Source of the DNA: Heloderma charlesbogerti
Taxonomy: Eukaryota; Chordata; Lepidosauria; Squamata; Helodermatidae
Direction: 5' to 3'
Length of the DNA: 64,000 nt
Assembly: GCA_026122225.1 (NCBI GenBank)
Contig: JANEZZ010002881.1
Coordinates: forward strand, 186,001 to 250,000
This document shows, in pieces, positions 1 through 64,000 of this stretch (its first letter is position 1; each line of letters opens with the position of its first letter). The translations under genes were made by a program, and so were the position numbers. The notes under the pieces are model-generated. The model did no database searches. It was not told the origin of the DNA and saw only the letters and a list, made by a program, of their open reading frames with translations.

Positions 1-1573
1 AAAATTGCCTCCATCCCTCCTCTTGCCCTGCTGGCGGTAGCTTAGCAGGGCATAGGATTCTCGGAAGCTGAGATTAGAATCTTCCATCTTGCGGGTGTCA
101 ACCTTATAGGACTAAGCCCTAAAAATGGTTTGAAAACCTACTGAAATAAATGTGGGTAAACTTTCTTTATCATGTCTCCTTCACAACGTTTTAATTTCAG
201 TAATGACATAAACATTTCACCTCTCGGAAACATAATTTCCTTCTATAATTAAAGAACCAAACTCTTTCCAATTTACAAAAACTTCTTGTTGGTTGTCTGG
301 AAGCAACCTATGTACCATAGATGTCTAGGTGAGTGGCTGTTTACAAGCCTGCATGCTTTTAATTCATGCTTGAGGTTGTCAATACATTGGAGCTTGCTTA
401 TAAGTATTACTAGCCCTTGTTGGAGATAATTTCTCCTGACAAGAGATGCGTATATCAGCACTTCTTTTTACTACTAATGTTGAGGCCAACAAATAAAAAT
501 AAAAAATACTCCATAAACTAAGAGCTTGGTTACCAATATGTTTTCCTGGAGAACAAATTCTGACTTCAGTCTATTAGGTGATTTGGTCACATATTCAGTA
601 GATGAATCAGAAATTGAAGAAAGCAGTAAGAATCTACAGTTCTGGTAAAGATCAAAACAGAGAAGGTCCTAGGATTGTCATAAAAAGGAAGTGGCTAAAA
701 CACTCTGGAGACCTTTGTTCCTATAGGCAAGATAACAACCCTTGAATGTTGATTATGGAAATATGTTCAACATTATCACTTCATTCTTTTGAGAGTTAAC
801 ACTGAAGAAAACACTGTGCATACTATGGAACACAGGTGTATTATCTAATCTTCCATCCATTCCATCCTATTATGTTCATGTTTTGTTTGGACATCTTTCT
901 CCATCACATTCTATTTCAGCTCCTATTGACTTCTAAATATATTCAGTCTTTACCTCATACTTATACTCTTTCTCTCCATAGTCTTTCTCACCCTCTTTGG
1001 TCCACATAAATCCTGAATTGCAAACTCTATTTCCCTATTGTGTTGTTTCTAACTTGCTGTTCTCTGTCACTGGAGCTCATAACCATCTTACATGGATTTT
1101 GTTCCTGTAAACACTCACCTGTTAACACTCACCTGTATTTAAACCCTTGTTAATAATTCTTACCCCTATTCTGTTACACTACGCTAAGATGCCATACTGA
1201 ACTATTCCACGCAAAGTCCTGGTCTACATGTGCAACAAAATTAGCTGGGAATGAGGTGGTAAGAGTTCTGAGGTGATATACCTGAGACTGCAGACTTGAA
1301 CGACAATAGCAAATCAACTGGGTTAGACCCTCCCTCCAATATTTAGTTTTTACTAGCAGGAAGTTGTTTATGAGAGAGCATTTAAAACTGGTGCTCCTTC
1401 TTGTAGTCCAAAATGGTACAACGTACTCGGCTACCTCAGGACTCTTGTCACTTAATTCATCTGGATGTGTAAATTAAGCCAAAGTTGCCCCAATCTATAA
1501 AACATATAAAACAAACAAAACAGAGCATAACAGTAGTAGTCTTTATTACAGTTTATAAAGCTAAGAAGGCAAA
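1..1573. other. no gene seen; unique-looking AT-rich DNA
   Basis: No conserved coding or RNA signal is visible. The only local structure is a short tandem duplication of AACACTCACCTG near 1108-1134. Confidence 0.5.
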
Positions 1574-1737
1574 GGGCTGGATGCGCCCGATCTCATCTGA
1601 TCTCGCTAAACTGGGTCAGCCCTGGTTAGTACTTGGATGGGAGACTGCCTGGGAATCCGGCTTCCTGTATTGAGCAGGGGGTTGGACTCAATGGTTTTGT
1701 AGGCCCTTTCCAACCCTATGATTCTATGATACTTTCT
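1574..1737 (+). mobile_element. 5S rRNA-derived SINE with CR1-like 3' tail
   Basis: The first about 90 bases (1579-1665) match the body of vertebrate 5S rRNA, starting inside the gene at GCGCCCGATCTC and continuing through the internal control region. The box C part, TGGTTAGTACTTGGATGGGA, is almost perfect. From about 1666 the sequence changes to the usual CR1 3' end (GGTTGGACTCAATGG, then TTCCAACCCTATGATTC and the ATTCTATGAT repeat). A GAAA-rich tract follows at 1738-1756. It is therefore a retroposed chimera and not a working 5S gene: the 5' end and the 3' stem are missing. A chimera of a 5S head and a CR1 tail implies mobilisation by CR1 machinery; that is inference from how SINEs pair with LINEs. 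Confidence 0.85.
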
Positions 1738-1756
1738 ATGAAAGAAAGAAAGAAAG

Positions 1757-2970
1757 CTTTCCTTCCATTTTAAGCTACCTGTTTCCTTCTATTTTAGATG
1801 AGGCTTGCAAAGAGCCATTCACACTGTGGCATGTAAGCAAGTCCAGAGTCAGGGGTAGTGGATGGCTGCCAAGGGCCTAGAAGCTCAAAAGGGCTGGAGC
1901 TGCTGCCAGGGCCAGACTGCTGCTGTGGTGGTGGCTCTTGTTCCTGCTCCTACTCCATTCCTCCTTCTCCTCCTCCTCTTCCTCCTCGCCCAGCTGGCCC
2001 TGCTGGCAAAAGCAAGTGCCACAGCAGCCAGACAAATAAGTCTGTCGGGCCCATGCACTCCATTTCAAAAGATTTTTGTTTCTTACCTTAAATTCTGAGT
2101 AGCAGCAATTTGAACCAATAAGACATTGCCTTTGGGAAGGGAGAGGGACAATGAATGAGAGCGCAGGAACAGCGAAGGGGTGGTCTTTTGTAGTATGGTG
2201 TATAAATGCTGTAATACTTTATTAAAGAGAACCATATCATTTGAAATTCATTCAAGCTACTTACTTTCAGTGCACATTTGAGATCTCCTCTTTGCCATTG
2301 TATGGGTGACTTCCCTTTGTTCCTTCCTTGGCAGCCAGTTAATGAGGGCCACATTTTTAGTGATTAAAAACCTTTTGATAGACAATTACTAGGCTAGATT
2401 AAATAAACACTGCAACCTTACTCATGCATGAGTTTGAACTGGCCCCTAGTACCTCTGAAATGCCTTATGAGTTTGGATCACATGTTCTGCAACCCATAGT
2501 TTTAGTTTTAGTTTGTCTTCACCTGCATATAGATCAACTTTCATAGTTGTCTCTATGCTGAAATCTACATTCATGGTAAGTACATGAAACTGGATGTAGG
2601 GAGGGGAAGAGAAAGATTTCCTTATGCAAAACAGATATGATGTTGGATGTGGTAAATCCTGGCTGCACACTACGCACAGTAAGAACATAACCGAAGACAG
2701 TTTTACGTGCATGCATAGCAAAAATACAGTAACTTTATGTGGGGCTGTAGAAAGACTCTCAATTGAAATGCTTTGTTTGCTGTCTTTCTCCTGAAATCTT
2801 TCATATATTTCTTTTAATACAGTCTGATTAGGAAGACCCATCATCTGCTTTGAGGATTATTGGTGTTAACTAGTAGCATAGCAATTAAAAAATTAGGATC
2901 TATTATTATAATATGCTTCTCCTCCCACCTCTTCTATTCATTACATTAAAACCTGAGAAAACTCACCACT
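1757..2970. other. no gene recognised
   Basis: Mostly unremarkable sequence with a C/T-rich stretch at about 1945-1990. A minus-strand open frame at 2446-2844 has no recognisable family and does not join the candidate exon upstream of it in the right phase. Confidence 0.4.
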
Positions 2971-3201
2971 CTGTAGACAATGCTGCTTTCCAAAAACTCC
3001 CTTTCCTATCAACACAAGCATGTCATTGTCAAATAGATCACCTGTGTAAGGATAAATCTGCATAGCTTTATAAAGTGTTCTGTTACCGAAGCAGCACTCA
3101 CACAGCAATGTATCTGGCTTTGAAGACAACAGCGCAATGGCGATCTGTCTGACAGACAGACCTACGATAACAAGGAAGAGCAGCTTAAGGGGAAACTTCA
3201 T
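2971..3201 (-). CDS. candidate first coding exon of an unidentified secreted or membrane protein
   Basis: An ATG at 3201 (minus strand) opens a frame whose first about 25 residues look like a signal peptide or membrane anchor (MKFPLKLLFLVIVGL, then a further hydrophobic stretch). A Cys-rich segment (CECCFG), one N-glycosylation sequon (NRT) and an IGKGVFGK stretch, which resembles a kinase glycine loop, follow. The frame runs into AGTG/GTGAGT at about 2970, a good 5' splice donor, leaving phase 1. Beyond the donor it stops after only about ten codons. These signs are what one expects of a real first exon, but I do not recognise the family and found no convincing second exon. It could also be a chance open frame. 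The upstream 60 bases show no clear TATA box. Confidence 0.3.
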
Positions 3202-5127
3202 TTGCCCAGAACAAGGTAATTTGAGCTAACAAGAAAGAGATTCTTCCCCCTTTCCCGCTAAACAGCCCTGAAGACTCCTGACAACACTTGGGACTGTAAG
3301 CTTCACTCAGAGGGGCCCTGTCTGCAATGAGAGATGTGCTGTTTCACAACTTTAACTGACTGGAATGTGAGCATCTTATCACACATTTCCATTTGGGTTA
3401 CAGCTTCAAAGACAGAATCTCATCACCTATATTAATACACCCAGTCACTGCAGTATTATTATCACAGCTTGCAGTAGGGTGTAATTTCTCTATAATAAAG
3501 AGCAGTATTAGCTGCATGGTGAATAAATCCAGCTGGAAGGGAAATACATCAAAGATCTCCTTCTGCAACAGTGCCAGGTATTGCTTGTTCTGAACTAACT
3601 CTTTCCCCTTTGCTGAATCTTTCTGTTATGAAAAGACTTTGCTTAAGGGAAATTCTCTTTCTATCAAATACCATTTACTCATAATAATAGCCCACCAGCC
3701 TACCACATTTCTGATCACTGCATCACCATTCTTCTTTATGCTTCCCATCCCATCCCATCCCATCCCATCCCATCCCCTTCCCTTACATCTCATCCTAAGT
3801 GCTAAGCCCCAGTGCATTTAACTTGTAACTGGAAGCGATTTTTAAAAATCTGCTCATGAAATGAATGAGTCCAGCTTTGCAGATCAATTTGCAGCTGTCA
3901 CAGGAATAAGGTCATACATACAGGAACCAGAAGGATTCCATTCAAGACATGGGGGGAATATTGCGGAAAGAAGAAGAAAAAATCCAATAAACACAGTAGT
4001 ATTAAGGAATATTAATAGAACTGAACAAGTATCAAAGATGGCATAGAAGTATTTCAAGGATTTATTTGTGACTGGATACTGCTTCCATTTCCAGTTCTTA
4101 CTATCAATATAATCAGTATAGTCAATATAAGTGAAAGGATTCCTACTCATCCCTTTGCAATTTTGATGGCACTGTTTCCCTCATGTAAACTACAAGATTT
4201 CTTCTGATGGCTATGTTACCATTGTATTAGCACCTTTATGGCTTAGGCATCCATTTCAGCTTTTACAGTCCACACAGCTTACTTTTGTCCTTTAAGTTCC
4301 ATCTTGAGCCTGCTCACAGAGTCATAGACAGCACTGCGCTGAATTTTTCAATCTATTATTTTCTACCTTTCATTGGGGGAAAGGAGCGAAAAGAAATTTC
4401 ACCCAAAAACTGTGGGAAGGTGTGAGTATTTCAGAGAAATTTCTCAGTGTGGTGAGCCTCAGTGCTTAGTGTAAGGGGTGGACAAAGGGGGCGGGGTGCA
4501 TGCGCTCTTTATTTTACATTTTGTATCCCGTTCTGTCCTTGCTGTCTCTCCAGCTGCTTGAGCTTTCTGAAAAGCCCTCTAGAGGATGTAACCAGGACTT
4601 TATCCCTTGGGTCTTTCCTGTACAAATGCTTCCTGAATCCTGAGTGAGTAATAATAGTATTGTTGTTGTTGTTGTTAGTAGTATTAATATTATTTCTTCC
4701 CCCCCCCTTTTTTTTTAACAACAAAACCAAAATGCCTTGTGGCAACTACAACCAGAAAAAAAAAATGCTACCACATTATAAACATGCACACACCCATCTG
4801 ATACAGATTTTTAACACAATGAATTTTTCATTCTATATACTTAAAGCAATTACTATTTCAAAGTGAGAAATAAATTTCTTTAAAGGCTTCTATGAAATTC
4901 AAGGTGAGCAAAACATATATTACAAATAAGATCTTTCCAAGAAGAAATAATGAACACCTTGGAGAAACCTTGTATTTTTAAAAAAAAAAAATCTGAAGGC
5001 AAACACTTTTAAAAAAGTTATTACTGACAAAACAACTGACATCACTGCAACTCCTGCATGTAATGTCAGCATAAACAGTGCTACAAACTACTGTTACTTG
5101 GAAACATTCTGCTCTATACTTGAGGAC
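3202..5127. other. no gene seen; simple repeats only
   Basis: Contains a CATCC pentamer array (about 3743-3776), a short TTG run (about 4658-4677) and homopolymer runs. No coding or RNA gene signal is evident. Confidence 0.5.
3743..3776. repeat. (CATCC)n microsatellite
   Basis: About seven tandem CATCC units, nearly perfect. Confidence 0.9.
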
Positions 5128-5216
5128 TTATAATTTATTTATTACATTTCTACAGCGCCCCATAGCTGAAGCTCTCTGGCCATTTTACAAAAGTTAAAAC
5201 ATTAAAATACAATATT

Positions 5217-5294
5217 TTGTTGTTGTTGTTCAGTTGTTCAGTCGTGTCCGAGTCTTCGTGACCCCATTGACCATAGCACGCCAGGCCTTCCTAC
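5217..5294 (-). mobile_element. BovB LINE (or BovB-tailed SINE) 3' end fragment
   Basis: About 78 bases equal the 3' terminus of the BovB copy at 51878-55104 in the same orientation: a TTG-repeat tail, then TTCAGTCGTGTCCGAGTCTT and CATAGCACGCCAGGC. It interrupts the 3' UTR of the L2 around it. So short a piece cannot tell BovB from a SINE that borrows its tail. Confidence 0.75.
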
Positions 5295-5666
5295 AAAGTT
5301 TAAAAGCAATTTACATAAAAGCACACAGACAATATACACAAACAACATATAACTAAAAACAACTTTGAACTAAAAACAATTTAACAAAAAAAATCAACAA
5401 TAAAACAACACAGCTTAAAAACAGTATAAAAGAGCCAGAGAAAGGAACAAGAGTTCTAAAAAGGGAAGGCCTGTCAGAATAATAGAGTCTTTAATACCTG
5501 CTTAAAAACTTCAATGAGGTCAGCAGGCGCATTTCAACCGGCAGGTCATTCCACAAATGAGGGGTGGCAAAGGAAAAGGTCCTCTTGCTTGTGGCTGCCA
5601 GTCTCACATTAGGAAGCCGCAGCAGAGAGCCCTCAGAGGACCTCAGGTGGCGGGCTGGGACGTAGG

Positions 5667-6494
5667 TAGGGATGTATGAATCCCTTAGCTTGCTCCGCTG
5701 AGGGGCGTCCACAGTGGGGGGCAGGCACTCCGTCCCTCCCCCCGGAATCCTCGATGGGGGGGAGGCGCTCTGTCCCTCTCCCTGGAATCCAGCCCGGCTG
5801 GCTCCACTCCACGGCCAAGCTGCGGAGCCGCCGGCCGGCTCCGGCCACCCACAGCCAGACATCCGGCTGCTGGGCAGCCCTGCAGGGACGCAAATGGTGG
5901 CTGTCGTAGCCGCCGCCATTTGCGTCCCTGTATTGAGCCGTGATAGGCTACGTAAATATTTACGTAGCCTATCACAGCAGGGGGAAAAACCCCAGCGTAC
6001 ACAAATGGCGGCAGCTACCGCCATTTGCGTACGCTGGGGGAGGTTTTCCCCCTGCCGTGATCGGCTATGTAAGCATTTACGTAGCCGATCACGGCAGGGG
6101 GGGGGGAAAACCCAGTGTACGCAAGTGGCGGTAGCTGCCATTTGTGTACGCTGGGGTTTCCCCCCCCCCCCGCCGTGATAAATGGACGCAAATGGTGTCC
6201 CTGCATTAGCCGTGATAGGCTACGTAAGTATTTACGTAGCCTATCATGGCTTGAAGAGGAGGAAGCGAATGGAGGCCGCAGGACGGCCACCATTCGCAAA
6301 GCAGCATGGACGGGAGCAGGTAAGTGCTCCATTTCGCGCGCCTTTTGTGGGGTGGGGGCGGTGGGGACTTCGTCCCGCGTGCCTTTCATGGGTTGGGGGG
6401 GATGGGGGCTTCGTTCCACGATGGATTTCGGGGGGCCAAATGCACTGGCATTCAGCCTCACCGAGATCCGTCACGGAATTCTCTGACATCCCTA
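5667..6494 (+). mobile_element. palindromic hAT-type nonautonomous element, copy 1
   Basis: Bounded by TAGGGATG at the left (A end) and CATCCCTA at the right (B end), with a perfect 8-bp target duplication GACGTAGG at 5659-5666 and 6495-6502. An 8-bp duplication and TAGGG-type ends are hallmarks of hAT transposons. It encodes no transposase. The core holds alternating palindromes: P2 at 5883-5930, P1 at 5937-5978, P2 at 5993-6036, P1 at 6054-6095, P2 at about 6110-6156 and P1 at 6209-6250. A CAG/GTAAGT donor at 6317-6325 points out of the B end; the A end has lost its donor. Inserted into the L2 at 5128-7675. Confidence 0.9.
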
Positions 6495-7675
6495 GACGTA
6501 GGGGAGAAGGCACTCCCGAAGGTACCTTGGACATAGACCATGTAAGGCTTTAACAGTAAGAACCAGCACCTTATAGTTTGCTCAGAAACAAATTGGCAGC
6601 CAGTGTAAAGATTTTAAAAACCAGTGTAATATGGTCTCCACGGGATGTCCCAGAGACCAACCTGACTGCCATATTTTGTACCAGTTGAAGTTTCTGAACT
6701 AAATATACAGACAACCCCAAGTGCAGAGCATTACAGAAATCATGCCTAGGGCTTACCAGTCTGTGCACTACCGTTACCAGGTCCATATATTCCAGAAATG
6801 GGCATAGCTGGCGTATCAGCCCAAGTTGATAACAGGCATTTCTTGCCATTGCCTCCACCTGGGTTGCCAGGAGTAGGATTGGGTCAAGAAGCACCCCCAA
6901 GCTATGAACTTGCTCCTTCACGGGGAGTGCAACCCCATCCAGAACTGGTTGACATACCTCAATACCTGAATTAGGGCCCTTCACAAAGAACACCTCTATC
7001 TTTCTTGCCTGGATTCAACTTCAGTTTGTTCTCCCTCATCCAGCCCATTACCTACTTCAGGCAGTCATTCAGAGATGTCATACCTCCCTTGGATAAAGAT
7101 GTTAAGGAGAAATAGATTTGGGTGTCATCAGCGCACTGATAACACCCAGCCCCAAACATCCTGATGATCTCTCCCAGCAGTTTCATGTAGATATTAAACA
7201 GCATCAGGGATAGAATGGAGCTCTGAGGGACTCCACATAATAGTTCCTTTTTAGAGGAACAACTATCCCTGAGTGAAACCATCTGGAACAGTTCTGAGAG
7301 AAAGGAGAGGAACCACTGCAGAGCAGTGCCCCCAACCTACAACTCCCTCAGGCAATCCAGAAGGATACCATGGTTGATCAAACACCGCTGAGAGAGCCAA
7401 AACAATCAACAGAGATGCACTTTCCCTATCGATTCCCAGGTGATGATCAACCACCAAGTCGACCATGGCACTCTCAACACTGTATCCCACTCTGAAGCTG
7501 GTTTGAAATGGGTCCAGGTAATCAGTTTCATCCAAGATTGCTTGGAGTTGAATGGACATTGCCTTCTCAATTACCTTGCCCAAAAATGGTAAATTACTTA
7601 CTGGCTTATAATTACTGAAGTCTAGGGGGTCAAGGGAAGACTTCTTCAGAAGCGGTCTAACGATTGCTAACAATA

Positions 7676-8359
7676 ATAATACTTAACATGGGAAGAACAT
7701 TTTTCTACCTCGTAAGCCCTGTAACAGCAGTTCGGCAAATGACTCCTCCACATCAGGATGTGGAATCTCCAGACCATGGGCCTAATTCAGCTTCTGCATC
7801 CAGCTTCTGCATCCAGCCCACAGGGCCCCCTTGGGTTCTAAGCCTTGTCCCCTGGAGCAAATCCCCACTCTTATCTCAGGTCTGAGATTGGAGTTATCAG
7901 TGGGGATGCGAGAGACTCAGCCAGCATTGAGAGGAGCTGGCCACTTGTTGCAGTGGTTGCCAAATGACAGTGCACAACCACATGAAGTCAGGGACTTGAC
8001 TTGTCCTTGGGTGGGGGTGAGGAAAATGGCTGCTCCTCCTAGCACAGGCCAAGTCCCTTTCTCCATGCTAAAAGAGAGGCACAGAGGCATGCAAAAAAGA
8101 AAAACGGGTGGGGAGATGATATTAGTGGGTGTGGTCACATCATCTGGCCCATGGAGGACCTGGTGGTGGTGATTCCTCCCCCCCGCCCTCCTATGCCATC
8201 CTGGTTCAGCACCCCTGCTCCACGTCATGGCACGCCAACAGACATACCACTTGGACCAAAGTTAATAGACATTAACCAGGTAACTTTTATTTATGGATCA
8301 CCAAACCAGAGTGTGGTGTTTGTACAGGGCACACATATCTAAAGGAGTCTTTCCCTAAA
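7676..8359. other. no gene recognised
   Basis: GC-moderate sequence without a known motif. A 15-base direct duplication, AGCTTCTGCATCC, lies at about 7790-7817. Confidence 0.4.
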
Positions 8360-9100
8360 GGGAGTGTAGTAGCTCAGTGGTAAGAGCAACCGCTTTGCAT
8401 GCAGAAAGTCCCAGGTTTGATGCCTGGCATCTCCCAGTAGGGCTAGGAAAGAATCCTGCCTGAAACCTTGGAGAGCCACTGCCAGTCAGTGTAGCCAGAT
8501 GGGCCAAGGGTAGGGATGGCGGAGAATTTCTCCCCGAAACTTCGGGGGGCCAAGCGCCAACGTGTTCGGCCCCCCGAACAAGTTTCGGGGAGAAATCCTC
8601 CGAACCCCCCCGCACCCCGCACCCCCCCCCGGGACGGGACTTACCTTCGCCGAATGTCCCTCCCGGCGGCGGGTCCGGCTGGCGGTTCGGCGGGTGTTCG
8701 AGCGGGGCGGGAGCGGCAGCTGGTCTTTCGACCGGCTGCCACTGCCGCCATTGCAATAAAAGAAAAAAAAAACGCCCCCTGATAGGCTACGTGACGATTC
8801 ACGTAGCCTATCACGGCTAGATTTGCAAAGTCAGCCGTGATAGGCTACGTGAATCGTCACGTAGACTATCAGGGGGCGTTTTTGTTTTGTTTTTTTTAAA
8901 CTTTTGCATTCACGGCCGGGCGAGGCAGGAAGCCTCCTCCCCGGCCTGAATTTCGGCCGGGGCAAGGCGGGAAGCCTCCCCCCCCGGCCTGAACTTTGCG
9001 GGGGGAGCAGCGAAGCACCTCCCCCCCACCGCGAACGTCCTTCGACGACAGGTAAGGGACTTTCGTCCACCCCTAGCCAAGGGTCTGATTCAGTGTAGTG
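8360..9100 (+). mobile_element. tRNA-derived SINE split by a hAT element
   Basis: The head is tRNA-like: A box TAGCTCAGTGG (8370-8380) and B box GGTTTGATGCC (8414-8424), correctly spaced for an RNA polymerase III promoter. The CTTTGCATGCAG anticodon-region text is typical of this reptile SINE. The tail runs through GAATCCTGCCTGAAACC and GGAGAGCCACTGCCAGTCAG to GCCAAGGG, where the copy-2 palindromic element is inserted. It resumes at 9076 with GTCTGATTCAGTGTA. A second, reverse copy lies at 32540-32720. It is not a tRNA gene: there is no 3' acceptor-stem match. Confidence 0.85.
8511..9075 (-). mobile_element. palindromic hAT-type nonautonomous element, copy 2 (short form)
   Basis: Perfect 8-bp target duplication GCCAAGGG (8503-8510 and 9076-9083). 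It runs B end to A end. The core is a single large hairpin (about 8771-8882) made of two P1 modules, GATAGGCTACGTGACGATTC and its mirror, flanked by matching C/G-rich and A/T-rich arms. There is no P2 module. Donor-like AAG/GTAAGT (minus strand, 8639-8646) points out of the left end and CAG/GTAAGG (9049-9057) points out of the right end. G-rich subterminal repeats built on CGGCCTGAA / GAATTTCGGCC lie at about 8915-9035. Confidence 0.9.
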
Positions 9101-9102
9101 TC

Positions 9103-9165
9103 CCCCAGATGTATTGGACTACAGCTCTCCAGCCAGCATGGCAACACTGGCCCAAATTCCATGGA
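9103..9165 (-). repeat. fragment of a dispersed MITE-like repeat
   Basis: CCAGATGTATTGGACTACA and GCCAGCATGG are the mirror image of the GGGAGTTGTAGTCCAACATC text at 55420-55532, so both come from one dispersed family. Confidence 0.5.
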
Positions 9166-10228
9166 TTCCAGTTTAAAGCAGGTTACGTACATCTCTAGAT
9201 TCAAGCAATACACCTACTCTGTACTACTTAATTCAAAACTTAGTTATTAACTGAGTTTCTAGGGAATGTGTCCATAATATGGAGTCAAAATAAAGTTATG
9301 TTTATCTCTGGCCTCAAAATTTCACCAATGCAAGATTAGGGCGTCTTAGGTAAGCAGTAACACTTTTTCACTGGTAGATACATCTCAGTTTTAAAATGCT
9401 TTCAGAACTGCTCAGTTGCTGATAGTTATCTGATTGTTCTTGTTGCACATTCTGTCACCTGAGAGCCATGTGAAGCCACTAGGACATTTTAAGAAATAAA
9501 GTTAGATTGTCAAGGGGGAAAAAAAACCCTCACCTCTCAGGTAGGCACCCAAATAAGTCAAGATTTTGGTTGAAGTTTGCAGCTTCCAGTCCCATGTTCT
9601 GTACAACTAACGTGTCAGGGAAATGAAAGCCAGGTTCTTTAGATAATCAGACCCCTAAAAGTGCTTTCAGCCAAGACATGCCTGACAATGTTAAGAAGGC
9701 TACCTGTAAATCTATCTAGAAGTACAGAACAGAAGAGAAACAATCTCAGCTGCACATTCCTGACAAATACTAAATGGCAGTATCTCAACGCTTCTGTGAT
9801 TACACATCCCTGCCCCAAACCCATCACCCACATTACGTTTATTTCCTGCTACCTTGGTCAAGTTACATGAAGGATTGTTTGATGAGCGAGACTGAAATTT
9901 GATCACTCTGAAAGCTTCTTTGCAGCTAAAAAAACAACAGCCGCCGCCACCCTGTACTGTTTGGGATCTGTGCTACTTGCCTGAATGAATTCTGTCAAAG
10001 CAAACAGTTGTTCACTCTGCTGTCCCAGGAAGACATTGCACTGGTACTGCTTCAGTGACCACACGGTTGATGGAATTATACCCAGTATAAGTAGCCACTG
10101 AATCCCTTGAGCATGGATTCTGACTTACGCTAGATTCACTCTGCATCTATGCCAAGAACACAAATATCAAATATCTCATTCTCTCTGAGGATACGGTCAT
10201 GTCTGCATAGTTCCTTCAAGTATTTTCT
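9166..10228. other. no gene seen
   Basis: No recognisable coding, RNA or repeat signal beyond short A-rich runs. Confidence 0.4.
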
Positions 10229-10299
10229 GCAATCCTATATACACTTATCTGGGAGCAAGCTCGACTGAACCCAATGGGATTTATGAATAGGATTGCACC
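10229..10299. mobile_element. hairpin MITE, degenerate copy
   Basis: Ends GCAATCCTATATACAC and GAATAGGATTGCACC are imperfect inverted repeats around a centre that contains CCAATGGGA. Same family as the copies near 28202, 40533, 42035 and 45312. Confidence 0.65.
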
Positions 10300-10980
10300 T
10301 ATTTAAGTTGCTTTGGTTCTTGGTTCTGTTCTCACTGGGGATGAATTCAATGACCTGGTGGCTGCTGGTATCTCATCTACATAGTGACTGTTTCAGATGG
10401 AGGGCTGTGCACAAGCAGTGGCTTACCGCATGGAACCCTTGTTCATTTACCATACTACTGTGACCTATCTTTCCTCTATATGTTTCTAGAATTGGCAATA
10501 CAAGACTCTGTTCACTGAAATGAATGATGGTACAGTCACCAAGTGGATGGATTTAACATGGCAATTCAGTGGAAGCAGCTCAAATTCAGATCCCTGATAC
10601 TCTTCTGTAGGCTAGGCCTCATGGTCTTTTTGGTCCTTCTCTTCTTGACATCATGGAACTTGTTCTTCTATTGTCTTCTCAGCACTGTCCAAGTTTCTGA
10701 TCTTTTGTGATTCCAATCATATCTCTCTCATCTGCTGCCCTGAATTTTTCAGCTTACCTAATCAGTTTCCCTCATTGCTATATAACCTGCCCCCCTCTCT
10801 TTTCCATGATATGTTGATGTTTCCCTATGGTCTGTCCTCTCTTTTTCCACCTCTTGATGCTATTATGTGTTCTTTTGGTCTCCAATATCATCTTTTGGTC
10901 TCCAATATCATCTGCTTACTGATGACCTTCACTTTACTGTTGCTTGATCTTACTGGTGCTTGATTTCACTTCTCCTTCCT
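10300..10980. other. no gene seen; T/C-rich sequence
   Basis: Pyrimidine-rich. It includes a perfect tandem duplication of TCTTTTGGTCTCCAATATCA at 10871-10912. It may be decayed L2, continuing into the next feature. Confidence 0.4.
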
Positions 10981-12190
10981 TAACTAGGATGTCTGATGCT
11001 TCCTCTGCTATTTCCTTACAGATAACTTCTGAAATCTGATGAAACTGAGCTTCTACTGCCTTCTTTACACACTTTCGTCTCCGTCATTCTCAGTTCCTTC
11101 TAATAGGTAATTCTATTGTTACTTCCACCTCTCAAACTCATAACCTCAGTGTAATCCTTGATCCTTCTTTTATTTTCTAGACACATACCCACTCAGTGCT
11201 TTTGAATGATTTATCTAAAACTCTTGTTCACTCTTCCATTATCTCTTGCACTGACTACTCCTTTGCTTGGACTTTTAGCTTGCCTAATCGCTCATAATGA
11301 TATGCTCATGTTATTTTTCTCTTCCACTCTCTATAGTTCTATTCTATTTAAACAAGGGCTGATCCAAACATCTGTCACCACAGAATTCTGAAGTCTTCAC
11401 CTGGGTCATTGGAGGCTAAAGATCCACCCAACCATTAAGAGAGGGAGGCAGACGTTTGAGTGTGAGGAGAAGAAATTCGAGATGCGGGAACTTACATTTG
11501 ACAAGGTAGCCATGGAGGCAGCCATTTTTTCATCCAAACAACGTCACTGGGAACCATATGACATCATCACAAAGCAATGATCCCAGCATCATTCTCAAAA
11601 GAGGACTCTAATGAACCAGGAGCTGGCTGCTGAGTGCAGCAGCTTGCCCTTGTTTAAATGAAAAGGGGGATGGGGTGGGGAGACAGAGGCCAGTCAACTA
11701 CCTCATCAAGTAATAACCCTGAAAGAGTTGCAACTTTTGTGGGGACCCCAAGAAGGTCAGAAAAATTCTTCACATGCTTACACTGGCAGCCAAAGGTCCA
11801 GCAAACGTGGGAAGATAAGCTGAGAGCAGACCTAATTTAAACTTCTTCTGTTAACTTTTAAATCTCTTGCTCCCATCTATCTGTCTGCTCTTCCCTCTGT
11901 GTCCCTTTGTGCTCCTCTCTGGTACCATTGTCCTCCATAAAGGCAAGATTGCCCTTCACAGAGTCCACACACTTTCTCTTCCTGTATCTACCACTGGAAC
12001 ACTATATTTCTGACATCTGCTCAGCACCTTCCATTGCTGTATTAACTCACCTGATAAAAACTTACCTCTTCACTCTGGCATTTAACTGTTCATGCATACC
12101 TAGCTCAATCCTCCATTGCCCTTTCTCTTGTGGTTTTACTAATATTTTAAGCCCAAGGGCATGACCTTTGTCTTATTTTTGCTTTATACA
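10981..12190 (+). mobile_element. ancient L2 LINE fragments
   Basis: Broken plus-strand reading frames keep L2 signatures: SDETELLLPS (about 11035), a region reading like NLSVILDPSF (about 11140-11170), and KTLVHSSIISCTDY (about 11220-11260). After an unrelated stretch (about 11300-11840) an L2 C-terminal region continues to about 12090, ending in KTYLFTLAFNCS. Many stops and frame shifts; much older than the L2 at 60707-63294. Confidence 0.65.
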
Positions 12191-12222
12191 AAGCTCCTAG
12201 TCTTTTTAGGTACTCTAAATAA

Positions 12223-12257
12223 TGACGACGACAACAACAACAACAACAACAACAACA
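12223..12257. repeat. (ACA)n microsatellite
   Basis: GACGACG followed by about nine tandem ACA units. Confidence 0.9.
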
Positions 12258-12662
12258 CAGTTGCTTGGCTGTTTGAATCTACCCTGTCACAGGAAAATGC
12301 AGAAGCATTAATATGATGGCCTTGTCTTTGAAGAGGAACAAATCTCCCCCTGAACTGTTTCCTCATGTGAACCAGAAGAGAGGCACACATACATCAATTG
12401 CCAGGGTGCCTCCAATGGCCACGTAGAAAATTACTGATTCTTCTCCATATAGAATTTGTTACCTTGCCTGGGACAGAACATAGAGCACTGTGGAATATCC
12501 TCATATTTCTGAACCTTGTGGTTCTTCCTTGTTGTGAAAAAGCAAGGAAATATACATCCTTGTTTATGTAAGGGTATTAATGCATTAAACAATACAGAAG
12601 CTCTTGGGTAATGGGGAGAAATGGAGGAGTGGCCAGGGCAGTCAGATCCAATCCGCCATGAT
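12258..12662. other. no gene seen
   Basis: No recognisable signal. Confidence 0.4.
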
Positions 12663-12860
12663 AAGCCAGTGTGGTTTAGTACTTTGAATGTTGGCTTAGG
12701 ATCGAGTTTCAAATCTCCACTCTGTCGTGAAGGTCTCTAGGTGGCCTTAGACAAGTCATTATCACTCAGCCCAGCCTGCCTCGCAGGATGGTTGCAAGGA
12801 TAAAAATGAAGGATGGGATAAAAACATGTGAAATAGCTAATAAAATACATTCCAGGATCA
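12663..12860 (+). mobile_element. MIR-like tRNA-derived SINE
   Basis: Carries AGCCAGTGTGGTTTAGT at the head, then CAAATCTCCACTCTG (decayed B-box region). The conserved body GGTGGCCTTAGACAAGTCA .. CTCAGCCCAGCCTGCCTC .. GGTTGCAAGGATAAAA follows. The same body occurs at 29009-29180 (plus) and 23220-23440 (minus). Confidence 0.75.
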
Positions 12861-15847
12861 AGGCCAGTGGAGTGCTACATCAAGGGGAAATCATAACTGG
12901 CAGATACCAACTGTACTCAGTAGACAAGCCCAGAGACCAAACCTCTCTTCCCTCCCACCAGGCACATTGCAGGATAGGAGGATCCCAATTTGTTCTGTTT
13001 GCATGCAATTTACTAAATCATTCACTGTTCATCACATAAGTACAGCCAGGGGGTTACAGAGAATACTTAGCTGGTACTGATAAGGACTAAAAATCACTTT
13101 CAGAAAATAACATCATCCTCATCTTAAATTAGATATTTACATTCCTTCTGAATGCAGGAACATAGCAAATTCTGGACAATTTCATTTTAGAACTGATGAA
13201 AGAGCAAAGGTGTTGACCATAAGAAAAATTCCAAAATTCATGTTAGAACTGGTCATCTACCTAGAAATACATGTAAGAGATCAGAAAAGACAGCTCTGAG
13301 AAAATAGCACTGATTTTCTATGGAACTGTTCAAATGGATATTGTTCCTGGGATTATATCCAGAGAAAGGCAAGTAATAAGTACCTGAACATGCCAGCCCA
13401 AGACCCAGTCCATTCACAATGATCGAATTCCTGAAGCATCCCTATTCTACATTTTAAAAAGAGCATGCTTTGTTAACAAAAGTCCCTTTACTTGGCAACA
13501 TGCTTGCTATGTACCAACAGCAATTACTGGTCAGTCAATAAACTTATAGTGAAAACCGTCAAATGTTTTAAGTGTGGTGGAAATGGTTTAAAGAACATAC
13601 ATTCTCGGTCCTGAAAATTAATGCTTCAGAAAGTAGTGACTATGCTCTCAAACCACCGTTACTACACGTGAGAATATTTGCCTGTCTTCACCGCCAGAGC
13701 TTTAAGTTCCATCATGGCAACTCCAGAGTCTTCAAACACTGGGCAATCGTACTTTAGGTTTGAAATTCACATGCATCACAAGATGAAAATAAACCCAGCC
13801 AGATGCAAGACAAAAAGATCACCTGATCAACATGTTAGTCTTCATGACATCTAAAGCACAGTACGCTGCCACATTTCCTATTTTGAGAAAGTGAAAAGGC
13901 TAAATCCCCAAGTCCATTCTCAAAAAATAGTGGAGTCTTTATCTGATTAAAGAATGAACTGCCCTGGAATCTAGACTAAACATGAAATATTTCCTTCAAA
14001 GTATTTTACAATACTATATTCATAATGTTCTTTTCCAATTGGTCACACATGTCTCGTCTTGTAAGATGCAAGAAAAACAAAGGCAGTTGGCAAAGTTGGG
14101 TCCCTTTTGTTCCAACCATAAACTGAAATCTTGGGCTCAAGACAGAAATGCTCCTTGCACTTTAAAAGAAAATGGTGCCTTGCTGCTATGGCGAGCCATG
14201 GTCTCATTATTTTATCCTCCGCCACTAAGAAAGGATATTTTGCCGTAGCGTGCACAGGGGAAACTAACAAAAGAGCTGTCTGCTTTACATTATATGCTTT
14301 CAGATGCACACCACTTACCCTCCCCCCCACCCAAGTATCTGTACTGTAACATCTGCAATAATTCCAGAAGGAACACGGAGACGGCAAACAAGATGGTTAT
14401 TATTGCCCTGATCTTTGATGCGGAGCCATTAACTTGCATAACAATGGAAACGAAAACTCATAAGCCGCAGCCGTTACAGCAGTCATACTGCTCAAGAATT
14501 TTTATGCCCCTCTTTTAAAATGTCAGATGCTCCTGACAGCTAGTTTCCAGACCTGCAAGGTAAGAAATGTTTCAATCTATGTATCCCTGTGGTCTCTGTC
14601 TGCAGTGCAACTTATGACTTCAAACAGCCTTCAGTAAACAGTCTTCTCATCATTCTAGTCTGGACTGAATTTTAATCAAGGTCCTTTAAATGCCATTGAA
14701 CAAATCCATATACTATGGATTGCTTCTTGTATGCCACTGGCCAAATGCTATTTGCTGTGTCATTTGTTATGCTTAGAAAACCAAAACAATTTGCTGTAAT
14801 AGTATAAGTTATGACCATCCAGGCGCCCAAACGCAGCCATTTCAGATGAGTTACGCTTCTATCTGGGTGATTTACACGCCCGCTTGCATGGTGCTTTTAA
14901 TTATGCTTTTAGCGAGCTATATTTGAGATGTTCCATCCATAAGTCAGATGAGGGAAAGGGCTAAATTTCCTTTACCAAAAAAACAAAAACAAAAATTCAA
15001 ACACAACTTTTAAGCTTTGGACATGACACACCAGTATTTACATGCCTATGAAACAGTTCCAACATTTCAGTGTTAAAACCACAAGATATGGCCATTTAGA
15101 ACAACTCCGGATAGAGAAAGAGAGCCAGATATTCAGAACAGGGCAGTAAATTTATGAAGATGTTATTCTGGTCTCTGAACTTCTCCTGCACACCAGTACC
15201 CCGAATCTTAGGCAGGGTTGCTATAAAACTATGAATGTTTCGCAAGTAGATCTACAGCCTCAGCACAAACTCATTAGACACCAGAATGGGGGAAATGTAG
15301 ACGTCATTTGACTGCTCTGTTATAAGAAAAACTGTATCAGGGAGGGGTGAGCCAGCAGACTGCTGACTGTTACAGTTCTCTCTCTCTCTCCCTCCCTCTC
15401 TCTCTCCTCTAGATAAGTCAATTAATCAAACTTTCCTTACCACCTGTCAAAAAGCCAGCCTGGCCTCCTTTGCTGAAATAAGGAAGGGAAGCCAGGGTTG
15501 CTCTCTTTTATTGTGATTTGCCTCGCTTTGGGTAAAGAACAATTCCAGGCATTCAATGGTAACATTAAACAGTGCTAAATGAGTTGATTAAAAACCAATC
15601 TAATCTACTACCTGTTTCCTGTTCTCTCCACTTTCAGAACTTATATACACAGGTGGTTTATTTCAAACTTGGAGGGAGTTCACATAGAAAAAAGGAAGTT
15701 TGGGGCACAGGGCAGCAGCCAAGAAACATAGTGTTCACCACAGCAATAGTAATAACCCTTGACATCTGATAGTTCCCTCCAAAATGCTGTTGTTCCACAG
15801 TGCTGAAGGAAATGCCAGTGTGGAACAGCCTGTGGCTTTTCTCATTA
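12861..15847. other. no gene seen in about 3 kb
   Basis: AT-rich, without LINE or SINE signatures. A CT-rich microsatellite lies at about 15379-15413. This is one of the least repetitive stretches of the window. Confidence 0.4.
15379..15413. repeat. (CT)n microsatellite
   Basis: TCTCTCTCTC with interspersed CCCTCC units. Confidence 0.85.
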
Positions 15848-16071
15848 ATTGTGGAAGGGTCTTTAAAGCATGGCATACCACACTGGGCACACACTCGGTC
15901 TGTGGCTTCACTATGTAGCTGTCACATACCAGCCCTACAATGATTGGCTTTCGATCTGAAAAGAGCAGGGTCTATGAAAATCCTGCTTAACTCTCCCACA
16001 TACCCCACCATCCTGGCAACAGCAGTCTACCATTTATATTACAGGCTATGCTTTAAAGACCCTTCCACAAT
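15848..16071. repeat. inverted repeat, perfect 23-bp arms
   Basis: Arm 15848-15870 (ATTGTGGAAGGGTC, then TTTAAAGCA) is exactly mirrored at 16049-16071. The loop of about 178 bases has no recognisable content. It could be a decayed MITE; no target duplication was found. Confidence 0.7.
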
Positions 16072-16147
16072 AATTGTTGGTGGGGTTGGCTTTTTCACAC
16101 TCAGCATGGCCATACGGGGAAAAGCATGGAGGCCCAAATTCCGTCTC

Positions 16148-16235
16148 AGGCTGCAGTCCTATGTGTAGGATTGGAAGTCACCCCAGTGATTTAAGTGGGA
16201 CTTGATTCCAAGTAAACATGCATAGAATTATATTG
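16148..16235. mobile_element. hairpin MITE, degenerate copy
   Basis: GCTGCAGTCCTATG at the left and CATGCATAGAATTATATTG at the right, with GTGATTTAAGTGGGACTT in the centre, as in the other copies of this family. Confidence 0.55.
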
Positions 16236-16275
16236 TTAGACTGCTCCTTCTCTTTAAAATGCACAGTGCTTAAAC

Positions 16276-16397
16276 CAGAGGTGGCCAGAGAGTAATTTCT
16301 AGATGTTTTGGACATCAACTCTCAGCATTCCTAACTGGGAGGGCCTTCTGGATGTTGAAGTCCAAAAATGTGGAAATGGATCTCCTGCCCACCCCTG
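16276..16397. mobile_element. short hAT MITE (122 bp)
   Basis: Ends CAGAGGTGG and CCACCCCTG form terminal inverted repeats. They are flanked by GCTTAAAC (16268-16275) and GCTTAAGC (16398-16405), an 8-bp target duplication matching 7 of 8. Inside, GTCCAAAA mirrors TTTTGGAC. No coding capacity. Confidence 0.75.
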
Positions 16398-17843
16398 GCT
16401 TAAGCAGTGTTCCTTTGATCCTGTCCTTTTTTACCTGTACAAAAGTTCCACTACTTACACAGTTTCCTCCAATGCCCAAGAGCTTTCTCATTCTCTTAAA
16501 CAATAAGGGTGGCTCTATGCACACATTCTCTGGCATACACACCAGATTCTTCCTTCTATTGAAGTGAATGAAAAATCACACTGATAGAGGGGTTCCATGT
16601 CACAAGGCTCTGGTCGGTCATTGTTAAGTCATTTATTTGTTCTGAGCTGCCTAGAACTCTTTGGAGATAAGGTGAGATATAAAATGTTTTTAAATAAATT
16701 GATAAAAAAAAACTGAATCCACCATTAGCAAGCTTGAGAATGGGTGGATCTTGGACTTGGAACATTACATACAGAAATATTGCACAGTATTAATTGAATA
16801 TTAAATAATTTGGACATAGTTCACCCTGACTCTGATTCAAAACCAAGATAACTTTTATTTTTGCAATCAGTCCTGGGAGGTGGATTATTTGCAGACCTGC
16901 TAAAATACAGACAATCATAATCAAATCTAAACACATACTTTTCTTGGTTTTGAGTGACAAGTAATATTCAGTGCATCTTGTACTAAAATGGGTTTCACTA
17001 TTCTTAGTTGTCACAATGTGTTTCACAACAAAAATCTCTCAATAATTTTATATTCGGAAAGGATTTTAAACCAATGTTTGCTTCTTCACTTTCCAAATAA
17101 TTATCTCATGAGCCAGAAAAGACTGTTTGTAACTAAAGCTACAGAGACCATCCTTATTCTGAAAAATAAAGAATGACCTTCAAACTCTTACATAATTGCT
17201 GACACGGACTTTCTCCAACCAGATTGCGCAATCATTGCTAGACACCCAGCATTCATATTGCCACTGGACATCACTGGTTTAAAAAGAGATTCTCTCTTGG
17301 ATTCCAGCCAATCCTTCCATTGTTGCCAGGTCTACTGCATATAAGTGTGTGTGACAGATGACCATCACCCAGGCCTATGACAGTGTCTGTGACTTCACTG
17401 CTGACAAACAATATGGAAATTTAAGAAATATTATTCCCTTTTTAAGTGTTTTTCTAGGTAAACACTTTACCAAGGATTCTCACTGTGCTTGCATTAGTCC
17501 CTTAAAAGAGAGAGAAAATGAAGTGAACAGATAGGGACAGCCAAGCTCCCCCATGCTTCAACTGGCTTGGTTCGCATTGAGCAAAATGATTCTCCCTCAC
17601 CCCACCCACACCAATATCAGGAAATACTCTGCTTAATCTGTGCCAATCCAAATCAGTTCAGGAGGGGGAGGCAGAAGGAGTGGAATTCTTCTCTGGCTCA
17701 AATTAAATCTAAGCTAGAGAAGAATGTGGGGGTTGTAACGCTCACGTTGTACGTGAGGTGAGCATTACGAGCCCACAGGACTCATAAATCTAAGTCTTGG
17801 CAACATCCCTAGAATAAGCACAAGGCTGCCCCTTCCCCCCTCT

Positions 17844-17878
<35 letters not shown>

Positions 17879-18417
17879 TTGCAGAGTCCCACCACAAATG
17901 ACTTCTCATTTTATTTTATGTTATTCTTTGCAGGAATGTGCTTATGTGCAAATTCCCTTACTTTTAACTTACACAAAAGAGTGCAAAGAGGCTTTCCCCC
18001 CACAGCAAAGCTCCAATCCAGCAAGGCTTCTAGCCCCATCAATTTTGCCTGACTGTCCCACTAATGTTGTCTGATCAGGACTTGAACAATGGGAATGGTA
18101 AGAAGATGCAATCCTGTGGCTCTTACATTGTACCATCTGTACAGAGAAAATGAGTACTCCAGTAAGAAAATAAAATTGTACTGAAGACAACACACCAGCT
18201 AAACTGAATTAATCTAATGACTGCCCTAGCATACTATTTTGCTGAGCTTTCAACTTTGCTGAACACCTATGTATATTTGTATAATCGTCCATGGTTATAA
18301 TTATCCTACTGACTGCAAAGGATTACCAGATGCAAGCCTGAGTTTTGTTTTCTTCTGCATTATTGTTATAAACCTAAAGTGGGGAAAGCATACCCAAATC
18401 AAAAAGCAATTACTGAG
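16398..18417. other. no gene seen
   Basis: Contains a (CA)n tract (17846-17875). A small 34-base hairpin has arms GTAACGCTCAC at 17735 and GTGAGCATTAC at 17758. Confidence 0.4.
17846..17875. repeat. (CA)n microsatellite
   Basis: About 15 perfect CA units. Confidence 0.95.
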
Positions 18418-18806
18418 TACGGATGTATGAGAAATTCGTTTCAGTTCATTTTTGATCAGGATTTACCCAGTTTACATTTTCTAGATTGATCATGCAGACA
18501 GGCACAATCTGCGGTCAAAGTCTGTACATTTCCAAGCTTGCTTGGCTGGGGAAAAATGGCTTCATTTGAAAAATGCACATGAAACAACGGGTAATTTTGA
18601 AAAATGCACACAAATACACTCTAACCATGTTTACGTTTCAAAGAGGTGCACAACTGATTAGTACAATTGGAAAATACACACAAAAATACACATGGATTTT
18701 GATGCAAAAGGAAAAAACTCAGACTGCAATCCCATTTACACTTGAGTCGGGACAAGATGGAATTCGGAGAACTTTGGCGAGCTCCAGTTTAACTGATTCG
18801 TCCCTA
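18418..18806. mobile_element. AT-rich hAT-like element, decayed
   Basis: Begins TACGGATGTATGAGAAATTCG-like (first 20 bases shown only in part) and ends GATTCGTCCCTA, a degenerate form of the TAGGGATG ends seen elsewhere here. The body is rich in AAAATGCACA / AAATACACA units. Related copies appear to lie at about 20205-20523 and 45500-45788. No convincing target duplication remains. Confidence 0.45.
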
Positions 18807-18900
18807 AGTGACAGATTAGTTGAACTATATTTTAGATTTTTCTATTAAAGTTATTTTTGGTTTGGTGATTAGTTTTTGTTTTGTTTTTGCAGTTATGGCC

Positions 18901-20150
18901 TCATAAGAACTTAAGAAGAGCCATGCTGGATCAGACCAAGGGTCCATCAAGTACAGCTTTCTGTTCACACAGTGGCCAACCAGCTGTTGACTGGGAACCC
19001 ACAAGCAGGGCATGAGCACAACAGCACCCTCCCACCCATGTTCCCCAGCAACTCGTGTACATAGGCACACTGCCTCTGGTACTGGAGATAGCACATAGCC
19101 ATCAGGACTAGTAGCCATTGATAGCTTTTGCCTCCAGGAATTTGCCCAACCCCTTTTTAAAGCCATTCAAATTGGTGGCTATCACTACACCCTGTGGTAG
19201 CGAATTCCATAGTTTAACTATGTGCTGAGTGAAGAAGTACTTCCTTTTATCAGTCCTGAATCTCCCACTAATCAGCTTCATAGAATAACTCTGGGTTCTA
19301 GTATTTTGAGAGAGGGAGAAGACTGTCTCCCTATCCACATTCTAGGGATGTACGAAAGGTACTTACCTTTCGGGGATTATGCTGATGGTGCGGGGGGAGG
19401 CGCTCCATTCCCCCCCCCCGGAATCCTGGCCGGCCGGCTGTACACCGCAGCGATTCTGCAGAGCCGCCAGCCGGCTCTGCCAGCAGCCGGACATCCGGCC
19501 ACTAGCTAGCAGGGATGCAAATGGCGGCGGCCATAGCCGCCGCCGTTTGCATCCCTGCAGTCAGCCGTGATAGGCTACGTAAATCTTTACGTAGCCTATC
19601 ACGGCTGATTAAAAAACAAAACGCGCATACGCAAATGGCGGCGGCCATGGCTGCCGCCATTTGCGTACGCACGTTGTTTTTTTTGTTTTTTGTTTAAGTC
19701 AGCCGTGATAGGCTACGTAAAGATTTACGTAGCCTATCACGGTGGTTTTTAAAAATCTAGCCGTGATAGGCTACATAAATCTTTACGTAGCCTATCACTT
19801 TTTTTGTTTTGTTTTGTTTTTAAACCTGGAAATGGCAGCAGCCGGTCGGAAGACTGGCCTTCACAGCTGCCGCTGCCGAACTGCCACCGGAGCCACCGCC
19901 GGAGCCGCCGCCAGGAAGATCCGCCCCAGGTAAGTCCCGTCCCAGGGGGGTGGCGGGCCGTTCCACCACCGATTTCGGGGGGCCAAATGCGCTGGCATTC
20001 AGCCTCCCCGAGATCCGTGGCGGAACGTTCGTACATCCCTACCACATTCTCTACACCAACACCATGCATAATTTTGTACACCTCTACCATGTCTCCCCTT
20101 ACCCTCCCTTTTGCCAAGACTCAACCCAGAGAAGGGCAGTCCATATATAG
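18901..20150 (-). mobile_element. CR1-group LINE 3' portion, split by a hAT element
   Basis: On the minus strand, 19338-19108 encodes a LINE C-terminal stretch with KYFFTQHIVKLWNSLPQGV. The 3' UTR ends at about 18904 with the dispersed text GATCCAGCATGG..CTTCTTAAGTTCTTATGA. The copy is interrupted at 19342 and resumes at 20042 with CTCTACACCAACACCATGC. Other copies of the same 3' end lie at 21000-21110, 23790-23880 and 50815-50970. Confidence 0.75.
19343..20041 (+). mobile_element. palindromic hAT-type nonautonomous element, copy 3 (best example)
   Basis: Perfect 8-bp duplication CCACATTC (19335-19342 and 20042-20049) around TAGGGATGTACGAA and TTCGTACATCCCTA. Order A to B. The core holds P2 (19511-19556), P1 (19563-19606), P2 (19623-19670), P1 (about 19701-19742) and P1 (about 19759-19798). 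Each P1 is GATAGGCTACGTAAAT mirrored around two to four bases; each P2 is CAAATGGCGGCGGCCAT mirrored. Donors point out of both ends: AAG/GTAAGT on the minus strand at 19361-19368 and a perfect CAG/GTAAGT at 19927-19935. No transposase frame. Inserted in a CR1-group LINE. Confidence 0.95.
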
Positions 20151-20204
20151 TTTTACACCTTGGGCAAAAAATCATAAGTTACACTGCCGTCCAGCCATTT
20201 TTTT

Positions 20205-20523
20205 TCCCAGTGACACACAGAGATGAGTGGACCCCTGTAACTCTTTTGTTGAAGAAATTAGACTGCAAATGGAAGCCCCTCTTTAAATGCAAAGCAGGCA
20301 AATTAGCATGTATTTTTCCCCCTTAATATACACATTTTGTACACAACTATCCTTAAGGTATGCATTTCTGCATGCAATTTTTAGCAGAGAACTGCATCGC
20401 AACATTTGGAGAAGTGTGCAATCCAAAGGATAACTGTATTCTAACCTGCATTTGAGTCCTGGAAGTGCAAATTAGGTCTGTTTGCTCAAAACGGTGGACG
20501 GAACAAAATTCTCCCCATCCCTA
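20205..20523. mobile_element. AT-rich hAT-like element, decayed
   Basis: Ends in GAACAAAATTCTCCCCATCC followed by CTA. The body has TATACACATTTTGTACACAA and AAATGCAAAG units like the copies at 18418 and 45500. The left boundary is unclear. Confidence 0.4.
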
Positions 20524-21845
20524 ATACAAAAAACATTGGCATTCTTTTCCAAGTAAATGTTGCAGGATATAACTGGCTGTTCACAGTGTCTGTCTAGAGT
20601 TAAAGAGTTGAAAAGTAGAACAGAACATAGGCACAGTTTTCACCTGATTTTTTTTTTTAAAGTGCCTGTATACATAGAAACTTAATTTATTATTCTAATG
20701 AGTTTCACAGCATGGGAGTCTCACTGGGAGACATGGCTGTATGCATTTAATAAGACTGCAGAGATTGGGACGATTCATGATGGGCATACTGAATCATTTC
20801 CAAATCATCTTTTTATAGCAAGCAACATATAAATTATGTAAAAAGGCATTTAGTTAGATACCATCTTGTCTGCTGGGCTGTTAACCCTTCTCTGTTACAT
20901 TATCAATATGCCTGGAAAGAAACCAATTTTAAATTCAGAATCATCACATAAAGATCTCACTGAACATCAGAATCATCACATAAACCATAAGCCAACCTTC
21001 ATAAGAATATAACTGCCCTGCTGGATCAGACCACAGTTTAATATTCAGTTTCCAAGAGTGGTCAACCAAAAGCTCACAAGCAAGGTTAGGTATGAAGGTA
21101 ACTAACAGCCTTCTATTTTTGTCTGAGCAGACATTTGATTCTCAGAGATATGCTACCTCTAAACTTCTGAGACTGTCATTTTAAAGGCTTTCCACAGACA
21201 CACACAGGGCACATGAATGCAGTCACTTATTGCCCTCATTTGAATCTGGCAAACAACGAACAAATAGAGGGATTCTAAACTTGAGTTATCCCACAGGGAG
21301 GAATAGGATTGAACCTAACCCATTTGCTGGTGCTATACCTGTGAAGAAAATTACACCAGTGTAGTGATATCCTTGCACCAATGGAAAGCTACCACCAGCA
21401 TAACCCTTATGCCAGCAGATGTCTAGCAGCAAAAAGGGGAAGCCCAGGTAGAGTTGTGAGCATAGCAGACAGCAGAGAAGTGGATATTCAGTAATCACCT
21501 GAGCTAACCTAAGGAGTCAGTTCTGCCCCAGCACTGTAGTATTATGCCTACAAAAGAGGCAAAGTAACACTTGCATTGGAGCGAATGGAGAGTCTCAATT
21601 TTACCTACAGGATAGGGAATAGAAGGCAGGTTTACAGAGGCAGAATCAGGGATGAAAAAGATTAAGTTACACTTTAAGCTAGCAGGCATCCCTTATTTTA
21701 ACAAAATATTCATTTCAAAAAGCTGACAAATCGAGATAGACCTCCCCAGTCAGTAAGCAACCTGAAATTCTGTGCCATTGTCCAGTGAGCCTAAGAACTA
21801 TTTTAGGTCATGACAGAAACTCGTATTCCCCTCCATAATGAGTAT
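20524..21845. other. no gene seen apart from a CR1 piece
   Basis: Holds a minus-strand CR1-group 3' fragment at 21000-21110 (TAAGAATATAACTGCCCTGC, then CTGGATCAGACC). The rest has no recognisable signal. Confidence 0.45.
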
Positions 21846-22326
21846 TAGGGACGTTAGAGAATTCTGCCACAGACTCCAATGAGGCCAGATTCTAAAGAAT
21901 CCAGCCCCTCAGAGTCTGTGGCGGAACGGACCACCCACCTCCACCACTCCGCAAAGTTGCCACGGAACGGATCCTACCTGCCACCAGCCAGTCCAGTCTG
22001 TCTACCGCCGTCCTACGGAAGAAAATGGCGTCCGGCATAGCGGACACTATTTGCGTCCCTGCTCTTTGCAGTAATAGGCTACATAAATCTTTACATAGCC
22101 TATCACGGCAAAGAGCAGGGAGGCTACGCCGGACGCCATTTACATCCCAGCGGCTGGAAGTCTGCCAGCGGCCAGAAGTCTGCCAGCGGCCGGAGCCGGC
22201 CAGCAGTTCCGCGGACTCGCCGCAGAGCGGAGCCAGCCAGCCAGGATTCCGGGGGGGGGGGACGGATCACCTCCCCCCCCCACGGACCTCCGCGGACTCC
22301 AGGTAAGGGGGTTTCGCACATCCCTA
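21846..22326 (-). mobile_element. palindromic hAT-type nonautonomous element, copy 4
   Basis: Starts TAGGGACGTTAGAGAATTC (B end) and ends GCACATCCCTA (A end). Flanks ATGAGTAT (21838-21845) and ATAAGTGT (22327-22334) match 6 of 8, both differences being transitions, as expected of an old target duplication. The core (22024-22147) is one nested hairpin: P2-like arms AAATGGCGTCCGGC, then CTGCTCTTTGC arms, around a central P1 (22073-22108). Donor-like CAG/GTAGGA points left (minus strand, about 21972-21980) and CAG/GTAAGG points right (22300-22308). Confidence 0.85.
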
Positions 22327-23219
22327 ATAAGTGTACATTATTCCCACTTGATGAAGTACCGTACAGTATTGGATCTCTTCCCAGGCTTGCTTATTAAAAT
22401 CCTACCAATCAGACAATCTATAGTGTTGGATGATTTTGTTCAAATTTTATGAAGAACTTAAGTGGTGCTCACCACCAGCTACCAAGTACTTCTTCAGTAG
22501 GTATAGTTGTGAAATATGCTAGTCCAACAAGCATGTGAGAAGTTGGTCGTGTGACTTGAGTCTAAAACCAAGTCAAGTTCTATGGCTGGAGACAGACTGT
22601 ATTTTTAAGAGTGTTGAGAGTGGTTTCAACAAGAGTTTGTTTCTCAGGGTTCTTCTACCCCGCTGTCACCTCTGGTCAAACAGGCTTTTCAGGTTTGTGA
22701 AATACAAAAAAATGCAAAAACTTGTTACCAGGAACAAAAGTAGGATGAATATATACACAACAAAGAGTGGTTCCTGTTTCAAACCATCTTCAACATGCAA
22801 AACAGCTATCATCTATCTCCAGCCTAAAGCAATTTCTCATTCATTCATTCATTCATTCACACATAAGCACGTGCCTGCACGCACGCGCACACACACACAA
22901 AAACACTGCCCTATAGATTAAGTTCTCTGGGCAGCAGTTCACAAAACAAAACATAAAACCATAAAATACAACAACATTGTATTTATTTAAATACATATTT
23001 AATAATGTTTAAAATATAAAATATTTAAAATGTAAAATATTACATTTTTTATATTAAAATGTAATATAAAAAACATGTCATGCATCACCTGTGTTGGTTT
23101 ATTTTAATATAATGTTACGTTTAAAAAAAGAATAAAACCAAAGTAAAAACCAGGGTGAAAGCTAACAAAAGCCTTAGTTTTGCTAGACAGTGTCAAATTT
23201 TATCTCTTTGGATACCATC
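22327..23219. other. no gene seen
   Basis: Contains a CATT tetramer run and a CACG/CACA-rich tract (22838-22900), followed by very AT-rich DNA (22960-23160). Confidence 0.4.
22838..22900. repeat. compound microsatellite (ATTC)n and (CA)n
   Basis: Five ATTC units, then GCACGCACGCGCACACACACA. Confidence 0.85.
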
Positions 23220-23440
23220 CCAAGGAAATAAAATTGAAGGATTTATCACATTTGTATCCTGTCCTTCCTCCAAATTGCTCAGAGTGGCATACTGGAGTTT
23301 TCCCATTTTATCCTCACAACTGTGAGGTAGGTTGTACTGAGCAAAGGTGACTTGGCCAAGCATTCTGTTGTCAGACACAGCAGGCCTAGAATCTGGAGCT
23401 CTGTGGATCAGACACTGGCTCTCTGTGCCACTAGGACTGC
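23220..23440 (-). mobile_element. MIR-like tRNA-derived SINE
   Basis: Reverse of the 12663 copy: TTTTATCCTCACAACTGTGA, GTAGGTTGTACTGAG, GTGACTTGGCCAAG. Confidence 0.7.
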
Positions 23441-23789
23441 TGGTTGGAGGAAGAAATCATGGCCCATTACAGCCAAGATGATGTACCATCCCACAATCCT
23501 CCTGGGTGGGGACGTCAGATGATGCTGGAGGGCAAATCAGGTGCTTCTGAATCATGCAAAGTCTTGTAAGCCTGTTGATTTCCTCAGTTTGGGTAACTCA
23601 ATGCGCGGGGCGGCCACTTCTTCTGTGCTTCAGGCCTGCATGTTCCCAGCCTGTAGCTAGCCTGCTTCCCTTCAAGGTATCTGGCTTCCCCCAGCCTAAA
23701 CACCTGACAGTCATTCTATGGGCCTTCTAGCCAGGGCAGGGATTTGAACTGTATTAGGATGCTGTTACACTCATATCCTGCTTGTGGAC

Positions 23790-23880
23790 ATCTTGTAGGC
23801 ATCTGGTTGGCCACTGTGTGAACAGAATGCTGGACTAGGTAGCCTTTTGGTCTGATACAGCATGGCTCGTATGTTCCTTG
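23790..23880 (+). mobile_element. CR1-group LINE 3' end fragment
   Basis: GGCATCTGGTTGGCCACTGT, GAACAGAATGCTGGACTAGG and CAGCATGGCTCGTATGTTC form the standard 3' terminus of this LINE group; compare the reverse copy at 18901. Confidence 0.7.
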
Positions 23881-25589
23881 TCTAAGTCCAATATATTGCT
23901 ATACCACATAATAGTTTTATGAATAAAAAGCCCTACTCATATTTCCATTTTCTGATTCAGGACTGGTGTAGAGCTGAATGAAAATGGCCTCCCAAAATTC
24001 TTCAGCCTATTTGCATCTGGTGAAATTGAGTAGGGAGAGATCATTTAACCAAATATTCCCTGGAGAGGGAGCAGAATTTTCCAACAGTTTGGATGGAGGC
24101 AAAAAAGAAAATTCGCAGAATGTTTCTCGGAATATTCTCTTCTGAGAAAATTTGGCTCAGTTAATGCTGAATTAAATTATATTGCTAGTTAATACTGATG
24201 GATAAAGGAAAAAAAGGTCTAAGACAGGAGTACAGGAAGGAGAAGGGGCCAAGCCCATTGTTTCCTTCAAACAATATTAAAATATTAAACAATATTAGAA
24301 ATAGATCCACATTTGCACCAAAAATTCACCACCATATTCATGGAGGAGACTGTTTTACCCCATATTCTCCAACAGTTCATGGGGAGCTTGAAAAATAAAA
24401 AATCAGCCAATTTATCAGAAAAATCTTTTCTGAAAAGAAATCAGATCAGCTCTAGAATATAAATTCTTGCCCTAGACAGTTTTGACATTTGAGTCAAAAG
24501 CTCTTGGGAACTGCAACCTCAAATCCAGAGAAGATAATTATACCTCAAATCTGTAGTGCAGCCTGAACCCAATCCATATTCAGATCTGAACACCACATCC
24601 TTGGCCCATCTCTAATTATGAGTAATCTTGATTTGATTTTTATCTTGGTAATAGACAAGCTGGGCACAAAGCTGCTTTCTCACTATGTCAGGAGACCAGA
24701 TAATATGTATCTTTCAGATACCTTTCAAGAGCATTCTTTTTCTCCTTCACTGAACATTTATTAGCTTTGCAAGACATGCCCCAAAGTAAAGATCATGTTA
24801 AAACACTGGACACTTGCTATTCTTTCCTCATCAAAAATCTCTGCGTGTTTCTGGTGTCAGAGACATTTTGTCAGTTTACCAATAAAAGGGACTGTTATTC
24901 ATAAGTGCTAGCTAAGCGGAAAGTGCCAAAGACTTATGAATACTTATCAGATTGTGTGAAAGTTGCAGCCTTCACACCACAGTCTGATTCGCAATGGTAA
25001 GGAGCCTTCTGGGTGCCATTTGGGGAATAAAAGGATGCTGTCATGACTCCAAGAACAGAAAGGTAGCCAGACGCTAGTCCTCTGTGAAAATAGTCCATTG
25101 CATGGCCATTTTTATTAGGGTATCTGACACCAAGCAATTGTCTATTAGCAACCATGCTTTTTCCATTTATAGCACTGGGACAAACAATTCAAAGAAATAT
25201 ACTGTGTAGTTTTATGAATCTTCAAGTTATCTTAAGACAATGACATCGAAGGTTCAGACACCAGAGCATTCATTCTGGGTGATCACATATTTATGAAGAT
25301 AAAACATTAGACTCTCCCCTTGTATATCTTCCAAATAAGCACTAAAACATTGTGCAGTTAGGGCTTGTTTACATGTTCTATCAGGCATAAATTTGCCCTC
25401 AGCCAATTAAAAATGTTATAAAAGCACCATGCTAGTTAAATACACTTTCCCCTAATGGAAAACCCATTTTTCCTAAAGTTTGCCATTCGGTTGAAATTGA
25501 AGGCTTACACTAAATTTTACGAGACAATAAATTAGATCCAGACTTAGTCATATTAATGTTTACAACATCACAGAAATATAGCCCTTCCT
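23881..25589. other. no gene seen
   Basis: AT-rich. Text such as GAATGTTTCTCGGAATATTC and GAGGCAAAAAAGAAAATTCG (about 24100) may be relics of the AT-rich hAT-like family. Confidence 0.4.
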
Positions 25590-26556
25590 CACTGTTCCTT
25601 CTGTGAAAACTCCTATCCATGTGCTGGTTATCCCTTGCCGTGACTACTGCTATCTTCTTCTCTCTGGTCTCCTGTTTCCTTACCATCATCTACTCACATC
25701 CATCCAGCCCCCTGCTGTCAAAATTATTACCTCTCTCATTGTTCTAACCATTTGACCCTAGTCCTTAAATCCCTTCACTGGCTTCCTCTCTATTTCTGGA
25801 TCTTGTGCAGTCTTCTTGTTTTCCTTATAAAGCGCTCCATGACCTGCCTCTGCTTATTTCTCTGTACTTATATCCAACACATCTAGGGGTGTATGAAACC
25901 CCACTTACCTGCATCTGCGGGGGGTCCACCAGGGGGGAGGCAATCCGTTCCTCCCCCCAGAATCCTCGACGGGGGGGGAGGCGATCCGTTCCTCCCCCCT
26001 TGGAATCCTCCCCAGCCGGCTCCGCTCTGCAGCGAGTCCGCAGAGTTGACTGCCAGGCTGCGGCCGCAAATGGCATCCCGCGTAGGGGACACCATTTGCG
26101 TCCCTGCTCTTTGCCGTGATAGCCTACGTAAATATTTACGTAGCCTCTCACGGCTAAAGCGGGGACGCAAATGGCGTCCGCTACGCAGGACACCATTCAT
26201 GGCCGCAGACCAGACGGCAGTGGCCAGATTCGGACCCACCAGAGGCAGGTAGGAGCCGGTCCGCCAAGACTTCGTGGGGTGGCCGGGGGGATTGCTCGGT
26301 TCCACCACAGACTCCGGGGGCCGAATTAACTGGAATTCACTGGAATTTGGCCTCACTGGAGTCCGTGGCGGAATTCTCCGCCATCCCTAAACACATCTTT
26401 TCCTGTGACTTTCATTCACCCAACTGCACCACCCTCACCTGTACTACCACTTATGCCTGGAACCACCTCCCCAAATCCCTCCATGTGATCACTTCCCTTA
26501 TTTTCTGTAAGTCCTTCCTCAAAACTCACTTTTTCTGGGAAGCCTTTGCATCGTCA
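25590..26556 (+). mobile_element. ancient L2 LINE fragment split by a hAT element
   Basis: Plus-strand decayed frames keep the L2 thumb order: CRDYCYLLLSGLLF (about 25640), a region like SIQPPAVKIIT (about 25705), LNPFTGFLS (about 25770), then after the insertion WNHLPKSLHVITS (about 26455-26500) and KTHFFWEAF (about 26525). Several stops; inactive. Confidence 0.65.
25884..26389 (+). mobile_element. palindromic hAT-type nonautonomous element, copy 5
   Basis: Perfect 8-bp duplication AACACATC (25876-25883 and 26390-26397) around TAGGGGTGTATGAA and CCGCCATCCCTA. Core 26070-26200 is P2-P1-P2, with P1 at about 26117-26153 and the outer P2 arms GGGACGCAAATGG. Donors point out of both ends: a perfect CAG/GTAAGT on the minus strand (25903-25911) and CAG/GTAGGA (26246-26254). 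Copies of the G-rich subterminal unit lie at 25918-26015. Confidence 0.92.
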
Positions 26557-28016
26557 CCTTATTTATTTATTTAAAATATTTTTTGGCCGCCTTTCAGAGC
26601 AGAAGCCCTCCCAAAGCGGCTTACAATAAAGTACATAAAAACAATTAAAATATTAAAAGTGATAAAAATGTAGAAACAATAAAAACTGACAACAAACAAT
26701 TAAAACCAACAATAAAACCAACAACGATGTTAACAGCAGCAACAGTAGCAGTGATATCAGCAGAAGGCCAAGGTAAAATAATATGTTTTCAAGGCCTTCT
26801 TAAAAGACTGCAATGAGGGAGCATGGCAGACCTCCAATGGCAGGTTGTTCCAAAGATGAGGGGCCAATGCAGAGAAGGCCTTCTCACGTGTGTTCGCCCA
26901 CCTGACTGCTCTCACAGGTGAGCAAATAAGAAGGGCCTCTCTTTCTGATCTTAAAGTGCAGGCAGGCTGATATGGGTGTAGACGGTCCTTCAAGTAACTT
27001 GGTCCCAAACTGTTTGAGGCTTTAAAGTCAAAACCAGCACTTTGAATTGGGCTCAGAAACGCACTGGTAACCAGTGCAGCTGGCGCAGTATAGGCGTTAT
27101 ATGATCGAATTGGCTCACCCCCACCAATACTCGGGCAGCCGCATTCTGCAGAAGCTGGAGTTTCTGAACCGTCTTCAAAGGCAGCCCCACGTATAGCGCA
27201 TTACGGTAGTCCAGCCTGGACGTGACTAGTGCATGGATAACTGAGGCAAAGTCCGTCCTCTCCAGATAGGGCTGCAGTTGGTGTACCAGCCTAAGCTGGT
27301 AAAAAGCACTCCTGGACACCGCAGCCACCTGGGCTTCCCCAGTTAGCTTAGAGTCCAGGAGGCCTCCCAGACTGCACACTTGGTCTTTCAGGGGGAGTGC
27401 AATCCCATCTAAGACCACTTGTATACCTCCATCTGAAGTAGTTGGTTTCCCAACCCACAGTACCCCCGCCTTGTCGGATTACGCTTGAGCTTGTTCACCT
27501 TCATCCACCCCCAAACAGCCTCCAGACACTGGTTCAAGAGTTCCACAGCCTCCCTGGGATGTGCAGGTGGAAACAAGAGGAAGAGCTGAGTATCACCCAC
27601 ATACTGATGACATTTCAGCCCAAACCTCCCGGTGACTTTCCCCAGCGGTTTCATTTAGATGTTAAAAAGCAGGGGGGACAAGATAGAACCTTGCAGCACC
27701 CCACAGGCTAATGGCCATGGGGTGGAACCGAAGTCCCCCAGCACCACCTTCTGAGACCGCTCCTCCAGAAAAGACCGGAACCACTTTAAAACTGTGCCTC
27801 CCAAGCCCAGTCTAGATAAACAATCCAGAAGGATACCATGTTCGATGGTATCGAAAGCCACTGAGAGATCCAGAAGAACCAACAGGGTAGCACTCCCCCC
27901 GTCCATTCCCCAGCATAAGTAATCAACCAGGGTGACCAAGGCGGTTTCCGTCCCATAACCAGGCCTGAAACCTGATTGGAATGGATCTAAATAGTCCCTA
28001 TACCTCACTGTAACTA
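26557..28016 (-). mobile_element. L2-clade LINE, 5'-truncated
   Basis: On the minus strand it holds the second half of the L2 reverse transcriptase and the 3' UTR. Visible in order: YLDPFQSGFRPGYGTETALV (about 27990), VLLDLSVAFDTIEHGILLD (about 27870), GVLQGSILSPLLFNI (about 27660) and the catalytic box (27593-27604), which reads YVGD instead of YADD. Then come ALVTSRLDYRNALYVGLPL (about 27210) and WNNLPLEVCHAPSLQSFKK (about 26840). The 3' UTR (26557-26756) has the usual CGGCTTACAATAAAG text. Frame shifts separate four frames; loss of one catalytic Asp makes it inactive. Confidence 0.9.
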
Positions 28017-28201
28017 AACCAAAGTATGGGTAATTGGAAGAAATTGCATATTCCTCCCCTGATTACCCATGCCTTCCCTTCCTCTGTACTCTGTTGTTTC
28101 CTTGTGTCTATTTTGCATTAAGCCTCCTGTGCTAGGGACCTGTCACACCTCATCTTTGTAAAGCACCATGTCCATAGGTGACACTACATCTGTATCTATT
28201 T
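28017..28201. other. no gene seen
   Basis: Short unremarkable gap between an L2 and a MITE. Confidence 0.4.
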
Positions 28202-28286
28202 CTTAGAGTAGACCTACTGAAATCAATGGGACTTAAGTTAGTCATGATTAATTTAAGTCCATTGATTTAAACAGATCTACTCTAAG
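28202..28286. mobile_element. hairpin MITE, near-perfect palindrome
   Basis: Arms CTTAGAGTAGACCTACTGAA and its mirror (AGATCTACTCTAAG at the right end) pair over about 38 bases with CAATGGGACTTAAGT in the stem and a very short loop. Best preserved of its family here. Confidence 0.8.
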
Positions 28287-29008
28287 TATTACTAAGGCTA
28301 GATTCAACCCATAGTTTGCATAACATTAAATCAGAAGGGGAAACTGCCCAGGCCTCAATGAGAATTTCCGTTTTTCCTACCTTGAGGGCAAATTGAGACT
28401 CCCACAGTTTCATTCTGAATCTCTGCAAGGAAGGATGCAGGATTCCTGATCAGGTTACAACCCAAACTGGTTAACCAATGCAACAAGACAACCATGCTTG
28501 ATTTTTATTTAGGGGAAAACCCACAGATGAGTATTTATATATTCTGATGATTTCAAGATGTTTATAGGAAGATTATATTATGCGGTCAGTGGAGAAAGGA
28601 GGATGAAAATTTCTCATCCTGAGCTATATAATGACCTTGTATGGAGATACAAATAATTACAAAACAAAGAGATGTCTTCCCCTTGTCTTAAAATATGTCA
28701 TGTGTAACTTTCCCCCAGACTCTCCCCATGAGAATTATCTGTTATGAGCACCTCATCCTCTAATCTAGCAACTGGCTTAAGCTTTGCATGTTGCCTTAGA
28801 ATTCAAGAGTCTTGTGGATTCCAGAAGTATTCCAACGCTCACCAGTAAATAGTGGAAAGAGACAGGAGAGTCCAGTGCACCATAAAAGACTACTTGGTTT
28901 ATTAAGATGTGAGGTTACAAAGGGGAAATCTTTTTAAACCTATGTTTTAAATTGACGAAGCATATCTGGGTAAGAACAAATGATACCACTTTACCACCCA
29001 GTATTAGG
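28287..29008. other. no gene seen
   Basis: No recognisable signal. Confidence 0.4.
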
Positions 29009-29180
29009 AAAGCTGGTGTGGATGTTCTGCATAGAGTACCAGACTTGGACCAAGGAGATCCAAGTTCAAATCCCCACCCAGTCATGAAGCTCACTGGTCA
29101 CCTTTGGCCTGTCACTCTCCCTCAGCCCACTCTTCTTCAGAGGCTTGTTGGGAGGATAAAATACAGGATAAAATAAAATA
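29009..29180 (+). mobile_element. MIR-like tRNA-derived SINE
   Basis: AAAGCTGGTGTGGATGTTC head, GTTCAAATCCCCAC B box (canonical GTTCRANNCC), GGTCACCTTTGGCCTGTCA and GTTGGGAGGATAAAATA body. Confidence 0.8.
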
Positions 29181-29234
29181 AAATTTACACCACTCAGAGC
29201 TTCTGGAGGAAGGGTGTGACACACAAATGTAACC

Positions 29235-29625
29235 ATATGGTTCCGGCACAGCCTATCTTAAGGACCGCCTCTAGCAGCACCAGATAGGCCGCTTAACAAG
29301 ATCAGCCTCGGATGGCCTTCTCTCTGTCCCATCAGCCAGGACAGCTAGACTGGTGAGGACGAGGGAGAGGGCCTTTTCTATGGTGGCCCCCACTCTGTGG
29401 AACTCCCTCCCTAGGGAACTCTGTCATGCCCCTCTTTAATGAGCTTCTGTCGTGCATTAAAAACGTGGTTGTTCAGGCAGGCATTTGGGGTGGGTTAGGG
29501 TATTTTAGAAAATGTTTTTATTGTAGAATTTTATTGTTTTAAACTGTTTTATTGTATATTGTACATCGCCCAGAGTGGCTGGGTGACCAGCCAGATGGGC
29601 GATTAATAAATTTAATAATAAAATA
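29235..29625 (+). mobile_element. LINE 3' end (L2 group or relative)
   Basis: Plus-strand C-terminal text GGCCCCCACTCTGTGGAACT (a WNS-type motif) is followed by a 3' UTR ending CATCGCCCAGAGTGGCTGGG and GGGCGATTAATAAATTTAAT. The same 3' UTR type recurs at 50495-50820. Confidence 0.7.
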
Positions 29626-29689
29626 ATAACCAGCTAGATAAAATTGCAACAAGAAGGAACACTGCAAATGGGAGAGAGGACAGGGATGT

Positions 29690-29832
29690 TTATTGTTGAT
29701 TGTTTAAAATTGTTTTTATATTTTTGTTTGTTAATGGTTTTATATTATTTTATTATATTGTGTTTTTATGGTTTTAAGGTTCGTAAACCACCCAGAGAGC
29801 TTTGGCTATTGGGCAGTATAGAAATGTAACCT
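29690..29832 (+). mobile_element. L2 3' UTR fragment
   Basis: Ends CCACCCAGAGAGCTTTGG then CTATTGGGCAGTATAGAAAT, the mirror of the 5128 L2 terminus. Confidence 0.65.
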
Positions 29833-29894
29833 GGGTCCTACTGCAGTCACAGCAGTGAATCCTTTTCGTGCCAGAATTTATTTCATGCATATAT

Positions 29895-29938
29895 AGAGAG
29901 AGAGAGAGTGTGTGTGTGTGTATTGTGTGTGTGTGTGC
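29895..29938. repeat. (GA)n(GT)n microsatellite
   Basis: AGAGAGAGAGAG followed by GTGTGTGTGTGT interrupted by ATT. Confidence 0.9.
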
Positions 29939-30221
29939 ATCAATAACCTCTAAAGGGGGAAAGGATGTGAACTGAACACTGCACCAAACTGTGCACACAC
30001 ACAAAGTCTGGAAATCAAAAATGGAAGAAAGGAATTTCTCAATGCATTTAACAAAGAAGATTAGCTAATTCAGAACCGCCCCCTCAAAATTTGGGTGGGT
30101 GGGGGAATTGGATGGGGAGGATTTTGTTCAAAACCCCTAGTATCAGAGTGATAGCTTGTAACACAGGTTATGGTAGGAGGGGTTGAGGAGGTTAAAAAGG
30201 GTTTTAAAGTGTCCTACACAC

Positions 30222-30280
30222 TCTCTCTCACACACACACACGCACACACACGCGCACACACTGATGCACACACACACAGA
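30222..30280. repeat. (CA)n-rich microsatellite
   Basis: CTCTCTCTCACACACACACA followed by imperfect CA/CG units. Confidence 0.9.
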
Positions 30281-30359
30281 CCAGTGTCTTGAACTGGGAC
30301 TTCCAGCAGCCAGGCTCAAGAGCGTCATCTCCTAACTCACCGAGAAGGCATGTTTGCCA

Positions 30360-30430
30360 AAGAAAAAACCATTAGGCAGAGTAAGGCAGCTGCTTCAGGC
30401 AGCTAATTTGGGGTGTCATGAAAGGGTAGC
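30360..30430 (+). repeat. dispersed repeat, shared with 51005-51070
   Basis: ACCATTAGGCAGAGTAAGGC, then GCTTCAGGCAGCTAATTTGG and GGGTGTCATGAAAGGG. The second copy at 51005-51070 reads ACCATTAGACAAAGCAAGG .. CCTCAGGCACCAGATGATGG .. GATGTGGAGGGG. Class unknown, perhaps a MITE end. Confidence 0.5.
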
Positions 30431-31360
30431 AGAGGGTTAGTTATTTAATTTACTATTATTGCAGTCTTACTGCCAGGGAGGGGAAGAAGCCCTTATGGGA
30501 TTCTCTGCCTCGGGTGCCAAAATAACTTGGCTGCCCTTGCGTGCTATGTGCCGCACCTTGCCATGCGGGGGGGGGGGGCTTGCTCCTCCATCTCTGGCAG
30601 CAGAATGTCTTGAGCCAGCTCTGAGAAGCACTTGGACTGAGGTATCTAGATCCATCACTGAGTGAGCAGTACAAGCCCTAGCAGTTGACCCAGCACCCAG
30701 GGAAGTGATGCAGGAAGTTAGCTAACGCATCTCCACCTGACCCTATAGAGCAGCTTTCCCCATGCTGTCTTGGGAACATGGGACACATCTGAAAGGCACC
30801 ATCAAGAAGACTGCTATAATGTTTTGGCCCAGGAACAACTTCTTCAAGCCTGAGCAGCTCATCTCTACTTAGAAGATTCCTGCCAGACAGAGCTCACGCT
30901 CTCCACCTTGTCCCACTCTGTAGTTTGAAACCTGACCACTTTTCTCTCTTTGATCATATTGTTTGCATCTGGCTCACCTGCTGATTAGCTGCTGACCCCA
31001 ACTCTTTGCAGGCCTCAGGGCCAAGGGAGACATTTACTTTAATGGATCGCTATTTTGCAATATACATTGCAGGTGTGGAGGGCCTGCTCTGCAGTAGGGA
31101 GAAAGGTCTAAAAAAAACCCCACAACCCTACCCCCCACCACATTGGGGTCTGGATTCAGATTGGGGGCTTTGCACTTACATTAGAGTAAAACTGTAAAAG
31201 AAAAAGAAGAAGCTGCTAGCAATGTCTTTAAAGTTTGACTCTTAGTCTATGTTACTTACCTTTGGCTGCCACATGCCCAGCAGTTTGATCCCCCTGTCCT
31301 TGAGGGCTCTAACCCTCTTACCTGTTGGATGCTGACTCTCACGGACACATATGCGTGACA

Positions 31361-31382
31361 CACACACACACACACACACACC
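31361..31382. repeat. (CA)n microsatellite
   Basis: About eleven CA units. Confidence 0.9.
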
Positions 31383-31931
31383 CCTTGCACACCAAAACAA
31401 AAAGGCTTGTTAAGGAATAAAATGCTTTGATTCGATAGGGACTCCCAACTGTGCCTTAAAAATGAATCTTTTTTCCCCGCCATGACAGATAATCAAATTC
31501 AAATTCATACCCAGAGAATTCATATCGTGTGAGTTCACAGTAAATATCTGTTACAGCTCTAGAAAGCACCTACAAATAAAAAGACCTGCAATAAAATTGT
31601 AAAGCTGGCAGCCTCACTGTTGATTGGTTGCCAACGGTAGTACAATTTCAGTAGGATTACTCATGCTTATGCATACTATGCACAGAGGTAACCATTTTCA
31701 AAATCAGCTCCTTAACTTGTAAATTCTTTGGAACAGGCAATTCTATCTGCCACTAACAAAAAATGGATATTAGAGAAAACAAACTGTTCTCATTCCAGCC
31801 TATTTTGTTTGTAATCATTTTGCCAAAGCATTACTTCAGGAGACAGTTCAAGAAGACACAAATCTGTGTTTGCAACAACACCAACAACAAAAAGCAATTC
31901 AAAGGGAGCCTCATTTTAAAATAGTATCAGA

Positions 31932-31962
31932 GTGTGTGTGTGTTTGTGTATGTGTGTGTGTT
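31932..31962. repeat. (GT)n microsatellite
   Basis: GTGTGTGTGTGTTTGTGTATG and further GT units. Confidence 0.9.
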
Positions 31963-32342
31963 TCCACTAATACGTGGAAAGATCTATTGACTAATAAACG
32001 CGTTTGGTTTGGTATATAAAGATTTCGGGCCAGTGTTAGGTTTATCTTAGTATAATTTGTATAATTTTTAACAGATAATTTTGTGGGTTTCAAGATGAAT
32101 ATTGGCTTCCTCCAGGAATTATTGAGCTTAGATCCAAGAATCATATATGGTATTCTACATGTGCAACAGAGCTTTCCCAGCCGCATCTCAGTGCAGTCCC
32201 TCACACTTTCCGAAAAACCACTACTAAGGTTTTCAGGCCATCTGGAAAGGTATGTAACACAATGCGGGGGGGGGGGGCTGTAGCTGGAGAAGTCTCCCTG
32301 TGCATAAATAGAAATGCCTTCCATTTATTTAAGGGACACTTC

Positions 32343-32480
32343 ATAGAATCAGACCGGGAAGGGACCTCAAAGATCATCTCATCCAGCTAGAACATCCTTG
32401 ATATGTATCCACTGTCTGCTTAAAAACCTCTAATGAAGGACAGTCCACCACCTTCTGATGCAGCATATTGCACTGTTGAA
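32343..32480 (-). mobile_element. CR1 LINE 3' end fragment
   Basis: CATAGAATCAGACCGGGAAG, GGACCTCAAAGATCATCTC and ATCCAGCTAGAACATCC are the reverse of the classic amniote CR1 terminus. Confidence 0.75.
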
Positions 32481-32539
32481 CAGCTTACACCATCAGGAAG
32501 TTCTTCATACTATCAGGAAGCATGTATGAAGCGCCTTCT

Positions 32540-32720
32540 ACAGGTTCAGCTCACTAGTCCATCTGGCCCAGTACTGCCTACTGTGACTGACAGTGGCTCT
32601 TCATGATCTCAGCCAGAGGTTTTTCCCATCGTTGGCTCCATTTAACTAAAGATGTCAGAATGAAATTGGGACCTTCTACATGCAAAACATTTGCTTTACA
32701 AGTGAGCTATAGCCCCTCCT
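32540..32720 (-). mobile_element. tRNA-derived SINE, reverse copy
   Basis: Mirror of the SINE at 8360: CATCTGGCCCAGTACTGCC at the 3' side, GGGACCTTCTACATGCAAAA in the anticodon region and TGAGCTATAGCCCCTCC at the tRNA 5' end. The B box is decayed. Confidence 0.7.
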
Positions 32721-32799
32721 ACTTTGTCTTAGTGTTTCATATTCTTGCAAGACTTTCTAGGAGACATGGTCTCCTAGAATTGACTCAACTAATCAACTA

Positions 32800-32878
32800 T
32801 CATAGAATACTAGGCTTGGAAGGGGCCTACAAGGCCATTGAGTCCAACCCCCAACTATTGTCTCAATCGATTAAATAA
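32800..32878 (-). mobile_element. CR1 LINE 3' end fragment
   Basis: CATAGAATACTAGGCTTGGA, AGGGGCCTACAAGGCCATTG, AGTCCAACCCCCAACT. Confidence 0.75.
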
Positions 32879-34674
32879 ATACACACTAGTAATTCTATGT
32901 AGGCAACCCGCATTGATGCAACAATGCATCCATCTTTTTTTTTTAACTCCCAAACCTTTTAGAACTGAAAAGTCACTGAAAGACCAGAAGAAAACTTGCT
33001 AACACCGTGTGTCATGATCCACACTAAAACACATTGATGAGATGCATAAATTAAAGCTTTGTTTTCTGGTGATAGCAAATGCAGAGTGTTTTGTCTAGCT
33101 AGATGGACCATGAAGGATGTCAAATTTTACAACATTCCTTTCGAGCATCATGGTTCAGGAATGGGGGAGGAGAAGTGGAGAGAAAAAGGAATATATCTCC
33201 TGATAAGATTATGAGTCTTGCAAACGATTTTGCCTGAAATACTCTAGCAAGGATATCTTCTTTTGGGAAATATCTTCAACCTCAATTAGTTTAATTGACA
33301 GGGAAGCCAAGAGAATACAGAAGAAAGGACAGCTGCAGACTTTTCTTTTCTTTTTTTGCTAAAATGGGTTTCCAGGTTCACTATGCATGTTATCACTGCT
33401 CTTAATATTTATAGTGCATGTCATCAAACCTGTGCATTTTATACATTCAAACCTTTGAGTCATTAACAATAGCAACTTTTTTAAGGGGGGGGGGAGAATT
33501 ACAGCATATTAGTGCTGTAGCCAGGCTTGATATTTTCTTCATTAAAGGCAACATGGCTATTCCTAATAACACTAGTTTGCACTTGGGGAAAAGAATGATA
33601 ATGCATTTGTGTTCCTCTCTAGAAATGAAAAAAGGAGGGGGAGAATTATCTACCTAAAGTGATGAAAATTGTAAGATTCTTCTCTCTCTGCTCCAAGCAG
33701 TAAACTAATCTCAGTCCAGAAGAACTAGTGACATTCTGAAGCCCCTATATGGTGGAGGGGGGGATTGGAATAGTTGTGGCAACCCTGGGAATTTCAGGGA
33801 ATCCATATAATTTACAATTTCCTGTGATTCATCAGACTTCCTTCTTCCCAAGAGAAATTGGCTACCACTTATTTACACACACTATGCACTAGCTTAACTC
33901 CAAAGAGGTCAGTCAAAAACCATTAACAAATCCTTTTGTGGAAGAGGGCTTTGGCTATTGGGCAGTATAGAAATGCAAATGAATGAATGAATGAACGAAC
34001 GAATGAATGAATATCAAGAAGCAGAAGCAAAAGAAGGACAACAACAACAACATTTGGTGCAGAAATTTAGGCTGTAATCCTTAGCAGACTTGCTTGTAAA
34101 TAAAATAGTTTGAAATCAGTCCTTTGTTCCAAGAAAAACAAAGTACGAACCACCACAAATTCAGCACTTCCAAATACCATTACTTAAGCATGCAAACTTT
34201 GTTTTTACTGTCTCCTATGGGCACAATTCAAAGGTCTCTGGGGCTCCAGAGAACACAGAGCTCTGCACACATGGGCTTCCCTGTACATATAATGGGCCAC
34301 CCCCATTGTATTCAGGAAACCTTCCCTGACTCATTAAAGAGAAAAGACTAGTCCCTGTTGTGTAATGTTTGATGAAGACATCAGAGCTCCCATATGTGTT
34401 AGCATTACTTTCTATTCAGGGTTAATGAGGTATCAAGACAAATAAAATGTTCCCTTCTTACACTGGCTACAGAAATATTTATTTATGACGTTTCTATCCA
34501 ATATTTTCCCCCATGGAATTTAAGGAGTTGTACATGGGGTGCTTAGGTGGTTTCCCATATAGGCACTGGCCAGACCTAGATCTGTTTAGCTTGAACAAGT
34601 ACCTTCAAACCATGTCAAAGTTTGTCCAGTCTGCACTGCAAGAGGTTGGAGCACAATCACAAAATCATATAAAC
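32879..34674. other. no gene seen
   Basis: Contains an L2 3' UTR end joined to an AATG tetramer run (33945-34012) and a polyG tract (about 33486-33495). Confidence 0.4.
33945..34012 (+). repeat. L2 3' terminus with (AATG)n tail
   Basis: GGCTTTGGCTATTGGGCAGT then ATAGAAATGCAAATG and about eight AATG/AACG units, which have grown from the LINE 3' tail. Confidence 0.7.
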
Positions 34675-34977
34675 CAGGGGTGATGAACCGCTTTCAGCCT
34701 GACCGCCAACTTCCATTTCAGAGGAGCTCTTGGGAGCCATGTTCCAGTGGTGGGCAGGACCAGAAATACCAGCATACTGTAGCTCAGTGCTCTTACTGCC
34801 AGGATCTAAGCTTTAGCTGAGACATTTCCACCTTTTAGAATGGGAAAAAAACTATACAAAAGGTCAGTGGCTAGGAAAAAGGGGGCATGGCCATTTGGGG
34901 AACCCTGGAGGGCCAGAGTGGGACCCCAGGTGGGCTGGATTTGTCCCCCACCACCACCCTGAGGTTCTACACTCCTG
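34675..34977. mobile_element. hAT MITE (303 bp)
   Basis: Left end CAGGGGTGATGAACC and right end GGTTCTACACTCCTG are inverted repeats of the CAGGGGTGGGGAACCT type. Flanks ATATAAAC (34667-34674) and ATACAAGC (34978-34985) match 6 of 8 with two transitions, which fits an old 8-bp hAT duplication. The body has GGAGCTCTTGGGAGCC and GTGGTGGGCAGGACCAGAAA. Non-coding. Confidence 0.8.
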
Positions 34978-36174
34978 ATACAAGCTCTACCTAAACATAA
35001 GTGGTACACCACAGGCAAACACATATTTCGCCAAATTATTCCTCTACCCCTCCTAGTAGTGAACTTAAGTTCTGAGGGTCACCAGGATTGTACCCAAAAT
35101 GAGGTCACTGAGAAACAAGAGGGAGGTATCAGCATGGTTGTGGGGAAGCCGGAGGTTTGCAGAAGTATAACAAATTAAAAACAACAAAAAGGAGTGGAAC
35201 TTCCACCCTCAGAAAGCCAGATGAGGCCTTAGCACGCTCAGTAGCCATGGAATGTAGAATGACAATTAGAAAATAAAAACAAAGAGAGCAGTGTGATTGT
35301 GTGTGCGTGCGTGCGTGTGTAGTGGGCTGCTTGGGGCTGGAACCCTGCTCATGAAAACTCCTTTTAGGGGGTGAGGTTACACTACAACAGTTCAATGAAG
35401 ATTCCATTTAGCTTTCTAAAAAACACAACAACAGCAACAACAACAACAACAACAACAGTCTCTTGAATAATAAAAAGTGCAAGACCTGTCTATAGAAACC
35501 AACAACTCTCAACAGTAAAATACTAAAATAGTTCCCTGCTTGGAAGGCTTAATATAGAACATCACAACTAGGTAGCATATATTATACTGAAAGCCCACTA
35601 AGCTGACACACAGCGCAGCTCTGTAGCATTAGCAGTAATGTAATACAACAGAGTTCTTACACTTGCCACAACTGCGCAGTTCTGACTGTCAGTGCAATTC
35701 TGATTGTCAAGAGAAACATAAAAAAAGAAACCAGCAGGAATTAATCTCATATTTATAGGAGGGGCGGGGGGGGGATTGTGCTTTCTTTTACTTCAACAAC
35801 AGCATTTCAGATTTTCTTCTGGGAAGCAAAAAGAATTCCAAATATGTCTCAGTGGAACACTTTGAATGGTACTCAGCCTAATGCATGAAAGGATTCCAAA
35901 CATGAAGAAACAAAAATGGAAGAGGATAGGAAGTAAAAATGGTGCTGAAAAAGGCTAAAAAATGGATGTGAAATGGAGAACCTTTTTTATAGATACAGAT
36001 ATAGATATATAGATATGGAGGAGGCGTCAAAAGAAGTGGGGGTAATTTTGAATCTTCTTTCACTGACACCTATATAGCTATATCCTCCAGCATCACAGAA
36101 AGCTATGCATTGCATGTTTTCTGCAGCAACACCTAAATTTCAAAATTCCGTCCCTGAGGAAATCCTACAGACCC
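34978..36174. other. no gene seen
   Basis: Contains a CAA microsatellite (35425-35458), a GTGC/GTGT tract (about 35296-35321) and a polyG run near 35766-35774. Confidence 0.4.
35425..35458. repeat. (CAA)n microsatellite
   Basis: About eleven CAA/CAG units. Confidence 0.9.
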
Positions 36175-36370
36175 CTCCTCTTTGCACTTTTAAGTGTGCT
36201 TTGAAAACATTTTTATTCAGGAACATCTTTTATGATGTACGTGTGTCATCAACGCTGGCTGGCGCTGAATAAATCTTTTTAGCTGTGTTGTTTTATTAGA
36301 TTATTGTATTGTTATTGATATTTTTAGTGTTTCGATATTGTAAGTTGCCTTGTGAGAAGTGTTTCTAAAA
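36175..36370 (+). mobile_element. decayed LINE 3' end
   Basis: TTTGAAAACATTTTTATTCA, then a T-rich UTR with TTTTATTAGATTATTGTATT and TAAGTTGCCTTGTGAG, resembling other LINE termini in the window. Confidence 0.5.
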
Positions 36371-36647
36371 AGAGGAGTAGAAAATAATAGACCAAACAAA
36401 ACAAAAAACAAATGGAGACCTCATATTGTACAATTGGTTCTGAATAGGGCTAGCATTCGTGTAGCATTAGCAGGAGTGGGAAGGTTTTGTGTGTGTGCGG
36501 GGGGGGGGGGGTTGTTTCAAAGCACCCTGACAATTTTTATTACTACTGGGACCTTAATAATCAGCTTCACGTGTGCAACATAAACTATGGAAATGTATTT
36601 CATATTTCAGATGTATTTCAGTGAAAGGATGGTGTTCATTTTCTGAC

Positions 36648-36755
36648 AGTGCAACCCTAGTACGATCCTATACATGACTATTCAAAAGTAAGTTCCAACC
36701 AGTGAGTTCACTGGAGCTTGCTTCCAGGAAATTGGGTATTGGATGGCAGTCTTAG
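36648..36755. mobile_element. hairpin MITE, degenerate copy
   Basis: CCTAGTACGATCCTATACAT and GTAAGTTCCAACCAGTGAGT .. CACTGGAGCTTGCTTCC are diverged relatives of the family at 40533. Confidence 0.5.
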
Positions 36756-37478
36756 ATTCTACCTTTTAAACTATTATTTTAATTATAATAGATCTGTACA
36801 AACATTTGACCTTAACTGCAATTCAGGACATATTTTATTTCCTACTTTCTACAACGTATCTCTATTTTTTAACTTTTCTGTGCTGATCAAATGTATTGTC
36901 CTAGCTATTTTTAAAAAATATTGACAGAATTTCTCCTTCCCCAAATTAATCATTTTAATTATGCTGTCATCAGCTGCATTAGGGCTTCACATCAAATCTG
37001 TTTCTTTAATGAGATTCATATTTTTATGCATACCCCTTCATATAAAAGCAATATCAACTGGGGGTTTGTAGGGAGGGGTGATAAAGAACAATGAAGGACA
37101 TCTTAAATGGACATTCATGTATTATCTTTTATTCATATTTTTTCACTATTTTGTAACTCAGAATCCACCTTTCTATGCAATAGGAAACTCAAGGCAGCTT
37201 ACAACAGGACCTACGAAAGCTGGGGAAATATATATGAAGGCTTTAAAAAACATAATAAGAATGCTAATAACATTTTTTTTTAAGCTTTAGCTGAATAAAA
37301 GAAAACAACATACATGGCTGGTTTTGAATTTTTTGATGCAGATACCACACTTATATTAATAATAAAGCAGATGGTAGAAGGAAACTATTGGAAGTTGTGC
37401 ATTATAGGGTAAGCATTTTTATACTGCTGGTGGAATCCTTGTAAAACTACAGAAGTTGGGAGGGCATGTTTGGGGGGG

Positions 37479-37522
37479 TGAGAGAGAGAGAGACAGAGAC
37501 AGAGACAGACAGACAGAGAGAA
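37479..37522. repeat. (GA)n / (CAGA)n microsatellite
   Basis: GAGAGAGAGAGACAGAGACA and similar units. Confidence 0.9.
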
Positions 37523-40500
37523 ACACAATCCTAAATGACAGAAAAAGAGAGAGAATGAGCAGGCACAATGCATGTCCACAGAAGCAATTTAGTCTGCTTT
37601 CTTCATGGCATGAAAAATGTGGCTTCCTGTTTCTCTGTTTGCCTTAGCAAAGCAGTTCCAAATTGGTAGCATTTCAAAGCAACAAAAGCAGACAATAATC
37701 GGATCATGATTTTGCTCTGCTTTTCACTCACCTGTGATGTTTCTTTTACCCTAACAAAGAACCCTACAAAAGACGGCTGCAAGGTAAAAATCACAGAACA
37801 AAAGGATGCAAATTGCCACCTATTACCTCTCAAGCACTTTCCAAATAATAAAGGAGCCTTAGATAAATGATACCATTCCAGTCAATAGCTGACTTCTGCT
37901 AGAGCTAACTACTCAATCTCCAGGAGAAACATCCTCCGAAGTTAAGTCAGTGTTGCATTATTGGAAGAATAGCATATAATCAACAAACCAGCCACTTCCA
38001 TCTTCTTTACAGGTAAAAAAAAACCCCAAGGGATAATTTACATACACAATGTTTTCTTCATCATCTCTACACATCTTATGCCTCCGCCAATTCTCTTGTG
38101 GCTTGCTGATTCTGTTGCGCGAGCGGTGGGTTCCGCTGATTCCGCTGCGTGCGTGCGCAGGGCCAACTGCTTGCACAAGAGAGATTTAGCATTTCCCAGA
38201 GGGAGCCGTGACATGAGTGGATTGGGACAGGATGACCCACCATGTTCCAGAAACGAGTGTTTTCGCTCGGTTCCGGTTGCCCGGGAAGCAAGTGGTGGGT
38301 CCTGCTTGTGGATGAGAATTGGCAGGGTGTAAGGGAATCAACGGAGGCATAAGTACCCTGCTGGATTCTGCCCAAGACTGGCACCATTTTAAAAATTATT
38401 ATTTGTTGTCCTTATATGTTAGTCTAACCCCAAAAAGCTCAAAGCAGCTCAGCTGAGTCCCATGCGGTCTCCCAAACACAACTTTCAGGGCAAGACCTGC
38501 CTACAGACAATATCAGTAATATTTTTTTGAACTGTGACCAATTGTAGATAGGTCTTATATGATGCCAAGACACTAGGGGGCCTCCTTCTCTATCCAATAT
38601 CAGTTTCTTGGATTAGAAGAAAGCCATTATCCTGCACCATATATTACCCCACTATAAACAAGAGGGGGATAAATACTGGGTTGGATCCAGATTCAGGTGC
38701 GTGCAACTTGGCTGGTGGAAGCAGACATCCCCTCCTCCCCGTAGCAGCCCCTCCAGTCCCCTGAAAATGCTATACAGAGGATCGGGGGGGGGGTCATCTG
38801 AATAGGGTCAGCTGCAGTGTGGGGAGGATGGGGGATCCCTAAATATCAGGTTGAGGCACCTTTGATGAGTAGTGCCCATCCATCCATGGAAGGCAGATCC
38901 TGGATCCAACCTAGAAGCATGATTTGTGGCTGCCTCCCAACTGCAGAGCTCCATTCACATGAAATGTCCCTTAAACCTAATCCTGAGTATGTCAAGTAAA
39001 CAGTATAAGACCTTTGTGTTTCTATTTGCTCTTTGGAGGCTGGGAAGGGTGAGAGGTTTTAAACATACTGTGGACATCCATTTTATTTTAAAGCTCTAGC
39101 AGTAAGTGAGAAGACAAAATAAAGCCTAGGGGACTTAAAAATCAGAGGCTACAGCAGATGATGGAATGCTAGATTTTGTACCACTACTACTACTTGTGAT
39201 TTGGGGAGATAAGCTATGAATGTTTTAATATTGTGAATAGGGAACTCTGCAGTGCTAAAATGATGGTAAGGCCCATTCCCCTCATCCCACACACAGACAA
39301 TCTCACTGTTAATCACACAATCATGGGGCCTGATTTTGAAAACTTCTGAGCACAAAGGAGTACCTGTTGTCCTCATTAGTAGCTTTCGGGGCACAGCGCC
39401 TTTTCAAATCAGGCCATGTCTCTGGGTTGTACAGCTGCACAACCATGAATCTGTTGGTTAAGACTACATGGGAATTTTCTCCTAAGACAGAGTGCGTTTT
39501 CTTTCTTGGGATATAAAGAACATAAAGAGAACACGTAAGCTTCACCAGAAGTGTCCATGGGAATACTTCTTTTGTAACCAGATATACTCAATAGGCCAAT
39601 GCTATATTACTGATTTCAACAGTACCCATGTTAGGATTGCAGGCGAAGATAGTAAAGCAAGGTTCATGTGACTCCCTCCACACTTTCAAAGGACATGTGG
39701 AGTGGGTCATGGGGCGAAGAAAATTAGCCCTGTCTCCTGCTGCAGCAGTGCACCTCCGTTACCATCCCCCAATGCCCACGCATTGGGCACTTGTTGGAAG
39801 GAGTTCTACACACTTACAGTAGTATGTGCATAGAGCTCCTGCACTAAAAAAGGGGCCCTGCCCAATCAGGGTCCCATGCAAGAGCTTTACAAGCATACCA
39901 CTGTACATGTACAGAACACCTTCTGACCTGCACTGGTGGTGGCCGGGACATTCATTCATTCATTACATTTGTATCCCGCCCTACATTAAGATCTCAGCCC
40001 CACAACTCCTTCCTTGTGTTCCAGCAATGCACAGAGGGGAAAGTGTGCACCCTCTGAAGCTGTAACCAGTTAATAAATACCCCATACTTCCCCACAATAT
40101 TGTTGTTGTTGCTGTTGTGGAACTAACCATCAGGTGCTAAAGCCAGCAAGACAAGCTGTGGAGGGGCTGGACACTGACCCAGGCACCACAATACCTGGGG
40201 CCTGAGCCTGAGATGTAGCCCTTCAGCTGGGAAGCCCTCAAACCAGCATTCTTTGAACTGGACCCCCAGGGCACCCTCTAGTTTCCCAGGTCCAATTCCT
40301 GCATTATCTTACACATCATACTGCATCCCCAGCTTTAGCAATATTCCTTACACCTTTGTAAGATACAGACAGATACATCCTGCTCATGTTTTGGCACATT
40401 ATCAGAAGCTTCTGCTTATTTCCTGTATAATTTTTCCCCATATCCCCCTATATACTAAAACTGGCCAACTTTCCAAACAATCAGTCTATGGGACAGCCCA

Positions 40501-40532
40501 AGAGACACCACAGTGGTCAACTCAGAGAGTTA

Positions 40533-40622
40533 CAGCACAGTCCTAAGCATGTTTACTCTGAAGTGAGTACGATCCAGTTCAATTGGACTTACTCCCTAGT
40601 AAGTGTGTTTAGGATTGCAGCC
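40533..40622. mobile_element. hairpin MITE
   Basis: Arms CAGTCCTAAGCATGTTTACT and AGTAAGTGTGTTTAGGATTG are imperfect inverted repeats. The inner text GAAGTGAGTACGATCC / GGACTTACTCCC also pairs. Confidence 0.75.
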
Positions 40623-43612
40623 AGCAGCACAAAATCAAAAGTCAGTTCCACTGAGTTAAAAAAAAGGCTTACTCTCAGCCTCAGGTAAATGGTTATACAA
40701 TTTCAGCTTTAGTTTATTTAAATGAGCTAAGCATATTTCATGTGTAAAACTTGGTCAAGCCTGTTTCGTACCATCTATCGCTGTCCCCTCTTCTGCCCGC
40801 CCTCCCCACATGTCAACATCATATGAATTGAGCCAATACTGGACTCCATCTTCACACTAGTTAATCCAGAACTGTCCTTTAGAGGTTCCATTAAAGCATA
40901 CTCACAGTTCTACAAACATTGGCACACATTCTGGAAATAATTATTAAAATGGTGGTATCAAGCAATAAAAACAACCACCATTTATTCAGCCACACCAAAT
41001 CCATGTTAGATATGACCTGAAGTGACTACCTAACTTCATATACCCTCAATTCAAATGTACCAAGCAGCCCAAAACATACCTAGTTCAAGCTGTTGCCTAA
41101 CATGTCCCGTTCTTCCTATGACATGTGTCTATTGTACAATGCAGCATACTTTCTCATCAGCAAAAATACAGCAAACAGCCAGTGAGATACAAAGAACTTC
41201 AGTTCTACAACATACATCGTGTTATATATACTAGAGCGAAGACATGGTGAAAATGTTCGAAATCCTCATTGAACCATAACAAGTATTATGGTAGTAAGTA
41301 ATATGGGCAAGTAAATATGGGAAACAGAGATAACTGGGTGGATTATTTGTAGGGATTATAGAAAATATATTTTCATTCTTGTTGGCTTTGCTCAGAAGTT
41401 TGTACTATTTGAGTAATGCAAAACTCATTCTATACTGAGCTTTTTAAGTGTGTCAAAACTCACCTTTCATCTTTGTTTCTCAAAATTTGCTTTTTAAAAA
41501 AAGCAGCATTGGGTAACCCAAAGATACTGCAGTGAAATTTCACAAGGAAAGAAACAGAACGTGGTGGAAGCTGCAGCATGTTGTTGTTGTTTTAGGGGGT
41601 CGCAATTTAGGAGACCAAAATACCATGGCAACTCAAAAGTAAGGGAAAATACATAGCATGATAAGTATTAGAATCTAAAGTAATAAGAACAAGCGTTAAC
41701 AAAACTAATAAATGAGCAGCAAATGTTTTTAAGGGGGAGACAGCCATATAACTATTATGGGTTCAGTCAAAGGTGGTTTTGCACGAATTGTGGCGCCTTC
41801 TCACACAAAGCGCTACTGTAGCCCTCTGCGCAGCCCCCATACTGTTCCAGAGGTTCAGGAGCAGCTTTCTGGAGCCACAAAGGCCTGCAGTGCTTGGGTA
41901 GGGAGTAACAAAAGCCAGGTGCCTGTGCCTCACCTTGCATGAGCAGAAGTGATTTCCGCTAGTGCAAAGCCACTGATGGATACAATCCTATGCACACACA
42001 CCCCTGCCCTCCAAAACTGAACAGAATAGATTTGGGGTACAATCCCGTGCATGTTTAGACGTAAGAAAGTCCGTCAACCTGGACTGGCTGGGGAATGCTG
42101 GGAGTTGTAGGGCTTTTTCTGTCTAAACACGCATAGGATTGCACCCTTAGTAAACGTTCTTAGGGTGATGCTCTCTATCTGTACCTTAGCAGTGATCTTG
42201 GCAGTTAAGGGCTGCTTCTTATGTTATATTTTGCACTACTAAGAACTCATAGTAAAAATGCTTTGTATTACAATTGCTTAACATTTAAAGTTGCTAGGAA
42301 AGAATGCAAACGAAGATACATGGCTTTTATACATTTAAATGGGGGAAACACTTCTTGATAGAATTTGACTACAGAATCAACTTTCAGCAATAGATAAAAA
42401 ACACAATTTCATATTATTGTTCCTTATCACACCAAAATTTAATCTATGGCTCATTTTTCATTTAGCAGTATGTTATCTGACAGGTTTGCAATGGAATCAG
42501 TGGACTGACAAAGCAATCTTTTAGCACTTCCTTGGCTGGGCCCCACAGGGTGGGTGCGCATGGCGGCTTTTCAGATTGTCCCTTACAACAACAGCCCCGC
42601 TCTTGTGCCCCCTGAAGTTTGCGAGCTTTCCATGATGTGTGAGGTAGTGCTGTGCCAAAAATTTCTCCCATATCTTTTTCGACCATTCTCATCCAATTTC
42701 AGAGAAAATAAATGGTTTAGAAAAGAAATTCAAAGGAGAATAAATTTCAGAGAAATTCTCAGGGGTTGGGTTCAGGGTTCTTGTGCTTAACATACTTAGG
42801 GGGTGGCCAAGGAGTGTGCACAAGTGTCCTGTCTTTCATTGTACATTCATCTCTGTGGAAGCCTGTAGCTTCCTTGGCTTCCCACACTTCAGTTAAAGCA
42901 CAAAGGAAGACATAATAAAGTAATTCCTCCCATTCCGCTTTTTCAGATCAGAAAGCACAGGCAGCCTGGGAGGCTGCAGAGCAGTGGGGAGATGTATAAT
43001 TGAAATAAAACACACACCTACACACACAGCACCCTTCACCACAATGCAGTAATTAGGTAAACTCAAGAACACCACCAAAATAGATTATAAAATGCCCCGA
43101 GAATGATGCAGAAGAGTAGAAGCTGAACAGTGGCCGTGGAAAAACCCAAAAATGGCTTGAGGGGAGGTGGCAGGGGAAGGCCACCCGACTCAAAATTGGG
43201 GGTGAGTGTCTCGCCCAATACTATGCCAGGCTACGCTGGCTTTGAGAAGGTGCCCGCTTAGTTTCCCCTTCGCAGATCAAAAAATTGCAATAAATGTGGC
43301 CCAGATTTTATTCCAAATACTTGTGTCTCGTCTCTTTATTTCCCCCTCCTTACACTCACAAATACTCTGGAGAATTTTGAGAGGCCATTTGTGCACAGCT
43401 CTAGTGTGAGGAGCTGCCACCACAAGAAAACAAACAAACACAACTTCTCCTCCTTCCACAGATACGCAGAAAGGCTTTGCATACAAATAGAGGCCTCTTT
43501 GGATCCTGACCCTTCTATGTTTGGCAAGATCATCATGCTCCTAACAGGTTTTTTTACTAATTTTATTCTATGTGCATTCTGTGTAGACAAAGGTTTGGAA
43601 GGCACTTGAATA
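40623..43612. other. no gene seen apart from a MITE
   Basis: Holds one hairpin MITE (42035-42147). Text at 42645-42760 (AAAAATTTCTCCCATATC, GAGAAATTCTCAGGGG) may be a relic of the AT-rich hAT-like family. Confidence 0.4.
42035..42147. mobile_element. hairpin MITE, long form
   Basis: Ends GGTACAATCCCGTGCATGTT and AACACGCATAGGATTGCACC. The centre is a second hairpin-like segment with CTGGGGAATGCTGGGAGTTG, shared with the copy at 45312. Confidence 0.75.
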
Positions 43613-43614
43613 TA

Positions 43615-45265
43615 CAGCCAGGGCCAGAAATATTGGAACAAGGATAACTGTTTTGGCAGATGGCCTCTGTACACCACCACATTGAAGTTGAAAGGAAACA
43701 CACCCAGATGGGAGCGAAGTCAGAGCTTTCAGCTGTAATTCAAGGGGTTTGACAAAAGTGGGGCACTAACCATTCGGGAAGGACAGCCAGTGGCATACAC
43801 ACACCCCCATCGTTGGGGGCTCATAAGTAATGGAACAAACCAACATCATTTCAAACTTAAGGATCGCCTGTAATACCTGGATGAAAATCCTTTGCAGTCA
43901 ATGACTGCCGGAAGTCTGGAACCCATGGACATGACCAAATGCTGAGTTTCCTCCCTCGAGATGCTTTGCCAGGCCTTTGCTGCAGCTGCCTTCAGCTGCT
44001 GCTTGTTTGCGGCTCTTTCTGCCTTCAGTCTTGTCTTCAGTAAGTGAGAAGCATGCTCTATTGGGTGGAGATCAGGTGACTGACTTGGCCACTGAAGAAC
44101 ATCCCACTTCTTTGCCTTCAGAAACTTTTGGATAGCTTTTGCTGTATGTTTTGGGTCCTTATCCATCTGCAATATGAAGCGGCGTCCTATCAGTTTGGCA
44201 GCATTCTGCTGAATCTGAGCAGAAAGTATAGCCCTATACACTTCAGTATTCATCCCATTGCTTTTATCAGCAATCAGGTCATCAATAAACACCAGTGACC
44301 CGGTTCCATTGGCAGCCATACATGTCCATGCCATAACACTGCCTCCACCATGTTTGACAGATGATGTGGTATGCTTTGGATCATGAGCTGTTCCTTTCCT
44401 TCTCCATACTTTTCTCTTCCCATCATTCTGGTACAAGTTAATCTTGGTTTCATCAGTCCAAATAATCTTATTCCAGAACTGGGCAGGCTTTTTTAGGTGT
44501 TTGCTGGCAAAGGCTAATCTGGCTGGCCTGTCTGTTCTTGAGCATTACCAATGGTTTGCACCTTGTTGTGAAGCCTCTGGATTTACATTCATAAAGCCAT
44601 CTCTTGACTGTAGATGTTGACAATGACACGCCTACCTCCACAAGAGTGTTCTTGACCTGGCTAGATGTTGTGAAAGGGTTCCTCTTCACCATGAGCAGAA
44701 TTCTGTGGTCATCCACTTTAGTTGTCTTCCGTGGTCTTCCAGGCCTTTTGCTGTTGCTGAGCTTGCCAGTTAATTCCTTCTTTTTCAGGATGTTCCAAAC
44801 TGTTGTATTGGCCACTCCCAATGTTTTTGCTGTCTCTCTGATGGGTTTATTTTGTTTCCTCAGCCTAATGATAGCCTCCTTCACTCACATGGACACCTCT
44901 TTGGACCTCATGTTGGGAGTTCCAGTGAACAGCTACCAAATGCAAATGTAACACTCAGAACCACCTCCAGGCCTTTTATCTGCTAGATTGGTCATGGGGC
45001 ACTAAGGAAATAGGCTACACCTGGCCATGCAGCTGCTTGTCAGCCATTCGTTCCATTACTTATGAGCCACCAACCATGGGGTTGTGTGTATGCCACTGAC
45101 TGTCCTTCCTGAATGGTTAGTGCCCCACTTTTGTCAAACCCCTTGAATTACAGCTAGCAGTCCTGACTTCACTCCCATCTGGGTGTTTTCAACTTCAATG
45201 TGGTGGTGTACAGAGGCCAACTGCCAAAACAGTTATCCTTGTTCCAATATTTCTGGCCCTGACTG
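43615..45265 (-). mobile_element. Tc1/mariner-type DNA transposon, near full length, IR/DR ends
   Basis: A 1651-bp element flanked by TA dinucleotides (43613-43614 and 45266-45267), the Tc1/mariner target site. Ends CAGCCAGGGCCAGAAATAT and its mirror extend as imperfect inverted repeats of about 220 bases on each side (about 43615-43836 and 45045-45265). Each repeat holds an outer motif ATTGGAACAAGG and an inner motif TAATGGAACAAA, the arrangement called IR/DR. Between them, on the minus strand, lies a broken DD34E transposase. The ends and coding part are well preserved compared with other DNA transposons here. Confidence 0.95.
43846..44911 (-). pseudogene. Tc1-like DD34E transposase, disabled
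   Basis: Would catalyse cut-and-paste transposition by binding the inner and outer repeats. The expected ATG is at 44911 (MRSKEVSM). Codon 9 is a TGA (44885-44887), then the helix-turn-helix part IRETAKTLGVANTTVWNIL and an AT-hook-like GRPRK follow. A frame shift lies shortly before the first catalytic Asp: the frame that started at the N terminus runs to a stop at about 44468, while the continuing frame carries WTDET (Asp at 44452-44454), QMDKDPKHTAKA (second Asp at 44161-44163) and PDLHPIEH (Glu at 44056-44058). Exactly 34 residues separate the second Asp and the Glu. All three catalytic residues survive, so only the stop and the frame shift are obvious lesions. Confidence 0.92.
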
Positions 45266-45311
45266 TACTTGCTGATTGCATATAGCTAACAACAAGGAAA
45301 TTCATGCTACT

Positions 45312-45434
45312 AAGGGTGCAATCCTATGTATATTAAGACAGAAAAAAATCTTATAACTCCCAGCAAGGCTGACTGGGAAATGCTGGGAATTGCAGGACTT
45401 ATTTCTGTCTAAACATGTATAGGATTGTGCCCTA
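45312..45434. mobile_element. hairpin MITE, long form
   Basis: Ends AAGGGTGCAATCCTATGTAT and ATGTATAGGATTGTGCCCT pair; then AAGACAGAAA pairs with TTTCTGTCT, and CTCCCAGCA with TGCTGGGAA. One continuous imperfect hairpin. Confidence 0.8.
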
Positions 45435-45499
45435 AATAAGAAAAAAGGTTTTTTAAGGGGTGGCTGGTATACTGAAATCTGTCTCAAACTCAGATTTAT

Positions 45500-45788
45500 G
45501 TTTTTAACTTGCATGAAAATGTATAAGCACTTTTGGACACATTTGTCCTAAAATATACATTTTTTGGACTGATTATACCGAATATACACATTTTTTGCAA
45601 GAAAATTTCTTAATACAATGCATTTTGAATGTTATTTTCTTTAATATACAGATTTTTGTATGCATTTTTAACTACAGAACTCCATTGCAAAATTTAGAGA
45701 AGTTCAACGGATAACTGAGTTTCGGTTCACATCACTGAAAATGAAAAATTAGGTAAGTACTGAACAATTTCCTGCCCATTCCTAATAT
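45500..45788. mobile_element. AT-rich hAT-like element, decayed
   Basis: Body of AATATACACATTTTTTGCAA, AAATTTCTTAATACAATGC and TTTAATATACAGATTTTTG units, ending GAACAATTTCCTGCCCATTC then CTA. Same family as 18418 and 20205; left end unclear. Confidence 0.4.
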
Positions 45789-45984
45789 AGTCTAATAACT
45801 AGCAATGATATACATTCTATTAAAGTAAATATTTACAGATGTGATTTGTACAGTTAACAAAACAACTCAGTGGAATGTGGTTCAATTAACATGCACCACA
45901 AAACTGCATATGGGGCCTTTATACTACTAAACAATAAGCAGCTATTGACATGGAGTCCAAAAAAAAAATCCTTCCATTCCTTTG

Positions 45985-47124
45985 ACTTCAGCAAAGCTTT
46001 CGACAAAGTGCCCCATGATATCCTGATGAGCAAACTAGCTCAAAGTGGCTGATGAAACAACGATCCGGTGGATCCACAGTTGGCTACAGAATCGGACTCA
46101 AAGAGTGCTTATCAATGGGACCTTCTCAAGCTGGGGAGAGGTAACGAGTGGGGTACCGCAGGGCTCAGTCCTGGGCCCAGTGCTCTTCAACATTTTTTAT
46201 TAATGACTTGGAGGAGGAGGTGCAGGGAATGCTGATCATATTTCCAGATGACACAAAATTGGGCAGGATAGCTAATACTTGGGAAGACAGAAACAAAATT
46301 CAAAGTGATCTTGATAGACTGGAGCACTGGGCAGAAAACAAGAGAATGAAATTTAATAGGGATAAATGCCAAGTTCAGCACCTAGGAAAAAGAAACCAAA
46401 TGCACAGTTACAAGATGGGGAATACATGGCTCAACAACACTACAAGCGAGAAGGATCTTGGAATTGTTGTCGATCACAAGTTGAATATGAGCCAACAATG
46501 TGATGTGGCTGCAAAAAAGGCAAATGTTCTCTTGAGCTGCATTAATAGAAGCATCGCTTCCAAATCCCAGGGCGTACTAGTTCTCCTCTACTCAGCACTG
46601 GTTAGGCCTCATCTGGAGTACTGTGTCCAGTTCTGGGCACCACATTTTAAGAAGGATGCAGACAAACTGGAGTGAGTTCAGAGGAGGGCAACAGTGATGA
46701 TCAAGGGACTGAAAACAAAGCCCTATGAGGAGAGACTGAAAGAACTGGGCATGTTTAGCCTTGAGAAGAGAAGACTGAGGGGAGATACGATAGCGCTCTT
46801 CAAGTACTTGAAAGGTTGTCACAGAGAGGAAGGCCAGGATCTCTTCTCGATCATCCCAGAGTGCAGGACACGGAATAATGGGCTCAAGCTACAGGAAGCC
46901 AGATTCTGGTTGAACATCAGGAAAAACGTCTGTTGACTGTTAGAGCAATACGACAACAGAACCAACTACCTAGGGAGGTGGTGGGCTCTCCCACACTGGA
47001 GGCATTCAAGACGAGGCTGGACAGCCATCTGTCAGGGATGTTCTGACTTGGATTCCTGCACTGAGCAGGGGGTTGGACTCGATGGCCTTGTTGACCCCTT
47101 CCAACCCTACTATTCTATGATTCC
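45985..47124 (+). mobile_element. CR1 LINE, 5'-truncated
   Basis: Begins inside the reverse transcriptase (DFSKAFDKVPHDILMSKL at 45985) and runs to the CR1 3' terminus (GGTTGGACTCGATGGCCTTG and TTCCAACCCTACTATTC). In order it shows the catalytic box reading FPDD (46241-46252) in place of FADD, then EKDLGIVVDHKLNMSQQCD, LYSALVRPHLEYCVQFWAP (about 46590-46645) and a C-terminal LPREVV region (about 46965). At least two frame breaks and a TGA near 46673. The Ala-to-Pro change next to the catalytic Asp pair would be expected to disturb it. Confidence 0.92.
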
Positions 47125-47739
47125 TCCTCCAAATATTAGTTTAAAGCAGATATAGTTCAGTACAATTACCACTTTCCTCCTTTGAAAAAGTTCAAGTAAT
47201 GTGTACCACAAAACTGCACATGGGAGCACTATAGTGCCTGTTTAAAATAAGTCAGCAGTAGAACAACACTCCAGTAGAGAGAAATCATGGAAAAGCAATT
47301 ATATGTGATTCTCAGGACGGTGGTAACATTTATGTAGATCCATAGGCTTTGTTCTATTAATAGAATAGCCAGTGACAGAGAAATTAGAACTTGAGTTTTA
47401 ATTTCTTCAAATATCCCTCAGGTGAATCTTTTATAATGAAGTGGTTAATTTTAGCATAGTACAAGAAAGAATGCCATCGTCATTTAAAATAATATCTTCT
47501 TAATGGGTTTTATTGTATTTTTTTAGCATTGGTTTTTACTTTTGTCACCCTGAGTGTTTCGGCTATAGGGAGAATCATAAATTGATTTAATTGCCACCTA
47601 ATAACAGCACTGAGATAACCTGTCCAAAACAATATGCAGATTCAGAATTTTTTGATTATGTCAGTTCCAGAGATCCAGTAGAATATGTTTCTTAGACTCT
47701 ACAGCTACCATCTTCAATTCATCCCTATCATTAACACTT
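47125..47739. other. no gene seen
   Basis: AT-rich, no recognisable signal. Confidence 0.4.
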
Positions 47740-48225
47740 GACATGTTTGCCCCACTCTCCCAACATACTATTCACCTCTCCCAACCCCATCCCTTGTTCA
47801 CTGCCCCCATTCGATAGCTTTGCTGATGTCCTCATGCAGCTGAATGCCTGTGGAGAAGAAAAGTGTTGGCTGGCTTTGCCCACTCTCAACCCAGGCTCTT
47901 GTCCTTCTCGTCTGCCTTTTGCCTGGCTAACCAGCACTCCTGCATCTCCCAGTTCCACACCAACTTTTGGAATCCTCAGCACCACGTCTCTAACCTCAGT
48001 GCTCTACTGAGGCCTATCTTCCTTCTGCTCCCCACTCCTTGCTCTCTGCCCAAGACCTCACCTCCTTCTTCAGCGCTGAAATCCAAATAATCTGCTCTGA
48101 TCTCTCTTCCCCTCTTCCCACCCTCCCCCCCCCCATCACGTGTCCCTCCTCTTACACCTCCCTCTACCCTTTCATCTTTTCTTCTGTCTGGTTTGATGAG
48201 CTGACTGTGCTCTTCTAATCCCTCC
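47740..48225 (+). mobile_element. possible ancient L2 fragment
   Basis: Plus-strand text like LTSVLY / LRPIFLLLPTPCSLPKTSPP and a tract resembling the linker before the L2 reverse transcriptase. C-rich and strongly decayed; assignment is tentative. Confidence 0.4.
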
Positions 48226-48239
48226 ATATGCCCCCTTGC

Positions 48240-48925
48240 TTGTGTCGGGAGGGCACCCCTGCTGCCTTCTGAAATCCTCAGGTAACCAGAATCAACACAC
48301 AGACAATAGGGCTCTTTCCCAAGGCTTTATTCCCATTCAACCTAATGACACTTACAGATGCTAATTGCTTGATCCTAGGAGTGAGATTTAAGAGAGCTGC
48401 CTACTTGGGGGGGTTAACCTTAGGAATCAGTTGATCTCCATTTGGAGGGGAAGGCAGGAAACCTCTGAACTTATGGGCTAGGAGGAGAGACTCCACCCCT
48501 TTCCCGTGGGACATCGGGGCGCCGCTGTTGCCGTCACGCCAAGCGGACTGAGCACCTCCTCTCAGCGCCTGCCATCTCCCGCTTGACGCTGTGCCGGCTC
48601 CTAGCATCCAGAAACTGCTGTTGCACCTCCCTCTCCCTGCCAGGGTCACTATCACTCTCAAGAATGTGTCCTGGGAGGGGCTTTCCCCCTGGCCGTTCCT
48701 CTGAAACACGCGCAGGTTCCTCTCCCGCGGTTTCTATCTCTTCCTCAGAATCAGAGCTGCTTTGGGGCTCTCTGGGCTCCGATCCAACTCTGACAGCTTG
48801 GCTGCCATCTTCTCCGCCATTACACTTCCTCTCCTCCACATAATCAACCTCTCTCTCCCTGCCTCTGGCTCCTCCCCTACTGCATTTAAGCATACCACTC
48901 TCTCCCCTGTTCTCAGAGATCTTCC
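48240..48925 (-). repeat. CpG-rich repeat of unknown class
   Basis: Differs in base composition from its flanks and separates two L2-like pieces. The minus strand is open for 156 codons (49004-48537) with an acidic SSDSEEEIETAGEEP stretch, which could be coding or low-complexity. TTTATTCCC near 48325 could be the reverse of a poly(A)-signal region. An LTR or a foreign repeat is possible; no clean TG..CA ends or target duplication could be established. Confidence 0.35.
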
Positions 48926-48929
48926 CTTG

Positions 48930-49580
48930 ACCGATCTTCCCTCTCCAACTATTGCTGCAATGTAGTCCCCTCACATCTATCCAGCACTCAGCTGCCAAAA
49001 TCATTCACTTCTCTTCTCACTCAGATCATACGAAGCGGAGTCCTCTTTAAATCCTTACGCTGGCTTCCTGTGCACTCCCAGGCCCAACACAAGCTCTGCA
49101 GCTTTACATTCAAAATCATACATTGCCTCAGCTCTCGCTTATCTCTCCACTTTTTTATCCCAATATATTCCTGCCTGTGATCTTCATTCCCCCAGCTCCT
49201 CCACCCTCTGCCATCCAAAGGTCCCTTGCTCCCTCAGAAAGCTACGCTTTTTCTTGCTGCCCCGTATGCTTACAACTGCCTGCCCAAACTCTAGTGTGAT
49301 GTCGCCTCTCTGACAACCTTCAAATCCATCCTCAAAACCAAAGCTTTCTGTGAAGCCTTTAGCACAACCCTCTAGTTCCCATGATCTACTCGAACACAGT
49401 CTGTAACTCAGCCCAAGCACATGCAACCAAAGCAACTGTATACTGTCGCTTTGCCTTCCCTCCCCCTGTTGTCTCCTCTATGTCAAATTTTGTAAGCTCC
49501 ACAGGGCAAGGACTTGTCCTTACAAAGGACTTGGTACTTTGTAAAGCACCATGCACACTGGTGGTGCTATATGAATGAAA
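48930..49580 (+). mobile_element. ancient L2 LINE 3' portion
   Basis: Plus-strand decayed frame: PTIAAM / SIQHSAAKIIHFSS (about 48975-49015), LRWLPVHSQAQHKLCS (about 49058-49105), CLPKL (about 49280) and LTTFKSILKTKAFCEAF (about 49315-49360). A 3' UTR ends TTGTAAAGCACCATGCACAC and GGTGCTATATGAATGAA. Confidence 0.7.
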
Positions 49581-50214
49581 GCAATATTTTCCTTATGTAA
49601 GCACAATCTGCAAAAGCAGCTTAGGCTTTAAAAAGTGTTAATAATAAACCTTACATATACACTTTGCTGTTCTAATAGGGGACTATTTCACTTTTTGTGG
49701 ACATCTCTGGAGACAGAAAAATGCTTCCAGGAAAATGGGTGGTGGTGGTAATTGACGGTACATATCTTTGCAGAATTTACTGCACTGAATTTACTGCAGG
49801 AAGAACGATTTGGCTAGGAAATATCCTGCCAAGGCATCATCACAGCTTATAACCCACAGCCATGGAGGAGAGGAGTATTATTAATTACATTGGACTCCCT
49901 TCCCCCCCCCCCCGGAACTTCCTTGCTGAATCAGACCAAATACCTATTTAGGAGGTCAGCAACCCAGTGCCCAGCAGGGCCCCTGCATGTACCCACCAGA
50001 CCCCCCTCCCCTTGTCCACACCCACACCCACTTCTGCCTCCTGCTATGCTCAGCAGCCAGGAGGCAGGAAGCTGGCTGATGAGATCAGCAAACTTATCGC
50101 CCAATCTGCCAGCTTCTTGTTTCCTTGCAGCTGAGGTAGGCGCAACAGAAACAGCAGTGAAGGTAAGTCTGGTGGAATGACAGGGGTGAAAAGGAAGGTA
50201 GTGGGAGAAGGAAA
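49581..50214. other. no gene seen
   Basis: GC-moderate sequence with a polyC run (49901-49913). Confidence 0.4.
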
Positions 50215-50376
50215 CCCCGAGCAGGAAGGAGGGGGAGGGGGAGGGGGAGGAGGAAGGAGGGGGGCAAGAAATGTGGGAATCCTGGAAGGGGGGGTCAAGA
50301 GAAAGGGGGATCCTGGAAGGGGAGATCAAGAGAAAGGGGGATCCTGGAAAGGGGGCGGTCAAGAAAAGTAGGAATC
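50215..50376. repeat. G/A-rich minisatellite
   Basis: A GGAGGGGGAGG tract, then about three tandem units of about 30-36 bases sharing GGAATCCTGGAAGGGG / GGTCAAGAGAAAGGGG (50275-50376). Confidence 0.85.
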
Positions 50377-50494
50377 CCAAAAATAAGCGCACATGGGCCC
50401 AAATGATTGTGGGGCAAATGTACCCTCAGGCACACAGAAAAGGACACGTGTGCCCACAGATCTGGAAAAGTGACCTACCCCTGACATATCCAGA

Positions 50495-50820
50495 CGGGTG
50501 ACTACCAGAAAGAGGGCCTTTTCTGCTGTGGCTCCCCGGCTGTGGAATGAGCTCCCTAGAGAGGTTTGGCCTGGTGCCTACATTGTTCTCCTTCTGGCAC
50601 CAGGTGGAAGACTTTTTTGTTCTCCCAGCTCTGGAGTTTTATATCTACATTTTAAATCTCTGCATTGCTGCTAGGTTTTATTCTGGTTGTACTGTTATAC
50701 TGTGGTCTTAAGCTTTCATATTTTATATTGTTTTATGCTGCACCCTGTGGTTTTTATTTTTGTGAACTGCCCACAGAGCTTCAGCTATTGGGCAGTATAG
50801 AAATGAAATGAAATAAATAG
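50495..50820 (+). mobile_element. LINE 3' end (L2 group or relative)
   Basis: GGGCCTTTTCTGCTGTGGCT and GGCTGTGGAATGAGCTCCCT are C-terminal LINE text, and the 3' UTR ends CAGAGCTTCAGCTATTGGGC then AGTATAGAAATG. Confidence 0.75.
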
Positions 50821-50970
50821 TCCAGCATCCTGATTCCCATAGTGGCCATCAGATGTCTTGGGTAAACCCACAAGGACATAAGAGCAATAGTCCTCTCCTG
50901 CTTTTGTTCCCCAGCAACTGGAACAACAGTAGCCCTTGCCCAGACCTCCTCCTGATCCTTAAAAAGAGGC
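50815..50970 (-). mobile_element. CR1-group LINE 3' fragment
   Basis: TAGTCCAGCATCCTGATTCC, ATAGTGGCCATCAGATG, AAACCCACAAGGACATAAGA, the reverse of this group's 3' region. Confidence 0.6.
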
Positions 50971-51689
50971 CATAAAGTCTCTTCAGCCAATCCAAGGTCA
51001 GCCCTACCATTAGACAAAGCAAGGAGGTCACCTCAGGCACCAGATGATGGGTGATGTGGAGGGGCAGCGGCAGCACTCCCCTAGCCATTTCTCTCTGTTG
51101 GAGGACAACGCTTGCCCCCAGCCTGTCCTGCACCCCCGCCCCCACTAGCCTGCTTCTCTCCAGTGGGGTGGAGGATGTTGTCCCATCACCAGTGATGAAG
51201 TAAGATTCAACAGCCAGTCCAGTCAGATTCTGTAGGAGAAATAGGAGCGAGTGTACTATCTCATCCTTTGCTTCAGCCAGCAAAATCTCTTGGGCTGGCC
51301 CTGAGCCAATCCCCTGCAACACCCCTGTTCTCCACTATTTCTTAGTTGTGTTCCTGAGAGATCCTCCACGTTTCTTCCTGAAGCCCTCTTGAAAGTGCCT
51401 GGCAGGGCCCACAAATGACTGGGATGGCAGTCTCATGAGGTGTCTGAGTCTCACCTAACATGGAAGTTAGTCCACAAGGCCAGTCATATTTATGCTAGGG
51501 ATGGGTGATAATTTCTTTTGGTTTGTTTTTTGATAAGAACTCACTCAAATTTCTGAATTTCTCCATGAACAGGATGGAAAGAAGTGGGAGAAGGCAAAAC
51601 TCACTCACACACACACAGCTGGCCATTAAGATTGTCAGAAGAGGCCTTGCTGGTCATTCGGAAAGTAACAGAATGTCACCATGCAACAC
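50971..51689. other. no gene seen
   Basis: Holds the second copy of the dispersed repeat of 30360 (at 51005-51070). A TAGGGATGGGTGATAATTTC start at 51497 may be one end of an AT-rich hAT-like element. Confidence 0.4.
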
Positions 51690-51877
51690 CTTGGTAGCGG
51701 GCCTTCTCGGTAGTGGCACCCACCCTTTGGAAAACCCTACCCAGTGCAGTTTGGGTGCCAGAAAATGTGGTATGCTTCAAACAACTCCTGAAAACACACT
51801 TGTGCACCCAGGCTTTCCCGGCCTTGTAATTAAACTACTCAAGCCATTCCATCTTACTGCTCCTTGTATTGCTCTTT

Positions 51878-54800
51878 TTGTTGTTGTTCAGTCATTCAGT
51901 CGTTCCGTCATGTCAGACTCTTCGTGACCCCATGGCCCATAGCACGCCAGGCCTTCCTGTCCTGTGCTCTCTCCCGGAGTGTGCTCAAGTCCATATTCGT
52001 TGCATCGGTGATGCTATCTAGCCATCTCATCCTCTGCCGTCCCCTTCTCCTTTTGCCTTCAACCTTCCCAGCATCAGGGTCTTTTCCAGAGAGTTTTCTC
52101 TTCGCATTAGGTGGCCAAAATATTTGAGCTTCAGCTTCAGTATCTGTCCTTCCAATGAGCAGCCAGGGTTGATTTCCTTTAGGATGGACTGATTTGACCT
52201 CCTTGCAGTCCAGGGGACACGTAAGAGTCCTGTCCAGCACCACACTTCGAAAGCATCAATTCTTCAGCGCTCAGCCTTCCTTATAGTCCAGCTCTCACAG
52301 CCATACATTGCTACTGGGAAAACCATAGCTTTGATTATATGAACCTTTGTCGGCAAGGTGATGTCTCTGCTTCTTACTATGCTGTCTAGGTTTGCCATAG
52401 CTTTCCTCCCAAGGAGCAAGCATCTTTTAATTTCATGGCTACAGTCACCGTCTGCGGTGATCTTGGAGCCCAAGAAAATAAAATTTGTCACTGCTTCCAT
52501 TTCTTCCCCTTCTATATGCCAGGAAGTGATGGGGCCAGATGCCATGATCTTAGTTTTTTTAATGTTGAGTTTCAAACCAGCTTTTGCACTCTCCACTTTC
52601 ACCCTCAACAAGAGGCTCTTTACATCCTCTTCACTTTCTGCCATTAGGGTGGTATCGTCTGCGTATCTGAGGTTGTTGATAATTCTCCCGGCAATCTTAA
52701 TTCCGACCTGTGATTCATCCAAGCCGGCGTTTCTCATGATGTACTCTGCATATAAACTAAATAAGCAGGGCGACAATATACAGCCTTGTCATATTCCTTT
52801 CCCAATTTTGAATCAATCAGTTGTTCCATGTCTGGTTCTTACTGTTGCTTCCTGACCCTCGTACAAGTTTCTCAGGAGACAGGTAAGGTGGTCTGGTACT
52901 CCCATCTCTTTCAGAATTTGCCACAGTTTGTTGTGATCCACACAATCAAAGGCTTTAGAGTAGTCAATGAAGCAGAAATAGACTTTTTCTGGAATTCTCT
53001 TGCTTTCCCCATGATGCAGCAAATGTTGGCGATTTGATCTCTAGTTCCTCTGCCTCTTTGAAACTGAGCTTGTACTTCCGGTAGTTCTCGGTTCACATAC
53101 TACTGAAGCCTAGCTTGTAGGATTTTGAGCATAACCTTGCTGGCATGTGAAATGAGCACAATTGTACGGTAGTTTGAACGCTCTTTGGCATTGCCCTTCT
53201 TTGGAATTGGAATGTAAACTGACCTTTTCCAGTCTTGTGGCGATTGTTGAGTGTTCCAAATTTGTTGGCATATTGAGTTCAGAACTTTAACAGCATCATC
53301 TTTTAGGATCTTAAATAGCTCAGCTGGAATACTGTCATCTCCGCTAGCTTTGTTGTTAGTAATGCTTCCGAAGGCCCACTTGACTTCACTCTCCAGGATG
53401 TCCGGCTCAAGTTCAGTGACCGCACTATCATGGCTATCAGGGACATTCAGATCTTTCCTGTATAGTTCTTCTGTGTATTCTTTCCACCTCTTCTTAATCT
53501 CATCTGCTTCTGTTAGGTCCCTGCCTTCTTTGTCCTTTATCATGCCTGTCTTTGCACAAAACGTTCCCTTGAGATCTCCGATTTTCTTGAAGAGATCTCT
53601 AGTCTTTCCTATTCTACTGTTTTCTTCAATTTCTTTGCATTGTTCATTTAAGAAGGCCTTCTTGTCTCTCCTTGCTATTCTCTGGAAATCTGCATTCAGT
53701 TGGGTATATCTTCCCCTTTCTCCCTTGCTTTTCGCTTCCCTTCTTTCCTCAGCTACTTGTAAAGCCTCATCAGACAGCCACTTTGCTTCTTGTATTTCTT
53801 TTTCTTTGGGATGGATTGAGTTGCTGCCTGCTGAACAATGTTACAGACCTCCATCCATAGTTCCTCAGGCACTCTGTCTATCAGGTCTAATCCCTTAAAT
53901 CTATTCCTCACCTCCACTGTATATTCATAAGGGATATGATTTAGGTCATACCTGAATGGTTTAGTGGTTTTCCCTACGTTCTTCAATTTAAGCTGAAATC
54001 TGCAATAAGAAGCTCATGATCGGAGCCACAGTCAGCTCCAGGTCTTGTTTTTACTGACTGTATAGAGCTTCTCCATCTTTGGCTGCAAAGGACATAATCA
54101 ATCTGATTTCGATATTGACCATCTGGTGATGTCAATGTGTAGAGTCGCCTCTTGTGCTGTTGGAAAAGAGTGTTTGCTATGATCAGCGTGTTCTCTTGGC
54201 AAAACTCTATTAGCCTTTGTCCTGCTTCATTTTGTACACCAAGGCCATGCTTGCCTGTTATCCCGGTTATTGCTTGACTTCATACTTTAGCATTCCAATC
54301 CCCTATGATGAAAAGGACGTCGTTTTTTGGTGTTAGTTCTAGAAGGTGTTGTAGGTCTTCATAGAACCGATCAACCTCAACTTCTTTGGCCTCAGTGGTT
54401 GGGGCATAGACTTGAATTACTGTAATGTTGAATGGTTTGCCTTGGATTCGTACTGAGTGAGATCATTCTGTCGTTTTTGAGATTGTACCCCAGTACTGCT
54501 TTCCCCACCCTTTTGTTGACTATGAGTGCTAATCCATTTCTTCGAAGGGATTCTTGCCCACAGGAGTAGATATAATGGTCACCTGAATTAAATTCGCCCA
54601 TGCTTGTCCATTTGAGTTCGCTGATTCCCAAGATGTTGATGTTCAATCTTGCCATCTCATGTTTGACCACCTCCAGCTTACCTCGATTCATTGATCTTAC
54701 ATTCCAAGTTCCTAAACAATATTGTTCTTTACAGCATCGGATTTTCTTTTCGCCACCAGACACATCCACAGCTGAGTGTCCTTTCGGCTTTGGCCCAGCC

Positions 54801-55104
54801 GCTTCACTCTTTCTGGCGCTACTTGGAAATTCCCTCTGCTCTTCCCCAGTAGTATATTGGACACCTTCCAACCTGAGGGGCTCATCTTCCGGCATAATAT
54901 CTTTTAGCCTTGTGATACGTTCCATGGGGTTTTCTTGGCAAGAATACTGGAGTGGGTTGCCACTTCCTTCTCCAGTGGACCACGTTTTGTCAGAACTCTC
55001 CACCATGACCTGTCCATCTTGGGTGGCCCTGCACAGCATAGCTTATGGCTTTACTGAGTTACGCAAGCCCCTTCTCCACAACAAGGCAGTGATCCATGAA
55101 GGAG
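51878..55104 (-). mobile_element. BovB (RTE-clade) LINE, near full length
   Basis: About 3.2 kb, the usual length of BovB, flanked by a perfect 12-bp target duplication GTATTGCTCTTT (51866-51877 and 55105-55116). The 3' end (plus-strand text TTGTTGTTGTTCAGTCATTC) and the 5' end (GGCAGTGATCCATGAAGGAG) are both present, so it was not truncated on insertion. It carries one disrupted endonuclease/reverse transcriptase frame. BovB is established as a family that moved horizontally between squamates and ruminants, apparently by way of ticks. Confidence 0.95.
51908..55039 (-). pseudogene. BovB endonuclease/reverse transcriptase, disrupted
   Basis: The protein would nick target DNA and copy its RNA into the nick. 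In 5'-to-3' order on the minus strand: WSTGEGSGNPLQYSCQENPM leader (about 54975), the apurinic endonuclease start LGTWNVRSMN (about 54710), GISELKWTSMGEF (about 54610), a segment IIGDWNAK followed by a stop (about 54290) and SDHELLIADF (about 54010). Then come the reverse transcriptase pieces IPIPKKGNAKERSNYR (about 53200), SKAFDCVDHNKLW (about 52950), NLRYADDTTLMAESEE with intact YADD (52654-52665) and LGSKITADGDCSHEIKR (about 52460), and the C-terminal RRGRQRMRWLDSITDATNMD (about 52010). At least five breaks separate the frames, so it is inactive. Confidence 0.93.
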
Positions 55105-55208
55105 GTATTGCTCTTTACTATTATTGTAATTGGAATTGCTTTTATTATTATATTTTAAATGTGATTTTAACATTTATATATGAAACGCTTAGGGATTTTA
55201 TTATATGA

Positions 55209-55266
55209 AGCAGGGCGTTGGACTCGATGGCCTTGTAGGCCCCTTCCAACCCTACTATTCTATGAA
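55209..55266 (+). mobile_element. CR1 3' tail fragment
   Basis: GCGTTGGACTCGATGGCCTT and CCCCTTCCAACCCTACTATT, with TATGAAG on both sides (55204 and 55260), a possible 7-bp target duplication. Confidence 0.7.
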
Positions 55267-55419
55267 GCAGTATAAAAGTATCACAAATAAATAAAATAAA
55301 TAAATTTGTTCATCCCTAATGTACGCACTCTGCAAACACCCAAGAGTTTTGTCAAATCAGGCTTGAGAGCAATTGTGGATAATGGGCACTCTCTAGGTAC
55401 TCCCTCCAATATCTGTGTC

Positions 55420-55532
55420 CACAAACTCATTGCCTTTTTCAGCCTCTAAAATCCATCAGCATGACCAATGGTCAGGATTGATGGGAGTTGTAGTCCAACA
55501 TCTGGAGGGCCACAGGTTCCCCACCCCTGGTC
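55420..55532. mobile_element. right part of a MITE
   Basis: CAGGATTGATGGGAGTTGTA, GTCCAACATCTGGAGGGCC and a terminus GGTTCCCCACCCCTG, of hAT type. The left end is missing. Confidence 0.6.
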
Positions 55533-55616
55533 TAAGAGCTGGGGACAGTAGGTTCAGAGCAAGAATAACTCCATCCTTTTGTGTGATGCGTGTGTCGGAC
55601 AGAAATAAGCTATTTT

Positions 55617-56065
55617 CTATTATTTATTTTATATCCTGTCTTCCCACACAATGGTGCCAAGGCAGCTAACAACAGAGATAAAATGAAACATAAAACAATC
55701 CTATAAAATATAAAACAGTAAACACAAAATAGAACAGGTAAAAATAGATATATTAGTATATCAGCCAGTTAAAAGCAACAGCAGCAGCAGATAAAACAGA
55801 TCTGCTTGACAGACCCACCTAGAAAATTTAGATTACAAAGATCTTTACCTGATGTAAGAGATCTGCCAGAGAGGGAGCTAAATGGGCCTCCCTAGGAAGA
55901 AAGTTTGAAACCCTGAGCCCAGACACTGAAAAGACCCTCTCTCGAGTCCCCAGTCCCCACCAAACACACTTTCAGAGAAAGGCCTCTCCCAACCATCTTA
56001 GAACGTGGACAGGGACATATAGGAAAAAGCAGCCCTTCACGTAACTAGGTCCCCCAGGCCATTAT
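55617..56065 (-). mobile_element. L2 LINE 3' fragment, decayed
   Basis: Minus strand 3' UTR (TTATTTATTTTATATCCTGT at 55620 in plus-strand text) and a C-terminal region with text comparable to 26800-26950 (AAGACCCTCTCTCGAGTCCC, AAGGCCTCTCCCAACC). Confidence 0.6.
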
Positions 56066-57587
56066 ATTTGTATTCATTTGTATATTTTATTAAAATATAT
56101 GCAAATTTAATATTACCCATTGAGGATAAGTGTTGAAAAAGAAATGCCCAGGCAGCTAAAATCAGCCCCCCGCCCCCCAAAAGGTGCTACACTAGTAAGC
56201 TAGCCTTATGTATCCAGTTTTGCAGCCAATTACATGTACATATTTTAAGGCTAGTTCCTTTCCTTCTTGATGTTCCTCTGATTTCTCTGGTCCCATAAGA
56301 TTACACTATAACAAGCAGGGCCTCACAACAAAATGTTGCGGTGTAGCCTTAGCACGTGGGGGTGGTTGAGTCATATGAGCCTGTGGCTGAGGGGGCTGCA
56401 AATTGTGCAAAAAACAAACAGTGGCATCAAAGTCAGTGATTAAAAAGTGAATCACCTTATTTCTATCAATATGCGTCCAGACATTAACATAGTCATTGAC
56501 GTGGTTAACAAGAATGGTTTTATTCTATTTTCCAGCTCTAACTCGTCACGTGACTGAAAATAAAATGAATTGTAACATATTACACTTCTTTATGATGTGG
56601 CACTGCTGAAAGCATAAAAAAGGTGAACACTGCAGAACACAAAAGATTGAAAAAGGCAATTAAATCTATGCATCATTAAACAGATCATTCAGTACAAGAT
56701 GGTTTTAATAAATGAAGCATTTTAATATTAAAAATTATATTTACAAACACTGAAGATCACACACATTCCATCTCAGTAATTTGCAACTCAAGTCTCTCAG
56801 TTTCACATTCATTTACTCAGGGAGGACAGAAAACTTGGCATCTTCAACAAAGCTCAGTTCACCATAGAAGTTCTTTCCAACTGCAATCACAGTGTTGGCA
56901 GATAGCACAGAACTATGAACTATACATAGAAATGTTCTCTCCATTCACCCTGGAGGACGTTGATAGCCAAGGAAAGTCCATAGATTCAAAAGAATATGAT
57001 CCCAACTACACTAATGGAAGGGAACGCGACCAATTTCATCGGTTTCCCACACACAAGCCTTTGTCTAAGCTGCCTGGGATAGCATTGCAGTGAAGAGTGA
57101 CAAACTACCACATCTGATTGCATTTGATGAAACGGTCTCTAATCCACAAAAACGTATAGTGTGATAAATTTGTTAGTCATTAAGGTGCCACAAGGTTCTT
57201 TGTCGTTTAAATAATCACAGGATGACGTAGTACCTGCCAGTAGTTCAGACGCATCTAAATTAGAAGCAGGTAAAGGTCAACTGGAGGAAAACACCATTTT
57301 GTATAAGACTTGCCAATGGAGAGGTCAGTGAAACAAATACGATTTAAAACTTTTTTATTTGAAGATTTTGTTTTAGTTACAAAACTGCAATATATTTTTC
57401 CAACATTACATTAAGCATTCATTTCAAACATAACCACTAATTTTCACTTACATATTCTCTTTTCAGAAGCCCTATGGAGGCATTCAGCCTACTCACATTT
57501 ATGGCTAAAAGTGGGGAAGGGATGTGGGCACAGATATAAGTTCCAACCCCAGCGTCCCTGACCTCCCCATGTTAAGCTGGAAGGCCT
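56066..57587. other. no gene seen in about 1.5 kb
   Basis: Unremarkable, AT-rich. No LINE or SINE signature. Confidence 0.4.
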
Positions 57588-58075
57588 TAGGGATGGACGA
57601 AAGTCACTTACCTGATCCCGAAGCTTGCTTCGTGGTGGGGGGGAGGCGCTCCGTCCCTCCCCCCAAAATTCTGGCCGGGGGGGAGGTGCCCAGTCCCTCC
57701 CCGCCTAAATTCTGGCCAGGGGGGAGGCGCACCGTCCCTCCCTGCCGAAATTCGGGCCAGGGGGAGGCGCCCCGTTCCCTCCCCGCCGAAATTCTGGCCG
57801 GGGGGGAGGCGCCCCATCCCTCTGGCCCCAAAACATCGTCTCCTGTTGGGACACAAATGGCGGCGGCTGTAGCCCCCGCCGTTTGCGTCCCTGCAGTCAG
57901 CCATGATAGGCTACGTAAATGTTTACGTAGCCTATCACGGCTGGCTTTGAAAAAAAAAAAAAAAGCGCGTACGCAAATGGCAGCACCCATGGGCGCCGCC
58001 ATTAGCATTCCTTATTTTGGCACGTGTAGTCTACGTAAACATTTACGTAGACTACGGCGAAAATAAAGGCAACGA
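57588..58075 (+). mobile_element. palindromic hAT-type nonautonomous element, copy 6 (one-ended)
   Basis: Has the A end TAGGGATGGACGAA, with a perfect minus-strand CAG/GTAAGT donor at 57606-57614. About five tandem G-rich subterminal units of about 40 bases follow (57638-57835; each GGGGGAGGCGC .. CCGAAATTCTGGCC), then P2 (57855-57893), P1 (about 57900-57942), P2 (about 57965-58010) and a P1 variant (58028-58058, TAGTCTACGTAAACA mirrored). It stops near 58075 without a B end, so the right part is deleted or lies elsewhere, and no target duplication can be found. Confidence 0.85.
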
Positions 58076-59488
58076 AGTTGGTACCTGAGAGCATTTGCAC
58101 TGTAAAGCCAGTTGAAACTTGGCTGCTGTTAACAAAAGGCCTATTAATTCACGTCATTTACTTGGAATATTATCTTCCTCTAAGTAAGCAAAGGGAATGG
58201 TAAATGGGTTCAAGGGGATTGGACAGCCTATAATGGACATTATATAGTCAAGCATACTTCTCCAGTATTGGATTACCTTTGGGCAATGTATGTATGTAAA
58301 TATGTTCCCCTGCCATTATATTTCTTTTCAAAAGCAATTTCGTTTCTAGCACATTGAATGACTGCGCGAAAAAAAAAATGTGGGAGAAATTTTTGGCACA
58401 ACATTACTCAACATATACCAGAAACAGGAACGATTTCTCCAAGAAATAATCTTTGAAGTTAGGTTACAAAGCAGCCCTAATTTCCATAGATATTTTGTCC
58501 ATTGTAAGTAATTTCCATACTTTCTCAGTATGTTCCCCTGTCTTCTAATATATATTGGGATATTTATTGTTAGCATAATGCTTTTTTATCAGGGTACAAT
58601 ACCATCTTGTCATTTGTTTAAAAGCGATTTCCTTGATCTTGGCAGATGGTGAAGAAAAGATGCGTGAATTCCAAATTTTGTCCATACCACCCAATTCCCT
58701 GTTTCAACCAATTTCTTTGCCCATCTCATTACACATGAAGGTTCCTTAAATATTATTTGTGTCAGCTTAAAGCCATTCTACATATACAGAATGAGCAGGT
58801 AAACTGAGATGGTAGAATTCTGGGCTGTACCACTTCAGACTGTAGATGGGGTGTCATTTTTTTAAATGTTCAGTGCATATAGTAAAATAGCATACCAGAG
58901 AGAGAACTATGCTAAACCTTTGTTTCTTATATATTGGTGAGAGTTTTGCTCTCAGTATATGCTGGGAGTTTTGTATTTTCAACATTAAAGTATATGACAC
59001 ACATACCATGCAGTCTAAAGAGGTACAATACAAAGTTCTGCTACCTCAGTCTATCACCTCACACTGCATAATGTGTAGACTGATTCTAAATGTGTCTGTT
59101 TTAATAATTATACTTTTAATTGCATTTGTTAGTCTTCATACACCCCTTTTTTACTGTCATCCAACTTGACACGCTGGTTACCAGGAATGGGTAGTATTAG
59201 TGTTTACAGACTGTGTGAAGAAATGCCATGTATATAACTGTTGTTCTTCTGTAACGTTTACTTTCTGTGGCCTCTGGGAGGCTATAATGTATCTGAGTAG
59301 ACCTAAGGCCTTGCTTTGTTACTGTCCAAGGCCTGTGCAATGGTTGCTCAGTGACGTTCTGAAACGGGGGAGAGAGAATTGCTCTGAATATTTATATATG
59401 GAGCCTGGATCAGGTAAATTCCATGTTGATTGGCTGGGCATTCTAACTAGGTGGTTGGGAAACAACAGTTGAGCAGTTAACAGTTAAG
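58076..59488. other. no gene seen
   Basis: AT-rich. The 59230-59488 part has a CCAAT-type ATTGG (about 59437) and resumes after the next element with GGGGATAAAACCC (about 60447). An LTR-like unit split by that element is possible but unproven. Confidence 0.4.
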
Positions 59489-60367
59489 TAGGGATGTCAG
59501 AGAATTTCGCCACGAATCTCGGGGAGGCTGAATGCCAGCGCATTCGGACCCCCGAAATTGGTGGCAAAACAGTCTGCCACACACACACCCCCGCCACCCC
59601 CCGGGACAGGACTTACCTTGGGCGAATCCTCCTGGAGGCAGCGGCGGCGGCATCGGTTCAGCGGCGGCGGCATCGGCGGCCGGTCTTCCGACCGGCTGCC
59701 ACCACCGCCATTTCTAGTAAAAAACAACAACAAAAAACGTGACAGGCTACGTAAAGATTTACGTAGCCTATCACGGCTAGATTTTTAAAAAATCCCATGA
59801 TAAGCTACGTAAATGTTTACATAGCCTATCACAGCTGAGTAAAAAAAAAAAAAAGCACATACGCAAATGGCGGCGGCCATGGCCGCTGCCATTTGCGTTC
59901 CTTATTTTGGCACATCTTAGTCTACATAAACATTTGCGTAGACTAAGACAGCGAAAATAAGGGGAACGCAAATAGCGTAGACGCTGCGCTATTTGCGTTC
60001 CCCTTATTTTCACCATCTTAGTCTACATAAATGTTTACGTAGACTAAGACATGCCAAAATAAGGAACGCAAATGGTGGCGGCCATGGCCACTGCCATTTG
60101 CGTACGCATGTTGTTGTTGTTGTTTTTAAATCAGGCTACGTAAACATTTACGTAGCCTATCACGGCTGACTGCAGGGATGCAAACTGCATTTGCGTCCCT
60201 GCTAGCCAGCGGCCGGATGTCCAGCAGCTGGCGGAGCCGTCCGGCAGCTCCGCAGAATTGCTGCAGAGCACAGCCGGCCGGCCAGGATTCCGGGGGAAGG
60301 GACGGAACGCCTCCGCCCCCACCATCAGCATGATCCCCGAAAGCTAAGTGATTTTCGTACATCCCTA
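59489..60367 (-). mobile_element. palindromic hAT-type nonautonomous element, copy 7 (longest)
   Basis: Runs from TAGGGATGTCAGAG (B end) to TTCGTACATCCCTA (A end). Its core is the largest hairpin in the window: modules from about 59803 to 60170 mirror each other around a centre near 59981. From the outside in they are P1 / P1, P2 / P2, a P1 variant with TCTTAGTCTACATAAA, then GAAAATAAGGGGAACGC / GCGTTCCCCTTATTTTC. An additional P1 lies at 59740-59778. AAG/GTAAGT (minus strand, 59611-59618) points out of the left end; the right donor has decayed to GCTAAG. The flanks CAGTTAAG and AGATCAGG do not match. Confidence 0.88.
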
Positions 60368-60706
60368 AGATCAGGACTGGGAGCAGGTGGCTGTGTTATG
60401 CCAGAAGGCTGCCCTAAGATCTTGCCAAAAGTTATACAAGCAGGGGATAAAACCCAGATAAACTGTCTGAGTAGCTAGAAATACAACAGGAGGAACTTTG
60501 GGAGTCAGAGGAACGCTGTATCCAAGAGCTGGACCTGGTTGTGAGTGTATTTGACTGGAGTGGAGGTTTAGGGAATTTGGCCTGAGGTAAAAGATGTCAT
60601 TAAGAGGCTTGAATTGCACCAGTGTCTCTTGAGTCCTTAAGAATTGTCAATAAGCAGTTTTTTTGAAATCCCCAAAGTAAATATTAGTATTCTTTATATG
60701 TGAAAT
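60368..60706. other. no gene seen
   Basis: Contains the GGGGATAAAACCC text mentioned above and no coding signal. Confidence 0.4.
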
Positions 60707-63294
60707 ATTTACTTTATTTTTATTTACAATATTTATATACCGCTCCTCATCAGAAGATTTTGGAGCAGTGAACAACATGATAAAAGAATAAAACAATGGT
60801 TAAAAGAGTTAAAAAAATTTTTTTAAAAAAGACAAATCCCAATGAAGTGGAGTTCAAAAAACCACAGCTGGTCATGCAAGGAAGGCCTCTTGAAAGAACA
60901 ATGTCTTCAGGAGGCGCCGGAAGGAACACAATGTTGGCACCTGCCTGACCTCTAAAGGCAGGGAATTCCACAGGAAGGGGGCCACCACACCAAAGGCTCT
61001 TCTCCTGGTGGACTCCAACCGGGCCATGGGTCCATGTGGAACCACCAGGAACATGCCCTCTGATAACCTCAGTGACCAGGCAGGTTGGTATGGAAGGAGG
61101 CGCTCTCTCAGGTATCCTGGTCCCAAGTTGTTTAGGGCTTTGTACATTAGTACTAATAACTTAAACCTGGCCCGGTAGCGAATAGGCAGCCAGTGCAGTT
61201 CCCTCAGCAAAGGAGTTGCACGCTGAAAAGGGGCAGCTCCCGACAACAGCCGAGCTGCTGCATTCTGCACTAGCTCCAGCTTCCGGACCAGCCTTAAGGA
61301 CAGCCCCACATAGAGCGCATTGCAGTAATCCAGTCTTGAGGTTACTAATGCATGTACCACCGTGGTCAAGCTATCCCTGTCCAGGACAGGCCGTAGCTGG
61401 CGACCCAGCCAAAGCTGGTAAAAGGCACTCCAAGCTGCTGCAACCACTTGGGCCTCCAGCGACAATGATGGATCTAGGAGTACCCCCAGACTACGGACCT
61501 GATCTTTCACAGGGAGTGCAACCCCATCAAGAACAGGCAATGAGCCTATCTCCCAGAGCCGGGAACCACTCACCCACAGGGCTTCCGTCTTGCCAGGATT
61601 CAGCTTCAGTTTATTGGCCCTCATCCAGCCCATCACTGAGTCTAGGCACTGATTCAGGACTTGCACAGCCTCTCCTGATTCAGATGTCACAGGGAGGGAG
61701 AGCTACGTGTCATCCGCATACTGATGGCATTTAGCTCCAAATCCCCGAATGACCTCTCCCAGCGGCTTCATATAGATGTTAAACAACATTGGGGACAGGA
61801 TGGTACCCTGCAGCACCCCATAGCTCAATTGCCAAGGGGCCGAGGAATAGTCACCCAATGTTACTCCCTGAAATCGGCCCTGTAGGTAGGACCAGAACCA
61901 CTGTAGCACAGTGCCTCCAATACCCATCCCATGGAGTTGATCCAGGAGGATACCATGGTCAATGGTATCAAAAGCCGATGAGAGATCGAGCAGAATTAAC
62001 AGGGTTGCACTCCCCCTGTCCCTCTCTCGATGAAGGTCATCCATCAGGGAAGCAAGGCTGATTCAGTCCCGTAACCAGAATGAAACCCAGACTGAAATAG
62101 GTCTAGATAATCAGTATCCTCCAAGAATGCCTGCAGTTGGTTCGCCACAATCCTCTCAAGTACCTTCCCTAGAAAAGGGGCATTTGCGACTTGCCGGTAG
62201 TTGTCTAATGCCATTAGGTCCAGGGTGGGCTTCTTCAGGAGTGGCTGCGCTACTGCCTCTTTAAGGACAGCAGGGACCACCCCTTCCCGCAGGGAAGCAT
62301 TTATCACTCCCTGGACGCACCCACTCATACCCCTTCGGCTAGCTTTTATTAGCCAGAAGGGACAGGGATCAAGAGGGCATGTGGTTGTTCGCATTATTGC
62401 AGCCATCTTGTCCACATCATCAGGCCGTAACAACTGGAACTGATCCCACAAAATCAGGAAGATGGTGGCATCAGACACCTCGACTGGTACTGCACTAACA
62501 ACAGCATCAAGGTCGCTGCGGAGACAAGAAATTTTGTCCTCGAAGTGCAATGCAAAAAGGTCACAGCGGGTACTCGACGGGGCCAGGGCCCCATTTACTG
62601 GGGAAGGTGTTAACAACTGCCAGACCACCCGGAAGAACTCTGCTGGACGGCTACTTGAGGACACAATGGAGGCAGCAAAATAAATCTTCTTTGCTGCCCA
62701 CACTGCCACGCAATAGGCACGATTATGCACTCTACAGCGTGCTCGGTGGTCTTCAGTTCGAATCTTGCACCATTTGCGCTCCAGCCGACATCCAGCCTGT
62801 TTCATTGACTGCAGCTCCCCAGTATACCAGGGAGCAGAACGTGTTCCACAGTGCCGGAAAGGGCACTCAGGTGCGATCATGTCGATGGCCCTCTGCATCT
62901 CACTGTTCCACAGTGAGACTAGGGCCTTGGCTGGATCACCAGCTCTCTCCACTGGAAAATCCCCAAGAGCATTCAGAAATCCATTGGATTCCATCAGTCT
63001 CCTGGGGCGGACTATCCGAATAGGTCCCCCACCCCCACGGGAGGAGAGTAATACCGTAAGTTTAAATCTCACCAGGAAATGGTCTGACCATGACAATGGG
63101 GTTACTTGGAGCCCCCCAATCTTCAGACTACCCATCTCACAAGTTGGAGCAAAAACCAAATCAAGGGTGTGCCCTGCTTCATGTGTTGGGCCGATGACAT
63201 ACTGAGACAGTCCCATGGTTGTCATGGAGGCCATGAAGTCCTGAGCTGGAACTCTGGAGACAGCCTCAGCATGGAAGTTTAAGTCACCCAGAAC
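60707..63294 (-). mobile_element. L2-clade LINE, 5'-truncated, best preserved of the window
   Basis: About 2.6 kb on the minus strand from the middle of the endonuclease (LGDLNFHAEAVS near 63275) to the 3' UTR (TTTATATACCGCTCC, 60735). Visible in order: HTLDLVFA (about 63160), SWSDHFLVRFKL (about 63080), NYRQVANAPFLGKVLERIV (about 62190), LLDLSSAFDTIDHGILLDQL (about 61975), QYADDT (YADD at 61709-61720), LVTSRLDYCNALYVGL (about 61335) and WNSLPLEVRQVP (about 60960). Confidence 0.93.
60872..63294 (-). pseudogene. L2 endonuclease/reverse transcriptase, lightly disabled
   Basis: The frame is open over three long blocks (63294-62047, 62044-61706 and 61690-60875), with few visible lesions: a frame shift near 62044, between the fingers and palm of the reverse transcriptase, and a TAG directly after QYADDT near 61703. 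Both catalytic Asp residues remain. It lacks the N-terminal half of the endonuclease, so it is dead on arrival like most truncated LINE copies. The small number of lesions suggests a fairly recent insertion compared with the L2 copies at 5128 and 26557. Confidence 0.85.
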
Positions 63295-63855
63295 TAAGGA
63301 TCTCGGAGAATTTCTCCACGAATCTCCGGGAGGCTGAATGCCAACGCATTCAGCCCCCCGAAATTGGTGGGGAAATTCTCCGTCCCCGCCCCCCCCGGGA
63401 TGGGACTTACCTCTGTCGAATGTCCCTCTCGGCGGCGGGTGCCAGCGGTGTTTCGGCAGTGGCGGGGCCGGCGGCCGGTCTTCCAACCGGCTGCCGCCGC
63501 CACCATTTCCCCGTAAAGTTTTAAAAAAAAAGTGATAGGCTACGTAATGATTTACGTAGCCTATCACGGCTAGATTTTCAAAGTCAGCCGTGATAGGCTA
63601 CGTAAATCGTTACGTAGCCTATCACTTTTTTTTTTCAATTTACTTTTTTATTTCACAGCCGGGGAGACGGTGCGCTCCCCCCCCGGCCTGAATTTCGGTG
63701 GCGAGGGATGGGGCACCTCCCCCCTGGCCTGAATTTCAGCCGGGAGGGGTGGGGCGCCTCCCCCCCATCATGAATTTCGGGGGGAGAAACAGAGCTCCTC
63801 CCCCCCACCGCGAAGCAAGCTGCAGGACCAGGTAATGGACTTTCGTCCATCCTTA
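63295..63855 (-). mobile_element. palindromic hAT-type nonautonomous element, copy 8 (short form)
   Basis: Left B end reads TAAGGATCTCGGAGAATTTC, a decayed or partly host-derived terminus, and the A end is GGACTTTCGTCCATCCTTA. As in copy 2 the core is two P1 modules in one hairpin (63532-63627). Minus-strand GAG/GTAAGT (63405-63413) points left and CAG/GTAATG (63829-63837) points right. About four G-rich subterminal units lie at 63658-63805. No matching 8-bp flanks were found. It abuts the endonuclease part of the L2. Confidence 0.85.
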
Positions 63856-64000
63856 CTTCACACACCTCACTTCACACAATACAGGTAATCAATAGATGAC
63901 CAGGATGTAAGTAGTCCAAGAGGAAGAGAAGATGGAAGGCACCCTCGCCCTCATGGCAAACCGAAGGGGCAAACCAAAGGGGTGCACCCCTTGGTGTCGC
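63856..64000. other. unassigned right edge
   Basis: No clear LINE continuation is visible upstream of the L2 endonuclease segment. It contains a GGGGCAAACC direct repeat (about 63962-63983). Confidence 0.35.

Follow-up and report, generated by a model that had tools for sequence, protein, structure and literature searches.

The described systems closest to the one reported here are the maize Ac/Ds elements, including Ds1, which are likewise hAT transposons with an 8-bp target duplication and with splice donors close to their termini. Vertebrate hAT MITEs are also comparable, because like the Heloderma family they are short, non-autonomous and of high copy number, with TIRs and a target duplication (TSD). 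Donation of a promoter together with a first exon is, to our knowledge, a role known mainly from LTRs. For example, the oocyte promoters and first exons of ORR1, MT, MT2 and MLT are repeats that supply both parts to host genes, as the Heloderma elements may do; the former are retrotransposon LTRs, according to an excerpt of PMC7786948, whereas the Heloderma family is a DNA transposon that putatively acts in two directions. For Ds, the excerpted text of PMC5432752 gives donors in both orientations (one forward, four reverse) and two acceptors in Ds1, and, as we read it, models an entering transcript as using an inward donor no more than 35 nt from the entry end. The 5′ end of Ds in a gene-trap construct contains putative donors D1-D4 (PMC2647555), and SAFB and the splicing of transposable elements are treated in PMC10901741. 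In contrast to Ds1, the Heloderma elements have donors that point outward at both ends.

Eight related non-autonomous DNA transposon copies are located within the window, i.e., the whole 64,000-nt stretch of DNA that was analyzed. The family is of the hAT type, as indicated by its terminal repeat and its 8-bp target duplication. A YARNG start defines hAT terminal repeats, and both ends of the elements begin with a TAGGG(A/G)(T)G-type sequence, which in copy 8 reads TAAGGATG; the terminal repeat TAGGGATG resembles that of Ac. The target duplication matches at eight of eight positions in four copies and at six of eight in one. These are copy 1 (5667..6494, plus strand, running from A to B), which is flanked by GACGTAGG and lacks an A donor; copy 2 (8511..9075, minus), with a perfect 8-bp duplication; copy 3 (19343..20041, plus), with a perfect CCACATTC; copy 4 (21846..22326, minus), with the 6/8 match; and copy 5 (25884..26389, plus), with a perfect AACACATC. 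No duplication was found for copy 6 (57588..58075, plus), which is truncated, has no B end and has an approximate right limit, for copy 7 (59489..60367, minus; 3/8 match), whose A donor is altered at +1, or for copy 8 (63294..63855, minus), where a 3/8 match was obtained in a test placed one base off, at 63295-63856. A LINE-like frame adjoins the B end of copy 8.

Seven of the window copies retain both ends and measure 481-879 bp, and exact matches to the two ends number 61,597 and 92,010 genome-wide; short, high in copy number and without transposase, the elements are non-autonomous MITEs. The frame through copy 6 matched no Pfam family, and no hAT Pfam domain was found in the 10 of 67 window ORFs that were scanned. 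Five of the eight A-B pairs spaced more than 1.3 kb apart on contig C1 were inspected and no long TSD-bounded element was found; these candidates for long partners on C1 were rejected, the pairs being either separate elements or without a TSD. Outside this genome, there were 0 matches in the genome contigs searched and 0 matches to two patterns in a viral contig collection, where the one 18-mer hit is a chance match. None of 1102 candidates was retained in a protein search, a literature search with the terminal repeat returned only an unrelated plant-virus paper, and no report of conserved outward donor pairs was found in the open-licence literature searched. A set of 56 full-length elements was collected, 51 on C1 and 5 on other contigs, with a TSD of at most one mismatch being required; the TSD is perfect in 40. 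They span 492-1231 bp and depart from vertebrate hAT MITEs in having a palindromic core that resembles a promoter, as well as outward donors that are conserved.

An outward-pointing 5′ splice-donor word is found at 13 of the 15 element ends in the window, and all 13 lie at the coordinates and on the strands given in the original prediction. At A ends the word is CAG/GTAAGG in copies 2 (9049..9057, plus; 24 nt from the terminus) and 4 (22300..22308, plus), AAG/GTAAGT in copy 3 (19361..19369, minus), CAG/GTAAGT in copies 5 (25903..25911, minus; 25 nt from the terminus) and 6 (57606..57614, minus), and CAG/GTAATG in copy 8 (63829..63837, plus). At B ends it is CAG/GTAAGT in copies 1 (6317..6325, plus; 175 nt from exon end to terminus) and 3 (19927..19935, plus), AAG/GTAAGT in copies 2 (8639..8647, minus) and 7 (59611..59619, minus), CAG/GTAGGA in copies 4 (21972..21980, minus) and 5 (26246..26254, plus), and GAG/GTAAGT in copy 8 (63405..63413, minus). 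Eight elements, with copy 6 lacking its B end, account for the 15 ends, and, as had been claimed, a donor is missing only from copies 1 and 7, in each case at the A end. The site in copy 7 reads AAGCTAAGT, with the change at +1, while that of copy 1 reads AAGCTAAGG, its donor having been lost perhaps through a small deletion. The A donors had been placed about 20-25 bp inside the terminus, and by measurement they end 24 nt inside it (25 in copy 5); the B donors end 112-175 nt inside.

Scored with an approximate vertebrate 5′ splice-site matrix, the window donors range from 7.7 to 12.6. Ten window sites score at least 11 and all are at outward ends, compared with a mean of 0.3 and a maximum of 2 in 200 dinucleotide-shuffled sets; at a loose threshold of 7 there is little excess (16 sites versus a shuffle mean of 10.6 and maximum of 18). 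The window copies hold no further site scoring at least 9. The strong donors are far above the shuffles, but the 13 of 15 cannot be counted as 13 independent events because the eight copies are homologous, and the genomic end counts are the stronger evidence.

Genomic ends were also selected solely by their terminal repeat, and these come almost entirely from one contig. An outward donor is present at 81 of the 90 A-type ends and at 44 of the 48 of B type; of the nine A-type ends that lack one, five are in fact B ends whose donor is at 112-128 nt. Inward donors (score at least 8.4) are rare, occurring at 1/90 A-type and 3/48 B-type ends, so that the inward arrangement of Ac/Ds is not that of this sample. 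Genome-wide, AGGTAR faces outward within 20 nt at 48,152 of the 61,597 A-type repeats. Both donors are found in 43 of the 56 full-length elements (shuffled mean 0.15), in which 79 of 87 strong donors occupy the two outward positions. Two-sided outward 5′ splice sites, as expected of a mobile bidirectional promoter, are therefore found in both window and genomic copies.

The donor word is unchanged while its distance from the terminus varies among the sampled copies, from 22 to 28 nt at A ends (exactly 24 nt for 70 of 81) and from 73 to 174 nt at B ends. AGGTAAG is nearly fixed and its flanks are far more variable between copies: within clusters whose rows were pre-chosen to be within 2 mismatches of the heptamer, the heptamer departs from the majority in 4/469 cells, versus 138/938 for the exon side, and there are 47 distinct exon-side 8-mers in the 81 donor-bearing ends. 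The alignment of genomic copies suggested with the original prediction, in which equal conservation of the GT positions and their neighbors would have spoken against it, found the GT positions to be the more conserved. In rows picked by the matrix, the conserved positions match the 5′ splice-site frame from -2 to +6, position -3 is occupied by A or C at A ends and by any base except T at B ends, and the variation at +3, +4 and +6 is of kinds tolerated by a donor. The A-end word is mostly AAGGTAAGT (43/81), and C is the first letter in 29 of 45 B-end words. Pairing with the U1 5′ end gives -8.1 to -11.9 kcal/mol for eight element donor words and CAGGTAATG, and -3.6 kcal/mol for the altered word of copy 7. 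Variants at +3/+4 number 537 versus 41,300 exact words at 24 nt, a figure that proves nothing because it has no +1/+2 counterpart.

The core of the elements contains a 44-nt palindrome family, e.g., GTGATAGGCTACGTAAA..TTTACGTAGCCTATCAC (19563..19606, unstranded), and each of its 19 members in the window is inside one of the eight elements. The core is CpG-rich, as described earlier, with a GC content of 0.52-0.63 and a CpG o/e of 0.75-1.04 in the copies versus 0.33 for the whole window. The word ATGGCGGC occurs 162 times in the 56 elements versus 4 times in one shuffled set, and it appears to be a promoter-type motif of the core, whose promoter activity is putative. In window copies 2, 3, 7 and 8 a similar word, identical to ATGGCGGC in copy 2 alone, precedes the B donor by 95-107 nt, and comparable words are present in many of 30 rows from the full-length set. 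NRF1, CRE and TATA words are absent from the window copies, in which CCAAT and GC boxes are sparse. A protected CpG island was considered but is not supported: in the 23 copy pairs that align over enough sequence, transitions at CpG relative to other sites have a ratio of 0.7-5.0, a crude estimate uncorrected for saturation, versus 2.1 for control repeats. CpG decay in the elements is thus about that of other window repeats, which lends no support to an unmethylated island and makes germ-line methylation of the core probable.

The reading that we lean toward, while granting it not quite an even chance, is that the palindromic CpG-rich core is a bidirectional promoter whose transcripts become, by means of the donors, first exons in either direction. 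RNA polymerase would initiate in the core and transcribe outward on both sides; the RNA would have a strong 5′ splice site near each element end, where U1 would bind; and the element would serve as a two-way first exon, spliced to acceptors in the flanking host DNA. The donors might be retained if a 5′ splice site close to the promoter enhances initiation, such that the chromatin of the element stays open and the element stays mobile. Three points of this account are inferred: that the core is transcribed, that the donors are used, and why they have been kept. According to a review (PMC8097089), transcription can be increased somewhat by a 5′ splice site on its own. A bolder proposal, which we offer tentatively and with well under an even chance, is a self-spreading two-way gene trap, in which tens of thousands of palindromic promoters have outward donors kept by selection on source copies, since U1 binding would keep the promoter, and with it the element, active, and in which a sizeable share of host transcripts and lncRNAs would start. 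If the donors are used, the family would be a DNA transposon that equips tens of thousands of sites with promoters and first exons for either direction, and selection of a non-coding transposon for an RNA-level signal would become testable. Several observations run against a two-way promoter: germ-line CpG decay, the sparse promoter words and the single spacing shared by most A donors. AGGTAAG is, in addition, common to both ends and near the A terminal repeat, which fits a transposase site as well.

The other option of the original prediction, that the donors let the element be tolerated in transcripts, looks weaker than a two-way first exon, and we set it aside as the main reading because the donors are on the exit side of the element. 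Transcripts that run into the element seldom encounter a donor where they enter, which is the reverse of the Ds1 model (PMC5432752). In the window copies, acceptor-like sites show no enrichment (2.60 per kb versus 3.41 elsewhere); by a crude rule without a matched control, the 56 elements have 4.01 per kb, and at least one such site is present in 53 of them on the A to B strand and in 48 on the B to A strand.

A live alternative, absent from the original prediction and in our view somewhat unlikely, is that AGGTAAG is a subterminal transposase-binding motif, that master copies losing it stopped moving, and that its match to a donor is coincidental or secondary; a transposition signal doubling as a splice signal would be striking in itself. 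Apart from the terminal repeat and G-tracts, AGGTAAG is the sole 7-mer in at least five A and at least five B ends of the window, and at the A end of four copies of differing context 15 nt of repeat are followed by 4 variable and then 7 fixed positions. Transposases of the hAT group bind short motifs close to the terminal repeats, and Hermes and Herves likewise have a short motif near the TIR at both ends: a single short motif is bound by the Herves transposase (excerpt of PMC3143072), and Hermes has short subterminal repeats (excerpt of PMC10368747). However, five repeats lie within the terminal 55 bp at either end of Hermes, and Herves also has several, whereas the Heloderma motif occurs once per end and matches a 5′ splice site. 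Its position also ranges widely, both between and within ends, and an arbitrary motif would have no need to fit the U1-complementary word over its full length, or to vary at just those positions where a donor tolerates change.

The remaining explanations fare less well. Non-autonomous elements commonly originate as internal-deletion derivatives, and the B donor could be the end of exon 1 of the transposase gene of an autonomous parent, with the A donor having a separate origin. We judge this improbable, even though the ATGGCGGC-like word before the B donor opens short frames such as MAAVAAGRKT (copies 2, 3, 7 and 8), since the frame lengths to the donor (107, 98, 95 and 96 nt) differ by non-multiples of three, the frame of copy 7 has a stop, and neither an A donor so near the terminus (24 nt) nor the conservation of the pair would be explained. 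A coding exon in the B arm was itself rejected, as frames are not kept across copies. It is very improbable that the words have no function and were simply present by chance in a founder; every copy is related and single copies lose donors through ordinary mutation, but this idea is already weakened by the near fixation of the heptamer, even among pre-chosen rows, beside so diverse an exon side. Least probable is a host transcription-factor site at each end, e.g., of the ZEB type. CAGGTA matches a ZEB1-type word, and the leading C of most B-end words fits it, but the majority word at A ends is without that C and conservation reaches +5 and +6.

The eight related elements in the window (copies 1–8) have TAGGGATG-type terminal repeats in common and, judged by these repeats and the 8-bp duplication, are hAT-type by structure. 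The duplication is perfect (8/8) at copies 1, 2, 3 and 5 and matches at 6/8 positions at copy 4; a search for it around copies 7 and 8 found none. Copy 6 lacks one of the two termini, the B end, and the seven elements having both A and B ends are 481–879 bp long. Their core is made of palindromes, with a 44-nt family counting 19 members in the window, and CpG observed/expected is 0.75–1.04 in the copies versus 0.33 for the whole window. In the 2.30-Gb host genome, the A-type repeat TAGGGATGKACGAAA has 61,597 matches (reversed-pattern control, 23) and the B-type repeat TAGGGATGNCNGAGAATT has 92,010 (control, 1), these being exact end matches and not counts of whole elements. At a typical 0.8 kb, 92,010 exact B ends would give the family a share of about 3% of the host DNA. 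Of the first 100 A-type ends listed, about half fall at ~5.3–5.9 Mb of another contig, C1, a cluster that is dense relative to the other listed places. Copy 6 carries in its A arm (57635–57825) a tandem array of a ~41-bp G-rich unit, whose number, judged by eye, differs among copies. In kind, these are non-autonomous hAT-type elements; the variant is a conserved outward donor pair combined with a palindromic promoter-like core, for which we found no report in the open-licence papers searched.

The original prediction was that 13 of the 15 element ends carry a 5′ splice-donor word (CAG/GTAAGT-type) pointing out into host DNA, and all 13 words are in place on the strands claimed. Under an approximate 5′ splice-site matrix, ten window donors score at least 11, all at outward ends, whereas shuffled elements give a mean of 0.3 and a maximum of 2 per set (200 sets). 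At the loose threshold of 7 there is little excess (16 sites versus a shuffled mean of 10.6 and maximum of 18), and therefore the signal resides in the strong ones. Sites scoring at least 11 reach 2.00 per kb inside elements versus 0.20 per kb elsewhere, and the Tc1/mariner-like element of the same window (43613–45267) has a single site of at least 9 (score 9.1), distant from its ends.

Because the window copies are homologous, 13 of 15 ends do not represent 13 events, and the genome was therefore examined. Among 90 A-type ends, the first-listed matches, all on C1 and selected by repeat alone, 81 have an outward donor (score at least 8.4, 12–60 nt inside) and one an inward donor. Five of the nine donorless ends are B ends bearing an A-type repeat, with the donor 112–128 nt inside. 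The B sample, likewise chosen by repeat, comprised 48 ends (50 regions minus two mis-specified); 44 have an outward donor 60–230 nt inside, and three an inward one. The eight remaining misses of both samples, with letters read by eye, include six with a one-letter change in the heptamer AGGTAAG and two resembling small deletions. Genome-wide, YTACCT (outward AGGTAR) follows 48,152 of the 61,597 A-type repeats within 0–20 nt (reversed-pattern control, 0), and in 41,300 of those 48,152 AGGTAAG lies at exactly 24 nt. For 56 elements that keep both ends and whose duplication shows no more than one mismatch (51 on C1, five on other contigs), both donors are present in 43, the A donor only in five, the B donor only in five and neither in three; shuffled sets average 0.15 with both (20 shuffles). 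The two outward positions account for 79 of their 87 strong donors. Copies resembling copy 3 on six other contigs have the A donor (at least 7.8) in 6/6 cases and the B donor in 5/6.

The donor is also more conserved than its flanks. Counted ungapped from the A terminus, copies 2, 3, 4 and 6, whose contexts differ, are identical at positions 1–5, 7–8, 11–15 and 20–26, the last being CTTACCT (AGGTAAG on the opposite strand), with low likeness at 16–19 and past 26. With copies 1 and 5 omitted for indels, 20–26 scores highest among windows beyond the repeat (0.90); across all eight copies ungapped the figure is a less favourable 0.55, lower than other windows, the peak being blurred because of an insertion in copy 5 and a probable deletion in copy 1. 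In the C1 sample, departures from the cluster majority affect 4 of 469 heptamer cells versus 138 of 938 exon-side cells, in a comparison that favours the heptamer because 72 of 90 rows were pre-kept at no more than two mismatches to it (67 in clusters of at least five). Positions −2 to +5 hardly vary at either end, +1/+2 by choice since rows were matrix-selected; −3 is A or C at A ends and A, C or G at B ends, and +6 is T or G at A ends and T or C at B ends. The A donor lies 22 (8 cases), 24 (70), 25 (2) or 28 nt (1) from the terminus in the C1 sample, and the B donor 73–174 nt (score at least 6).

The most likely reading is of an element that would serve as a first exon in both directions, with promoter-type motifs in its palindromic core and a strong 5′ splice site at each exit. 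In the 56 elements, the word ATGGCGGC, which we take to be a YY1-type promoter motif, is present 162 times versus four in one shuffled set, a number inflated by palindromes; a similar word lies 95–107 nt before the B donor in copies 2, 3, 7 and 8, exact in copy 2 only. Duplex energies with U1 are −8.1 to −11.9 kcal/mol for nine donor words and −3.6 for a changed word. The donor could be retained because initiation can be raised by a 5′ splice site close to the promoter, according to PMC8097089, and raised initiation would keep the element locus open. Counting against a two-way first exon, no NRF1, CRE or TATA words occur in the window copies, and CpG decay in the elements is 0.7–5.0 times that of other sites (23 pairs; control repeats, 2.1), which makes germ-line methylation of the core probable. 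Among 30 elements, many have in the B arm a T-tract and then, upstream of the B donor, a block like GGAAATGGCGGCGGCGGCAGCCGGTCGGAAGACCGG, a possible start site or start-codon context.

The strongest rival is that AGGTAAG would be a subterminal transposase site. The hAT transposases of Herves and Hermes bind short motifs at both ends, according to PMC3143072 and PMC10368747, respectively, and apart from the terminal repeat and G-tracts AGGTAAG is the sole 7-mer found in at least five A and at least five B window ends. However, there is one copy per end, its distance to the terminus is variable and very different between A and B, and the words match the complete U1-complementary word; these features speak for splicing but leave the rival plausible. 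The B donor could instead be a relic of a transposase first exon, but that leaves the A donor unexplained. For Ds-like tolerance of the element in transcripts the geometry is wrong: in the Ds1 model, as given in PMC5432752, the donor is no more than 35 nt from where the transcript enters, whereas here donors are at the exit side. Most elements do contain acceptor-like sites, however, so exonisation may still occur.

Other repeats in the window presumably include BovB-like and L2-like LINEs, types that point to a vertebrate, probably squamate, source. In Pfam, two window frames match RVT_1 (a reverse transcriptase family) and two neighbouring frames match Tc1-type transposase families; the Tc1/mariner-like element has inverted ends of 81 nt at 98%, with DDE_3 and a Tc3-type HTH in two overlapping frames. 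Three mutually related minus-strand LINE-like stretches each lie near hAT-type elements, at 6571–7682 (copies 1/2), 26757–28062 (copy 5) and 60872–63290 (copies 7/8); of three of their frames scanned, 27655–28062 alone has RVT_1. The B end of copy 8 (border 63294) adjoins a LINE-like frame called by eye, 62044–63597 (minus), which has no Pfam match. This junction and the missing duplications at copies 7 and 8 suggest rearrangement there through palindromic elements.
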